NCBI GenBank assembly: GCA_003971905.1
Contig: RSEE01000073.1
Location: 124,001 to 188,000, forward strand
DNA length: 64,000 nucleotides
From: Moniliella sp. 'wahieum'
Lineage: Eukaryota > Basidiomycota > Moniliellomycetes > Moniliellales > Moniliellaceae
Reading direction: 5' to 3'
In this document: piece by piece, positions 1-64,000 of the stretch
How the letters are laid out: every line of letters begins with the position of its first letter
How positions within the stretch are numbered: position 1 is the stretch's first letter
Notes under the pieces: model-generated
Seen by the model: only the letters and a program-made list of their open reading frames with translations
The model's database searches: none
Told to the model about the DNA's origin: nothing
Translations under genes and position numbers: made by a program

Positions 1-599
1 AGGAACCCATAAAGGCCCAGGCGGTACTGCAATGAGACAAACACAAAGTCACCGGGAGCTTCGGGGAGAGCGGGACCGGGTCGTACTGGCCATTGCCAAA
101 GCCGTAACCTATAGAGACGCGTTGAAGGGTCAGAGCGGGACCAAGGCCCAACATAGAGACAGGCGGAAGGGGACTGACCTCCTCCATGAATATAAACGTA
201 GACGGGCAAGTTTGAGGCGTTGGCAGGGGCCCACACGTTGAGGAAGAGGCAGTCTTCGTCGGTAGGCACATAGTATGGCGAGGGCAAGTCCTGTGCGGCA
301 GGCGACTGAGGGCACTGGGGGGCGTACTGGGAGGCGTCAATGATATGCGATCGGTTTGGCTGAGGCGGGAGGGGTGCCTGGAAGCGGTTCTTGCCAGTGA
401 CGGGCTGGGTAAAGCGGATGCCAAGCCAGCGGTTGTAGCCTGAGGCTGGGTCGGCTACGCCGCGGTAGATGCCAGAACCAGCATCGACGACAAGAGAGGC
501 AGGGGAGGAGCTGGGAGGGGTGAGGGGGCGAGCCGACACGGCGGTGGCGGCGAGGGCGATGGCCACCAAGCGACCCAGGAGCGATGGGGAGCACACCAT
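1..599 (-). CDS. Type-B carboxylesterase/lipase, N-terminal part (runs off left edge)
   Basis: Secreted alpha/beta-hydrolase of the carboxylesterase type-B family. The ATG at 599 opens a signal peptide (MVCSPSLLGRLVAIALAATA) followed by the family landmarks EDCLFLNVWAP and PVYVYIHGGG, and after an intron GYGFGNGQYD and FVFVSLQYRLG. The intron at 109-178 (70 nt, GTCAGT..CTATAG) splits the oxyanion-hole HGGG motif exactly. Between GQYD and FVFVSLQYRLG, near position 75, the frame changes by one base inside a C/G-rich stretch; this is probably a sequencing error because both sides match the family. The nucleophile-elbow Ser and the other catalytic residues lie beyond the window. Substrate cannot be inferred. 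Confidence 0.88.
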   Translation of the reverse strand, partial: MVCSPSLLGRLVAIALAATAVSARPLTPPSSSPASLVVDAGSGIYRGVADPASGYNRWLGIRFTQPVTGKNRFQAPLPPQPNRSHIIDASQYAPQCPQSPAAQDLPSPYYVPTDEDCLFLNVWAPANASNLPVYVYIHGGGQSPSACLYVGPWSRSDPSTRLYRLRLWQWPVRPGPALPEAPGDFVFVSLQYRLGLYGF

Positions 600-696
600 G
601 AGGAGAGAATAAAGGACGGAACCGAAGGCGCACACAAGGAAATGTTGATGCTCCCCTAGGTGGGCGTGGGGCGTGGGGAGCTTGAGGCTTGGGGGG

Positions 697-703
697 TATT
701 TAT
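697..703 (-). promoter_or_regulatory. TATA-like element of the carboxylesterase gene
   Basis: ATAAATA on the minus strand about 100 nt upstream of the ATG at 599, next to a C run. Position and sequence fit a TATA box; there is no other support. Confidence 0.35.
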
Positions 704-1240
704 GTTGTTCTTAAGAGCCTACGTAGTACAGACGAAAGAAGATTCCAGAAGTATTGACGCGCCAGGCCAGGCCACGCCAAGGGTGGAGGCCGGGTTCGGT
801 TGGGATCAGGCCGATGAAGCCGGAAGGGACTGGGGGATGGATGCCCACAATGGGCGGCAGCGTGCTGTGAGCACGGCGTAGACCAGGTACCGCCTAACGC
901 AGTTCACGCGTTCACGGCGCTACGCATCCGAATCCGAGTCGCACAGATCGGCACGCCTCGTCTCCCCATAACAGCGGCAGTGGCTGTAACAGTCGGGGCT
1001 AAACGAGGGAGACCAAGGTCCTGTCAGAGGCGGGGGGAAAGGCAAGATCGTTCGTGGGAGGAAACAGAAGGCATCAGGCAGAGAACAGAAGCAAAAGGGA
1101 AGGGAAGAGCGAGAGACACAGGATGCGGAATTGGAAATTGGAGCGAGCTTAGTCATTCGGTGACAGTGGCCCAGATGGACGATCGGTCGTGGATCGGTGG
1201 CAGCACAGGAGAGCAACCCGGCTGTGGCTGAGTGGGGACA

Positions 1241-1264
1241 TCATGCATCATGCATCACCGGTCA
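1241..1264. repeat. TCA heptad run (cores TGCA, TGCA, CCGG)
   Basis: Four TCA triplets at exact 7-base spacing enclose the self-complementary tetramers TGCA, TGCA and CCGG. This is the leftmost example of the window-wide heptad grammar and already shows a switch of core without loss of phase. Confidence 0.85.
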
Positions 1265-4215
1265 CCAACAGCGGTCGCCTGCCTCGACACGGCCAAGGCT
1301 CGGCCCGAGGATGCTCGATCGATAACCCCACAGGATACCCCACAGAGTGGGGTCGGGAGTGTGCGTGCCTGCGCGAGCTGAGTCCTGAGGCTGAGTTCTG
1401 CAAGCGTCGGGTCTCAGGGCAAACGCACTTGCCGGTATATGTCTTGCGTTTGGTGGCTAATACGCGCTACGCACAGTGATGCGCACGTTTTTTCCTGCTG
1501 GGCCGAGCCGAACACAGCCGGTCAAAAAAGCTACACGAGACGGACGAATCAAAGGCCGACAAAACTCAAAAAGGCCGCCTGGGCCACGACCGCCACCGCG
1601 CCAGTGTGGGTGCGCTTTGACAGTGTTCCATATCTGTCGCCGACCTGAGGGGGAGAGGCTGGAAGAGGCAAGGAGGAAGTGGCGCTGGCGGTCAGGCGGG
1701 GGGGGGGGGCGCACAGAACACAACTGAGTGTTCTGTGCTGAGTGGCTGAGTACTATCACAGTTTTGGGGGGCTTTCCCCTCGAAGCCTCACCATTGGGGT
1801 TGTTGGGGGTCGGTTCGCATAGCAAGGTTGTGCGTATGCCCGCAACAAGTAGGACTAGTGTGGCTGTAGATGAGGCTCGGTGCCTGAAACGTTGGCCAGA
1901 AGGTTGACGCAGGTAAAGACCTGAGGGTATGACAGGTCCTGTGATGTCACAGCACTACAACTCCCAACTTTTGTAGTATCGCCGCTGGATCCGTACAGCT
2001 GAAAAGGAGACCGAAAGGAGAACGGCGCAATGAATACCGGGTCGAAATGAAAGGACACGGAAATACCTAGTAGTCGCTGATGGAAGCAGGTCGGTAGGAT
2101 GCTGGTGAACTATATACAGGAGTAACGTAGGAGTTGCTTGGTGGGTTAAGGATGGGTTTGCAAAGGATGTTGTTACAAAATGACCCGTTGGGGGGAAGAA
2201 CACCGTAGATGTCACGGGCGGGCGCCGCCAGGGGGCCCGCCCTGGGGTTTTTGGGGTACAATCCCTTAGGCGACGGTAGGTCGACTCGCGGTAGTTTCGG
2301 GCTTAGGCTGGTTGGTGCGTCCGAGCGGAGCTAGGGACGAGGAGAGGCCTTTGGTGGGGCGGCTGCACGTGTGGCAAGGCTGCGTCTGCACCGGCTTGGG
2401 CCGTAGTAACGTGTCTGAAGCCTCCGGGACTTAGGGACGGGAGGAGGCAGAGGGGGACAAACACTGCCTCAACAGAGACTGGGAATCGCCGCGACCAGAG
2501 GAGGGCTCGCGCGATTGGACTGACGAAGGGCTGGAGGACGAGGTCGGAGGAGAAGTCGGACGCTAACAAGAGAAGCTGTCTGTACTGGATAAATTGGCTG
2601 GAAACGGGCAGGAGTCGGACAGGATAGACGGGAAGGCGAGAGGATGACGAGAAAGGACGAGAATGGAAGGTGGGGGAAAAGATCCCCATCAACCAGGGGT
2701 ACAGGCAGGATCAAAAGGGAAACGGATACAAGAGGGGGTGTAGAAAGGAAGACATGTCAAAAGCGGGGTTGGTCGCCGCAGGCGCGACCGAGAAAGGAAA
2801 AGGAAACGGGAACGAGGCGGCAGACGCCGCCACGGCATTGGAAGCTCGGTGGCCTTATTTAGGCCGGCCGACTTGGACTTGGGCGGGGGGCGACTATTGT
2901 CGCGCGGAGCATGGTCCTTGTGCCACCGCACAGGGTACAACCAACCATCATCATACTTGGTTGGCCTGCGGAGCACGCTCTACTGGGCATGTGCGGAGCC
3001 GGCGGGCCTTAGCTTCGGTCGGACCATCTCGTGTCCGCCGCAGCCCGTGACAGTAGAACAACGGCTATACTACTCAAACAGGCGCTTTAAGGAATTGGCA
3101 TATACAGCGAAGAAAGGACGGAATAAAGGCGATGAATGTATGGCTCTCAAAAGGAGTACAGATCAAATACGGAAATGTTCTCCGCCAAACTCAGTTGGGA
3201 ACAGGACCAATCAAGCCCCAAAAGGACCCAAAGTAAAGTGGAGAGGTTCCCCGCCCTCAGCTAGAAACGTAAAAGGCATGTGGGGAGGATCTCACAAGCA
3301 GAACGAGACGATCATATGAGGAAGCTAACGTCCATCACATCTGGATGCTCAACTTGGAGCATATTTGCGTCCAAGACCAAAAAGATGATGTAAATCAGAT
3401 ACTCCAAAGCTCACGCACGGAGGGCCATGTCGGCTATGCAAAAGGAACTTACTCTTAACATTCAAGCCGGCCGGCGCACTCAGTCTTGCCATGCCCAATG
3501 TATAGTAGACCTAACCGAGGCAAGAGAGACAAGGGGAGAGGATGGGCTCGGCGGAGCTACTACTAGTAGGAAGACGGGGAACAGAGAGGCGACGATGGGA
3601 TGTGTGTTATTTTGTGAGAGGCTGCGGCTATATACCAAAAGACGAGAGGTGAACTATATTATGTAGATTCGCGGCCGTAGCAAAGGAAATGCAGCAATCG
3701 CGCATGGAGAAGAAGCAAGGGCAATACAGGCCAGGCCTGATGAAGGAAAAGCAAAAGGGTAGTGGGAGAATCGTCAATGCCATTTTCATGTTGTATCGAC
3801 GAGACCAAAGAGAGAGAGAGTTATGGGAGCACACCACTGCATAGATATGGAGACAAAAGAAGAACAAGAAGCTTCTTTTGGCTGTACCTAGTATGCCTAT
3901 GCCTTCCCATCCACAGGGGCAACGCGAGGCCATCTGTATTCGTGGCTGGGGATAGGAACACTTTTGGACACAGGGGAGCAGCTAGATTAGGCGGTGCTGC
4001 TAGGGTTGTGCGGCTGCGCGCGGTCAATCTGCCAGGGGGATTCCCATTTCACTAGTCACGGGACCCACGACTGGTCTGATTAAGCACCCCGCCCGGGGGA
4101 GCAGTCGTCGATCATCGATCATTGATGGATCCCCTGAGTACGATGCATGATCGATGATCCGCCTTGCTCCGCATCCCAGCCCGTCTCTCCGCCACCACCA
4201 CCAGCTCAGCTCCAG

Positions 4216-4275
4216 CTCCTCTTCCACCTCCTCTTCCACCTCCTCTTCCACCTCCTCTTCCACCTCCTCTTCCAT
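4216..4275 (+). repeat. 12-bp pyrimidine tandem repeat (5 units)
   Basis: Five tandem copies of CTCCTCTTCCAC, the last with one change, just upstream of the preferred striatin start. It would form a CT-rich leader or promoter tract, a common feature of fungal promoters. It could encode Ser/Thr or His/Leu runs if translation began further upstream. Confidence 0.8.
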
Positions 4276-4345
4276 CACCACCACCACCTCCTCCACCTCC
4301 TCGCCTCCCATCCCCCCCCCCCCAGCGCCCCGCGCGAGCATCCCC

Positions 4346-7046
4346 ATGAGCGCCACTCCCCCGTCGGCGCTGGTGCATCCACATGCACAGCCTCCGCCGC
4401 CTCCCCAGCCCTCCCCCCCCCCCCCGCCCCCGACTACACCTTGCCTGGCACCCTCCACTACCTCCAAATGCAATGGCGCCAGTTCGAGCGCGAGCGGAAC
4501 GACTGGGTGATTGAGCGAGCGGATCTGCGGCGCGGGTGGCGCTGCTGGAAGGTGAGCGCCGTGCGCAGGCTCACGTCAAGATGGACCTGCTGCGCCGCAT
4601 CAAGATGCTTGAATATGTCTTGCGCCACGAACGGTACATGTGCTCTTCTGCCCCGCATCTATCTGCCTTTGCGACGCTGACCCTCTTTCTCGCCTTAGCG
4701 CACTGCATCTCTCGGGCCCACCGCCACGCCTCCTCCCAACCACGTCCCAATCGTTACCTCCCACCAATCCCCAGCCCCAGCCCCAGCCCCAGCCGCTTCC
4801 CCCGTCCACCCTCCACCCAGTCCACCCAGCCAATCCAGAAGGCCTTCACTCGTCTCCCGCGCCCTCCCTATCGGCCGCTACTACCACCAACCATCTCCAT
4901 CTCGTCTCCTCGCTGCGGGACCTTCCACCGGCCCAGGTCTGGGCCCGCGAAATGCAACAGCGTGCCCGTACCCGCCAGTTCCTGGGGCAATGTTTGCAAG
5001 AAATTAACGACCTGACGTACGCCAAAGCGTTGTGCACTCAACCGCCCGTGCCTTTTTCCCCAAGGAACGACTTGGGATCCTCTGAAAGCGGCGAAGTGGC
5101 CGGATCCGCCACTGCCTTTTACCTCGCCAAAAGTTCCGACGCGTTTGATAGTGGTCTGGGGGCTGGCTCTGGTTCTGACGAACCTTCATCTTCCGCTCCC
5201 AGTGATGACCAGGAGCACCTTGGTCCCCCTCCCAATGCGAATTCCCTCTCCCCGCCGCTGGCTCGGGTTCAGTCAGCCGGCTCGGGTGATGATCCCCAGG
5301 CCGACCAGAATGCCTGCCTGGATTCGAATTCGCTTAGGAGAGGAGGGGAGGATACTGAAGTGGGAGTTGGAGAAGGCGATCAAGAACATGGTGCTAGGGA
5401 GGTCTCGGGCATTGTCTCGCCAACTGCCATGACCGAGCTACAACGTACCGGAAGCCTCTCCCAAGCACGACGGCATCGTGGCCGAGGCGTGAGGGAGGCA
5501 AGCGAGGAAGAGACTAACACTGCCGGGGACGTAGATCGGGTGACATCTTCTGATGTTTCGTCGTTGGAGGACGGAAGCCGGTCCACCATGGCCGTTGCCA
5601 GCGTCGCTCAACATTGGCGGCTGAGCGGGGAGTTACGTCACCACCTCGACGCGGTACGTTCAATCGCATTTGATGAGAAGCACGCTGTGCTGGTATCGGG
5701 TTCGGACGACGGGACGGTCAAGTACTGGAACTTGGATCCTGCGCACCCGCCTGTCCCTTCGGGTGTGCTCGATCGTCGAGCTGGAACGAGCAGTGCCGCC
5801 GTTTCGGCCTACCGTCCCGATGGTACACCTACGCCCGTTCAACCGGTCATGACGTACCGTGGCCACAGTGGCCGTGTGACTTCGGTGCTGGTTAGCTCGC
5901 TCTACAAGCGCGTGTACTCAGCTTCGGTCGATGCAACGGTCCGTGTCTGGCGAGCACCGAGGGACGAGACGATGCTCTATGCGCCGTACGACCCCTCGTC
6001 CGACGTGGCCGTCTTGGCCGCTCACACCGATGCGATTTGGCACCTGGCCTTTTTACCTGCGACGGCACGTGCCGTGGCGGCACAAAGTGCACCGCCCGTG
6101 TCGGGAGGCATGCAAATTACCGAACACGGCTACCTTGCTTCGGTTTCAGCCGATGGGACGACCAAAGTATGGGATTTGCTGGCTGGTAAAGTGCCCACAC
6201 TGAAAACCAGTTGGACCTACCATGATCCTTCCCGCCCATCCACGCCTGGGGGGGAAGGGGAAGAAACCCACCGGAACCGGGACCGGGACCGGGACCGGGA
6301 CCTTCCCATTCCTACGGCTGTTGCGGCCTACCAATCGGACTGGCGGATGTGTCTGGTCGGGTACACCAACGGCGCAGTGCAAGTTGTTGAGATTGAGACG
6401 GGCATGCTGGTGCGCAGCTTGGGTGCGACCGAGGCCGGGAGTACGAGTGCGTCGCAAGTGAATCAAATGGTGGTCCATCCTACCCTGCCATTGGTCGTGA
6501 CAGGCCATGAGGATGGCAGTCTGCGTCTCTTGCACCTCGATACGGGCACGGTACGGTCGTTGGTCACCCTCCCTCTGCCCGTGACCGCCCTGGACATGGA
6601 CCCGGCCGGCTTGGCCCTCGTATCGGGCGGTCCGGATGGGAGGATTCGGATGTGGGATTTGTCGTTGCAGGACAAAGAGGTGGTAGATGGGCAGTCGGAT
6701 TCGTCTGCTTCGTCTTACCTTTCGTCCCACTCGCCTTCTCCCTCTACCTCTCCCTCTTCGCTCTGTTCTTCTTCCTCGTCCGAACCCCACCCCAGCTCCG
6801 AGAGCAAGAGCAAAAGCAAGAGCAAGAGCAAGAGCAAGGACGAGGCGGCGAGTAGGCCCAACGGGTCGCTTCCGACCGAATGGATGGGCGAGCCGGTCGG
6901 ACAGGAGGGAACAGAGCTGCGATGTGTGCAGGAAGTGCAGGCGCACACGAGCAAAGCTGGCGAAGGCGTCCTTTGCGTTGCCTATCATCGTTCTGCCGCT
7001 CTTTGCTTCGGCGGGAGCAGACGGATTGATTCAGACGTACGACTGA
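4346..7046 (+). CDS. Striatin-family WD40 protein (STRIPAK scaffold)
   Basis: Scaffold of the STRIPAK phosphatase-kinase complex. The N-terminal striatin signature is clear: YTLPGTLHYLQMQWRQFERE (4432 on) followed by RIKMLEYVLRHER, the caveolin-binding and coiled-coil part. An intron at 4634-4698 (65 nt) joins RHER to ALHLSGPPP. After a low-complexity linker, WD40 repeats start near 5610 (RHHLDAVRSIAFD, YRGHSGRVTSVLVS, LAAHTDAIWHLAF, VSADGTTKVWDL, SGGPDGRIRMWDL) and the last blade ends ASAGADGLIQTYD with TGA at 7044. Three one-base frame changes are needed: in the 13-C run at 4418-4430, near 4530 (the region after ERADLR) and near 7000 before the last blade. I prefer the ATG at 4346 (MSATPPSALVHPH); an upstream ATG at 4147 is the alternative. 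Confidence 0.9.
4634..4698 (+). other. Intron of the striatin gene
   Basis: GTACAT..CTTAG, 65 nt. Removing it fuses the conserved RHER with the downstream linker in the frame that carries the WD40 repeats. Confidence 0.85.
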
Positions 7047-8325
7047 TCCGATCCAACCGGACCCGACCCGGTCCGATTTAGTTTTGGCACGCCCTCAGTC
7101 GGCCCCGGGACATGCTTCGCCCACCTCGCTTACCTCGCCCTTCCCTGTTTTGTAGAAACTGCGCGTGCTGTGTGTTGTATGCTATGTGCTGTGTGCTGTG
7201 TGCGGCATGCACCCCACACTCCCTCTCCGTGGCGATGCGCCACGTACTCCACCGCCTTTGCCCCCCGTATTGAATGGTCCTCTGACGTTGTACGATCCCA
7301 ACTCTCATTAGGCGAGCGGACTTGACTAGCTTGGATATGCTCGTTTATGGCGTGACTGGTGCCCAGACCTTTTCCCCAGCCTTTCTCCTTTCTCCCGTCG
7401 GGTGTGGGGAGGAGACAAGACAGATTTCAAGGCCCGTCCAAACGCCCCGCACCGTCGGCTCCCCTTTCCACCCTTCCACCCGCTCGAGCCTGCATGTGAA
7501 CGCGATGTCTTTCTTCGATCGATGGGACTAAGGGAGGGTTACACGTTGGACTCAACATTTCGGTTGAACGCGAAAGTTGATGCTGTTGATGGGACAAATG
7601 ATGTATACTCTACTAGAATATGCCCGAAAACGCTGTAGACCCTCCGCACCGCGCCGATCCCGTCTTTCTTTGCTTGTTACGAACGGTACCAATACTAACT
7701 TTTACTTTATTCGTCCCGGCTGCAATATACGGACACGGACTCTCCGTACCGTCGGGACAGAGGGTGAGTGGGTTCCTGCGAGAGGAAGAAGAGGGACAAG
7801 ATCAAAGAGGTATACGGAAGTGTGTACGTATGTACAGAAGGAGGGAAGTAAGACAAACAGAACGTGTGGGATCTTTGATCCATCGATCATCGCAGAGAAG
7901 GATAGTATATCAAAAAGGAAGAGCTACTAAGGCCAAAGCCCAGCGGGTCGAAACGACCGATCGGATCTGCGGTATAATCCCCTTGATCCGCTCGAGGCGT
8001 TTGTATTTGGCAGGTACTGAGAGCGTGGAGAACCACGGGGGCAAAACGGTGTTGGTTTGTACAGCGTATCGTAAAACGCGTGAGGCCTGAACTCAGGCGT
8101 CCCTGAGGCCCCTGAGGCCTGAGGGCCGGAAAAGCAAAAGAAAATGCCATGCCAACCAAAACCCAAAGAAAAACTCAACTCGGCTTCACGACAAAAACTA
8201 AGGACAAAAAACAAAAGGGATGAGAGTCTCTCATCTCTCATCTCTCATCCGTCGACCGAAAGAAACGAGTAGGTTAGGTGCTTGGCAACGCAGCAACCAG
8301 CGAGGGCGAGGTGTTGGGCAGCGCC
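7047..8325. other. Intergenic region between convergent striatin and Scd6 genes
   Basis: Both neighbours end here, so it holds two 3' regions. It contains TGA-GGCC-TGA heptads at 8081-8090 and 8113-8122 and a TCA-TCTC-TCA-TCTC-TCA run at 8231-8247 whose cores are not self-complementary. No gene recognised. Confidence 0.6.
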
Positions 8326-10520
8326 TCACCACCCCCCACCACCATTACTTTCACCGCCATTACCTTCACCGCCATTACCTTCACCGCCATTACCTTCACC
8401 GCCATTACCTTCACCGCCATCATTGTCTTCACCACCATTTGCATCTTCCTGCACGGTCCGAGCCCGGGCTTGGCCATCCGCTTGTCCAGGTGCAAGTCCA
8501 AATCCCCATTGCGACCCCCATGCCCGACCGCGACCTCGCCCCTGACCCCGACCGCGCCGTCGAGGGACCGTGCGACCCACCTCGCCAAACGTGGCGAGGT
8601 TGCGTTGCGCCTCGTACTGGCGCAGGTGGCGTCGGTCTTGCTGGGAGGGGGGCAAGCCGGTGGGAAAGCCAACAAACTGGGGACCGACGGGGTCAGAGAG
8701 AGACGGTCAAAGAACCCCGCTTTCTTGTCGTAGAACTTCTTGTTGGTCGGAGTTGGATTGGTAGTGGTAGTGGTATTGGTATCGGGTTTGGTATTGGTAT
8801 TGGGGTTGGTATTCGGGTTCAGGTGCGGGTTGAGATTCTCGTCGTTCGCAGGGGCTTTTTTGGATGGGAGGGAAAGAGGAGAAAGAGAAGGAGAGGAAGA
8901 AGATACCAAGTTGACCACGTCCCCTGCCTCTTCCCCATCCCCATCGGCCTTAACCTCAACCTCAACTTCAACCTCAACCTTAGCCGCAGCCTCAGCCGCA
9001 GCCACAGCCTCGCCATCTGACGATGCCCGTGCACGAAGCGAGGGAGAAGAGACCAACATGTGGGTCGGTTTGCGAAACTGCGCATTGGCCTTTTCAAAAT
9101 CAAAGTCGATCGATAGGTCGGTTTCGGGTCGAATCAGTCCAGTGGGTCCAGTGGGTCCGTTGGGTGCTCGGTTGGCCCGCCCGCCCCGTCCGACAGGCGG
9201 ATGGGCACTGATCCCGGGCGGGGCACGCAGCGAGTGTGTGAGGGGGCGAGCGGAGGAGGCCGCTGCCAACACCGTGGTAGGTGCATACGCCGCGGGTGAC
9301 GGGGACGCATGAGGGAAGGAGGGCAGGGCGGGCGCGACGGACCAAGTTGGCACAGGAGGTAAGAAGTTGGATCCTGTCCCCTCAGGGGGGACATTCGTCT
9401 TCCTCCCGTCCCCGCCCCCACTGCCACTCATATTCTCACCCACGCGCGTACCCAGGAGGTCATGAACCAATTCGTCGGCGGCCACCGTGCTCGGGTGGCG
9501 CACCGTACCCGTACCCTTACCCGTACCCGTACCCTCGACGTCGCTCGATGCGGCCGTCGTACCCTCCGGTGCAGTGCGTGACGAGCTGCGGTGGGACGTA
9601 CGTTGGGTTGGTTGGGTTGGTTGGGCCGTCGGTTTGGGCGGAAGCGAGTCGGGCTTGGTGGGAGGGAGGGCGCGGTGGGTGGGGACGTGGCCCTGGGACG
9701 AGGGGGAGGGGGTAGGTGGGGCGATCCCTGCGAGAGATGGGGACGGAGAGGGCGACAGGGACGAGGTGGGAGCGTGGGTTGGGGCAGGAGCGGTGGTGGC
9801 GGGACGGGGTGGGCTGAGCGCCTGGGACGATGGGCTCGGGTAGGTCGGTGCGGGAGGTGGTAGGGCAAAGGGGCTAGCGGGCGGAGGCCAGGGTACGTAC
9901 GAAGGTGCGATGCTCGACGGCGCAGGTGGCGCCAAGTACGGCGGTGGGAAAGGAGGGTAGATGTACGGTGGGTCGTAAGGCCGGAAAGGTTGGCTCGGTG
10001 CGCCCGTGGGCGACATCAGGGCCCAAGGTACAACGGCCGGCGGGGGCGCAGGACTGGTCTGCTGCTAACAAGGGAGGTATTGTGGTCAAAAGCAGGATCC
10101 CCCCATACAAGGAGCACAGTGGGCCAAGCAGCGTTCTTACCCTGACCACGGCGGGGTCCGAGAGGGGTGTTGGGTACGGCGAGGTGGGAGCTGGTGCGGG
10201 TTCAACCGACAGGGTCTTGATGTCGGAAGCGCGAAAGACGACCAGATGAAAGACGGTTTGGGTGGGCCCGAGCTCGTCCGATGCACGGCCCACGGCGGCC
10301 AGCGGCCTTCGGTGCCAAAGCTGCGCACTGTTTCAAGCGTAATCGTCGTATCGGCAGGATTGATGGCCGCGAGCAGACCCTGGTAGCGGTGCTCGGACTT
10401 GGCGACGAGCGAAATCCACTGGCCAATATACTGGCTGGGCCCGGCGTCAGGGGCTGGTGCTGGCCCAGACGCGGTGCCAGACGCGGACGAGGACGTGGAT
10501 TTGGTGCCACGAGCGGACAT
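8326..10520 (-). CDS. Scd6/Lsm14 (RAP55) family mRNA decay and translation repressor
   Basis: P-body RNA-binding protein. It starts MSARGTKST at 10520; the Lsm14 domain follows: YIGQWISLVAKSEHRYQG, TLETVRSFGTEGR, then VFHLVVFRASDIKTLSVE. An intron at 10062-10140 (79 nt, GTAAGA..GCAG) follows SDPAVVR. The second exon is Pro-rich, then has the FDF box (DFDFEKANAQF near 9100), the FFD box (FYDKKAGFFDRLS near 8720) and the TFG box (ATFGEVGRTVPRRRGRGQ near 8590) with an RG-rich tail. A 15-bp tandem repeat encodes a GGEGN run just before the stop. Frame changes of one base occur near 10300 (after FGTEGR) and near 8675, the latter inside a run of four C that should be five to keep the TFG box in frame. 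Confidence 0.9.
8352..8425 (-). repeat. 15-bp coding tandem repeat in Scd6 tail
   Basis: About five copies of a 15-bp unit (plus strand CACCGCCATTACCTT), read on the minus strand as a Gly-Gly-Glu-Gly-Asn type repeat at the C-terminus of the Scd6 protein. Confidence 0.8.
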
Positions 10521-11243
10521 GGCGCAGACAACACTGGCGGGAACAGCGGTTATACGCTGCCGGGGAGAGAGCGGAAAGGGAAGCAGAGGAGAGGGAATGG
10601 GAACGAGAGGGGGGGGAGGGTGATGGACAGAGGGGGGATGGGGTCGAAAGGGTGTTTTTGTCGGGGGGGCGATCAAGGGGTGGAAGCAAGCCAGCATGTC
10701 ACCCGCACCTCGACAGTGGCGAGAGAAAAGCGCCTGTCTATAACTAGCGAAGCGCCCACACGCGAGAAGCACATACAGAAGCACCCCAGCCAGGCGCCCA
10801 CGCCTGCGCCACAGGGGGCGTGCGCTGCGTTCAATTGTTCATTTCCCGCCCCTCTGCTACGTCCAACGCCTTCTAACAACACATCCCACTCGGTCATCTC
10901 GGGTGTCAACGCAAGCATCGCTCCAAGCATGGCCGCAATCCAGTCTGGCGCCCATGCAGCTAGTTGCGCCTCCAAGCTCCCCGGGCCATCATCTCTCAGG
11001 CGCAGGGCAGGACACGCCCCCTGGATGGCATGGCCAGCGCCAAGATGATCCCGGTCGCATCCATACCAAAAAGTGGAGCCGAACCGCTGTAACATCGTCT
11101 ACCCTCAACTTCCCCCTCACTCATACCGAGGGTCTTCTATCGCATACATCATGTGGCCCCCAGAGGGCAGCTAGTGCATTGAATCTCGTAATGATGAATT
11201 ACAGCAGAGGGGCACACTGCATATGCGTGGCAGATGAGCACAC
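10521..11243. other. Intergenic region: Scd6 promoter and PGM 3' flank
   Basis: About 720 bp. Contains G-rich and GA-rich DNA directly upstream of Scd6 and nothing recognisable as a gene. Confidence 0.6.
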
Positions 11244-11931
11244 TTAGGGCTTCAGCACCTCGGACGAGATGACCTTGCCGTCCTCGAGCTTGTAGATGTA
11301 AGGCACACCAGTGGCAAGCTCACGCTTGACAATCTGCTCGCCAGACAGGTGCTCGAGCTCCTTGATCATGGAGCGGAGCGAGTTGCCGTGGGCAGTGACA
11401 ATGACCGTCTTGCCGGCCTCGACAAGGGGGAGAATGTGCTCCTTGTAGTAAGGGTAGACACGCTTGCCGGTCAACTCGAGCGACTCGCCCTCGGGAGGGG
11501 GCACGTCGTAGGAGCGGCGCCAGATGAGCACCTGCTCGTCGCCCCACTTTTTGCGGGCGTCGTCCTTGTTGAGGCCGGTGAGAGCACCGTAGTCACGCTC
11601 GTTGAGCGCCTGGTTGCGCGTAATGGGCACCTTGCCCGTCAGGCCGAGCTGCGAGCTGGATGTCGAGCGTGTGCTGGGCACGCTGCAGGTCCGAGGTGAA
11701 GGCCTGGTCAATGTGGGTGAAGCCAGCCTGCTTGAGGAGCTTGCCACCGAGAGCAGCCTCCTCGCGGCCCTTTTCGGTCAGGTCGGGGTTCTTCCAGCCA
11801 GTGAAGAGGTTGAGCTTGTTCCACTCGGACTCGCCGTGGCGGGAAAGGATGAGGGTGCTGCGGGGGGGGGGGGGGAGGGTCAGTGGGGGAGCAGGGCAGG
11901 GCAGGCAGTCGAGAACGTACCCAACAACCAT
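11244..11931 (-). CDS. 2,3-bisphosphoglycerate-dependent phosphoglycerate mutase
   Basis: Glycolytic interconversion of 3- and 2-phosphoglycerate in the cytosol. A tiny first exon (11921-11931, 11 nt) is joined across an intron at 11858-11920 to give [20 protein letters not shown], which carries the catalytic His of the RHGE motif. Further family blocks are [67 protein letters not shown] and [18 protein letters not shown] with the second catalytic His. Length (about 230 residues once spliced) is normal. Near 11655 the frame changes (two bases missing or one extra) between QHTLDI and [12 protein letters not shown], in a CGCAGC-type repeat, probably an assembly error. The intron contains a 13-base C run on the coding strand. 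Confidence 0.97.
11858..11920 (-). other. Intron 1 of phosphoglycerate mutase
   Basis: GTACGT..CCGCAG, 63 nt, after only 11 coding bases. Its polypyrimidine tract includes 13 consecutive C. Confidence 0.9.
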
Positions 11932-12012
11932 TTTGCGTGAGGTGAAGTGAGCGGTGGTGGGGAGGAGGGAGGAGATGGTGGTGGGAGCGTGGGGGCGTGG
12001 GCGCGGAGGGGG

Positions 12013-12019
12013 CTATATA
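12013..12019 (-). promoter_or_regulatory. TATA box of phosphoglycerate mutase
   Basis: CTATATAGCC lies about 85 nt upstream of the start codon at 11931, a good position for a strong fungal promoter. Confidence 0.55.
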
Positions 12020-12606
12020 GGCGTGGGAGGCGGGCGAGGGGATGGAGATTGGCTGCTGGGGGGGGTTCGTGCCAAACCAAACCCGGTTGCCGCCGGCAGC
12101 CGGCCAGTGGTGCGATTCACGGCTGAGGTTCTGCGAGGGCGCACGCACTCAGTCCTCGTGTCGTCCTCGGCCGCGACGCGCTGAGAAGCGCCGCGACGGT
12201 CTGGCCCGTGCACACTGGCCCCCTGCGCACCGGGCCAAGCGGCGCGGGCGCACAACCGGGGGGCCGGGCATCATGCATCACCCATCCCTCAGCGGCCAGC
12301 GCACACAAGCACGCCCCTGGCGCAGCACGCATGCAGCACGCATGCGGCCAGTGTCGCTGCGCCCGCCAGTTCAGCTTCTGCTGCTGCGACACTGGCCCTG
12401 TGCCCCCACGGCCCCCGTCCGTCGGAATTACGCCACTCTGGGGAGCGCCCAGCTTGCAATTTCAAACCCCCCGCCGCACTAGGGTTGCGCGACTGCAGCG
12501 TCCACACTGCCCCCCGCCTGGCCTGCCTGGGCGATCGGCGTCCGGCGCCAACAAGCGGGAGAGCGCCCTGGGCGTCCGCTTGGCCATGCACGTCATGCTG
12601 AACAGC

Positions 12607-12652
12607 CTGCCTGCCCTCCACGGGTGGGTCTGCCTGCCCTCCACGGGTGGGT
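12607..12652. repeat. 23-bp direct tandem duplication
   Basis: Two adjacent identical 23-bp units beginning CTGCCTGCCCTCCACGGG. No function assigned. Confidence 0.8.
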
Positions 12653-14213
12653 CTGCCTGCCTGCCTCCCGCCCCCTCGGTTGCCCAGCCCACCACTCGCC
12701 ACGCCCAGCCTCAGCTGAGTGCTCCACGTGTTTTTGCGGTCTGGCAGCATCAGTAATCCTCCCCCCCCGAGCCACCGCGCTCCGTGGTGGGCCCAAAATG
12801 CCCGAGTTTGAAAATCCCTCTCACAGTTTGAGCGTCGCTCGACCACTTCACTTGCACTCTGTAGCACTCTCTCGTGCCCTCGGGTGGAACAACAACTTGC
12901 CTCACTTCGCAGTGCCTTGTGCCATAGCCCCATCCACATCATCCATCCCTACCGATCACGATTTGGCCCACGCCTGAGGCCATGCCGACCAGCCCCCAAA
13001 CTTTGATCTACTCCCCAGCGAGCTAATCAACACATGCATCCACACCCATCGACCATCCGTCAACGTTCAACATTCAATCCATCTATCCCCAGTCCGTCAC
13101 TATTCATTCCACCCATCCATCCAGGTATCCATATGACCAGCCCACTCCTCTTGGTCCCCCCGGCAAGTGCACTCCCCTCCCCTCTCTTCCATCCGACTGA
13201 GCATGTAAAGCTCAACACTATAGCCACTGTGCTTCCCCGATGGACGGGGTATGCATTATGGTTGCTAGCTATGCATCGACGCCAACAAGGATGGTGAGCG
13301 CACGAGCGGGGGAGCGCGTACCAGTTCGGTCGACCTGTTTTTGTTTTCTGAGTGAGCAACACGGGTTGCCAGGCACCTCGCAGGCCCACCATGTCTCCCT
13401 TGCGGGTAGCTAGATGAAGGAAGGGGGTGCATACCCCTCCAGACGCGACCGTAACCCGTGTGTGGGCACGTTCTAGGTTTTGGGGTACCTGTTCGTGCCG
13501 AAGGGAACATTGGTCCGGTGCGTTAACTGGCGAGTTCTCCCACAACCTGGACACCATCCATCTAGCGTTCGCATGTCTCTGTGTGTCCCCAAGCGCCTGT
13601 AGCGCTAATGCTTCATTCGGCGGAAGCGTCATCGAGTGCTACATTGCCTGTGATGGCGCCGATGGGCCCGGTTCGATAGGCCGTTCGGTTGTATGGGGAA
13701 AACATGATTGGGTTCCATATTCTCGCTTGGATGTATTCCTGTACTTATGTAGACGCCCTCGCTCGGAAGCATCACCAGGCCTATGTCCTGGGTTGGGGCT
13801 GACAGCATGCCCAGCCATGTTGTCCGCCAACGCGCCAGTCGGGCGGGGGCCGGCCCACGTCCACCGGGTGTGGTGAGAGGGTAAAAGATGCGGGTGTCCA
13901 GTGTTGATTGACAAGAGGTCCCACCAGTTCCGAACGTGCCCACGGGTCCCACCGCCGGGCCAGTCGACGTCCATGGGGGTTGTGCCCGTAGGGAAGGGGC
14001 GGTGGAGGGGGGCTGGCCAAGCTATTTGCTTTTACTGCACCCCCAGCTGACTCGCCTCGAGATGCACGTGATCACGTGCACCCCAGCGGGGTTAGCGTCT
14101 TGGTTCCGCCGGCACCGACTCGCGGCTGCAGCAATTAACGTACCCAGGCGCTGTCCACTCGGGGGCAGGCCCCCCCATCCACCCATCCACCCATCCACCC
14201 ATCCGCCACCGCC

Positions 14214-15587
14214 ATGTCGGGCCAGCCGCTGTCGGCACTGCAGCGACTTGCTCAACAACGTCTTGAGCGTGGTCGCCAATCTAACCAGCCGTCCACTTCC
14301 GCTTCCACTTCCGCTTCTCCCTCGTCGTCCTCGACCTCGACCTCCGCAGTCCCACCCCCTACAGCCGAACTGGCCCACCTTTCCCTGCACACGTCTCCTC
14401 CGCCTGCTGCCTCGCGCGGCGGCCGGGGCGGTCGGGCCCGAGGGAGAGTACGAGGACGGGGTCGTGGATCAAGCAAAGGCCGACCGATCGAGCACATGTT
14501 CCGCTCGGCCGAGCAACCTTCGTACGAGGAGGAAGAGCAAGGCGTAGAGTCTCAGTCTACGTCTCCGTCTACGATTCCCGATCCTACCCTCGCTTCGCCG
14601 TTTCCCAGTGCACTGGCGACCACCCACCGTCACGCCGGTGCGCCCGCTGGGATCAGTGGGGCGAAACGCGCACCCGGTACAGCCGGCTTGGTTTCCGGCG
14701 GCCGCGCCAAGCTGGCTAAACATAACTTGTCCCGCTTGGCCCCGGCTCATCTTCAACCGGCCTCGTTGAGTGCCGGCTCGCATGCATCGCTGCGTACGGC
14801 TACCTACCTTCATCCCCAGCAGGAGGAAGGAGGTAAAGGGGAAAGGGAACGGGCAGGCAGGAGAAGAGAAGAGAGAAAAGGAAGAGGAAGGGGACGGGGA
14901 AGGGCAAGGGCAAGGGCAAGGGCAAGGGGCGATGCCCCATGCCACGCCTACGAACGAGACACCTTCCTCTGTTCTTCCCTCTTCCGCCCCCACTCCCACG
15001 CCCACCTCCACCCTTACCGCCCAGAAGAGCAAACTGCAAGAACTGGCCGCCTCGATGCTGGCCAAGAAAGCGGCGGCGGCAGCAGCGGCGGCCGCTGCCT
15101 CTGCCACCCCCACACCCCAACCCGCCAGTACCCCCTCTGCTACCCCGCCTGTCCAGGCCAGTGCGGAACCCCCAAAGTCCAAGTTGGCCGCTAAGATTGC
15201 TGCGTACAAAGCGGCGAAAACGGGCAAAGCGGGTGTGGCATCGGCTGTACCTACTCCTGCCGTGTCTGAAGCACCACCCGAAGCGCCCGTACCACTGTAT
15301 GCTCCTTCGGGCGTGCCCCTCACTTGTCTTTTCCCCCTTGCTCAGGATGGGCCGGCGGCTCCATCGGCCCATCGGTCACAGAGGCTATAGCGGCCCCGTC
15401 CGGCCCGGCGGTCGCTACCGTGCCTGCCGCATGGACTGGTCCTGTGGACCACTTGCCCACCATCGTCCCCGGTGGCTCGCCGTTCGATCCGTGGTCTCGC
15501 TCCGATACGCGATGGGCTGCCTTTGCCGGTCCCAGTCCTGACGATACAGTCATGGCTGCGCGGGCCGGCACGCGCCTTGCTGGCTAG
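14214..15587 (+). CDS. Hbs1/Ski7 N-terminal-like protein lacking the GTPase domain
   Basis: Tentative. It starts MSGQPLSALQRLAQQRLERG at a good Kozak context. It is low-complexity and RG-rich in the first third, then has repeated SKL..LA modules (KSKLQELAASMLAKKAA, KSKLAAKIAAYKAAKTGKAG) as in the linker of Hbs1 proteins, and ends SPFDPWSRSD then AFAGPSPDDTVMAARAGTRL and a TAG. The F..PSPDD..AA block resembles the motif I associate with Hbs1/Ski7 exosome-Ski adaptors. The EF-1A-like GTPase that completes Hbs1 is absent downstream, where a minus-strand gene follows. At least two frame changes are needed (near 14830 and near 15345). A 57-nt candidate intron (15289-15345, GTACCA..CTCAG) sits at the second. 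It could be a Ski7-like short paralogue or an unrelated disordered protein. Confidence 0.45.
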
Positions 15588-16416
15588 TGGGCGATGCTGG
15601 TCCTTGCTCATCCGATTTACCCCGACGGCACGGCCATGTAGGCCCCAGAAGGTGGGATAGCCAGGTCGACAGCAGGCGTGAGGGAGATGCGCGGTGGTAG
15701 GAGCTACAGATGACAACCATGACCACGTACCATCCCTTTGGAAGGCACAGAACACAGAGAGCAAGACAGTGGAAGCGGGGGGGGAGGAAGTAGTTCCGCA
15801 TATTGTCCGCTGGACCAGCTCGGTCCTTGCTGCTGCGCAAGCAGCCCACCGTACGAGACAGCTGATGACCAGCAGCAGCCGTCGATCAGACGAGAAAGGA
15901 CGGCCTAACGTTTTCACGCCAGCCTCGCCATGCAGATCCCGGTTCCGTGTTCCCTTCTACCCGCACCAAGTCAGGTATCATGCATGTATCCTGGATCAGG
16001 CCGGGAAGGGCGAACTCGACGGTGTCGCACGCACGTGGGAGCAGCTGGGAATGGAATGGCAGGCCCCGGATGGAAGCCTCTGCGTACCGGCCAACTGGCC
16101 TCGAACTGCCTGACCTGGTTAGCTCGCGCATGGGAGTGGTACGCTACTATGGTGGGTCTATTGCTACGAGGGGATGGTCCATGCTCTGCCAGGTGCCAAG
16201 CGGGATCGGCAGTGCGTAGCTTTACCCCGACAAAGAAAAAAAAAAAATACGGGCGCTGTCCTGCGCCTGCTTTGTCTGTTTCTGTCCTTCTGCGCTGCGG
16301 GATGGGACAATGGGACCATGGTAGTTTGGACCAACACAACACAACACGAATCGCGCAAGCGTGAGCACAAGCGCAAGAGCAAGAGCAAAGCAACCAGGAT
16401 GCGATGCAGGTCCCGC
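15588..16416. other. Intergenic region between convergent genes
   Basis: About 830 bp, 3' flanks of the Hbs1-like and complex I genes. A 12-base A run lies near 16237. No gene seen. Confidence 0.6.
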
Positions 16417-16921
16417 TCAGCGCTTCTTCCACGACGGCTTGAGGTCGCCCTGGAGTGTGCTTTCGTAGCTCCAGTCCGTGCGCGGGGCGGGTTCGCGGTC
16501 CCTGTGGGAAGAGAAAGAAAAGACGAAGACGAAGAAGAAGAAGAGAAAGAGGAAGAGGAAGAAAAGGCAAAAGACAGATGCGCACGTCAGTGGGGGGGCA
16601 CGGGGGCGGTGGGGGGACCAAGTCGTGCAAAACCAAAACCACGAGGGGCACGTACCACTTGGTTCCGTTGGGCTGGTTGGGCGGGATGTAAGGAGCGGGG
16701 TGTTGGATGCGCTTGAGCTCTTCTTCGGCCTGGGCCAGAACGTGGGCCAAGGCACGCGGGTTGAGCACGTTGCGGTTGGCTTCGAACCGGGCGCGAATGT
16801 CCAGCACGTCGTAGCGCCAGTTGAGCATGCTGCCGCCCAAGTCGAATGCGTTCTTGCAGTAGCGCTTGTACAGCAGCTGCACGTACGCCTTGTGCGCCGC
16901 ACTGTACGCCGTCGTCGACAT
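16417..16921 (-). CDS. NADH:ubiquinone oxidoreductase LYR subunit, NDUFB9/B22-like
   Basis: Accessory subunit of mitochondrial complex I. The start MSTTAYSAAHKAYVQLLYKR at 16921 contains the LYR-type motif (LLYKR) of the family. LNWRYDVLDIRARFEANRNV, AQAEEELKRIQHPAPYIPP and NQPNGTKW match the B22 signature. An intron at 16502-16655 (154 nt, GTACGT..CCACAG) splits the Trp codon; exon 2 encodes DREPAPRTDWSYESTLQG and ends WKKR. Total about 116 residues, normal for fungi. There are no frame breaks here. The intron is unusually long for this window and strongly pyrimidine-rich on the coding strand. Its presence means the organism keeps complex I. Confidence 0.92.
16502..16655 (-). other. Intron of the NDUFB9-like gene
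   Basis: 154 nt, the longest confirmed intron here, with a long CTTCTT-type tract before CCACAG. Confidence 0.85.
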
Positions 16922-17245
16922 GGCCAGGAGGGGTGGTGGGGGGGGCGGGGCTGGCGCTGCGCTCGGCTGGGACAGGTCCAGGGAGCGGGTGCGTTGAACG
17001 TTGAATTGGCGGCGCCAGACGGAGCGCTGCTGGCTGACAAATGGCCGTTCCGCCCGCGCGCCCATTCCGCCCGCCCAGGCGCCGCTGATTGCGGGTCGAT
17101 TACGCGGTGACGCACAGGTGGCTGCCAAATTATATCCTGGCCGCAACCGTGGGCTCCAACCCACTGCCACCTCTTCCTCCACCCACCCATGGAAATGGTC
17201 TACGTATCGAGTTGTGTGCCGCACGCACGCGGCTCATCTCATTAA
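16922..17245. other. Short intergenic region upstream of the NDUFB9-like gene
   Basis: About 320 bp carrying the NDUFB9 promoter and the 3' flank of the Vid21 gene. Its right end has a TCA-TTAA-TCA heptad at 17239-17248 that overlaps the Vid21 stop codon. Confidence 0.6.
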
Positions 17246-21198
<3,953 letters not shown>

Positions 21199-21447
21199 GG
21201 CGGGGATGGATGGTGGTGGTGGTGAGCCAAACCCCGCCCGTGGCGGCCGGCTGGTTTGTTCTCGTGTTCCGCCCGGCGCCCAGCGCGGCGTTCCGCGCGG
21301 TGCTGACGTCAGCGGCGCCCGTCCCAAAATCACCCCACACTTCCCCGCACCCCGGCCGAAAGGCAGCACAAAAGCACGCAGTCGAATTCCTGCGCCCTCA
21401 TAAGCGCCTTCAAACCCCCCACCGCCACCGCCACCGCCGTCTGCGCC
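21199..21447. promoter_or_regulatory. Divergent promoter of Vid21 and F-box genes
   Basis: Only 249 bp separate the two start codons, so the regulatory DNA is shared. A TGACGTCA CRE-like octamer lies near 21303-21310, which would suit a bZIP factor; no TATA box is obvious. Confidence 0.5.
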
Positions 21448-23751
21448 ATGCTCACCCTCACCCCCGCCGCCCCCCGCCCGCTCCACGCGTCCGGCACGGC
21501 GTCGCCCAGCCCCTACGTCTACTACCCCACCAAGTGGTGGGACGACTCGGACCCCAGCCACGTGCAGCGCATGCACCAGGGCCTGCGCCTCCCCGTCGAG
21601 GTCCTCCGCCACATCTTCCTCTTCCTCGACCCCCACTCCCTCTACACCCTCGTCCGCCCCCTCAACTCCCAGTGGAAGCACGCCGTCGAGTCCGAGCTCA
21701 TCCCGCACCAGTTCCGCTCCGGCCGCTGGCGCATCGGCCTCCGCGTCTCCCGTCACACCCTTGCTACCCCGGCCCCCTCTTCCGCCAGCGCCGCTCCCGA
21801 CGCCGCCAACGTGCCCGCGCATGGCCACGACATGGACCGCCAGGTCCTCGAGGACCAGCACGCCCTCCATGCACAGCGCCTCCTTGACACGCCTGACACG
21901 CGCGAGGACGAGCTGACACGGCTGCTCGATACGCACACTCGCACCATCGAAGCCCTGTCGAATTCGTCGCCCGTGCCCAAGGGAACCCAGCCGCCGCTCG
22001 TTCATGTTATTCCGCTCAAGTTTTCCAAGTACGATCCTGCCACGCTAACACTGCACTTCTCCACGGGAGGGGAGTGGCATGCGCTCTTTTCGTCCTTGCA
22101 ACACCAAGGCTCCCAGTCCTCCTGGCTTGGACTCGACTTTGGCCTTTGCTGGCGCTACTGGGGAGACGGAAAACCTGACCCCAGCCCCACCGGGTGGGAA
22201 CAGATCGACCGCTTGAACCGCCTGTGGGGCTTGCCCGACGAAGAGAATGGCTGGCTGAGCCGTTTCTGGTTTGTGCGTATTCACTCCCCCCCCCCCCCCC
22301 GATCCATTCGGTTCTAGTGGCTGATTGCATTTTTTTGCCCCAGTCCGAGTATGACATTCGTGATGCCGCAAGCTCCCCGCACTCGCACGGAGAAGAGAAC
22401 AAAATCACCTTGCGCAGCACGCCTCTTGCCCCTCGCACTCGCCGCCCTGGTACCGAAACCCCCGGCTTACGTTCCCCGCCTCCCGAGCCGGCGTTTAAAG
22501 AGCCATCCCCGGATGAGGAGGCGTTGGTCTGGTCGGATGCAGGCCACCAATACGCAGCAATTGATGTTTCTCTCGGAATCGAGTATTTTACCCGGCAAGC
22601 GGCTCGAGCCAACCTGCTCGCCAAGGGGCTCGAGGGGGTGCTGCACCCGCCTCGCTCCAAGCGAGGCAAACGGTCGGGTCGGTCCACGCCTGCGCGGTCG
22701 GGTACCTCGACTCCGCGTCGGGCCGAGGTGTCGCTACGTGCGGACGCGATGCGCCAAGCAGCTTCAGGCAAAGCGGAAGAAGTGGACGACCTACGCCGAG
22801 CAGTAGAACGGGCGTTGTTGGACCCAGGCACGCCCTCACGATCGCTCAGCCCCGGTCCCACGTTTTCGCCCAAACCACGCCCGGCTGACATTTGGGCTCA
22901 GAAACCTATCAGCGTGACAAGTGGGACCAGCACCCCGCTCCGGACCAGTGGGAACGGGATCAATGGCACTCGTTCCGGGACTGCCACGCCGCTGCGACCG
23001 GCGGGGGATGGGGTCAATGGCCATCGATCCGGGACCTCAACCCCACTTTCGCCTCGGCAACCTTACCCCCCGCCTTACGTTCCAAGGAGCGGTGCCACCT
23101 CGCCCCGTCCCGGTTTGTCCTATTCGGCTGCCGCTGCCGCAGCGCGCAAGGCGAACCAGGCCTGGCTGAAACCCCCCTCGTCGGGCGTCCGAAACATTGC
23201 CCCGTTCCATCCGCCCAACGAGTCGGGAGGGGTGGGCATGCGCAAGACCGCCCTGGCCAACTCCTCGGGCACTTCCTCCCTTTTGCGGAGGTGCAGCACT
23301 TGCGTCTCTGGCGGCGGCGGCGCCTTTGGGGGCGCCTTTGGTGCAAGACAAGTCGTCTCCTCCTGCTGAAACAACTACAGTCAATGTTTCGGCGCCGACG
23401 CCTCCGTCTGTTGGCCCCGGTTCGCCCGCATCGCGGGAAGTGCGTTCGGCGACGGGCACACCTAAGAAGAAGGCCAAGCCGCTGGTATTGGCTGGGCCCC
23501 GCGCCACCTTTACCGCCCGCCTGTATCGCGCGGAGCATCTCATGCCTCCTGCGGATGCTGAGGGAGGCGCATCGAAGGGGCAAGCGGGTGGGAGGACGCT
23601 GGACGGGATGGAGCCTGGGCCAGTGCCTCTGGGCCCGTTGGTGCCGTCGCACTGGCACGGCGGGGATTCGTTTGGGCGGGGGGACGCGCGGGGGGTGGAA
23701 CGCACGGAGGATGCGCAGACGCCGCCGGTGGTGTGGTCGTGGTCGCGCTGA
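21448..23751 (+). CDS. F-box domain protein, function unknown
   Basis: Probable substrate adaptor of an SCF ubiquitin ligase. After MLTLTPAAPRPLHASG the F-box is seen as LRLPVEVLRHIFLFLDPHSL with LVRPLNSQWKHAVESELIPH (residues about 48-90). A conserved-looking globular block follows: VIPLKFSKYDPATLTLHFST, WLGLDFGLCWRYWGDGKPDP and LNRLWGLPDEENGWLSRFWF. An intron at 22273-22343 (71 nt, GTGCGT..CCCCAG with a 15-base C run) leads to SEYDIRDAASSPHS and a long Ser/Thr/Pro-rich tail containing several SGTSTP repeats, possible phosphorylation sites. Near 23290 the frame shifts; the second part continues to TGA at 23749. I do not recognise the family beyond the F-box. Confidence 0.72.
22273..22343 (+). 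other. Intron of the F-box gene
   Basis: 71 nt, GTGCGT..TTTGCCCCAG; it joins RFWF to SEYDIRD in frame. Confidence 0.8.
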
Positions 23752-24352
23752 TGGGGGGGGGGGGGTTACTGGATGCGGGGTGGCTGTTGTGGCGGGTAGG
23801 GGATGTGTGATGCGCTGTGAGCGTGTGTGCTAGTCCCAGCTTCCAATCTACATTCTATTGTTTGACGTGAGCAATGGCGTGAGATGTGCGCTGTAGGTGC
23901 GCCCGGGACGCGATGGGCGCGAGGGCGGGGATGGTGGAAGGGCTGGATTGGCGCGCGGGGACGCAGCGGAGGGCGGCGGGAAGGACGGAAATGAAGTGAT
24001 TAATGATTCGCGGGCAAGGCGTAGCTCCATTCAACTTGAATCTTCAATTGAATGTTTGGCGGCGGTACGTTTTGTTTTGCTCGGGCGGCGGCCAGCAGCA
24101 GGGCCAGTGTGCAGGGTCTGCGTGTCCCCATTGAAGATTCAATTCAATTCCCTCGCCTCCAGCGCATCCGTTCGCCTCCTGCTCGCTCCCGCCGCCCCCT
24201 GCCGATTGTCTCGCCTCGCCACAGCGCACCCACTTCCCGTCTTCAAGCTTCATCGCCCTCGTCCTCGCCCTCCTCGCCCTCGCCATCACCACCGCCCTCG
24301 CCCTCGCCTCCGCCACCGCCATCCATCCCGCCACGACGGCCACCCTCTCCCC
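23752..24352. other. Intergenic region upstream of PHO85
   Basis: About 600 bp with a TGA-TTAA-TGA heptad at 23997-24006, AATT-rich short repeats near 24030-24150 and a CT-rich leader before the ATG. No gene seen. Confidence 0.6.
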
Positions 24353-25639
24353 ATGAACTACATCCGTACGTCCTCCTCCCGCCCGCCCCCGCCTCCCCCC
24401 TGACCCTAACCCCCCCGCCCCCTTCCAGAGCTCGAAAAGCTTGGCGAGGGCACCTACGCCACTGTCTACAAGGGCCGTTCCCGGCGTACCGGCGAGATTG
24501 TCGCGCTCAAGGAGATCCACCTCGATGCCGAGGAGGGCACCCCCTCTACCGCGATCCGCGAGATTAGCCTGATGAAGGAGCTGCGCCACCCCAACATTCT
24601 GCGCCTCTACGACGTGATCCACACTGAAACCAAGCTGATCCTCGTGTTTGAGTACATGGACCAAGACCTGAAGAAGTACATGGACCATCATGGCGACCGC
24701 GGTGCGCTTGACCCCTACACGGTGCGCAACTTTATGTTCCAACTGTTGCGCGGCACTGCGTTTTGCCACGAGAACCGCGTGCTGCATCGTGATCTCAAGC
24801 CACAGAACTTGCTCATCAACAAGGCTGGGCATCTTAAGCTAGCTGACTTTGGTCTGGCACGTGCGTTCGGCATTCCCGTCAACACGTTTAGCAACGAGGT
24901 GGTCACGCTCTGGTACCGTGCGCCCGATGTTCTGCTGGGGTCTCGAACCTACTCGACCTCGATTGACGTTTGGTCGGCCGGATGCATTTTTGCTGAAATG
25001 ATCACTGGCTACCCCTTGTTCCAGGGGAGGGATAACAACGACCAGCTGCAACACATTGTCAAGATCCTCGGCACGCCCGAGACGACGATCCGAAGGATGA
25101 TCCATGACTCGGTATGTACCATCTTTTTCCACCTTCTCCACCTTCTCCACTTGTTTGGGGATTCGAGGCAAGCCAGCTAACCTCCTGTGTAGCCTGAGAT
25201 TCAAGCCTCGCTTCATGGCCTGCCTCGCCGTGCTCCTGTGCCCTTCACCCAACTGTTTAGCAAAGCGCACCCGCTAGAGATTGACCTCTTGGAAAAGTTG
25301 CTCAAGTTTGATCCGACCCAACGTATCAGCGCCGAAGAGGCCCTGCGCCATCCGTACTTTACCACCTCGGAAGCGGTGTCGGGGCTGCAGGCTCCCACTC
25401 GCGTTCCTCGCTCTGTGCCTTCTTCCGCCGCACAGGTGCAAGCCCAGATGCAGGCTCAAGCCCAAGTGCAAGCCCAAGCCCAGGCCCAGGCCCAGGCTCA
25501 AGCTCAAGCCCAGGCTCAGGTGCACGCTCATGCGCATGCTCAAGCCCAGGCCCAGGCTCAGGCACACGCTTTGGCGCAGGCTCAAGCCCAAGCCCAAGCC
25601 CAAGCCCACGCCCAGGCACATGGGCACGCCCACACCTAA
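24353..25639 (+). CDS. PHO85: Pho85-type cyclin-dependent kinase with Ala-Gln tail
   Basis: CDK that works with Pcl/Pho80 cyclins in phosphate and nutrient signalling. A 13-nt first exon (24353-24365) joins across an intron at 24366-24428 to give [20 protein letters not shown]. The catalytic Lys is in [20 protein letters not shown], which carries the Pho85/Cdk5 form of the PSTAIRE helix. [20 protein letters not shown] and [20 protein letters not shown] follow. A second intron lies at 25112-25192 (81 nt). The kinase ends at [19 protein letters not shown] and is followed by about 70 residues made almost entirely of Ala-Gln and Ala-His. No frame break is needed. The tail is unusual: Pho85 orthologues normally end shortly after the kinase domain or with short Q-rich tails. 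Confidence 0.96.
24366..24428 (+). other. Intron 1 of PHO85
   Basis: 63 nt, GTACGT..TTCCAG, after MNYI plus one base. Confidence 0.9.
25112..25192 (+). other. Intron 2 of PHO85
   Basis: 81 nt, GTATGT..GTGTAG, in phase 0 between IHDS and PEIQ; carries a repeated CACCTTCTC tract. Confidence 0.9.
25434..25636 (+). repeat. Ala-Gln/Ala-His coding tract at the Pho85 C-terminus
   Basis: Hexamers of the form GCN-CAR (with some GCN-CAY) encode about 67 residues of alternating Ala and Gln/His up to the stop codon. Same composition as the Vid21 tract 7.5 kb away. Confidence 0.9.
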
Positions 25640-26536
25640 CCCCCTCTTGGCTCAGGCTCGGCCTACCGCAGCAACCACGCTCGACAATCCATTCTCTTCG
25701 CCCCTCTTTCCTTCCCCGCACGTGTAGCCCATGTATTGCACTCCTGTTTCGTCCCACTCCACCTTCACCACATTGGCCACTACTATTCTCCACGTATACA
25801 GAACGCTGCATGCCCGTCCGTGTTGGAGAGCCAAAGGGATGCGCTCCTGTATCCAAGTGCCATTGTGGTAAGCCTTTCTGTCCTCGTACTCTACCTCCCG
25901 GCAGGCGGGCCCAAGGACGTACTCCGTATAGCCCACGTCATGCGAGCCCCTTGAATGGCATGGCCCAAGAGGCATGGTAGTTCCCGTTTTCGTATGGGTT
26001 TGGTTCGTAGGCAGTAGTCAGTGGCATAGGATAGCAGTCGTGTAGGGCTCTGCTAGCCAGCTTAGAACGAACTGCTGGCTTGGCACGCTCCGACAGTAGT
26101 CCTCGTTCCATACTTGATCATCGATCTCCCCTCTCGCTTCCGGGCGGCGTGCGCAGCGCGCCAAACAGGCTGGTGTGGTCGCCGATCCGGAACCGAAGTG
26201 TCGCCTGCGTTCGGATGAGTACCGGCCAAGCGCATACCGTAACGTTGGTTCTGATGATCGATGCTCGATGTAGGGAAAGAGAACCACCTACGCCTACCTC
26301 AAAAGAGAGTCTGTCTAGAGGAAACCCAACCCAAGCACAAGCTGATCCACTTCTTGGTCCCGCTTTCGCCCCCCCACCCGCCTGCCGCTCACCCTCACCC
26401 TTCGCTTCCAAGATCCATGCGGGCAACAGCTTCTCCTACCATCGATCCACCATCCACCCACCACCCCGCCCAACATGATCGACCGTAACGCCTACCACGC
26501 CAAACGAGCTTGTCATGGATTACAAGGAACGATTGA
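25640..26536. other. Intergenic region between convergent PHO85 and GGT-like genes
   Basis: About 900 bp of 3' flanking DNA. No gene, RNA or heptad run recognised; near-heptads occur at 26112-26121 and 26250-26262. Confidence 0.6.
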
Positions 26537-28594
26537 TTACACCTGGGCCACTGCCTGGCCGTCGCCACGGGGTCGCTCCCGCCTGCCCAGACCAGCGGTT
26601 CCTGCTCCCCCTCCTCGACGGGCAGACCGACGTCGGCGGCGCGCAGACGCATGATCACCTGTCCCCGACCAAACATTGCCCGAGCGAAATCGGAGAGCGG
26701 GTGAATGTGGTGGCCCAAGGCGCGCAGTGCGTCGCGCACCTCGATCGGCACGTCGTCTTCTACAAACACCCTGCCATCGGCCGGTTTGGTCGCCGAGCGG
26801 GGCAGGCCAGGGCCAATGCAAATCCGAGGTGCGTCCAGGGCCTGTTGCGGGTTCAGCTGGCCATGGAGAATGTTGAGCAAGACCTGGAGATGGCCTTGCG
26901 GCTGCATCCACCCTCCTGTACAAACAAACGCACAGAGTGCGCGGTAGGCTGTGTCAGTACCCATCCTGGGAGAGAGGGAGAACGTACCCATCACACCGTA
27001 GCTCATGAACAGTTCCCCATCTCGAAGCACCATAGCAGGGATGATGGTGTGGTATGGCCGTTTGCGCGGGGCGAGCCCATTGGGATGATCTGCCTCCAAC
27101 CTAAACCCCGCTCCACGGTTTTGCAACGCCACGCCCGTGCCCTTGGCCACGATGCCCGAGCCAAACCCAGTATCTGGAAAAAGTAAACAGACCCCACCCC
27201 ACCCAAGCTGGTTAGACCGTCTTCCTTTTGGCACGGCACATCAACGTACAAGTAGAGTTGATAAAAGAGCAGGCATTTCCGTCCTTGTCAGCCACGCTAA
27301 AGTAGACCGTGTCGCACGTCTGGTCGGGCGAGCCTGTCTCGACATCCACACTGGCCTTGGTGGGATCAAAGTGGTCGCGCACCCGCTGGGTCAGGTAGGC
27401 CTTACTGAGCAACTTGGCAATCGGGATGGGACCTGGGGGGTCGCGGACATAGTACCGGACATCAGCAAAGGCCAAAGCGCAGCGCCTCGATCACCGCATG
27501 CAACCAAATGGGAGAATTGGGTTCGACGGTGGAAAGGTCCGGCACCAGACCGGTCTCTTGCATGGCGTCCACCAGGCCGAGGGCGATGAGTGCAGTCAGT
27601 CCCTGTCCGTTGGGAGGGTGCTCCAGGAGGTCGATCCCGGGCCCGTCGGGGGTGGGTTGGTAGTGGTACGCAATGGGCTCGACCAAGTCCGGTCCAAGCG
27701 CAAGGTGCGCCGCCAAATCGTCCGTCGTCAGCCACCCACCCAGCGCCTGCACCGTCTCCGCAATCGATTCGGCAATGCGGCCCGTATAGAATCCTTCCTT
27801 TCCCGACGTAGCCAGCGCACGGAACGTCTGCGCCAGCTCGGGGAGACGGATGACTTGCCCGGCCTGAGGCGCCTTGCCCGAAGGCAGTAACAGCTCTCGC
27901 CCGTTGGGCGACTGAGTGAGGAGGTGCTTCTCATTGTTGCCCCACTATACCTACCCGTCAGGAACCGTCCAGGCCAACGCCAACGCCAACGCCAACGCCA
28001 ACGCCTACACTTTACGCACCAACATCAAGGAGACGTACGTACCATGTTGGCGGAAATCTCCGATACAGGGAACCCACGTTCGGCCAACCGGATGGCCGGG
28101 GCAAGCACTTGCTCCAACGCCACCTTGCCCCCGCCAAAGACTTGCACCACGTCGTACCAAGCAGCAGCAGCGCCCGGGACGGTAACCGAATGGACGCTGG
28201 TCTCGGGGATGGCGGTACGGTCGTGCCATTCGGGTCCGAGGGCCCGGAGGCGTTCGAGGGAAATGGCGGCCGGGGAACGGCCTGAGCCATTGAGCGCTCG
28301 CACGGATTTGTCCTTGGCCGAGTAGAAGAGACAAAAGACATCGCCTCCAATGCCCGTGCTGGAGGGCTCGGTGACATTGAGCGCGGCCGCAACGGCGACA
28401 GCGGCATCGGCAGCGTTGCCGCCGGCCTCGAGGATTTGGATGCCAGCACTGGCAGCGAGGGGTTGGGAGCAGGCCACCATGCCCTGGGTGCCCAAGACGC
28501 TGGAGCGGCGCGAGGCATGCTTGCGGAAGGCGGGGGCGGCGGCAGGGTGGCTGGAGCCCAGACGCAACGGCGTGCGGGCGGCGGGCGGGGACAT
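26537..28594 (-). CDS. Gamma-glutamyltranspeptidase-family hydrolase (YwrD/oxamate amidohydrolase-like)
   Basis: Ntn-hydrolase of the GGT family. It starts MSPPAARTPLRLGSSHP at 28594; exon 1 has GTQGMVACSQPLAASAGIQI, LEAGGNAADAAVAVAAALNV and STGIGGDVFCLFYSA. Introns: 27945-28042, 27174-27249 and 26916-26987. The predicted autocleavage Thr is in TCDTVYFSVADKDGNA; INSTYTGFGSG spans intron 2, then RLEADHPNGLAPRKRPYHTI and GGGWMQPQGHLQV follow. Two frame breaks: near 27474 one extra T in ALR(L)AFADVRYYV, and near 26575 one missing C in GGSDPRGDGQAVAQV, which is the normal family C-terminus. There is no signal peptide or membrane anchor, so a cytosolic or peroxisomal enzyme is more likely than the vacuolar/membrane GGT. 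Substrate unknown. Confidence 0.9.
26916..26987 (-). other. Intron 3 of the GGT-like gene
   Basis: 72 nt, GTACGT..GTACAG; joins SYGVMG to GGWMQPQGH. Confidence 0.85.
27174..27249 (-). other. Intron 2 of the GGT-like gene
   Basis: 76 nt, GTACGT..TTCCAG; splits the Tyr codon of INSTYTGFGSG. Confidence 0.85.
27945..28042 (-). other. Intron 1 of the GGT-like gene, with hexamer repeat
   Basis: 98 nt, GTACGT..GTATAG. It contains about six tandem copies of CCAACG (27972-28007), a microsatellite inside an intron. Confidence 0.85.
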
Positions 28595-29036
28595 GGCGGA
28601 GGTGGAGGTGAGGGGGGGGGAGACGTGAGGGGATGGCAGGGAAGAGGGCGAGCAGGGTGGGGGTGGGTAACAGGTAACAGGTACGGATGGATGGGGACGT
28701 ACAACTAGCAGCTGGCCACTTGTAACTGGAGTAGCAAGTAACCAGTAACCCCGCTGGGCTGCGTGGACCGTGCCACCGGAGTTAGGCCTTGGGCCGGGGA
28801 GCCGGGGAGAGCTGAGACCGGTGCCGGTGACGCCAGAGGCCCTCAGCTTTGTAGGGTTCAAATTTCAAGATCTGCATTAGGTAATGGGCCAGTGCGGAGC
28901 GGATGGGGGCGGAATGGAGGCGGTGATGGGATGTGTTGGATGTGATGGGATGCTGCCTGTTCGTCTATCTCCGCCGCTGGCTGCGCTCGGGTGTGCATTT
29001 TTATCGAGTGCGCCTGTGTCGAGGGCACGCCAAAGA

Positions 29037-31425
29037 CTAGCGGCGGCGCTCGGCGGCGCGGAAGAGGGCGCGCTCCATGCGCTCCCACGTGCGCACGCCG
29101 CCCGGGTCCTGCGCGCCCCACAGCAAGTCGTGCGCAAACGGCGCAAACGTGTCGCGCACCTCCACCAGCGACGAGCGCAGCACCGTGTGCACCACCGCCC
29201 AGTCGCTCTCCACGTCCGTCCCCCCGACGACGGCGACCACGGCAGCGCAGCCTCCAACGCCGCCGTCAACGCCCGCATCACCGCCGGCACGTCCCGCTGC
29301 ACCGTCCCATACCGATCTTCCTCCGTCGAGTGCACCGCCAGTGCACACACCGTCTGTGCCGCCCAGGCAGCCGCCGCAGCCGAGCCGCCTTGCGCGCCCG
29401 CCGGTCCCACCAGCGTCCGCTCCACCACCACCGCCGAAGGCTGCAGCGCTGCCTGGGTCCATTCGACACCCAGCGCCTTGGCACCGTGGCACCAGCTCTG
29501 CAGCCAGGGCGGCAAGCGCGGCAGCAGATGCGTTTCAAACAACGTGTGCCCAAACCGCAGCAGACGCAACAGGCCCGCGCCCGCCTGCGCACCATAGTGC
29601 GCCGCGGTATTCTGAGCCAAGGCCAGCTGCACCTGCGCACGCGGGGTGTTGGAGTCGGTGCTGGAGGGAGCGGGCAACCGCCGGATCGCATGTTCCACGG
29701 GCGGAGTGGCCACCGGGGTAGCAAAGAAAGGTTGTCTTGCGGTCGCCGTGTCGCTGGCCAGGCGTTCCCACACGGAGCTCGAGGTGGCCCGGACAGGTTC
29801 GGATCCCAATTGGGACACAGCCTTGGACACAGGTTGGGACACTTGTGGTTGGGCCGGCGTAGGTGGGGTGGGCTTGGGCTTGGGCTGCGGTGCAGTGACA
29901 AGAGCGCCGAGCCGCTGTTCAAATGCAGTGAGTTCATGCACACACCCTTTCAGCGCGGTGGTCCATGCTGAAGCACCTGCAGGGGGCAGGTCATTGTACA
30001 CCGCGGTACGAGCCGTGGCGGTGGTTCCCACAGCCGACGCGAGCGAGGCAAATGCAAAGGGCGCATATTCCTGTTCGAGCGACTGGAGAGTGGGCTTGAG
30101 GGCCGGGCCATGCGGAGCATCGACGGAAGGAAGAGGATGGGAGACGTAGACGGACCAGAAGACGCGGGCGACGGTCCAAGAAATGGCCAACGCGAGATGG
30201 ATGAGAAGGAGGGTCAACCCAGGCGAAGAGAGGCTCGTTCCGATGTGGGAAAGCGAAGGGGCAAAGTAGGCCCCCGTCCAAAGCGGACGACGGAACGAAG
30301 GCACAACAGAGGGACCGATGAGGGAGAAGACGCTGGCCCAAAGCGAACGGCGAATGAGCGGGTAGCACGCCAAGTAAAGTACCGAGACCACAAAAGTAGC
30401 CACCGCCGTCGCAGGAAGGGACAGTCCCGATAGCGTTGTCCAGGTTGCCGGACCGTACCAACTGTGCCTTGTTCCCTGTCCCCACTGGGGAAGGGGACTG
30501 TGAGCAAACGAGGGGAACAAAGAGTACAACAGCAGCTCGGGCAGGGGAGGGGAGTGGTGCCGCTGCATGCACTCGCAACGCCGGGGTTGTGAAGAGCCAC
30601 GAGCCAGGGGAAGGGACGAGAGGAGGTGCAGGCGTTTGAGGTGGCTCCTTGCGTGATGTACGGGAAAGATACCACGCTTGGACAGAAGGAGCCACGTCTG
30701 CAACGAGGGACAGAGTGACGCCAACGGCCAGAGAGGAGACCAAGGTGACGAGCACCAGCTCGTTGGGTCGCATGTCGAGGACGCGAATGCCTGGAGCAGG
30801 CCAAGGCTGAACCAAAACTGTGCCGGATGCGGCCGCCGGCGGGGCGGGTAAGCGCAAGGCCCACGGCGAGGTGGAGGTGAGGGCAGCGCAGGTCGCATCT
30901 GCACCCAGGGCCGGGAGGGAGGGCGTCAGGAAGCGGAGAGCGAGGAGGAGGGGCAGAGTAAACCCAAGCGAGCAGAGGGCGTGCAGCGCAGCCGACATCC
31001 AGACCGTCGAGTCAAACAGGGTGGCGAGGAGGGCAGCGAGCGGGCTGTGGGGGTGGGCGCGGCTGAAGAGGGGAGCGGAGGAGGGTGGTGAGGGCAGCAC
31101 TGCGCTTGGCGTGCGTGCTGGTCGTATGCACCTTGGCTGAGGTTCGGGCGAGGAAGAGCAGGGGAAAGACACCGAATCCAGCGGCGAAAAGCGAGGCGAA
31201 GAACCACACGGAGCCCGTGGCGACCCAGCTGACGCGGGCGCGAGTGGGAGCGGCACAGGCTGCGGGCGTGGGCGCGGCGGCGTGGGTGCCGGACCAGAGC
31301 ACGACGGCCGCAGCGGCGGCGATGGTGGCCAGCACGTACAGATGGATGCGCTTGGTGCGTGTGGCGAGGGTGCGCCGGACGAGGTCCGAGAAGGGGTGCG
31401 CGGCGAGCGCAACGCCCATGGACAT
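29037..31425 (-). CDS. NDC1: Ndc1-type nuclear pore / spindle pole membrane protein
   Basis: Integral nuclear-envelope protein anchoring pore complexes and inserting the spindle pole body. The N-terminus MSMGVALAAHPFSDLVRRTL is followed by RIHLYVLATIAAAAAVVLW and several more hydrophobic helices (VWFFASLFAAGFGVFPLLF, LHALCSLGFTLPLLLALRFL, ELVLVTLVSSLAVGVTLSLV, PATAVATFVVSVLYLACYPL). The soluble C-terminal half contains the Ndc1 signature STEEDRYGTVQRDVPAVMRA and ends RMERALFRAAERRR with TAG at 29037. Frame changes occur near 31075, 30560 and 29235 (at a run of six G), so the open frames are separate but collinear. The start may instead be an in-frame ATG at 31494. The preceding GGT-like gene lies downstream on the same strand. 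Confidence 0.88.
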
Positions 31426-32129
31426 GTTGGGTGTGTTGGCTGGCGGACGCAGCGGAGGTTGGCTGCGGGTGGGCGAGTAAATTCCAGCCGCCACCCACGG
31501 GCCCAGTCACGCCGCTTACGTCAGTTGCACCGACCGCAGTAACCCTACCACCGCACGACGGCCAGGCCAGTCAAATTCGATCTTGATATTCGTCCGCCGC
31601 GTCGTTTTGGTGTGGGTGCCCCATGCTGTTTTTGTTGATGGCCACGCCCCATCCCTATTGAGTCACCGCGCTGATCGGCCCAATGCTTCTGCGGCCGCAC
31701 TGCCGCTTCCTCGTCCATCCATCCTCCATCCGCGAGGTGCCGTGGCCCGGATGGACAGGCGGCGGCGGGGCTTCCGTCTGGCGTGGGGCGAACATCACCG
31801 CGCAATGCCCCGCAGGACAGGACGGAGGCGGGTGGCGCTGGCGAGAAAGGCAGGGACGAGTGGCGACGCGCTGTAACCCGCCGCTTCCACCCACCGAATG
31901 AATGAAAGAGCAGACACACGCACGATACGCCCCACGTGGGGCAGGCACAGCGCCAGTGTGTGGGCCCGCCAAGGCCCTGCGTCGCCCCCGTTCAACGTTC
32001 ACGCAGGCACGCGGTGATGGATCATGCATCCCCTGCTGTAACCCTCTGCTGGCCATCGCCGCCCGCTCGTGTGGGCGCAGCGTGCTTCCCTCGCCGGCCG
32101 CCATCGCCCCCCCCAGGCAGCCCACCGCC
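31426..32129. other. Intergenic region between divergent NDC1 and kinase genes
   Basis: About 700 bp shared promoter region. Contains TCA-ACGT-TCA at 31993-32002 and a near-heptad GGATCATGCATCC at 32018-32030. No gene recognised. Confidence 0.6.
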
Positions 32130-34807
32130 ATGGCCGACACCAAGCCCGGCGGGTGGAAGGCGGCTGGCCATGCGCGTCGGACGCAGCCCCACCGCCCACC
32201 GGCCCCCCCGGCCCCCCGCCGCCCACTGGGCCGCGCAGCACCCGCTACTACCACCCGCGGCCTCGCATTCATCCCAGCCCCAGCCCCAGCCCCAGCCCGC
32301 CGCTGCCCCCGCACGCCGCCTCCGCCTACTCCTCCCCGCACCCTCCGCCGCCAAGACACAGCGCGCGCCCGCACCCTCGTCTCCGCGCCTCGCCCCCCGC
32401 CCTCGCCCACAGCGCTCCACCCGCCGCCCCACGTCCGCAAGCAAACCGACCGCCATCACGCCCTACCTCCCCCCCGCTTCCACCACCCCATCCGCCTCGC
32501 ATTCGGGCGCTGCGTCGGCCTCGGCAGCCACCTCGCCTTCCGCCTCCTCTCGTTCGCCCCGCACCCATTCCCCCCGTGCCCCGCTCGCGTCGAGGCGCCA
32601 CTCCCCGTTCGGGCCGCAGTCTCGTCACATGCCCTCCTGAAACGCACCGCCCGCGCCATCCCCCTCGCCCACACGAAGGACCGCCGTCTCAACCCATTCC
32701 GCAGATGCCTACCCTCCTTCTTCTCGCCTGCACGCCCGCATACGCGTGACCGGCTTCCACTCACAACCCAAGCAGGATTCCCTCGAACAAGGACGAAACG
32801 ATGGTAAGTCCCCAGCTTGGTCCCACGGGCTAACTCACCTCTTTGGGGTTACTAACCAGCTTGCTCCTGCCCCAGACCCAGACTTGGCCGCCTACATGCA
32901 AGCACCACGGCGGCTGTGCATCTGTCGGCTGGGCATCTCGTTTGGCGCTACGGCGCCCGGGTCGCTCTCGTCCAATTCGGTTGTTCCCGGGGAGAACCGG
33001 CCGTGTCGCTTCAGCTAGCCCCGCCCTGTCGGACCGAACTTCATCGTCTGCGCAGCTAGCTTGCGCACTTTGCACCGCTTGTTCCCCGGCCCCTGCATGG
33101 CGCGCGAGGGGCAGGGAGTGGAAGTGATTCTGAGATGAGGGACGACGGATTACGTTTGGTCCACCGGAGGACCTGGAAGCTTCACGTGCAACAGGTGCGA
33201 GTGCCATCAGTCCGATTGACCTCCCTTCGTCCGACCTGCCGCCAGTGGAGGAAAATGCGCACCCTTCTCCCGGCCCTTCTCGCCGTCGCACGTTGAATAC
33301 AAAGAACGCGATGGGAACGGCCCCGACCCAAAAGAGGAGGCAACATGAGACGCGCTCGTTCATTGCGAGTCGAACCGCGCTTTCGCGACTCCACCCCTGG
33401 CGAAGGGGAGCGAGGGAAAGATAGCCCTGAGCCTATTCGCAGGCATGCCGTCGGTCGTATGGGGAGCGTGCGACGGAGGGAGCCACGTCGCCAGACCAGT
33501 CTGTCCCACAGGGGGAGAGCTGTGGTGCGCCGCCGACGGTCGGGACGGGGGTGGTAACCAAACGCCTACGTTGACCTTGGCCGATCCTCCTTCCGATCCT
33601 CCTCGGTGGTGGCCTCTCCCCCCAGTCGGTGTGGAACTGCGGATGGATAAGTCACGTGGTCCCACGCGTCGTCCGATCGAGGTAGGGCCTTCGCACTTCA
33701 GCAAGATTCGTCTGTTGGGCAAAGGCGATGTAGGCCGAGTGTATTTGGTACGGGACAAGCATGCGGGTACACTTTATGCTATGAAGGGTAAGTCTCATCT
33801 CGATCGGTGGGGGGTGAGTAAGGAAGGTACTGACGGAAGTTGACGCAGTGCTCAACAAAAAGGAGATGCTGAAACGCAACAAGGTCAAAGGGTATTGTCG
33901 GAACAGCGCATTCTGTTGGCTCCACCATCCCTTTATCGTTACGCTACACCACACGTTCCAGTCCGACGATTTCTCTATCTTTGCGCTCGAATTTGCTGAA
34001 GGAGGTGAATTTTTTTGCGGCACTCCAAGCGTGTGAGGGCAACGCGTTGGCCGAAGCCGATGCACGTTCTATGCGGCCGAAGTGGTTACCGCGCTGGCGT
34101 CCTACATGCCCATGGGTTCATCTACGCGACCATCAAGCTGAAAACTTGCTTCTGTCCCAAGACGGCCACATCCTTTTGTCCGACTTTGACCTGTCGGCCC
34201 AAATGAGCGGCAAAACTGGGTGGCAGACCAACTCATTTGTGGGGACCGAGGAGTACATTGCACCGGAAGTGATTCGGGGAGAAGGACACGGGAGCAGTGT
34301 GGATTGGTGGACTTTGGGTGTGTTGGTGTATGAGATGGTATACGCTCGGACTCCCTTCAAGGGCCGCACGCGGGACCAGACCTTTGACCGGATCCTTTCT
34401 TCCGAGGTGGCGTTTCCGCCTGCGCCACCTGGCGCTGGAGGCGGACTAAGCTCGAGTGGAAAGTCGTTGGTTCGTCAATTGCTGGACAAGGACGAGACGC
34501 AGCGGCTGGGAAGCCCGGAGCGTGGTGGGGCTGCGGACGTGCGTGCGCACAAGTGGTTTGCCACCACACCCTGGTCCGAGCTCCGACAGCTGACTCCCCC
34601 ATCAAGCCGGGAACGGTGTATGTGAGCCGGCGAGACGATGGGTATGGGGACGCTGGGGCTGCAGAGGAGGATGAGCTGGTAGCTTATCACCCCAGCTTGG
34701 CGCGAGCGCGACCCGTGGAACGGCCCAAAGTGGTTGAGCGCCGACGGCGGGCAGACGATCCGTTTGCTGCATTCGAGTGCGTGACGCTCGCCCATACGGA
34801 GGACTGA
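32130..34807 (+). CDS. FPK1/KIN82/NRC-2-type AGC protein kinase, heavily frame-broken
   Basis: Family known to phosphorylate flippases and to control polarity. The kinase part is clear: GPSHFSKIRLLGKGDVGRVY, LVRDKHAGTLYAMK, an intron at 33788-33848 (61 nt, GTAAGT..ACGCAG), VLNKKEMLKRNKVK, HPFIVTLHHTFQSDD, GHILLSDFDLSAQ, VGTEEYIAPEVIRGEGHGSS, VDWWTLGVLVYEMVYARTPF and a hydrophobic-motif tail ending DDPFAAFECVTLAHTED. Between 33880 and 34160 about eight one-base changes are needed to follow the family, including inside the catalytic loop, where TACGCGACCATCAAGC stands for YRDLKP. The N-terminal region from the ATG at 32130 (MADTKPGGWKAAGH) is Pro/Ser-rich and jumps between frames; its link to the kinase is inferred. 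Either local consensus error or a decaying gene. Confidence 0.68.
33788..33848 (+). other. Intron in the AGC kinase domain
   Basis: 61 nt, GTAAGT..GACGCAG, joining LYAMK to VLNKKEM. Confidence 0.85.
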
Positions 34808-35418
34808 GCGCTCCGGTCTTGTTCCAAGGCTCCTGGGATCTCCTTGCGTTGGGTCCCTGCTATTTCGTTCGACATTATTCCTCTTCTCTGCACCCTGCTC
34901 GCTCGTCTTCTGGCAACTGCCCTGCCCAAAAATTGTTCCTCTAGTCCAATCATGAAATGGGTGATGAGATGACGCGATGACGAACGAGCTGCTCCGTAGA
35001 AAAGCTAGTTGGAGCCTGGTCGACGGATTGGCGCTGCGCCAAGAAAGAATCAAACCATGAATCAACAACCCAACTCGGAACGAAGCAGATTTATATTAGA
35101 AGCGGTGTGGCGCTGGGGGCTGCGACAGACGCCGGACGCCCCTGGGCTGAGCGGGGGGGCTGTGGGCGCTGGGCAGCCGTCGGCCCCGCCACTACACCAC
35201 ACTGCACAAGCCGCATTGCACCACACCCGCTGCCCGCCCTGGGTGCTCCAGTGCCATCACGCCCTCTTCCTCCCCCGCATTCTCCCCCACCACCGCCCGC
35301 ACCTGCCCCCCCCCTTCCTCGGTCGGCAGTCTCCGTAGTCTGGTCCTGCTTCCCCTACGCGCCACGGCCCATCACCTCCCGTGGGTACGCATCAGCATCC
35401 ACGCCAACAACCGCGACG
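34808..35418. other. Intergenic region between tandem plus-strand genes
   Basis: About 610 bp. A TATA-like ATTTATATTAG lies at 35089-35100, some 320 nt upstream of the next ATG. Nothing else recognised. Confidence 0.5.
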
Positions 35419-37511
35419 ATGCGCACCTTTTTCACTCCCTCTGAGGCTGCCCCTTTGCCGTCGCCCGTCGAAAGCATCCCGCACTCAGCCTCGTCCTATC
35501 GAGAACGTGCTCGATACCTAGCAGCTGCTCGGCTGGTAGGACAAACCTCCTCAGCCTCGCAAGTGGACGCTTCCACCGAGCGGCCCTCCCTGCTTGAAAA
35601 AGCCAATGTCAAACCTACCACCCTTGCCTCTTCCGCCCCCGATGATCTCAATTGCACAACGCCCGTGGACCTGGGGGCAGAGCCAGAGCTTGTCCCTCCA
35701 TCGGTCGCTACATGTGCAACCCCGATGTAAGGGGGACTTCGTCCCTCCCACAATGACCAACAGATCGGTTGGTGAAGATACCCCCCTCCACCCGTTAGCA
35801 ACCTATCCTTCCTTCGTCGAGCCAAGAGTCTTCTGCATCGGCCGTCACGAGGAATGGGCGCTTCATTGACCCAGACCGCCGCTCAGTCGGACGAAGCTTT
35901 GACGCGCAGCGCCTCGAGCGCTAGTAGGCGCTCCTTACGCCCGCTCTGGAGTCGACATACTACTACCACTACCCCACCCCAACATGGGCAGAAGAACGAT
36001 GCGCCCGAGGTGCAGCCTGCTTCCTTGGGACAAGGCAAGGTGGGCCATTTCTTTCTTCTCGCGTTGGCAGTCTTCGAGGTCGGAGACCAGCAACTCTTTC
36101 GATGACGCCACCCTCGCATCGCAACAGTAGCCCAAACCCAACGCACCTGGCGAGCACTTACGCGTGGGTACCAACCTTCACCGTCAAGCCTCGTCTTCCT
36201 CGTTCCAGCCTAGCCTGATGATAACCACGATTACCCCGCCCCGCACGGGCGAGACGACACCTGGAGGCATCCGCACCACACCATCCAAGAAAGAAGATTC
36301 AGACTGTCCCCTTGTTCTACCGTGTCGACGGGTACCTTGTCGACGGATGTCCGGAGTGGCCCCACCTCAACTCCGATTCCCCATCCTCTACCCGCCCTAT
36401 CTCAATTGGAAGAGGACCATGCTGGCGATCCAAACGGTTTACCCTTCCAGTTCTCTTGCCCAAGACGAAGGAGAAGGATGAGTCGGGTTTGGCACGCCGA
36501 TCTCGGGTGCCAAGTCGTGTGGTTCGTCGCACATCATCTTCCGCGATGAAGGGTGCAACAAGCGTCAATCCGTTCTTTCTGTCCTCTCCGCTCAGCACTC
36601 ACTTCAAGCCAACAGAATGAGCTTTGGGGGGGAAATCCCGTCGGAGCTGCGGGAGTTGCTGAAACGTCAATCGCGAGCGAGTGCTAACCTCGGACCAAGT
36701 ACCCAACGAGATGCCTCCCTGGAAGGAAACATTGTCTTTCCGCTCGCACCTCCGCTACCGTCCGAATGGCAAGGAACGAAACGCGAGCGCCTCTTGTCAA
36801 GTGCAAGCCAGTATACCCAACCTTCCCCTGGTAGCGCTGTATCCTCTGACCCACCACTCCAGCTCCCTGGCATGGGGCATATTGAAATTGCGGAGCATGA
36901 TGAGGAGGAAATGTGGTCTGGCATGTCCTCGAAGGCTTTCAAGAGGGGGAAAGCAGTCTCCCTCTTAGCCCTGCTGAGCCACACAACGACGGATGGCGGT
37001 CGCCTCGGCGGGTCAGTCGTTCAGAACGGGGCAGCAACGATTCTCGATGCGAGTTGCCTCAGACACCTCAGCTCGAGATGGGAGCTGAGGCAGAGAGAGA
37101 GAGGCAGCTGCAGGATGAAGCGCGGCGTACGTTTCTTGCCCCCCTATACGTGTTACATCTTATTTCTAAAATTGTCATAATGCAGGTGCAGAGAGGATAC
37201 TGACTCCTTTACTCTCCCATCCGGCAGAAGATTCCCTCGACGGATCGGAGGCAAAACAGCATCCTTCCGCAAAAGCCCTCGAGCTCCAATCGGAGGTTCA
37301 GCTCGACACAAACGTCCATTCGGATAGGGAGCCCGACGTTCATGTGATCTGGACTACGGATGACGATGTGGCGGCCATGCTCGAGTCTCTTTCGCGCGGC
37401 ACTGACTCGGCCAAGTTTGAGATCAAGTTCCACCATCCCACCACCACCGCATCTGCATTGGCTCATCCTCCTCATAGCCAACCGTCCTACCACCTCCTGT
37501 CTCCTCACTAA
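35419..37511 (+). CDS. Uncharacterised Ser/Thr-rich protein, frame-broken
   Basis: Not recognised. A chain of collinear plus-strand coding stretches: MRTFFTPSEAAPLPSPVESI and SYRERARYLAAARLVGQTSS (from 35419), QAASSSSFQPS-type Ser-rich DNA (36180 on), EIPSELRELLKRQSRASANL (36632 on), RQLQDEARR, a clean intron at 37127-37185 (59 nt, GTACGT..AATGCAG), and a last exon AERILTPLLSHPAEDSLDGS, HVIWTTDDDVAAMLESLSRG with TAA at 37509. The spliced junction and the last exon have the codon use of the other genes here, which is the main support. Several one-base frame changes are needed between 35700 and 37000. Mostly disordered; location and role unknown. Confidence 0.5.
37127..37185 (+). other. Intron of the uncharacterised Ser-rich gene
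   Basis: 59 nt, GTACGT..CATAATGCAG with a CTAAA branch-like site; restores an open frame across the junction. Confidence 0.7.
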
Positions 37512-38395
37512 ACCACTCTCTCACGCAACAATGCAAAACGGTTTCGATTCCCTTCGTGTCTTCCATTTTACCATTGTCTTCACGACACACTCGGCCGTCA
37601 TCATGCACACTCTCTCTAAGGGATGAGATTCATCGCACACGCGTCTTGTACACCTCGGTCGCTCCTTGTGTTGGCTGTACAGATCAGCTCTCGGATGTCT
37701 GGTAAAATCTCATCGACCAAACACTTTCCCTCGGGCTCGTTGGTGAGATGAATGAGACAATAGTAATGTCCCCCGGTCACCCTGACAAAATGATAGAGAG
37801 TAGACCGCTGCGGTTAAGCTTTGGGGCAGCACTTTTGTTCCTGTTTCACTCATATGGACAGGGGGTGATATATGATAGCTGGTGTATTTACCAATGTATA
37901 CTCAGTGTTGTCGCGTCGAAGCTGTTGGCGTGATTGTAAAATATACTGTTGGCATATGCCAGCATTTCCTAATCACTCCTTCTTGCTCAACTCTCCCCTC
38001 TGTATCCTTCCTCTGTCGAGAAGCTTCTTCTTGGAATAGAACAAACATCTCTCCCTCATTTCCTTCGTCTTCCACAGATGAAGTTCCCTCTGACGATGAC
38101 AGTGTGCAACGGCCACGCTCTACTATATGACTGTGTGTTGACTGCGTTTGGAGTTTTATCTGGACACAGAGACTGGCAGCAAACGATTATACGGATGGTT
38201 GGTGGTCTTACCTCTCTCTCCTTCATACCCTCGTCTTATCGCTCTTTGGCTTCTCCGGTTCCTCCTTCATCTTTTTGCAGTTAGTAACGCAATAAGTGGC
38301 GCATCTCCTAAAAGGATGGAGGTGTATCCTTCCTTCATTTGTGTACGGCTCTCCACGTTAAAGGCGGAGCACCTGTCCTCACAATCAGTATAGCA
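37512..38395. other. Intergenic region upstream of tRNA-Glu
   Basis: About 880 bp, clearly richer in A and T than the DNA to the left. A TGA-TATA-TGA heptad lies at 37866-37875. No coding signal. Confidence 0.6.
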
Positions 38396-38483
38396 TCCTC
38401 GATGGTCCAACGGCTATGATGTGACGCTCTCACGGCTACGGCCGAGTACCGTCAAGACCCGGGTTCGACTCCCGGTCGGGGAA
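38396..38483 (+). tRNA. tRNA-Glu(CTC) with 16-nt intron
   Basis: Acceptor stem TCCTCGA pairs with TCGGGGA, discriminator A. D-arm TGGTCCAACGGCTATGA, anticodon stem TGACG/CGTCA, loop CTCTCA..C with anticodon CTC, T-arm CCGGGTTCGACTCCCGG. A 16-nt intron (CGGCTACGGCCGAGTA) follows position 37 and contains GAG, able to pair with the anticodon as in canonical introns. A TTTT terminator follows at 38487. 88 nt = 72 mature + 16. Confidence 0.9.
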
Positions 38484-38484
38484 C

Positions 38485-39192
38485 TCTTTTTACTAACCTG
38501 AAATGAACTGTTGCGACTCAATGACCAACTGTGGGCGCCTTACTCGCTATAGATGATCGATGATCAATGATCGATGACCGGTGACCAACGCGTAACATTG
38601 CTGGACCCGAAATCGGGAAACACTAGGGCAGTTACCGGTTACCCTCGTATAGCGTTCGACTCGCCCTTCTCGTTCAAGCTCTTGTCCAGCATGGCCGTAT
38701 TCTGTACCCAGAGCCAACTCTGGCTCCAATCCATCACAACCTTTTCCTCATTCTTCTGCCCATCTGGCCCCCTAGGCCAACCTGAGGCAGTATAAAAAGT
38801 AAGAGTGAGGTAGGGGATGGTAAACACGTAGCCTGCTGGCCTGCGCGCGGCAACTCTGGCACATAATAGGGTCTAGCTTTCAACAGCTACTAGTAATGGT
38901 AGATCATATAGCGACGAGACATTTATAACTCAGTGATCTGTCTGCAACGATGTAAATATTACATTCGTATAGTAGGCTTGGACCGAGAATGAGGAATGAA
39001 GGGAGAGGTTCGATGCATGTGGAAGATTCGTTGGAATAAGATGGGGTGGGGGGTAGCGAAAAAGCAGGGTTATCATTGCCCGTCCCAAAGGAGGTGTTGG
39101 CGGGTCGAATGCCTTTTGCATTTGAGGGGAAGGTGGCAGAGTGCAGGGTAGAAGAGGAGGAAGAAAGCATCATGGACATAATGTCGTCACAG
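38485..39192. other. Intergenic region between tRNA-Glu and the MFS gene
   Basis: About 700 bp holding the heptad run at 38554-38584 and the MFS 3' flank. Nothing else recognised. Confidence 0.6.
38554..38584. repeat. TGA heptad run (cores TCGA, TCAA, TCGA, CCGG)
   Basis: Five TGA triplets at exact 7-base spacing. Three of four cores are self-complementary; one (TCAA) is not. It lies 70 bases downstream of tRNA-Glu. Confidence 0.85.
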
Positions 39193-41008
39193 TTAAGGGT
39201 TGGTAATCAGAGACTCGGACGGCTTTTCATCCATCTGCATGGGGATTCCCTTCTCGGCCTCGGCCACCTCGTCGGGACCAACGGCTTGCTTCGAGCGGGC
39301 CCGGATCTGAGGACCCCACTTGAACAGGATGTAAGGGATGACGGTCAATGCAACCGCAATGAGGGAAAGAATGAGACCCGCGTATTGGCTTCCTACGTTG
39401 TGGAAGAAGTAGCTGGCGTACAAGGGTGAGGTGGCGCCCAGGGTGTTACGCATCAGACCTGTACCGGCAATGGCACTCGAGGAGTTTGGACCATAGCAGT
39501 CGGCCAAGAAGGAGTAGCAGCTCTCAAAGATCCAGAAGATGCCGAAAGCAATGAGGAAAAGACCAATGATAGGACCTGCGAAGCAGATAGGTCAGTGCCC
39601 CGTTCGTTTTCGGAAAGTTATCGGCAAAGATAGAGGAACGTACCAATCCAGTGGACAAAGGAATATTGCGTGAAACTGTAAATGAATAGACCGAGGAGAG
39701 CAGGCGCACCCCACATGCAACCGTAAAGGCGAGCCTCGGGAGGGGCCTTGCCACCGGTGCGTTGGTTCACCTCGTTGTATTTCCTGATCTGGAGGAAGTT
39801 CAGGAAGTAGGCAGCCGTGCATCCCAGAGCAAGGCCAATGTAAGGCAGACCACTAACGCCCTCGTTCCAGCCCTTGAGCTCCGAGTAGGTAATGCCAATG
39901 ACCGACAGGAACATGAACGTCAGGAACCAGGTGAAGGCGATCCAGAGACCGAAGAAGAAAAAGACAACACCCTCGGTGCAGAGCATGTAAACTGCCTTGA
40001 TCGAAGACGAGTACAGCATTCCCTTAAGGTCAGGGGCCACAAGTTTACCAGCCGTCATGTAGTCCTGGTTGTTCGTGGCCTTGCGGATGATAGCCAGACG
40101 CTTTGTAAGGACAGCCTCGCCACGGGTCTCCTTGAAGAAGATAGCGACGCAGATAAGCAATGGGATGTTGGACATGCCCTGAATACCCTCAACCCAGCGC
40201 CAGCCAATCTTCATGTCGATAAATCCACAGTAAATGGGAGCCGACACGGTACCTACGAAACAGAGTTAGTATACGGGCCAACCGATGAAGGAGTGTAGCA
40301 CGCACCCAAAATGGCAATCCAGGAGAAGGTAGCCATAGGAATGGCACGTTGAGCTGGGCGGTAAATGTCGTCAAATGTACCACCGACCAGAATGGTGCCG
40401 ACGCAACCAAAGAGACCGAGGAAAGCACTTTCACCGTAAATATTCTTGCAGAGAGCGAGGCCAATAAAGAGAGAGAGAGAAGCACAGGTAGGCGCCCACG
40501 TAGATCACCTGACGGCCAGCAAGCTCGCAGAAAGGAGCGAGGAACATGGGAGAAATGGCACAGACGAAGTTAAAAGAGAAAAGCCCGAGCTGAGCGACCT
40601 CAGTGGTTGTATGCAAGTCCTTGACCATCTTGGGCATACCACTGCTGTAGGCAGTAGTGGCCAAACCTGAATTGGGATTGTGGAAGTCAGCAAGTTGTTA
40701 AAGCCGGAAAGATAGGGTATGCGTACCAATGAACAAAGTCATGCCGCAAAGCATGATGACCGTAAAAGCCTTGCGGAGGGGTTCCAGTTGTAAGGGTCCT
40801 GGGGGTCGCCAGCGACGAAATCGATAACGGTGTAGTTGTTCCCGTTATGGTGGGTGGGGATGGTGACAGTCAAGGGCAAGTCGGGTTCAATGGTTACAGT
40901 TCGGTCCTTGAGATCAGGGTCGATCTCATTGGCGTACTTGCCACCGACGATTGTAACCCCGATTTTCCAAGAAGGCAGCTTGGTCAAAGGAGTGAGCGGA
41001 CGCGCCAT
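39193..41008 (-). CDS. MFS transporter, DHA1 (drug:H+ antiporter) type
   Basis: Plasma-membrane major facilitator. It starts MARPLTPLTKLPSWKIGVTI at 41008; the cytosolic N-tail holds the DPQDPYNWNP motif typical of fungal DHA1 proteins, followed by the first helix. Introns: 40667-40726, 40253-40305 and 39576-39643. Key blocks are ATTAYSSGMPKMVKDLHTTT, FVCAISPMFLAPFCELAGRQ, RPAQRAIPMATFSWIAILG, PIYCGFIDMKIGWRWVEGIQ, FFKETRGEAVL and ASYFFHNVGSQYAGLILSLI; about 12 helices. Two frame breaks: near 40790, one missing C in NPLRKAFTVIMLCGMTLFIG, and near 40475 in a CT repeat. Substrate unknown; drugs or toxins are usual for the family. Confidence 0.92.
39576..39643 (-). other. Intron 3 of the MFS gene
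   Basis: 68 nt, GTACGT..CTTCGCAG, between FVHWI and GPIIGLFLIAF. Confidence 0.85.
40253..40305 (-). other. Intron 2 of the MFS gene
   Basis: 53 nt, GTGCGT..TTCGTAG, the shortest confirmed intron in the window. Confidence 0.85.
40667..40726 (-). other. Intron 1 of the MFS gene
   Basis: 60 nt, GTACGC..ATTCAG, after TLFIG. Confidence 0.85.
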
Positions 41009-41783
41009 CTGATGATGGCTCGGCTGTCGGCATCCTTGGTAGCCGTCACAGTAGACTGCTCCGGCTGTTTGCGAACGTTGAGTTTCATGGTCGAAAACAA
41101 TGGGCGACGCTAAGGTCGATGGGTCTTGTTGGTAGTGGGTTGGAAGACGAGCAGAGAATGCGATGGAGGGAAGGAACGAAGCACCGTTCGGCAGTGCCTT
41201 TTAAAGGTTTGTTGGCTTTCAAGCTGGCTCACTGAGAATAAGTGGGGAGCGATGCAGTGATATGTCACATCGCGCCAGCTGGGAGGCGCGGTGGCACACA
41301 GGCTCACGTCAAGTTCCAGTGTGCACACCCCTAGCCCTGGGGGTTTACTATCGTAGACCGCTGCAATGCCTACTCCACCATCGTTCCCGTTCCTCCGCCC
41401 CATCCAGTGGAGAACACTGCCCCACGGGCTGGCCGATCTCTGCCGACTCCGAGTGTTGAAGTGCGACTGGGCGCCTTACAGCAGAGATCATGCACCAAGG
41501 AGTCAAACATCAAACCAAAACATGGCGGCGGTGGGCCCCCGCAAGTGGGCATGGAGATGTGTTTTGTTTCATCCGCGGGAGCAGTGGCACCACGAGCTTC
41601 CTTCACACGATGGGCCGATGGTCCTCTCTCCTTCGTCACCCGCGTCATGCGTCACGACAGGCGTTACGGGTTAGATCGCGCTCTTCGGTTCCTGCATTCC
41701 CCATCTGTGCAACCGGGGATGTTGGAACACGCGACCTTGGGCCTTAGCCTTAACTCCAATGACTTGTTACAGGATGCGCCTGT

Positions 41784-41800
41784 TCAACGTTCAACGTTCA
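41784..41800. repeat. TCA heptad run (core ACGT x2)
   Basis: TCA-ACGT-TCA-ACGT-TCA at exact 7-base spacing; a single TCA-GCGC-TCA follows at 41963-41972. Confidence 0.85.
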
Positions 41801-42278
41801 CCTGGCTTTGACTCCCCCTTTGCCTCACGGGTCTACAGCCCCCGTTCCAGCTCCGAGACCGAAGCATTGGGACACAGTACTCAGCCTGAGTACTCAGCGC
41901 GCACAGAGTGTTCATCCTACGTTCATCGATCGAGCTCCGTGGCTCAGCGCGGGCCCAGCGGGTCAGCGCTCATCGCCATCGTTCACCCACATCGATCATC
42001 GCATAGTACACTGTGTGATCCCTGTGGAGCGTTGCACTCAGACCGAGCGCTCAACGCTTGACGGATGAAAGACTGGGAGAGTGCCCGCGTCGGCTTGCTG
42101 TGGTCCTGGCGCTTGGCACACTGGGGGCGAACTCATGCGAGCTTGCCGTCCTAGGCTACCGAAGGGCAAGAGTCATGGCGTTGTGGCGGCACATGTGAGA
42201 TGTGATGGCAAAATTCGAGGGAATGTTGTTACGCACTCACTTTTTCGGACTGAAGATCTGACAAGCTAAGCAGTGATG

Positions 42279-42295
42279 TGACATGTGACATGTGA
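42279..42295. repeat. TGA heptad run (core CATG x2)
   Basis: TGA-CATG-TGA-CATG-TGA. Single heptads with the cores CTAG (42445-42454), CATG (42469-42478), TCGA (42532-42541) and CCGG (42933-42942) follow within 700 bp. Confidence 0.85.
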
Positions 42296-43378
42296 CGTAG
42301 CATTGGTGTCCCGCCCCCACTAGCCACTGCTTCCAAGCCTATGCGACTTGGCTTGCCTTGGCCTGCCTTGGCCACCGGCGAATGCCCTCAGCTACTCCGC
42401 ATCTCCATGTGACGCGGGTTAGGCGTGACGAATGGGCATGTGCATGACTAGTGACTAGTATGGTGCTGTGACATGTGAGGGACGACGCGTGACGCGGTGA
42501 CGAGAAAGACCTTCGGCCTTTGGGACATCGGTCATCGATCAGATCTAGGATCGAGCTACTGCTTCGGTGCCACAAGACACAGGTGGCCACCAACGTTGTA
42601 CGTTGTACGTTGTACGTTAACGGTATGTTGATGCATGATGGCGTTGCCAGGACGGTCGAGGGGCATGCTCATACAGACGAAGCCATCCTTGCCCCCCAAC
42701 TTCCTACTATGATATTCAGGCCGACTCTTCCCCCTTTCCCCAAAAGTCAATGTGGGGCGAACGTTGGCAACAAGTGCGTCCGTTTCATGTCACAGCCCCA
42801 GCCACAAATGGTAGCGTCAAACCGGAGCACCTACCATCAAAAGAAGCGCAAAAGGCGGAGGAGATTGCAGACGAGCAAAGCGCCATGCATGACGATGATG
42901 GATGATGCCGATGATGGACGATGCGTGTCCGGTGACCGGTGACCGGATGACCGATGCTCGGGTTTCAAAAAATATTGAACCTTAATAATCAGGCGATCGT
43001 GCTCTACGTACTCAGCGCCCAAGGCGCAGCAGCGCGCAGCAGCCACGTACAAACTGTTTCATGTAGCGTGTAATCAAACTTAACCCAAAATCAAAGCGAC
43101 CGACGCGGGACCGACACACTGCCCCCCTGCGACATCGGTCAAATTATGCTGTGGCCGCAACTGCAGCCGAGTGTCGCAGGCCGCGCGGTGCGGCTTATCT
43201 ATCACCCGAACGAACAACCAGGACTGCGAGAGACACTACGCACTCCATCGCCTACGTCATTGAACTTGTTCTTCATCGCATCCTTCCTGCCCGACGTGCG
43301 GCACCTCCGTATGCCGCGCTCCCACTCTCTTCCCTACTTCTGGAATACTTCCCTTCTGCCTTGAAGAGTTGAAGCTCT

Positions 43379-43475
43379 TCAAGCTTCAAATGAACTTCAA
43401 ACTTCAAGCTTCAAGCTTCAAGCTCGATGATCGATGATCGATGATCATCGATCATGCATTATCATATATCATATA
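43379..43475. repeat. Mosaic TCA/TGA heptad array (cores AGCT, TCGA, TGCA, TATA)
   Basis: The longest array in the window. TCA triplets every 7 bases enclose AGCT several times; the array then switches to TGA with TCGA cores (43428-43444), turns to TCA with TCGA and TGCA (43445-43458) and ends with TCA-TATA-TCA-TATA (43462-43475). One core (AACT) and one triplet (TTA) deviate. Confidence 0.85.
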
Positions 43476-43920
43476 GGTTGAACACGTTGAACGCTTCAAT
43501 GTATACTGCACGTCGAAGGTTGACGCGTTGATGTGTGGACGTCGTGGAAGCTTGAGGCTTAAGTTGAAGTTCTCGGCGATTAAGGAGCTTAAGGAGCGAG
43601 CGTCCTGTGGATCGCCCAGCGGTGGGCTCATCATGCAGGAAACCAAACCATCGCAATGGGAAGATGAAGAAGATATGACTGTTTGATATGCTTTTGTGGT
43701 CGAGTGCATTTTGGTGGAGTAGATCAAATCCAGTGTCCCCACTTGGATCGAATATCATATGGGATGGATGTGCACCCAGAGAAATCTCGATCTCATTCCG
43801 CATTTAGACTCTTCCAATGGAACTGCGCGGTTGTACATCACTGCAGCGAGAACACTCCAATCAGTCAGACCGGCCATTGCCTGTTAATTGGTGCATTTTC
43901 CTTTGACACAGGGAGTGACT

Positions 43921-43948
43921 CTAGTGACTAGTGACTAGTGACTAGTCA
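43921..43948. repeat. TGA heptad run (core CTAG x4)
   Basis: CTAG-TGA repeated at 7-base spacing, ending CTAG-TCA, so the last triplet is in the other orientation. Confidence 0.85.
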
Positions 43949-44311
43949 AGTGACCAATTGATATTGTTACAGACCCATCGCCAGTCACACATGCGTTACA
44001 GCCTGTTACAGCAAGTGATTAGTGTGCTTGCCGAGTCCGCGATATATGATAGTTAGCGCAGTGCATTTGAGGGAAAGGTTCAGCGCGTAATACAGCGCTC
44101 GCTCAGCGCACTCAGCCTGGCCCAGCGCCTAAGGCTCTGCGCTGGGTCGCAGGAGGTCTATGGCATGTGAGCCGCTGAGCGCCTCAGCGCGCTCAGGCTG
44201 AGCGACGAATACCAAGCTGGGGTGTGCATCCGTCTTGTACTCAGTTAGGCACGGCAGTGCGTGAGTATCCGACACTTGAGTGTATTAGTCCTAGCGCGAA
44301 GCCATGGAGGG

Positions 44312-44335
44312 TGATGCATGATGCATGATGCATGT
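44312..44335. repeat. TGA heptad run (core TGCA x3)
   Basis: TGA-TGCA repeated three times, closing with TGT. Confidence 0.85.
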
Positions 44336-44583
44336 TGCGTGCCACACGAAGTGTGGTGCATGATTCTATGTATGAGGCAGCGGGGCGCCCAGCTTAAGTG
44401 TTCCTTCTTCGATGCGAGCGAAAAAGTAGGCAGAGTCGGGTGTTTGGGCTGCGGCGTTTGATGTCTCAGTTTCGCCGCTGTCTCTGGCTGCCCACAACGA
44501 CCCTAGCTGTGCATCTGTATGTAGACCCAACGCATCATTCAGTCACCCGGTCACCCCGGTCACGTAGTCCCCAGTCACCCTAG

Positions 44584-44656
44584 TCACCGGTCACTGGACG
44601 TGTGATGCATGATGCATGATGCATCCAACATCAATTATTTCATCTCTCAGATCTCA
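44584..44656. repeat. Heptad cluster (cores CCGG, TGCA x3, TCTC, GATC)
   Basis: TCA-CCGG-TCA at 44584-44593, TGA-TGCA three times at 44603-44623, and TCA-TCTC-TCA-GATC-TCA at 44640-44656, with a further TGA-GGCC-TGA at 44705-44714. Confidence 0.8.
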
Positions 44657-45054
44657 GGTCGGACATATATCCCGACGATACATGCTTGGTTGCTGAGGGC
44701 TCGCTGAGGCCTGAGGTACCGTGCGTACCAGAGGACATATACCTCCCACCTATCGACTATCCCCACTTGTCTTTTATGTCTACTCTCCATGACATTTTTG
44801 GACATCAGTAATACTCCTTGATGCATCGACCGCGCTGGAGACAGGGCACGCGTATATATCTCAAAGAGAGGATATTATTCCTAGGGTATAACATCGTCAG
44901 AGAATGGGGCTGGCCCACTGGATCTAGTCCTCTTCTTTTCCACCGTTGAACGTTGAAGCATAAAGCGGACAAGCAAAAAGCGGACAATTAAAGCAAAAGC
45001 GGACCACTATCTGATCCAACACACTACTGAGGAAACATCAGATTCACGCCAAGG

Positions 45055-45126
45055 CACGTCCATTTCATTGACAGAGCTTAAGGCTGGGACAGGGGGAACG
45101 CTACGTCTAAACCTAACCGTTCATCT
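45055..45126 (-). repeat. Dispersed repeat, copy 1 (retroelement 3' tail?)
   Basis: A 72-bp segment nearly identical to 47834-47906; the last 45 bases (from GGCTGGGACAGGGGGAACGC) are identical in both. Copy 2 lies about 30 bases beyond the stop of the reverse-transcriptase relic, so copy 1 may be a 5'-truncated insertion of the same element. Flanking inverted sequence (CCCAGC..CCTTAAGCT at 45138-45154) could fold back on AGCTTAAGGCTGGGA within the repeat. Confidence 0.7.
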
Positions 45127-45164
45127 AGGTTTTCTTTCCCAGCAAGCCTTAAGCTGCGCCGGCT

Positions 45165-45188
45165 TCAAGCTTCAAGCTTCACCGGTCA
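45165..45188. repeat. TCA heptad run (cores AGCT, AGCT, CCGG)
   Basis: Four TCA triplets in perfect 7-base phase with a change of core from AGCT to CCGG. It begins just after the fold-back flank of the dispersed repeat. Confidence 0.85.
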
Positions 45189-45363
45189 CCACTTCTTCTC
45201 CTCTCTCTTCCCTTCTGGCGTAATGTCACCGTCACCGCTCTGTAACCTCCACAACGCCCGTTCTCTTACGATTCCAACTGATGCTTTTGTTCCTGTTGCG
45301 ACCTTGGCATCCTCAGTTCAGGATTGTTCAGGACCAAGCCTCTCACTAGGTACATTTGCGGCT

Positions 45364-45380
45364 TCAAGCTTCAAGCTTCA
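45364..45380. repeat. TCA heptad run (core AGCT x2)
   Basis: TCA-AGCT-TCA-AGCT-TCA, almost the same as the run 200 bp to the left. Confidence 0.85.
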
Positions 45381-45660
45381 ATTCGCTACATATAGCCTCA
45401 CGCGTCACGGTGCTTCCACAGACGTTTGCCCACCAGTAGCTAGCTCACAGTTTGGTAGTAGTATAGGCCAACACCTTTAGTGAAGTAGGCGGTTATTTCT
45501 CCGCCCGTATATACAGTACGATGATATCGATGATACCTCCAAGATCACCGGCACCGTGCAACGACCCCCCCCTATTTGATGGCAACCACCACACTTCGAT
45601 CTCAAGAGACGAGCTCGCCCGTCGCTCATAATGATGTGCATGATGCACATTATGAGCCTC

Positions 45661-45694
45661 TCATCGATCATCGGCCCTCAGGCCTCAGGCCTCA
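45661..45694. repeat. TCA heptad runs (cores TCGA, then GGCC x2)
   Basis: TCA-TCGA-TCA at 45661-45670 and TCA-GGCC-TCA-GGCC-TCA at 45678-45694. Confidence 0.85.
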
Positions 45695-45781
45695 GGCTCC
45701 TCATCTCATCGTAAGCACCATAGTAGAAGAGAATGCACACCACACACACGTATTATCGATCACATATCTCTCTCCCCGCCC

Positions 45782-45855
45782 CCCGGCAACCGAGATGGCT
45801 TAAGCGGTTAGCATAGCTGTTCGCTCCAACATTCAATTCCGTCACCTCGGCCGGG
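45782..45855 (+). ncRNA. tRNA-like hairpin of unknown identity
   Basis: The segment ATGGCTTAAGCGGTTAGCA resembles the D-arm and A box of Ser/Leu-type tRNAs. The ends pair as CCCGG(CAA)CCGAG with CTCGG-CCGGG, giving a 5+5 bp stem. No normal anticodon arm or T-arm can be drawn (nearest B-box-like text is CATTCAATTCC). It may be a tRNA-derived relic, a SINE head, or chance. Confidence 0.3.
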
Positions 45856-46028
45856 AATAACGAACGAGAGAAGGTTGAGGACACAATGAAGATCGATTAT
45901 TTTCGTCCCCTGAGTCAAAAACAAGGATGGAGGTGAGGTTTAAGAGAGGAAAAGTATAGTGGGCCATTTGCTATTAGGGATAATGAAACAATCGCCATAG
46001 GATTTGCGTCAGAAGGGTGCGGCCACAA

Positions 46029-46128
46029 GTCGGGTTAGCTCAGATGGGAGAGCGTGAGATTGAAGATCACTTCAATGGAACATCCTCTGGATTCCTCAAG
46101 GTCCCCGGTTCGATCCCGGGGCACGACA
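46029..46128 (+). tRNA. tRNA-Phe(GAA) with 27-nt intron
   Basis: GTCGGGTTAGCTCAGATGGG (acceptor and D-arm), anticodon loop TTGAAG, T-arm CCCCGGTTCGATCCCGGGG, acceptor 3' strand GCACGAC, discriminator A, then a T6 terminator at 46129-46134. 100 nt = 73 mature + a 27-nt intron after position 37. The intron contains CTTCAA, complementary to the anticodon loop, as expected. Two stem positions do not pair (G5 with A68, A31 with C39), so it may be a slightly degenerate copy or contain base errors. Confidence 0.85.
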
Positions 46129-46265
46129 TTTTTTGGCGATATGGTTACACAGGCATCTACCTCAACAACCACATAATCTCTCTTCGCTGTGAATCGGGGA
46201 AAATGTCTTTTTAGGTAGGATGAATCCGCCGTCCCACGGTGCGTTAGGCTTAGATCACAGAGACC

Positions 46266-46408
46266 TCAGATCTCATCAGCATAGATCAGACGACTCCTCA
46301 GGCTGTGCGAGCTGAACCTATTCTGAAAAATCTTCAGAAAAGCCATGTGACCTGTGAGGTATACTACTATGTGAGTTCGGAGAGGCCTGTGAGAGGTCTG
46401 AGGCCTGA
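46266..46408. repeat. Two heptads downstream of tRNA-Phe (cores GATC, GGCC)
   Basis: TCA-GATC-TCA at 46266-46275 and TGA-GGCC-TGA at 46399-46408. Confidence 0.75.
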
Positions 46409-47833
46409 AAATCTCTCGAGCCCATATGTATACTCTCAGAAGCTGAAACCTGAAGCTCTGGTGACGGACGACGAAAGCGCGAGGGAAAAGCGTGGTGTCT
46501 TTGAGTCTGCTATGAGCGTCGGGATTTTTTCGTACCCTCCCCCGTCTTCTAACCGTAAAAGCACGCACAGTCGCAGTCCACACAAACAAGAGTGCCAATG
46601 GAACTAGATATACAGAGGCCACACAGCCGTCAGCTCGCGACAATCGTAAACTGACGTACGGCAACAAAAAATGTGCCCTGGGGGGCAATGTCAAAAACCA
46701 GTACCACAGTCAATTATGGATGTAAAAATCCTCAAACAGGAACCATGCATCATTTGCAAAAAACGTTCAAGGGGGGGAGATGAAAAGTATTAATACCCCT
46801 ACTATGACCATGGGATCACACTACCAAGTCACTCCACCATATCTCATCATTTGCATCTCATTAGTATCATTTCCTCAGCACAGCAGAGAGCCACATGTGT
46901 CACACTGGTACTTAATCCAGGATTTTTGTATCATTCACAAGAATACTGAGTTGGATGATAATGACGTTCTTCATATCCTTGCCCCGTCGGGCTATAGGGT
47001 CCACAGAGACAACGTTGTCTCGCGTAGTGATCCCGGCCCACTGAAGATCTGCATTCAAGTATACCCGAAATGATAGAAGAAAACAAGTCTAAGCCATCAG
47101 AGCATGTATATAAGGAAGGCAGATCTGGATATGTTTTCGCATATCTTTCCTTTAGTGTCCTCTTTGTGTATGTATTCAAAATGAGCTCTCAATGTGAAAG
47201 ACCAATCTACTGAGTATATAGGGTGGCAACGGGAGAAGCTCCTATTTGCTCATCGTCCTTTTGAGATTGTAGAGGCCCCGTCCTTCCCGTCAGTTCTCGC
47301 GCGTCTGTGGGACAAAGATCCCCCAACAGAAACACCATTGGTTGATGAGGGCAATGACACACTCATAGCAAGTGGATTCGTTGTTATAGGGACTTGTTGT
47401 TGGGGCGATACCCCAATCACGCCATCCTGCGTGCAGTGATAGCGCTCCCTCAGCTCCGCGCTACCCTCGGCTAAGGCTCTACCCTTCTCATAACCTCCTG
47501 TACCTCTCCTCAGAACCACATCCTCCATTCCACTCCTCTTCAGCACTTGTTACCCATACATATACTCCGAGGGGCATAATAACGACTATATAAGTACGCT
47601 ACAAGATCGCAACCATCAGTGTGTGGTCTTGGCAAAACGAGTATCATATAGTAGCACAGTAGAATACTCAGTCCGAGGCCATAAAGGCATGCTCGAGCAC
47701 CTTTGAGAAGTCCCACACAGTATACCAATCGTTATAGAGGCCAATAGTACCTGAAAAATACCACAGGACATACATCTGGAGAAGGCCAAGGCGGGCCAAC
47801 GACGCAGTGCATAAACGCTTCTATCCCAAGTTA

Positions 47834-47906
47834 ACGTCCATTTCATTGGCAGACTTAAGAAGGCTGGGACAGGGGGAACGCTACGTCTAAACCTAACCGT
47901 TCATCT
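47834..47906 (-). repeat. Dispersed repeat, copy 2, beside the RT relic
   Basis: Second copy of the repeat at 45055-45126. On the minus strand it follows the stop codon of the reverse-transcriptase fragment by about 30 bases, the place expected for the 3' untranslated tail of a non-LTR element. Confidence 0.7.
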
Positions 47907-47936
47907 TGCGGGGGTTACTTAGGGGCGCCACCAGGG

Positions 47937-48305
47937 TCAAGGAACCAGGGGGATCGCCAGGATATCAGGACCCTCCGACTCATGCCATCCGGTCCCGTAC
48001 CCTAGGAAGCGCGTATGGACACGGAGGAACGTGGTTGACATCCGAGCGAGGAACCATTTCCACTGAGACTTAGTAACCAACTCCTTCCAATGCGCAAACA
48101 ACTTGCTCGCCGTCTTGGTGCCGTAGTATCCTCGCGTCGTCAAAACCAGGGGGAAAAACGTCTCTTGAGTGCGTCCCTGGTACTTGGCGTTCTTCTCGCA
48201 TTCTGCTTGTTCAAGCATCCGAAGCAGCTCCTTCTCCGGCGTTCCAAGGGGGTTGCGGTGCTCGCGTGCACCACCCTCCGGAATAAAATCGGTCGAAATG
48301 GCCTG
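47937..48305 (-). pseudogene. Reverse-transcriptase C-terminal relic (retroelement remnant)
   Basis: A single frame reading ECEKNAKYQGRTQETFFPLV, LTTRGYYGTKTASKLFAHWK and FLARMSTTFLRVHTRFLGYG. This resembles the extreme C-terminus of retroelement reverse-transcriptase polyproteins, where a block like FTPFV(x)STDGLLGKEA is followed by W..P and (R/A)RMS.A..RA....LRGSR. There is no start codon; an in-frame TAA precedes it at 48312, and no RT palm motif (YxDD) is found upstream. So it is a 5'-truncated, dead copy. Assignment rests on remembered family pattern, not on a search. Confidence 0.5.
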
Positions 48306-48382
48306 CACTTTTTACATCAGCTGCCCCGTGCCACGTTCCCAGCCACCCGCAGCCAGAGTATCGGTGATATTATTTGCCCTCT

Positions 48383-48494
48383 CCAGCGTGGAAGGGTTCC
48401 AGCGTGGAAGGGTGGACCGGGGGAACGGTGGCTAAGGTGGCGAAGGGGACCGGTGGCTAAGGTGGCGACGGGGGAACGGTGGCTAAGGTGGCGA
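48383..48494. repeat. Two adjacent short tandem repeats
   Basis: A 17-bp unit (CCAGCGTGGAAGGGT type) occurs twice at 48383-48416, then a 25 to 28-bp unit containing GGTGGCTAAGGTGGCGA occurs three times at 48419-48494. Confidence 0.8.
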
Positions 48495-48502
48495 CACAGC
48501 AG

Positions 48503-48521
48503 ACCGGGCCGTAGGCCCGGT
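48503..48521. other. Perfect 8-bp hairpin with 3-nt loop
   Basis: ACCGGGCC-GTA-GGCCCGGT, directly after the tandem repeats and followed by GTTTTGCAATAAAA. It may be part of an element end or a transcript 3' end. Confidence 0.6.
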
Positions 48522-49662
48522 GGTCTTCTCGTTTTGCAATAAAACCCATCCTACGCCGTGGTTAATCTGCTCTTTTGTGGGCATGTTGAATCTGGATATA
48601 AAAGCCTCTGGGCTTATTATGAGCCTGCACATGAGATCGAGCTTTTTGCTCTAATGGACGGCAAAAGTGTGGGGTATAGTGTGGGGTATGCGACAGATTG
48701 GCAGCGCATTGGACTTGATGCCTTTTATATCATCTCTGTTGAAAAGGTGGGATAGTGTTGATGGAGAAAAGTACACAACTGATTCGAGAGAAGCAGAACG
48801 TGTGGAAGGCTGTAAGAGACCCATAACATCGTAAGCGCCTATCAAATACGAGGAGAGACGAGAGAGCTATGGGGTTATACTCATCTGGGTTAGTAGACAC
48901 GATGTGGGCGAGGTAAACCGTCTCCAATAAGAATCTTTCGGCAAGTTTTTTCTTCCAGTGTGTTCAAGCATCTTTTTGCATTCTTATTGGTGTGTCTCGT
49001 CTTCAGCCTGAAGGGAGAGAGAATGTGTTTAGTGAGTCCCTGGTTCGAGGTATTCTTGTGGCAAACCGCTTGCACGGACCACCGATTCAACTCCTTTTCT
49101 CCAAAGGCTGTCCATGGACGTCACTGTGTCCTCGTCATGTGCCACCACGGCTCAGTCAAAAACGGTCTACGCAACCTTGCCCTCCTTGCACCGAGTCGCT
49201 TTTAGAGTGTGCCCCAAACTCAACACATCCATTTTTGAGATCCGACAAATGTCCCTGTCCCCGTCCATATTCTCGTGCTATGCCAGATTCAATTTGGAGA
49301 CGAGGAGAGCGATGCAAGATAGGGGAGAACGGGATATGGTCCTGATCTACTACCGCCGCTGTTGGCGCTGCCATAGTTGATGGCCTTCAATAATTTCAGG
49401 ACGGGAACCAGTGATGGCGAGACGAGCGAGGCTAGTGTGGTGTGGTTGAAGCGGTTCCCAGAACCCCCTGCTGGTGCTTAAAGTTAGTGTGTATTAGATA
49501 GAAGATAGATGCCAGTATGGATTCGGTCATACTTTTATAGGCACTCGATCGTCGTAATTGGCAGTTTTGCTCGCCGGAATACACGCGAGAATAATAGCTT
49601 GCTGGAGTGTGACTTGGGAGCACTCGCGATCCTACAACGGATCAGCTGCAAAGCATCAGCCT

Positions 49663-49672
49663 TCAGATCTCA
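49663..49672. repeat. TCA heptad (core GATC), preceded by TCA-GCCT
   Basis: Third occurrence of TCA-GATC-TCA; a further TCA lies 7 bases upstream (49656) with the non-palindromic core GCCT. Confidence 0.75.
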
Positions 49673-50049
49673 GACAAGGCCTGAAGGCGAAGTGGCGAGC
49701 CACAAGTATTCAAGTAACGTCCGAAGGAAAGGAGACAGGAGAGAGAGGAGGGAGATGGAGCGAGCAGGGGGTGCACGGGCTGTGAGAGCGGAACTCTTCT
49801 GGCAGGCTCTAAGCGAGCGTCACCGGTCAACTGAGGGTCGGGCAGGGGAACCCTAGCACTACCCTCCAGCATAGGATAGTAGACTTGACTTGGGGATCAG
49901 TAAAAGCGCTGTAAGCATTGGTCATCATCTTCTGTAAAGTGGCTCGTGCTCCGTGGGGGGAAATGAAATGACATCATCATTAGCTAGAGTATTCCCTGTC
50001 GCAAGTGGAACAGTCTCCCAACGAAATGGCATGTGGCGGGGGAATAGCA

Positions 50050-50063
50050 TGATGCATGATGCA
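50050..50063. repeat. TGA heptad (core TGCA x2)
   Basis: TGA-TGCA-TGA-TGCA followed by CGA. Confidence 0.8.
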
Positions 50064-50808
50064 CGATTCGATTTCCTTTTCCTCTAATCTCTCTTAGATC
50101 TCTCTCCCTCCCCCTTCGCTCTCACACGGCCCCATGATCACGAGCCTGTTTTGCGGGGATATTAGCTGTGGCAGCGAAACGTAGTGTGGGCGGGGGCGAG
50201 ATGGAATCATTACATCCTATCACAACTCGATGGAAGCCATCCAGCAGACACGGGAGACTCTGTGTACTACTACTGGGCTGAGGCTATCTCTCTCGCTCTC
50301 TGGACTTCTATAGGACACCTCTCTCTCCTGTGAAAATAGGGTCGTCTTTTGTGCGTATTGCGAGGATGGCCGTGGGGAGGGTGGCCGCATCTGCCGAGCG
50401 TGAGGGCGGGTGAGATGAGAGGGGCGATTCAAGATCTACGTTTCCCACCCCGGGTGGAGAGTGGCCCCATCCTGACTGGGTCCCAATGGACCATTCGCCA
50501 TAGTTCGTGCACGAGCCACGCCTCCCGGGCGCTGCACGGGGCTGCCACGGCGGCGCTGCGCTGCCCCCACGCCGCCCCCAATGCGGAGCCCCACACTATT
50601 TCAGCCCCGCACAGGGGCAGCGTCGTCTGCTTGGGGCGGCGGCGCATCAGACACCAATCACCGATCGCCGTGGCAGGCGTGGGTGCCCACCGAGCACTAA
50701 CCCACTCTCAGTACCCACACGACCACGGTGCGCACACGCACCCCATCTGCAGGCGCCCTTTCGTGCTGCCGTGTCCATTCATGAGCGATTGCTGGGCAGT
50801 TCGCCTGC

Positions 50809-50817
50809 GTATATATA
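50809..50817 (+). promoter_or_regulatory. TATA box of the 50966 gene
   Basis: TATATATA followed by a C run, about 150 nt upstream of the ATG. Confidence 0.5.
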
Positions 50818-50965
50818 CCCCCCCCCGCCGTCGTCCTCCTTCCTCCCTCTCCCCAGGCAACTCCCCCATCCCAGAGAGCCATTTGAACGTCTCTCATCAG
50901 CTCCTTTTTCAGCCACCTCCCTCCCGTCCACCCTCCACCCTCCTATCATCCTACGTGTGCCCAAG

Positions 50966-52028
50966 ATGGGGAAGAAGAACCGCAAAAACCAGTCCGCCGC
51001 TGACGAGCAGGGCTTTGCGCCTGTCAAGGTATGTACTTGCTTCCCTTCGTGCTATTACACGCCCTCTCTTCTCTCCTGACCTTGGCCTGCTCTGTATATT
51101 CCAGCGTGACGGTGGAATGGAATTGGTTCCAATCGGCCGACGCGGTGCTCGAGGCGGTGCAGAAGCAAGTGGGCCTAATGCACGTTACCAAGCCCTGGAC
51201 CCGGGACGCATGGGAGCGCGCCAAGCCGTGGGTGCTGGAGCAGCGGCAGAAGCTCGAGGATGGGCATTGGACCCAAGCCGACAGTTTGCGTACCGAGCTC
51301 TTTGCTCTGCGCAAGCCCGCGCCTTCTTCGGCAGACACGGACGATGGCTACTTGTATCTCCACATGCCGCGCAAGTGGATTGACTTCATTCGTGCTGGCA
51401 AGACGGAGGCGGACCGGGCGGCCGAGGAGGCGGCCAAGGGCCATCGGCACCATCGGGTCCAGCGCCGTCGCGCATGCTGCACGGCCACGCGCCGTCGTAT
51501 GACATGTCGAACCCGGATATTTTCCAAGTCAGGGTGGACCAATCGGACGACCATCCTTCGTCGGTTTTGCTCGACGTAGCCGAGCCGCTGGAGAACTGTT
51601 TGTATTTGATCATGTGCATCCAACCGGGTCTGGCGCGCCTTCACGCGCAGCGTTCGGAGGTGATTCAGCCCGGCACGCGACAGACGGACGAGAACCGGGA
51701 TGGGGAAGCGCCTTCAGTCCGTGTGCGTGCGATGGTGGCCAAGTCGGAATCGTACCAGCGCCTCCTTCCGCCCGCTTACTGGGTCAAGCGTAACTTCCAG
51801 CAACTGCGCAAGATTCTGGGCGACGAAGCGTATGAGGCGACTCTTGCTGCCGCTGAGAACGAGTCGCGCTCGACTCAGCGCACCGTCACGGATGTGGAGG
51901 AAAAGGTGTGGGAGGAGGCGCTTCCGGTCCAGGTGACAAAGGAGAAGAAGAAGAAGACGAAGAAAGTTCGCCGCCCCTCGGCCATGATGGACGAGACCGC
52001 TACCCCGCCCGCCTTGGCTGCTGCTTGA
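50966..52028 (+). CDS. Uncharacterised protein with basic ends (MGKKNRK..)
   Basis: Not recognised. Exon 1 encodes MGKKNRKNQSAADEQGFAPV plus K; an intron lies at 51029-51104 (76 nt, GTATGT..TTCCAG). Exon 2 has EWNWFQSADAVLEAVQKQVG, HVTKPWTRDAWERAKPWVLE, GYLYLHMPRKWIDFIRAGKT, then PSYDMSNPDIFQVRVDQSDD, LENCLYLIMCIQPGLARLHA and a Lys-rich tail KEKKKKTKKVRR. Two frame changes: just after the splice site and near 51437, where a GGG run should be one G longer. Trp-rich blocks and the continuous frame after 51440 make it a convincing gene. Basic termini might suggest a nuclear or nucleolar protein, but this is a guess. Confidence 0.72.
51029..51104 (+). other. Intron of the 50966 gene
   Basis: 76 nt, GTATGT..TATATTCCAG. 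Confidence 0.75.
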
Positions 52029-54135
52029 AGAAGCCACAGCTATTGGGCCACAGAGTCGATACCTTCTACGGGTATTGACTCTCTGCCATTAGGTGGGTCG
52101 CGTTTTACGGCTCATGGTACATGTCGCACTGTACGCTACCAAGAAAGCATCCAAGCTCCTGTCAGCACCACTCTATATAGCTCTCCCCTCCGCTCCCAAG
52201 TTTATACTGCCCGATGAACCCCAATTTTTGTTCTCTCCTGGAAGTGCTCTACGATCTATCAAAGGTGGCGATATGCAGCTTGCTGAACTAGGAGAGCGTG
52301 GTTGTTCTATGCCATGTAGAGAGCCATTGTCGGGGAAAGAAGAGAGAACAGATAGCTGTGGATATCTTCGCCATGACCACGAGCAAAAGTCCCAAGGGAG
52401 AGTACTCAGCTCAAGCGATTCTCTGCATCCACCTCCTTCCTCCTTTATTAACCACACGATCAGCGCGGCTGGCTCCCGCGTCTTCTACGGACGAAAAGCA
52501 CACGTTGTGTAGCCAACTTTTCGGATAAAGAGAGAACACATAGTGGATATACTGTTGAGCCATCGGGTGGCTCGTGCTTTGGCCAATGTCCCTTCAGTTC
52601 CTCCTCAGGCCTGGGAGTTCCGTTGGTTTCTCTCTCTTGTTTTTCCTTGTTCCGCAGCTTAGCCCCTGGTGGCGACTCGCTGCTTGTTGTTCCTCTGTAG
52701 GCGTTGCTGGTTGGCTTAGACCACCACCACCACCAGTGCGATTGCATCACCCTCGAGGATCATCAAGGCTCCAGGTCTCATCATATACTTGACAAGGAAC
52801 CCTCCTCATGTGAGATGGGCATGCTTTGCCCACATGTTGGAAGGAACGTCCCGCCTTGTTGAGGCCAATATACCGAATCCAGACCGAGAAAAGTGATCTG
52901 GTCCGCAAGGCTGTTGGTTGTTGGTTGAATCCGCAAGGGAGGGGCCCGTGCTTTATCCATCGCCCACACCCGAACGCCAGCGGGGAAGCATGCCTCCCCC
53001 CCTCCCCCGTTTTGAAGGCGGTTTCCCATTGCAAAGTGGCAAAGCCGTAGTAGTGACCTCAAGAGAGAGAGAGAGAGACTGGCATGCCGAACGCCAGGGC
53101 TTGCGGCCCTCGAGGCTCTAACACGTCAAACGGCTGATTATGTATCCCTGAACTCAACCTCTCTGCCCAGCAGGTCGAACGCCGTCGCGGCACGTACCAC
53201 AGTACTCCACTTACAATGTCCACCCTGCCTACCCTGTCCAGCGCAGACGAGGCAGGATGAGGACCGAGGAGCATATCTCAAAAAGAGAGACGAAGGATGT
53301 GCTGTGGATGACACCAAAGCGGAAAGGGGGGCTCTTTGACGCCAAGTGGAAGAAGGCAAGGACAGGTGATGCCAGTGATGTGGGTGGGGGGTGGGGGGGG
53401 GAAATTTTACTGGTTAGAAGTAAGGTTATTAGTAGGTGAAGAGATAGCGTGGGTACTTCAAGGTGTTATGACTCAGTTGAGTGCCAATCTCCCACAACCC
53501 ACCCTTGATCAACTTGATCCGAGGACTACCCTGGCTTGGGATGAACTTGCCTGTTCCCACCCCCTACCCCCAGAGATACTCGCGGGGCCAAACGATCGGC
53601 TATATCCTCACGATGCATCCCATCGCCTCTCACTTCTGTGGTCGCCTCGAGGGGAAGGGGGGGAGGCAGAATGCCAAATGCGGCATGAAAACGTGGCACG
53701 CAGGAACTGCTGTAGCCTAGGTGAATTGCTTCTCCTCATATTCCTCGTCGTACAGCCCATCTGAAGCAACTGGTGGTGATTCGGTTGGTTTGGTGCTGCT
53801 GCCTACGCCCTGGGAGGGTACTACACAGCCCATAGGGTACGGCCCACAGCGTACGGCCCATAGCGTACGGCCCACAGCGTACGGCCCACAGCGTTCCCTC
53901 GCCTACACCAACATTCGCTCTGGTGAGATGGGGTGAGAATACATATATACATTGTCTGGTCTCTGGCCATCTCTCTCTCTCTCACGGCACATAGCACTTA
54001 GCACGCGTACGTGCACATGCACATGCACATGCGCGTGCATAGGGGCGCGAAGCTCCCTTCCCTCCTCGTAGCAGGACACTTGTTTTCAAGCTTCAGGATC
54101 GGTGGCCAAAGGGGGAGAAAGAGAGGAACTAGTTC
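52029..54135. other. Intergenic region, no recognisable gene
   Basis: About 2.1 kb. Holds a 14-bp tandem repeat at 53838-53893, GA-rich microsatellites and a CACATG run near 54008-54030. Frames up to about 150 codons show no domain. Confidence 0.5.
53838..53893. repeat. 14-bp tandem repeat (4 units)
   Basis: Four copies of TACGGCCCACAGCG with one substitution in the second copy. The unit is twice 7 bp, matching the phase of the heptads, though the cores are not TCA/TGA-flanked. Confidence 0.8.
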
Positions 54136-55928
54136 CTAGATGCGTGCATGGGCGCGGCGGCGGAGCCACGTGACGCCAGCAGCGAGCACGGCAGCGAGCA
54201 AGAAGGCCACATCAAACAACGTCCCAAACGCATCTTCAAACGGCGGGAGGGAAGCCAACAGAGCCGGTCCTGGATCGACGGCGGTCCCTTGCGCAATCGC
54301 TTGGCCTGCCACGGGCGCGTTCCGGCCCAGCAAGTGGGCGGGGGAAGAAAGGGAAGAGGAAGAGGGATAGGAAGAGGGCGCTACGCCCGAGATCAAGTGC
54401 GAGCTAGGACCTGAGCTGGGTGCCCACCCCGAGCCTGAGCCTGAGCTCGAACCGGCCCCGGCGCCGGGAACCGATCCGGCTAGCGAGCCAGGGCCCAGCG
54501 CGCGGTGAGGGAGCAAGATGGCACGTACTTGGAGCAAGGCCGCGAGCAAGTAAGCCGCGCCAGCTTGGGCTAGGAACAAGGCCAGGCCATCAGCGGCGTG
54601 GTGGAAGAGGCTTGGGAGGAAGAAGAGAGGTAGCGTCCCAAGCGCAGGAGGCCGTTCATGACGGTTCGTAAGCGGAGCGAGATGAGGATGCCAGCAACGA
54701 GGAGGGAGGTGACGTGGGTCAGCAGGGCTGGGTCCAAGTGCGCCGTGGGAAGATGGAGCAAACGCATGAACCAGAGTAAAATGCTCGATGCATGTTCAGT
54801 TGCCGTGCCTGATTTCCCACTGGGACGCCACGAGCGCGGCAAAAGGAGCGAAAGGAGCAGACTAATCAACGTGGTTAGGATGATCACTGCGCCGTACAGT
54901 CCCACCACGGCGTCGAGCGCCAAAGTAGCTCGTCCCATCAGGCTCGTGGCACGTTGCGCGCGCGCATGCGCCGCGGCCAGGTGCGAGCGATCTTGTTCGA
55001 GCGTGAGCGTGATGCGTTCCAGCGAGTCCAGCTCCGAGCGCAGCACCGCCGCATCTTTGCCCCCGGGTAAGGACCGTAGTACCGAAGGCACCCACCCGCC
55101 CCATCCAGGATCTTTAGTGTGGTCCTTTTGTTCCAGCGCAGCCAGCGCCAGCCGTTTGGACGCCGCGTCTTCCCTTGCCCGAGTCACCGCCGCATCGGCC
55201 GCAGCCAAGGCAGACGAATGCGAATGGGATGCTGTGCCACGGGAAGGCGTCTCGGTGACAGTAGAGGAAAGCGGGATGTAATCTTCCGACGACGAAGCCG
55301 GTGCCAGACCCAAGTAGGGCGCGAGCCATCGCGGCGCCCACAGTTCGGCATCGAGCCATGCGTCCGACGCTGCGGCCGCGGCGGCACTGCCAGACAAAGT
55401 CCTAGTAGCACGGTACCGACGGTGCATAGGCGCAGGAGGCCGGGGGCCATCAGCGTGTGGGGCACGTCCGACGGCACGGGGATGGCGAGAAAGAGGAGCG
55501 CCCAAAGGAGGAAAGGGATGAGCGTAGCACTCCAAGCAACTTTGCTGGTAATGCGGCCGTTCCACAGACCGGTCCCAAGACCACACAGCACCAGCGGGAT
55601 CAGCACGGCATGGAGCAGAGCGGTGGCGAAACAGGCGGCGGACCATAGGGGGCGGAGTTGCGGCCGGGCACTAGGGCCCAGCGCCGCATCGGCCACAACG
55701 AGAACAAACATCGCCGCGGGCTCCTCGAGAGCAAGACTGAACAGCAAAGAAATCTTCCATGGCGCGGAGGGCGGAAAGCGGGTGCGCGGGCCACCGCGGG
55801 CGTGGGCAGGTCGGCGGTGGCAGAGGAGGCTCGAGCGCGCCGCGGACAAAGGGGAGGAGCGCGCGCCAGCACACGGCGGCAAACACGCCGCGCACGGCGA
55901 GCACCACCACGTGCGCCGTGCCCAACAT
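54136..55928 (-). CDS. Golgi pH regulator (GPHR)-like multi-pass membrane protein
   Basis: Related to GPHR/GPR89 and plant GTG proteins. It starts MLGTAHVVVLAVRGVFAAVC at 55928. It has hydrophobic helices WKISLLFSLALEEPAAMFVL and AACFATALLHAVLIPLVLCG, a coiled central loop (SELDSLERITLTLEQDRSHL) and the family segment ALDAVVGLYGAVIILTTLIS. The C-terminal helices are VTSLLVAGILISLRLRTVMN, LFLAQAGAAYLLAALLQVR and LFDVAFLLAAVLAAGVTWLR, with TAG at 54136. The order loop, VYGAVI helix, ILISLR helix and LF..VFLLSA end is that of GPHR. Frame changes occur near 55800 and near 54595 (after TTPLMA). Mutants elsewhere affect Golgi acidification or glycosylation; the exact role here is inferred. Confidence 0.78.
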
Positions 55929-56823
55929 GCGTATGGAGGGGGTGGGCGCAGACGCGTATGGAGCACGGGCGGGGCAGGCGGCTGGCGTGGCAAGCCCAGC
56001 AAGCGCGGCGAGGTGGTGGCCAGCAGGTTGGTGGGACGGGGAGCGAGCGAAGGCGGTCCATCAGGACATCAGTCGACTGGTCGCTGTGCGGTTGGATCTG
56101 GTCATCGATCATTGACGGCCATTCATGCATCGTGATGCATGACTGCCACCACCCAGCCCCAACTTTCAGGCGCCACGCTGCAAGAGCGAGATGCTCACGT
56201 GACCGACGATCTGCCTCCGGTCGCTGCCCAGCTCGCTGTGGCGGGGCGCGCTTGGCTATGGAAAGCACCGCACAACACGGACAAGGAGGGCAGGCAAGCA
56301 TGGTTGAGGGGGGGGGGGGGCGGCGCCTGCGTCGCACCTGGCACCTGGCATCTGGCAGCTGGCAACCGGCCCAGAGTGGGTTAGGCGATGGGGGGGGGAG
56401 GGGTCCTGCGACGAGGTCCACAATCGCACCAGACGTGTCCGAACCCCTTTTCCTTTTGCTGCTACTTTTCACCAAACACCGGTCCCCCCGGGCCGACCAA
56501 GCGAGGGACGCGAGCATCAGGAGGGGCTCGGCCGTGCAGCAGGGAAGGATGTGGGTCAAGGGAACGAAGGAGCGGAGCGTGGGGACATGGGACAGGAAAG
56601 GATGGGTATGGGGGGAGCGGGGCGGGGCAAGGCAGACAAAGGCATGTGTGTGCGTTTGGTTGCTAGTTGGTGGTCGGGGGGGGGCGCTTCGGCTGAAGCT
56701 TCAGCTGAAGCTTGAGGGCGTAGTGAAGGATATGGAGCGCGAGGGGCGGGCCGGGAGGGGGTTCTAAGAAGTAGGTGGGTAGGCAATAGAAAACCGAGAT
56801 AGGTAGGTAGGCAGTTGCAGTAG
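55929..56823. other. Intergenic region upstream of GPHR-like gene
   Basis: About 900 bp with heptads TCA-TCGA-TCA (56102-56111) and TGA-TGCA-TGA (56133-56142), a run of twelve G at 56310, and a fold-back AAGCTTCAGCTGAAGCTT near 56696-56713. No gene called. Confidence 0.6.
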
Positions 56824-58471
56824 TTACTCGTCGTCCTCGAGTTCAATGGTAAACGAGGTGATCTGGGGCAAGTAAGCCGATGCGGCGAGGTCGAGGCACC
56901 ACATATCCCCAAACACGTCTTTCCCATCAAACCCACCATGAACAAAGAGGCGCGAGTCGCGGAGCCAGGTTTGGTGGTACCCGCGGCCGGGGGGCAAAGC
57001 GCCATACGCTTTGCGCTGCTCCCATTGGAGGTTGACCAAATTGAGGGTAAGGATGTTCATGGTGTAGGACTGGCTGTCGTGACCGCCGACAATGAAGAGG
57101 TAGGAGCCGACTTGGGTCGCAGTGTGGCCGAGGCGGTGGTGAATCTCGTCGGTTTGATTTGGTACCATACCTTGGTTTGGAGGTCGAGGATGTGAATGTC
57201 GTTAAAGCTCATGTGACCATCGGAACCACCAATGACGATCAGTTTGTCGTCGACAATGTTGGCGGTATGGTAGCCGCGGCCAAGCGGGACCTTGCCCGTG
57301 CACTCCCACCTCGTCCACTCGAGCATGGGGGGGTATCGCCATCGAGATCGAGCGAGGGGGGTTCGGTGCTGGGAATGGGACGAAGAACATGAACGTCGTT
57401 CAAGGCGCCGACGCCGTTCCCACCCCCAAACACCACCATCTGGCCCCGCCAGGTATTGGCCGTGTGAGCACGAGAGAGGGGCGGGGTGCCAAAGATGTGG
57501 ACGCCAGGTTGGGGTTTGGACCAGCGAAGAGCGAGCGTGTCGAGGACATAGAGATCGTTAAAGTAATGCGGGCCGTCGCCGCCGGCAAAGACGTACAGAG
57601 TCTGCTGAATCATGCAGGACGAGTGCGCTCTCCGGGCCGGGGGGATGTCGCCCGACACGCGGGGCCGGGCCCACGACATGGTCTCTGTGTCGAGTGTCCA
57701 GAGCTCGCGGAAACAGCCCTTGGAGTCGCACCCACCAAACAAGAACATCGTTTCCTCGCTCAGGGTGGCCGTGTGCGCACGGAACGGGCGGGGGGGACCA
57801 CGCCGTGGATGGGGGTGCGGGACCAGTACATGCCCGGCGCCGGCGCCGGGTTGACGCGCGCCGAGGGCAGGTGGGGCACGGCGATGCGCACAGCAACGCG
57901 AGAACTCGAGTCGCGCACGTCACGCACCTCGCGCTCGCGCTCGCGCTCCCGTTCCGTTCCCGCTCCCGCTCTCGCTCGCGGCTGTCGCGGCCATCCTTCT
58001 CGCGCTCCTTGCCCCTTGACCTCGAACCCTCTTGCCGCCCGGTGGAGGAGCGGGAGTGGGCGGAGGCAGGTTGGCGATGGTCTGGGGCAGAGGAGATGGT
58101 TGCAGCCGGGGCAGGGGCCGGGGGGGGGCAGGGGGGAGTGGCAGCAGGGCAGGAGCAGGAGCAGGAGTAGATGCCGACGCAGAGACTGACGCAGAGGCCG
58201 ACGCGCCCGAGCGGCTGGTGGGGGTGTTGGTGGGGCGGGGGAGGGCGGGCCAAAGCTGAGGTCGGCGTGGAGCTGGCCGAGGGAGAGGCTGCTGGCGGGG
58301 GCGGTGGGCACGGGAGGGGGCGGGTGGTGGGGGGGGTGAGGGTGCGCGTGGGGCGGGGCGGCGGCGGGTGGGGTGAGGGTGTGGGTGTGGGTGCGGGTGT
58401 GGGTGCGGGTGCGGCTGGGACGGCGGCTGGGGCGGGGAGATGGAGGCGAAGGCGGGGTGGGAGACGTCCAT
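56824..58471 (-). CDS. Kelch-repeat beta-propeller protein
   Basis: It starts MDVSHPAFASISPPQPP at 58471 and has a His-Pro repeat and a long Pro/Ser/Arg-rich region, followed by about six kelch blades: MFLFGGCDSKGCFRELWTLD, TLYVFAGGDGPHYFNDLYVL, MVVFGGGNGVGALNDVHVL, LIVIGGSDGHMSFNDIHILD, SYLFIVGGHDSQSYTMNILT and RLFVHGGFDGKDVFGDMWCL. Each shows the GG doublet and conserved Tyr/Trp of kelch repeats. It ends SFTIELEDDE. Frame changes near 57785, 57330 (in a G run) and 57140 separate the blades into three frames. Such proteins act as interaction scaffolds, often in polarity or signalling; no partner domain is visible, so the role is open. Confidence 0.85.
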
Positions 58472-58773
58472 GGTGGGGAGGCAGCGGAGGGCGGACGTTG
58501 GACGTGGACGGCGCAGAGAGAAAGGAAGGGCGAGCGGCAGGCGGCAGCCACACCGAGTACTCAGTTGAGTAGTGTGCTGGCGGATGATCGATAAGCAGCA
58601 AATAATCAGGCCCAGCGCTGGGCTGTCGGGGGCTGCGTGCGCACTGCTCGCTGTCTGAGTGCTCGTGTGGGATGGCAGTGCGTACGTCAGCGCAGCGTGC
58701 ATCCCAAGCTTGGCATGCACTATGCACGGGCCGACTGCGATCGGCCGCCGCGAGCATCGATGGACGATGCACG

Positions 58774-58790
58774 TCACGCGTCACGCGTCA
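58774..58790. repeat. TCA heptad run (core CGCG x2)
   Basis: TCA-CGCG-TCA-CGCG-TCA; TGA-GTAC-TGA follows at 58920-58929. Confidence 0.85.
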
Positions 58791-59076
58791 CAGCGTCACG
58801 CTGGGCCAGCCATGCGCCGAGACAGGGCGGCTGGGCTGTGCAGGCCAGCAACCCAGGCGTCGTGTGCCATGTGCCATGCGACATGCGACCAGTGCGCGTC
58901 ACCTGGGTTACTGTCCTACTGAGTACTGACGCGTACGCAACTCCAACGCAGTCCTGCGCACGCCCAGTGTATGACCAACGCAGCGCCGGGCTTGTCTCGC
59001 TTCGCACCCGCTGCCAGCGTCGGCTGAGGCCCAGGCGGCCGCGCTGTGCCCCGGTGGGACTGGTGACCAGCACACG

Positions 59077-59114
59077 TCACATGTCACACGTCAAGCTTCC
59101 AGCTTCCAGCTTCA
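59077..59114. repeat. Mosaic heptad run (CATG, CACG, AGCT x3)
   Basis: Six triplets at exact 7-base spacing: TCA-CATG-TCA-CACG-TCA-AGCT-TCC-AGCT-TCC-AGCT-TCA. Two triplets have drifted from TCA to TCC while the AGCT cores stay intact. GTAC-TCA-GTAC-TCA follows at 59185-59198. Confidence 0.8.
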
Positions 59115-59658
59115 CTTCAAGGCGGCATGCAGCCTGCAGCCTGCGCGTCATGCTCTGCGCGTGCCCACGCAGTACGCAGTCGCAGTACTCAGTACTCACC
59201 GCTTGCCCGCCACACGCATTGCTCCGGGCGCCACATTGGGCCCTGGCACAGCACAGTGCACCTGTGCGGCAGCCAGCCGCGGAGCACTCAGACCAGGGCC
59301 GCAGTTCCCAGTACTCAGTACCCAGTTACTCCGTGCGGGTGCCTGCGGGTGCGCCTGCCATGCAATGCGCCCCCTCACCCATCGATGCCGCTCACCGGCC
59401 ACCTGTCATCGATCGTGGATCATCGAATCTGTCGACGCGCTTTCGAATTGGCAGAGCATCCAATATCCAACGTCCAGCTTCCAGCCTCCCCGCCGCGCCA
59501 GGCCGCTGCCAGCTGCGTTGGAACGGCCGCCTGGGAAGCTGGAAGCTTGGAGCGTTCACTGGAACTGTCCCACTGCAAAAGCTTGAGCGTGTTCAACAAC
59601 AAGCTTCCAGGGACTGCTGACGTACGAGTAGCATCATGTGCTGCTTGCTAACCGAGGC

Positions 59659-59698
59659 CATGTGCCATGTGCCATGTGCCATGTGCCATGTGCCATGC
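59659..59698. repeat. CATGTGC heptad tandem repeat (5 units)
   Basis: Five perfect copies of CATG-TGC. Same 7-base period and a self-complementary core, but the spacer triplet is TGC. Confidence 0.9.
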
Positions 59699-59910
59699 AC
59701 CCCCTCGCATACAAACAAGACATGCGCATTCCGCCTTGCGCGCTGCCCCACCCGAGGCCTGACCCCTGGGTTGCTACATCGACCGAGGGGAGCACCTTAC
59801 CCACCCCATTCCAACACGTCCCTCCCGAGTGTGCTGGCGCTCCGCCTCAACTCCTCTGTGCTCCCCGCCCTCCACACGGCGGGGGTACGCGAGCCTATGC
59901 ATCACCACAT

Positions 59911-59938
59911 TCAACGTTCAACCGGCCATCATTAATCA
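59911..59938. repeat. TCA heptads (cores ACGT and TTAA)
   Basis: TCA-ACGT-TCA at 59911-59920 and TCA-TTAA-TCA at 59929-59938, 18 bases apart start to start. Confidence 0.8.
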
Positions 59939-60373
59939 TTGTCATCGACATCATCCAACGAGCGCAGCCACAAGAGAGAGCCAAACCACATCAAACCAAA
60001 CCAAAACGAGAGAGAAACAGAGCGTACCGCGTCGCGTGTCGCGCGCAGCCCAGCATCCCAGCGTCCCAGCAGGCAACCAACAGCCTAGGCCAGGGAGACA
60101 AGTTGAACGCGGGGGAGGGGAAGGGGAGACAGCGGGAGATTACTAGGGAAAAAAAGATAAAGATAAAGATAGGACGTGTCGTGCCGGCGCGGGGCCGGGG
60201 GGAGGGGGGGTTATTCGATATAGGACCAACGGCGAGCGAGAGAGGAGATAGGAGAATGGGAGAGACAACGTGGCGCCTCAGGGGTTCGTAGCACACGAGC
60301 CCACTAGCCACTGGGCACCGGACCTGATCGACCCTCGCTCCTCGCTCCTTGCTCCTCGCCCATCAACCATCGA

Positions 60374-62926
60374 TCATCTTTCCTCTTGTGCTTCAAGCCG
60401 TCGTAGGGCCTGGAGCAGGATGAGGGGCTTGAGACGAGTCGCTGCGCGTGGGCGAGGAGGGAGCGACTGGGGCAGGCGCGGCGCAAGGGGGAGGAGGGTG
60501 TGGTCTTGCTTGTTCTCAATTTGCGTGGGCTGGGGCGCCTGGGGGAGCGCGCCAGACGCAGCGGGCAGATCCAGGTGCGTGCCAAGAGCGGGCGGGGGGT
60601 CCAGGTCCGCAGAGGGAAAGTGAGCCGAGTACTTATCCACCAGGCTCTTGACCTTGCCCACTAGGACCGCTCGCTCGGCCTGGATGTGCTCAAAGGTAAA
60701 CTGCGGGTGGGCAGGACGCGGCAGGCCACGCATCAAGGGGCCCACGTTCCTCGGCGCCGGCAAGCCCAGCGCAAGGAACAGCGGCGGAAGGGAACGGTAC
60801 ACGTCCAATGCGTTTTCTCCCAGTCGGAGCGAGATGTACGCCCACAAGGCCAAGCCGGGCCAGACGAGCATAGGTAACGCCGGTAGGCCCACCACGGGCA
60901 CCGAACTGAAACTCAGTCGGCGCAACCGACTCCACCACGTTGAGCCGAGAATCCACCATGACGGGCGCGTCGCTGGTGCAAAGGTCTTCTGAGCCGCCCA
61001 GGTAAAGACCAAACTGTACAGCGACCACAGCGTGGGGGATACGACGGCGGCCACCATGACTTTCCAGCTGGCCAAGACGTCGCGAGCGGCCACCTTGACA
61101 GTGGATTCGGCCAACGCCTCGCGCGCCTTGATCCGAGCCAAGCGTTCGGAAATCAGGTAGATGGGCAAGTTGAGCGCAATGCCCGGAAGCGCCACGCTCA
61201 ACCAGCCCAGCAGCCGAGCCAGCCGAAGCACCAGCACGCCCATCATCCATGCCCGACCGTGAAGCCGCGCTTGCCTGGTCGCATTGGCCACCTGATGATC
61301 TTCCAAGCCAAAGGAACCCAGAACGTCGAGGTACCTCTCGATTTCTTTTTGTAGTTGCATCACGTCGGGTTCGTGGCGGAAATGGAGGTAGCCCTTGAGC
61401 AGCTTACGACTGAGCGCCATCACCTGGCCCGGGCTCAGGTGTCGACGACGTTCCTCCTGTTCGGCAAAGGAAAGGGGTGCCACCTCGTCCCCCTCCAACG
61501 AGTGCTGCAACGGAAGCGGATACAACCGGCGAGCCGCATGGACAAAGCGCAGCGTGGCGAAATCGGGGGCCTCAATCACCACGCTCTTCACCCCTTCTTC
61601 GATTCTCGCCATCATTTCTCCTGTCGCGGCTCGCTTTTGCTTGCCGCCCTGAGAAAACTGCTGTACCAGCTCTGGCGGGACGGGAATCGACCGTCCAAAC
61701 TCCACCACGGCACGGGAACGGAACTGGTCCCGGTGGAAATAGTAGAGGCCGACCGGGACCACCTTAAGTTTGAGGTTGGGATGGGTCGATAGCGCACCCA
61801 ACGCAATCAATGCAGCTCCTGCTTTGAGGGGGAGGAGAGAAGTGCGGTCGTGGCTCCCCCCTATATAGACAAACAAAACTGTTACCTCGAGTCTCTGAAA
61901 CCAACGGGGCCACCCTACTTACCTTCGGGGAAGATACCAACGCTCTCAGAGAGGAGCAACCGTTCGTATACTTGTCGGTACATGGAAGACTGGTCTAGGT
62001 AGGGCACCACGGTGAACTCCGACCCGTGGTCCAAAGCTTCGGACAAGGCTTGCATTTCAATTCGGTCGTTGGTGGGGAACGGAGCTTTGACCCGCACCTC
62101 GGTATCGGAGATGACTTGGACTACCGTTGCCGTTCCACTGCCCAATGGTTTGGGAAGCATAATCTGTCCACGCACTTCCAGCTGCTCGGTGAATACCGTA
62201 CCTTGTCCCACGACCAGTGTCGGGTCAGACGAGGAGACACGGACTGTGCCTTTTCCCGGCTTGGCATTGTCAAATGCGCGGGCAACCGGGACTAGAACGC
62301 GAACCGGTCAGTGTCCATCAAAACAAAAACAAAAACAACAAAAAGGGAAACGAGCGCAACCTACTTCCTTGCATGGCCCGAGCAAAAGCACCGACAAACA
62401 ACCGTTTCCAGCTCTTCTCGGCCGTGACAAAGGTAACGTGTCGGCCACTGGCGCGGAGAAGCTCGGACGAGACGACGGCCGGGTCGAGGAACTGGTTGGC
62501 ATGCGGTGCACACACAAATAGCACCCCATCTGCTTCTCCCGGAGCGGTGGCAACGAGGGGGATGCGGTAGATCCCGCGCGTCTCCACACACCGGAAGAAC
62601 ACATGCAGCACGATTCTCCACAGCGCAATGATCATGTCAAGCGACTGGACTGGCGTCAGGATTGGATTGGATTGGATTGGATGGTTTCCCCCACACTACA
62701 GGAAGAAGGGACGTACCATGTTGGCTGGGTTGAGGCCCGAAGCAGCAAAGAAACGCACCAACGCCGCCTTGACAGAGGGGGGGAGATTGGCATCGACAAA
62801 GTGCGGAGGCAAGAAGGGGATGGAATTGAAGAACTGGGTTAGGGAGAGCTGGGCGGCATGCTGGGCACGCTCCGCCCTGGAGTTGGCAGGCGCAGCGAGT
62901 AGGGTGGACCCGGGTGACACGGGCAT
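60374..62926 (-). CDS. Glycerol-3-phosphate / DHAP acyltransferase (GPT2/SCT1-like)
   Basis: Dual-substrate acyltransferase of the ER that makes lysophosphatidate. It starts MPVSPGSTLLAAPANSRAER at 62926. Introns: 62645-62716, 62292-62364 and 61861-61922. Acyltransferase motifs in order are APHANQFLDP (HX4D box with the catalytic His), GIPVARAFDNAKPGKG, VGIFPEG split by intron 3 to give EGGSHDRTSLLPLKAGAALI, and KVVPVGLYYFHRDQFRSRAV. Membrane helices follow (WLSVALPGIALNLPIYLISE, VMVAAVVSPTLWSLYSLVFT), then a disordered tail ending RRLEAQEER. About 780 residues, normal for Gpt2/Sct1. The whole gene is free of frame breaks, including a 1.49-kb last exon. Confidence 0.94.
61861..61922 (-). other. 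Intron 3 of GPT2/SCT1-like gene
   Basis: 62 nt, GTAAGT..TATATAG, inside the FPEGGSHDR motif. Confidence 0.88.
62292..62364 (-). other. Intron 2 of GPT2/SCT1-like gene
   Basis: 73 nt, GTAGGT..TTCTAG, with an AAAAC-type repeat on the plus strand; joins MQG to IPVARAF. Confidence 0.8.
62645..62716 (-). other. Intron 1 of GPT2/SCT1-like gene, with pentamer repeat
   Basis: 72 nt, GTACGT..GTCCAG, containing four tandem GGATT units (plus strand 62658-62679). Confidence 0.8.
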
Positions 62927-64000
62927 GGCGAGGTGAGGCCTGAGGGGTGGTGGGGGTGGTGGTGGTGAGCTGCTGGGTGGCGTTGGGCTCCCATTTGTAA
63001 TTTCCCCACCGGGCAGACCCCGCTTTTTTTAGGGGTTAGCATCCACCCAACCCCACAGGCGTGGCAACGCGGCAGGCCAGCCCCTACCACGCTGGGTTAG
63101 ACGTTAGCCGGTTAGAACTGGCCTGGCGGGTTCAAGTTGAACCGCCGCCCATCCTTTCATTTTTGCCCATTTTTGCCCCTCATTTCGGGCGGCCCTTCCG
63201 GTCCCTCAGCCGGCGGGGGCCGGTGGAGCTAGAGGAAGCCAGACGCTGCTCCGCCTGAGCGCCCTGCCGCCCATGTGCCGATGTCACTACGCCGTGGAAC
63301 ACGTAGACGCACGCCCAGGGCAGAGCCAGGAGCACCGACAGTCATTATAGCCTGCTATACTTGTCGCGGCCGTCTCGTCGCGTAAAGAAAGAGTGCATCC
63401 CTCAGGTGCCCTGCAGCCCGTCGGGCGCGCGTGACGTCTAGGTGTATACTGATGCCATCTAAAGGTGGCATCCAAAGGCACGTGTCGGGCAGACGCGTGC
63501 TCCCTGTGGGCGTGGTGGCCATCGAGGGCAACGTGCAAGGCCTGCAGACGGTTCGCATCCTGGTCCGCAAGCCATGTTCAGAACCGACCAATGGGAATTC
63601 CCCACCTATAGTTTCTTGGTCGCTTGTTCCGAGGTTGCGGCAACCTACGCAGATGAGAACGCGGGCCATGGGCGTGTCAAAGCCCCTTCGATAGAGTGTG
63701 TGCGGATCCAGAGAGCCAAGATATGGGAACGTAACAAGATTCTATAGGCTCTGCCACCTCGGCCTACAGTACCGACCCGATTGTTCTGTTACGATTCCTC
63801 GCCCACCCACCACCGCCATCTGTCTTTTCTGCTCTCCTCTGCGCCCAGGCACGGTTCCTTCTTACCCTACATAGGCAACGTGCCGAAATACCATGCAATA
63901 TGCGTCCCTCGGTCCGGGTCTAGGCAAACTCGGGGCGGCAAAAGTCACCCGGTCCATAAGGCTGTACAAAGAAACACGTTAACTCGTGGCCAGCAAGCAA
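62927..64000. other. Right-hand flank, no recognisable gene
   Basis: About 1.1 kb: promoter of the acyltransferase gene followed by DNA with no recognised gene, RNA or repeat up to the edge. Confidence 0.5.

Follow-up and report, generated by a model that had tools for sequence, protein, structure and literature searches.

Features of the Window

The window analyzed here is a 64,000-nt stretch of the Moniliella sp. 'wahieum' assembly (contig RSEE01000073.1, positions 124,001 to 188,000). Opsin-type genes, genes for striatin-like and Ndc1-like proteins, and a tRNA that seems to contain an intron all indicate a fungal source. The features described below are as follows, with spacers between repeat copies set off by hyphens and P nucleotides denoting spacer bases that are reverse-complementary to the adjoining repeat end.

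902–916, plus strand: GTTCACG-c-GTTCACG, a heptad-free 7-bp duplication with one P nucleotide
1239–1266, plus strand: ATGCATC array followed by the putative scar TCACC-GG-TCACC
8102–8124, plus strand: CCTGAGG-cc-CCTGAGG-CCTGAGG, spacers of 2 and 0, a single target apparently used more than once
13060–13071, plus strand: putative 12-mer scar TCAAC-GT-TCAAC
17239–17250, plus strand: putative 12-mer scar TCATT-AA-TCATT, sharing 5 bp with a long minus-strand ORF at its stop codon
23997–24008, plus strand: putative 12-mer scar TGATT-AA-TGATT
28737–28750, plus strand: AGTAACC-AGTAACC, a plain 7-bp duplication
34968–34982, plus strand: GATGACG-c-GATGACG, a 7-bp duplication with one P nucleotide
38552–38586, plus strand: three clustered heptad loci (ATCGAT, ATCGAT, ACCGGT)
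41782–46408, no strand: ORF-poor stretch with the highest heptad-locus density in the window
43477–43492, plus strand: GTTGAAC-ac-GTTGAAC, a 7-bp duplication whose first two bases are reverse-complementary to the spacer ac
43921–43946, plus strand: (CTAGTGA)3.7, the longest array in the window, overlapping AGTGACT-ct-AGTGACT at 43914–43929
44573–44588, plus strand: AGTCACC-ct-AGTCACC, a 7-bp duplication with two P nucleotides from the right flank
49663–49674, plus strand: putative 12-mer scar TCAGA-TC-TCAGA; the L021 paralogue (81% identical) has an empty TCAGA, with an exact 7-bp gap
58772–58801, plus strand: ACGCGTC array with an extra CGTCACG copy 8 nt away
59910–59940, plus strand: two putative scars, of types AACGTT and ATTAAT

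Heptads with Palindromic Cores

The non-coding DNA carries a heptad pattern, T[CG]ANNNNT[CG]A with a self-complementary core, for which a first-pass annotation had counted about 60 cases by eye where about 2 were expected. The pattern is real and non-random: it occurs 76 times in the window, against 2.3 in 50 dinucleotide shuffles. These comprise 42 TCA..TCA, 31 TGA..TGA, and 3 TGA..TCA (shuffle means of 0.86, 0.62, and 0.82, respectively), with no TCA..TGA seen in the window. The annotation had also proposed counting palindromic and non-palindromic cores separately against shuffled controls, and this confines the excess to the palindromic class; the non-palindromic cores number 34 (13 + 9 + 4 + 8) versus ∼47 expected. 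In a 200-kb sample of the assembly there are 186 heptad loci versus 6.5 in shuffles, again placing them ∼30-fold above chance. Extrapolation of this sample to the 69.5-Mb assembly would give ∼65,000 heptad loci genome-wide.

As first described, the core is free but must be palindromic, with 15 of the 16 possible cores used in the window and 14 in the 200-kb sample, where those beginning with G are about half as frequent as the rest. The 15 cores originally listed are all present at the positions given, except that ACGT sits at 31992 rather than 31993; ATAT is indeed absent from the window but has four copies in the sample, from which AATT and TATA are missing. Enrichment requires palindromic cores, TXA flanks (X being C or G, with A or T weaker), and a period of 7 or its multiple 14. 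Other periods and other outer pairs give nothing comparable, palindromic hexamers with C..G, G..C, or T..A at their ends are unaffected, and one-mismatch cores show a slight excess at most. Weak excesses at the flanks ATC and ATG in both window and sample, and at GCA in the window, may be derived.

Of 216 period-7 arrays whose runs reach 7 or more, 107 have palindromic units. The idea that different palindromes are strung together did not survive counting, because 25 cases of TXA-palindrome-TXA lead into a different palindrome against 26.7 expected; mixed neighbors, first counted as 19 of 95, are accounted for by the TXA that adjacent heptads share. A hairpin with a TXA loop and an arbitrary stem was also rejected, since non-palindromic 4-bp stems are unremarkable, with TCA (45) below GCC, CAG, CTC, CCA, and CGC.

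Seven long ORFs that we picked by hand, 13.6 kb in total and including four that match Pfam models, contain none of the 62 heptad loci in the window. Other mechanical ORFs of similar length, for example 15971–17224 and 55658–56767, do contain heptad loci and stand outside this count. Absence from real exons would be explicable by the frameshift that 7 bp imposes. A prokaryotic scan for the 19-mer TTCAAGCTTCAAGCTTCAA gave at least 120 stretches, many of them from Pseudomonas, and was unusable as a control. Some of the records listed have matches spaced at steps of 21 bp, as coding repeats might. We found no title or abstract opening that describes the heptad pattern, which does not prove its absence from print.

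The Founder Unit Is a 12-mer

The primary object is not the palindrome but a 12-mer, TXAn1n2-n2'n1'-TXAn1n2, in which a 2-base spacer, reverse-complementary to the end of the repeat, lies between two copies of TNANN. Period-7 match runs around A....T palindromes, recounted for TXA-flanked loci, peak at 5 and 12 rather than at 7 or 14, and longer arrays, with runs of 12 and 19, are also present. Of exact 5-bp repeats spaced by 2 nt, 62 of 89 with T.A have a spacer that is reverse-complementary to the repeat end, versus 44 of 677 of all other types. The corresponding fractions are 6/19 versus 9/207 for 6-bp repeats, 9/28 versus 9/104 for 7-bp repeats, and 1/2 versus 0/40 for 8-bp repeats. The flanks of 62 isolated 12-mers show no consensus.

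Diverged paralogous copies within the one genome show several heptads to be 7-bp differences at a single TXANN. Eight distinct heptads were comparable, and five of these, two of which overlap each other in L039, are missing from the partner by an exact 7-bp gap; of the other three, one is absent by a 10-nt gap, one is shared but decayed by substitution, and one is complex. The cleanest empty sites are those opposite window position 49663, L043 position 2990, and L039 position 654. The excess of heptads over chance, rather than an outgroup, argues that the polarity is probably insertion and not deletion. Across ∼24 kb of paralogue alignments there are ten gaps of 7 bp, six of 5 bp, nine of 6 bp, and four of 8 bp, such that the 7-bp class does not stand out by its count, and five of the ten are not T.A heptads.

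7-bp Duplications Centered on TNA

The same target preference is found outside the heptads. Among exact 7-bp repeats with spacers of 0–10, T.A occupies the central offset in 66 of 397, versus 14.4 expected, with 10–23 at other offsets. When repeats touching heptads are excluded, the central count is 46 of 346 versus 12.5 expected (3.7-fold, p = 5e-14), with 7–12 elsewhere. Two or more P nucleotides at either spacer end are present in 17 of 33 heptad-free 7-bp repeats centered on T.A, versus 22 of 235 that are not. Three-copy targets with two different spacers number 16 at T.A centers versus 9 at the other three complementary centers together (overlaps counted).

Heptad-free 8-bp repeats exceed expectation for T.A at two offsets (10 and 14 versus 6.0), and 6-bp repeats do so at offsets 1 and 2 (53 and 41 versus 29.6). 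These excesses, at neighboring offsets and at most 2.3-fold, we read as 7-bp duplications trimmed or extended by one base; 5- and 9-bp repeats have none at the center. Retention of m1 or m2m1 (the bases preceding TXA) at lags 8 and 9 was discarded as proof of a 7-bp duplication, as non-P repeats behave about equally (25/32 versus 54/80; 20/43 versus 50/93), and the duplication claim is therefore based on exact, maximal repeats. The +11 product predicted to carry P nucleotides from both ends has two cases, one in an already palindromic context, too few for use.

Search for a Transposon

Seven Pfam models (PF05699, PF14372, PF18759, PF18758, PF13359, PF10551, and PF21787) gave no transposase match in the 69.5-Mb assembly, a weak result because five of them match none of the control genomes either. 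The silent controls include those for the hAT (PF05699, PF14372) and KDZ (PF18758) models. No intact element with flanking NNTNANN duplications was found in the 264–324 kb searched of the 69.5 Mb. One candidate with GATGAGG duplications, at L036:2855–3394, was rejected because by eye it looks coding and because the match between its termini, of 6 leading bases (1 of 2622 pairs), is near chance. A solo-LTR-like family, TGTCACGGGC..GCCCGTGACA, was likewise dismissed as the agent, given its 5-bp duplications (two of three copies) that are not centered on TNA.

Discussion

The 12-mer unit, the empty sites in paralogues, the TNA-centered 7-bp duplication, the excess of P nucleotides, and the high density together make it likely that the heptads are scars of transposon-like excision, in which the flanking ends were closed as hairpins and then rejoined. 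We infer a transposon as the agent, the hairpin ends, and the choice of strand. An enzyme with two-fold symmetric target choice would act at m2 m1 T X A n1 n2 (NNTNANN), and insertion would duplicate these 7 bp, as for a cut-and-paste DNA transposon. On excision, both flanking ends would be closed as hairpins, each opened 2 nt beyond the tip (3 nt would give the same product), and one strand would be joined. The left end would then provide TXAn1n2 with the P nucleotides n2'n1', and the right end would restart at TXAn1n2, such that the predicted product, TXAn1n2-n2'n1'-TXAn1n2, is a net gain of 7 bp that includes the palindrome A n1n2n2'n1' T. Other hairpin openings would leave 7-bp duplications 0–10 nt apart, and longer arrays would come from repeated visits to one target, perhaps with slippage afterward. 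The earlier suggestion of a copying process operating on palindromes thus came near the mark with its causality reversed, as the target would be any NNTNANN and the palindrome would be made in repair.

The sequence evidence fits equally well a sequence-specific nuclease or domesticated transposase that makes 7-nt-staggered breaks at NNTNANN without a transposon, followed by fill-in, hairpin closure, and end joining. In its favor, neither transposon nor transposase was detected in the searches described above; however, no such enzyme was identified in our analysis, and flank-hairpin chemistry is, to our knowledge, that of transposases and their domesticated kin, which counts against it, and we consider it unlikely. 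We hold the same doubt about a programmed or domesticated host process, in which a DDE-type nuclease would steadily break the non-coding genome at NNTNANN, with a 7-nt stagger and hairpin ends. If true, tens of thousands of 7-bp insertions would have been fixed without any transposon.

Heptanucleotide slippage, favored by folding of the self-complementary hexamer into a hairpin as in CAG/CTG expansion, would accommodate the runs of 12 and 19 and the palindromic half of the period-7 arrays. However, it needs a starting repeat, yet the empty sites are single TXANN and the loci exceed chance ∼30-fold; it leaves the unaffected C..G, G..C, and T..A hexamers unexplained and fails to predict TNA-centered 7-bp duplications with P-type spacers outside heptads. 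A heptanucleotide microsatellite consists of whole tandem units grown from an existing repeat, whereas these loci have half-unit ends. We regard slippage as an improbable origin, although it may still lengthen existing arrays, and the first-pass view that neither plain slippage nor one ancestral repeat suffices was right. The use of nearly all cores weighs against selected binding sites for a protein family recognizing TGA half-sites around variable palindromes, as do the one-mismatch cores with their slight excess at most, the lack of a flank consensus, and the 7-bp gaps that separate paralogues at most comparable loci. The vacancy of the seven long ORFs would suit such sites, which the annotation had also raised, and we nevertheless find them highly implausible.

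Several systems resemble the preferred reading of hairpin-mediated excision. Excision by the hAT superfamily gives hairpin flanks, and at V(D)J coding joints palindromic nucleotides remain where Artemis opens hairpin ends ∼2 nt past the tip; V(D)J joining differs in being programmed, with fixed signals, in vertebrate lymphocytes. The scars described for Ac/Ds in Candida albicans, S. cerevisiae, and plants, including footprints of 128 revertant colonies, share the hairpin intermediates, a target-site duplication, P nucleotides, and short joint deletions, the last usually with microhomology (PMC5873905). The Ac/Ds duplication is 8 bp (PMC5873905) rather than a TNA-centered 7 bp, and its scars are more heterogeneous, whereas in Moniliella one product dominates, tens of thousands are estimated, and a hAT transposase is undetected with PF05699 and PF14372. 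The canonical 8-bp hAT duplication is not what we see: 8-bp repeats with a 2-nt spacer are P-type in 1 of 42, and the T.A peak lies at 7 bp and is weaker at 8.

Fungal hAT families with 7-bp duplications do exist (PMC12730594), and the closest precedent is such a hAT-like element, hAT7 of rust fungi. It belongs to the hAT superfamily and shares the fungal host and the 7-bp duplication (PMC12730594), which here is deduced from scars. It differs in that the searches of Moniliella described above recovered neither an element nor a transposase. The words "footprint" and "hairpin" are absent from the main text of the hAT7 paper (PMC12730594). Kyakuja of Laccaria is also fungal with a 7-bp duplication (PMC12730594); its PF18758 is among the models silent here and in controls.

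The scale of the scars and the uniformity of their product are unusual. If the excision reading is true, the genome has naturally recorded the joining of hairpin ends tens of thousands of times, and simple counts would reveal the choice of target and strand and the offset at which hairpins open. A lost or invisible transposon would be recognizable from its scars alone, including its duplication length and target consensus, and the test, k-bp repeats centered on a symmetric motif with P-type spacers, is portable to any genome. For this lineage, +7 insertions would be a major source of mutation in non-coding DNA and could seed heptanucleotide arrays.

Abundance and limits of the palindromic heptads

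The first-pass annotation had claimed an excess of TCA or TGA flanks around self-complementary tetramers, and the excess holds against dinucleotide shuffles of the window (C73, 124001-188000, in an assembly of 69.49 Mb and 223 contigs). Of the matches to T[CG]ANNNNT[CG]A, 76 have a palindromic core versus 2.3 expected, with 3/4 flank combinations in the expectation, and 34 a non-palindromic one versus 47 expected. In 200 kb sampled at set positions of contigs C1-C3, TCA on both sides or TGA on both sides encloses 178 palindromic and 135 non-palindromic cores. TXA-palindrome-TXA loci (X mostly C or G) number 186 there versus 6.5 in shuffles, and loci with runs of at least 5 number 160 versus 1.0, which extrapolates to ∼55,600–64,600 loci genome-wide. 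TCAGATCTCAGA alone occurs 1229 times in the genome and TCAGANNTCAGA, with any spacer, 1774 times; the one palindromic spacer accounts for 69% of the latter, ∼34-fold the average for the remaining fifteen. Those fifteen together give 545 occurrences, above the backwards control of TCAGANNTCAGA (65, all sixteen spacers together), and part of the 545 may be scars that have decayed.

The pattern is narrow. Of 216 period-7 arrays whose runs reach 7 or more, 107 include a hexamer palindrome, and its outer bases are A..T in 102 of those 107. Hexamer palindromes with outer C..G, G..C or T..A showed nothing comparable, nor did periods other than 7, its multiple 14 aside. The further proposal that different palindromes are strung together was not borne out: mixed cores in adjacent heptads are at chance level, so the grammar does not reach across different palindromes.

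Other short words and repeats were also seen. TATATA, ATATAT and GTATAC occur at ∼12, 6 and 3 times their dinucleotide-shuffle frequency in the window and L021-L040, further stretches of the assembly. By eye, numerous dispersed [TCA]CAGCGC words adjoin heptads at window 41900-44200, without period 7. Long tandem repeats based on hexanucleotides (TGGGCT / CAAGCC), at window 17559-18013 and 25436-25617, match each other in reverse orientation.

A 12-mer founder unit

Period-7 match lengths around A....T palindromes peak at 5 (77 loci) and 12 (16 loci), which is unlike the outcome of whole-unit tandem duplication. Runs of 5 are mostly 12-mers TXAn1n2-n2'n1'-TXAn1n2 or their mirror (37 and 25 cases), with no consensus in the flanks. 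Where exact 5-bp repeats lie 2 nt apart, those two bases are reverse-complementary to the end of the repeat in 62 of 89 cases containing T.A (T, any base, A) versus 44 of 677 otherwise. Other pairings of repeat and spacer length do not stand out to a similar degree, 7-bp repeats with 2-nt spacers showing a weaker excess (18 versus 8).

Empty sites in paralogues

In alignments of diverged within-genome paralogues, ∼24 kb in all, 12-mers appear as 7-bp gaps.

12-mers and their empty sites
TCAGATCTCAGA, window 49663; empty site TCAGA in L021
CTTCAAGCTTCA, L043 2990; empty site CTTCA in L044, 92.6% identical
TGACGCGTGACG, L039 654; empty site TGACG in a different L039 copy

Eight distinct heptads were comparable: five (two overlapping) are exact 7-bp gaps, one is a 10-nt gap, one is shared and decayed by substitution, and one is complex. 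Gaps of 7 bp are not outstanding in number (10, beside 9 of 6 bp), and T.A heptads account for 5 of the 10; a sixth, TCGTG-CA-TCGTG, has the same form with TCG replacing TCA.

Several dispersed families were also noted.

Dispersed families
Window 2210-3052, L030 8696-9610, L023 2622-3448: ends TGTCACGGGC..GCCCGTGACA (TG..CA), altered at one base in one copy; two of the three copies have 5-bp duplications, and the family resembles solo LTRs
Window 49596-49868 and L021 4290-4544; window 47837-48281, L038 and L042: short families that terminate in ACTACCCTCCA or ACCACCCTCCGG, at a guess SINE-like

7-bp duplications outside heptads

If the heptads are excision scars on NNTNANN with a 7-bp target-site duplication, repair outcomes other than palindromic heptads are expected too. 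Direct repeats of 7 bp that are exact, maximal and 0–10 nt apart have T.A at their centre in 66 of 397 cases (14.4 expected), with 11, 10, 21 and 23 at the other offsets. Repeats touching no heptad retain the excess (46 of 346, 12.5 expected; binomial p = 5e-14; other offsets 7, 7, 12 and 9). Heptad-free 8-bp repeats carry T.A 10 and 14 times at offsets 2 and 3 (6.0 expected) and 6-bp repeats 53 and 41 times at offsets 1 and 2 (29.6 expected), which we read as 7-bp duplications lengthened or shortened by one base; 5- and 9-bp repeats have no T.A excess at the centre. When heptad-free 7-bp repeats lie 2 nt or more apart, at least two P nucleotides, palindromic bases of the kind that an opened hairpin leaves, adjoin one spacer end in 17 of 33 T.A-centred cases versus 22 of 235 with other centres (Fisher p = 5e-8).

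Examples of 7-bp duplications
With spacer: CATTAGC-gc-CATTAGC; GTTGAGG-ac-GTTGAGG; GTTGAGC-aac-GTTGAGC
Without spacer: CATAAGA-CATAAGA

Some single targets seem to have been used more than once, as in ATTGAGC-ATTGAGC-gc-ATTGAGC and CCTGAGG-cc-CCTGAGG-CCTGAGG, where spacers differ within one target; slippage alone does not produce differing spacers at one target.

A model for scar formation

Of 118 oriented 12-mers, 103 have G or C at X (87%; background 74%), with no decisive preference between the two, and the TXA centre is, X excepted, its own reverse complement. Both features would be expected if an enzyme with two-fold symmetry acts on NNTNANN. Such an enzyme would cut with a 7-bp stagger, giving a 7-bp duplication. 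Both flanks would be closed as hairpins, each nicked 2 or 3 nt beyond the tip, alternatives that cannot be told apart, since either side has T as base 3. Joining of one strand would then yield exactly the 12-mer or its mirror, a net gain of 7. The T common to both ends would provide a one-base microhomology, which may explain the dominance of the 12-mer product; excerpts of PMC5873905 describe microhomology at opened hairpins in Ac/Ds scars. We infer the hairpin ends, the choice of strand and the transposon as such.

Seven hand-picked long ORFs (13.6 kb; four with Pfam matches) contain 0 of the 62 window loci, as expected if 7-bp frameshifts are kept out of exons; some further ORFs called mechanically, possibly not genes, do contain loci. 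Among other genes, a 100-bp tRNA gene with an apparent intron lies at window 46029-46128 (Rfam match, missed by ARAGORN in bacterial mode). The microbial rhodopsin family gave eight matches on contigs C8, C15, C23, C39 and C43, six within L041-L046, and some may be exons of the same gene; across 3.5 kb, L043 and L044 share ∼93% identity.

Candidate agents

Hairpin formation on flanks is known for hAT and RAG/Transib transposases. Flank hairpins are described for Ac/Ds in the excerpts of PMC5873905, and 7-bp duplications for fungal hAT families (hAT7) and Kyakuja elements in parts of PMC12730594. Seven Pfam models (hAT twice, KDZ, Plavaka, DDE_Tnp_4, MULE, P-type) had no match in the assembly, five of them having none in control genomes either, and the 264–324 kb examined held no intact element carrying the 7-bp duplication. 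The agent could be scarce or already lost, could have diverged too far, or could be a domesticated enzyme. The literature searched (titles and abstract starts) yielded no earlier description of the pattern. We consider it likely that the heptads form a genuine and dense record of scars from hairpin-type excision; the chemistry would be of a known kind, and the amount, uniformity and target form unusual.
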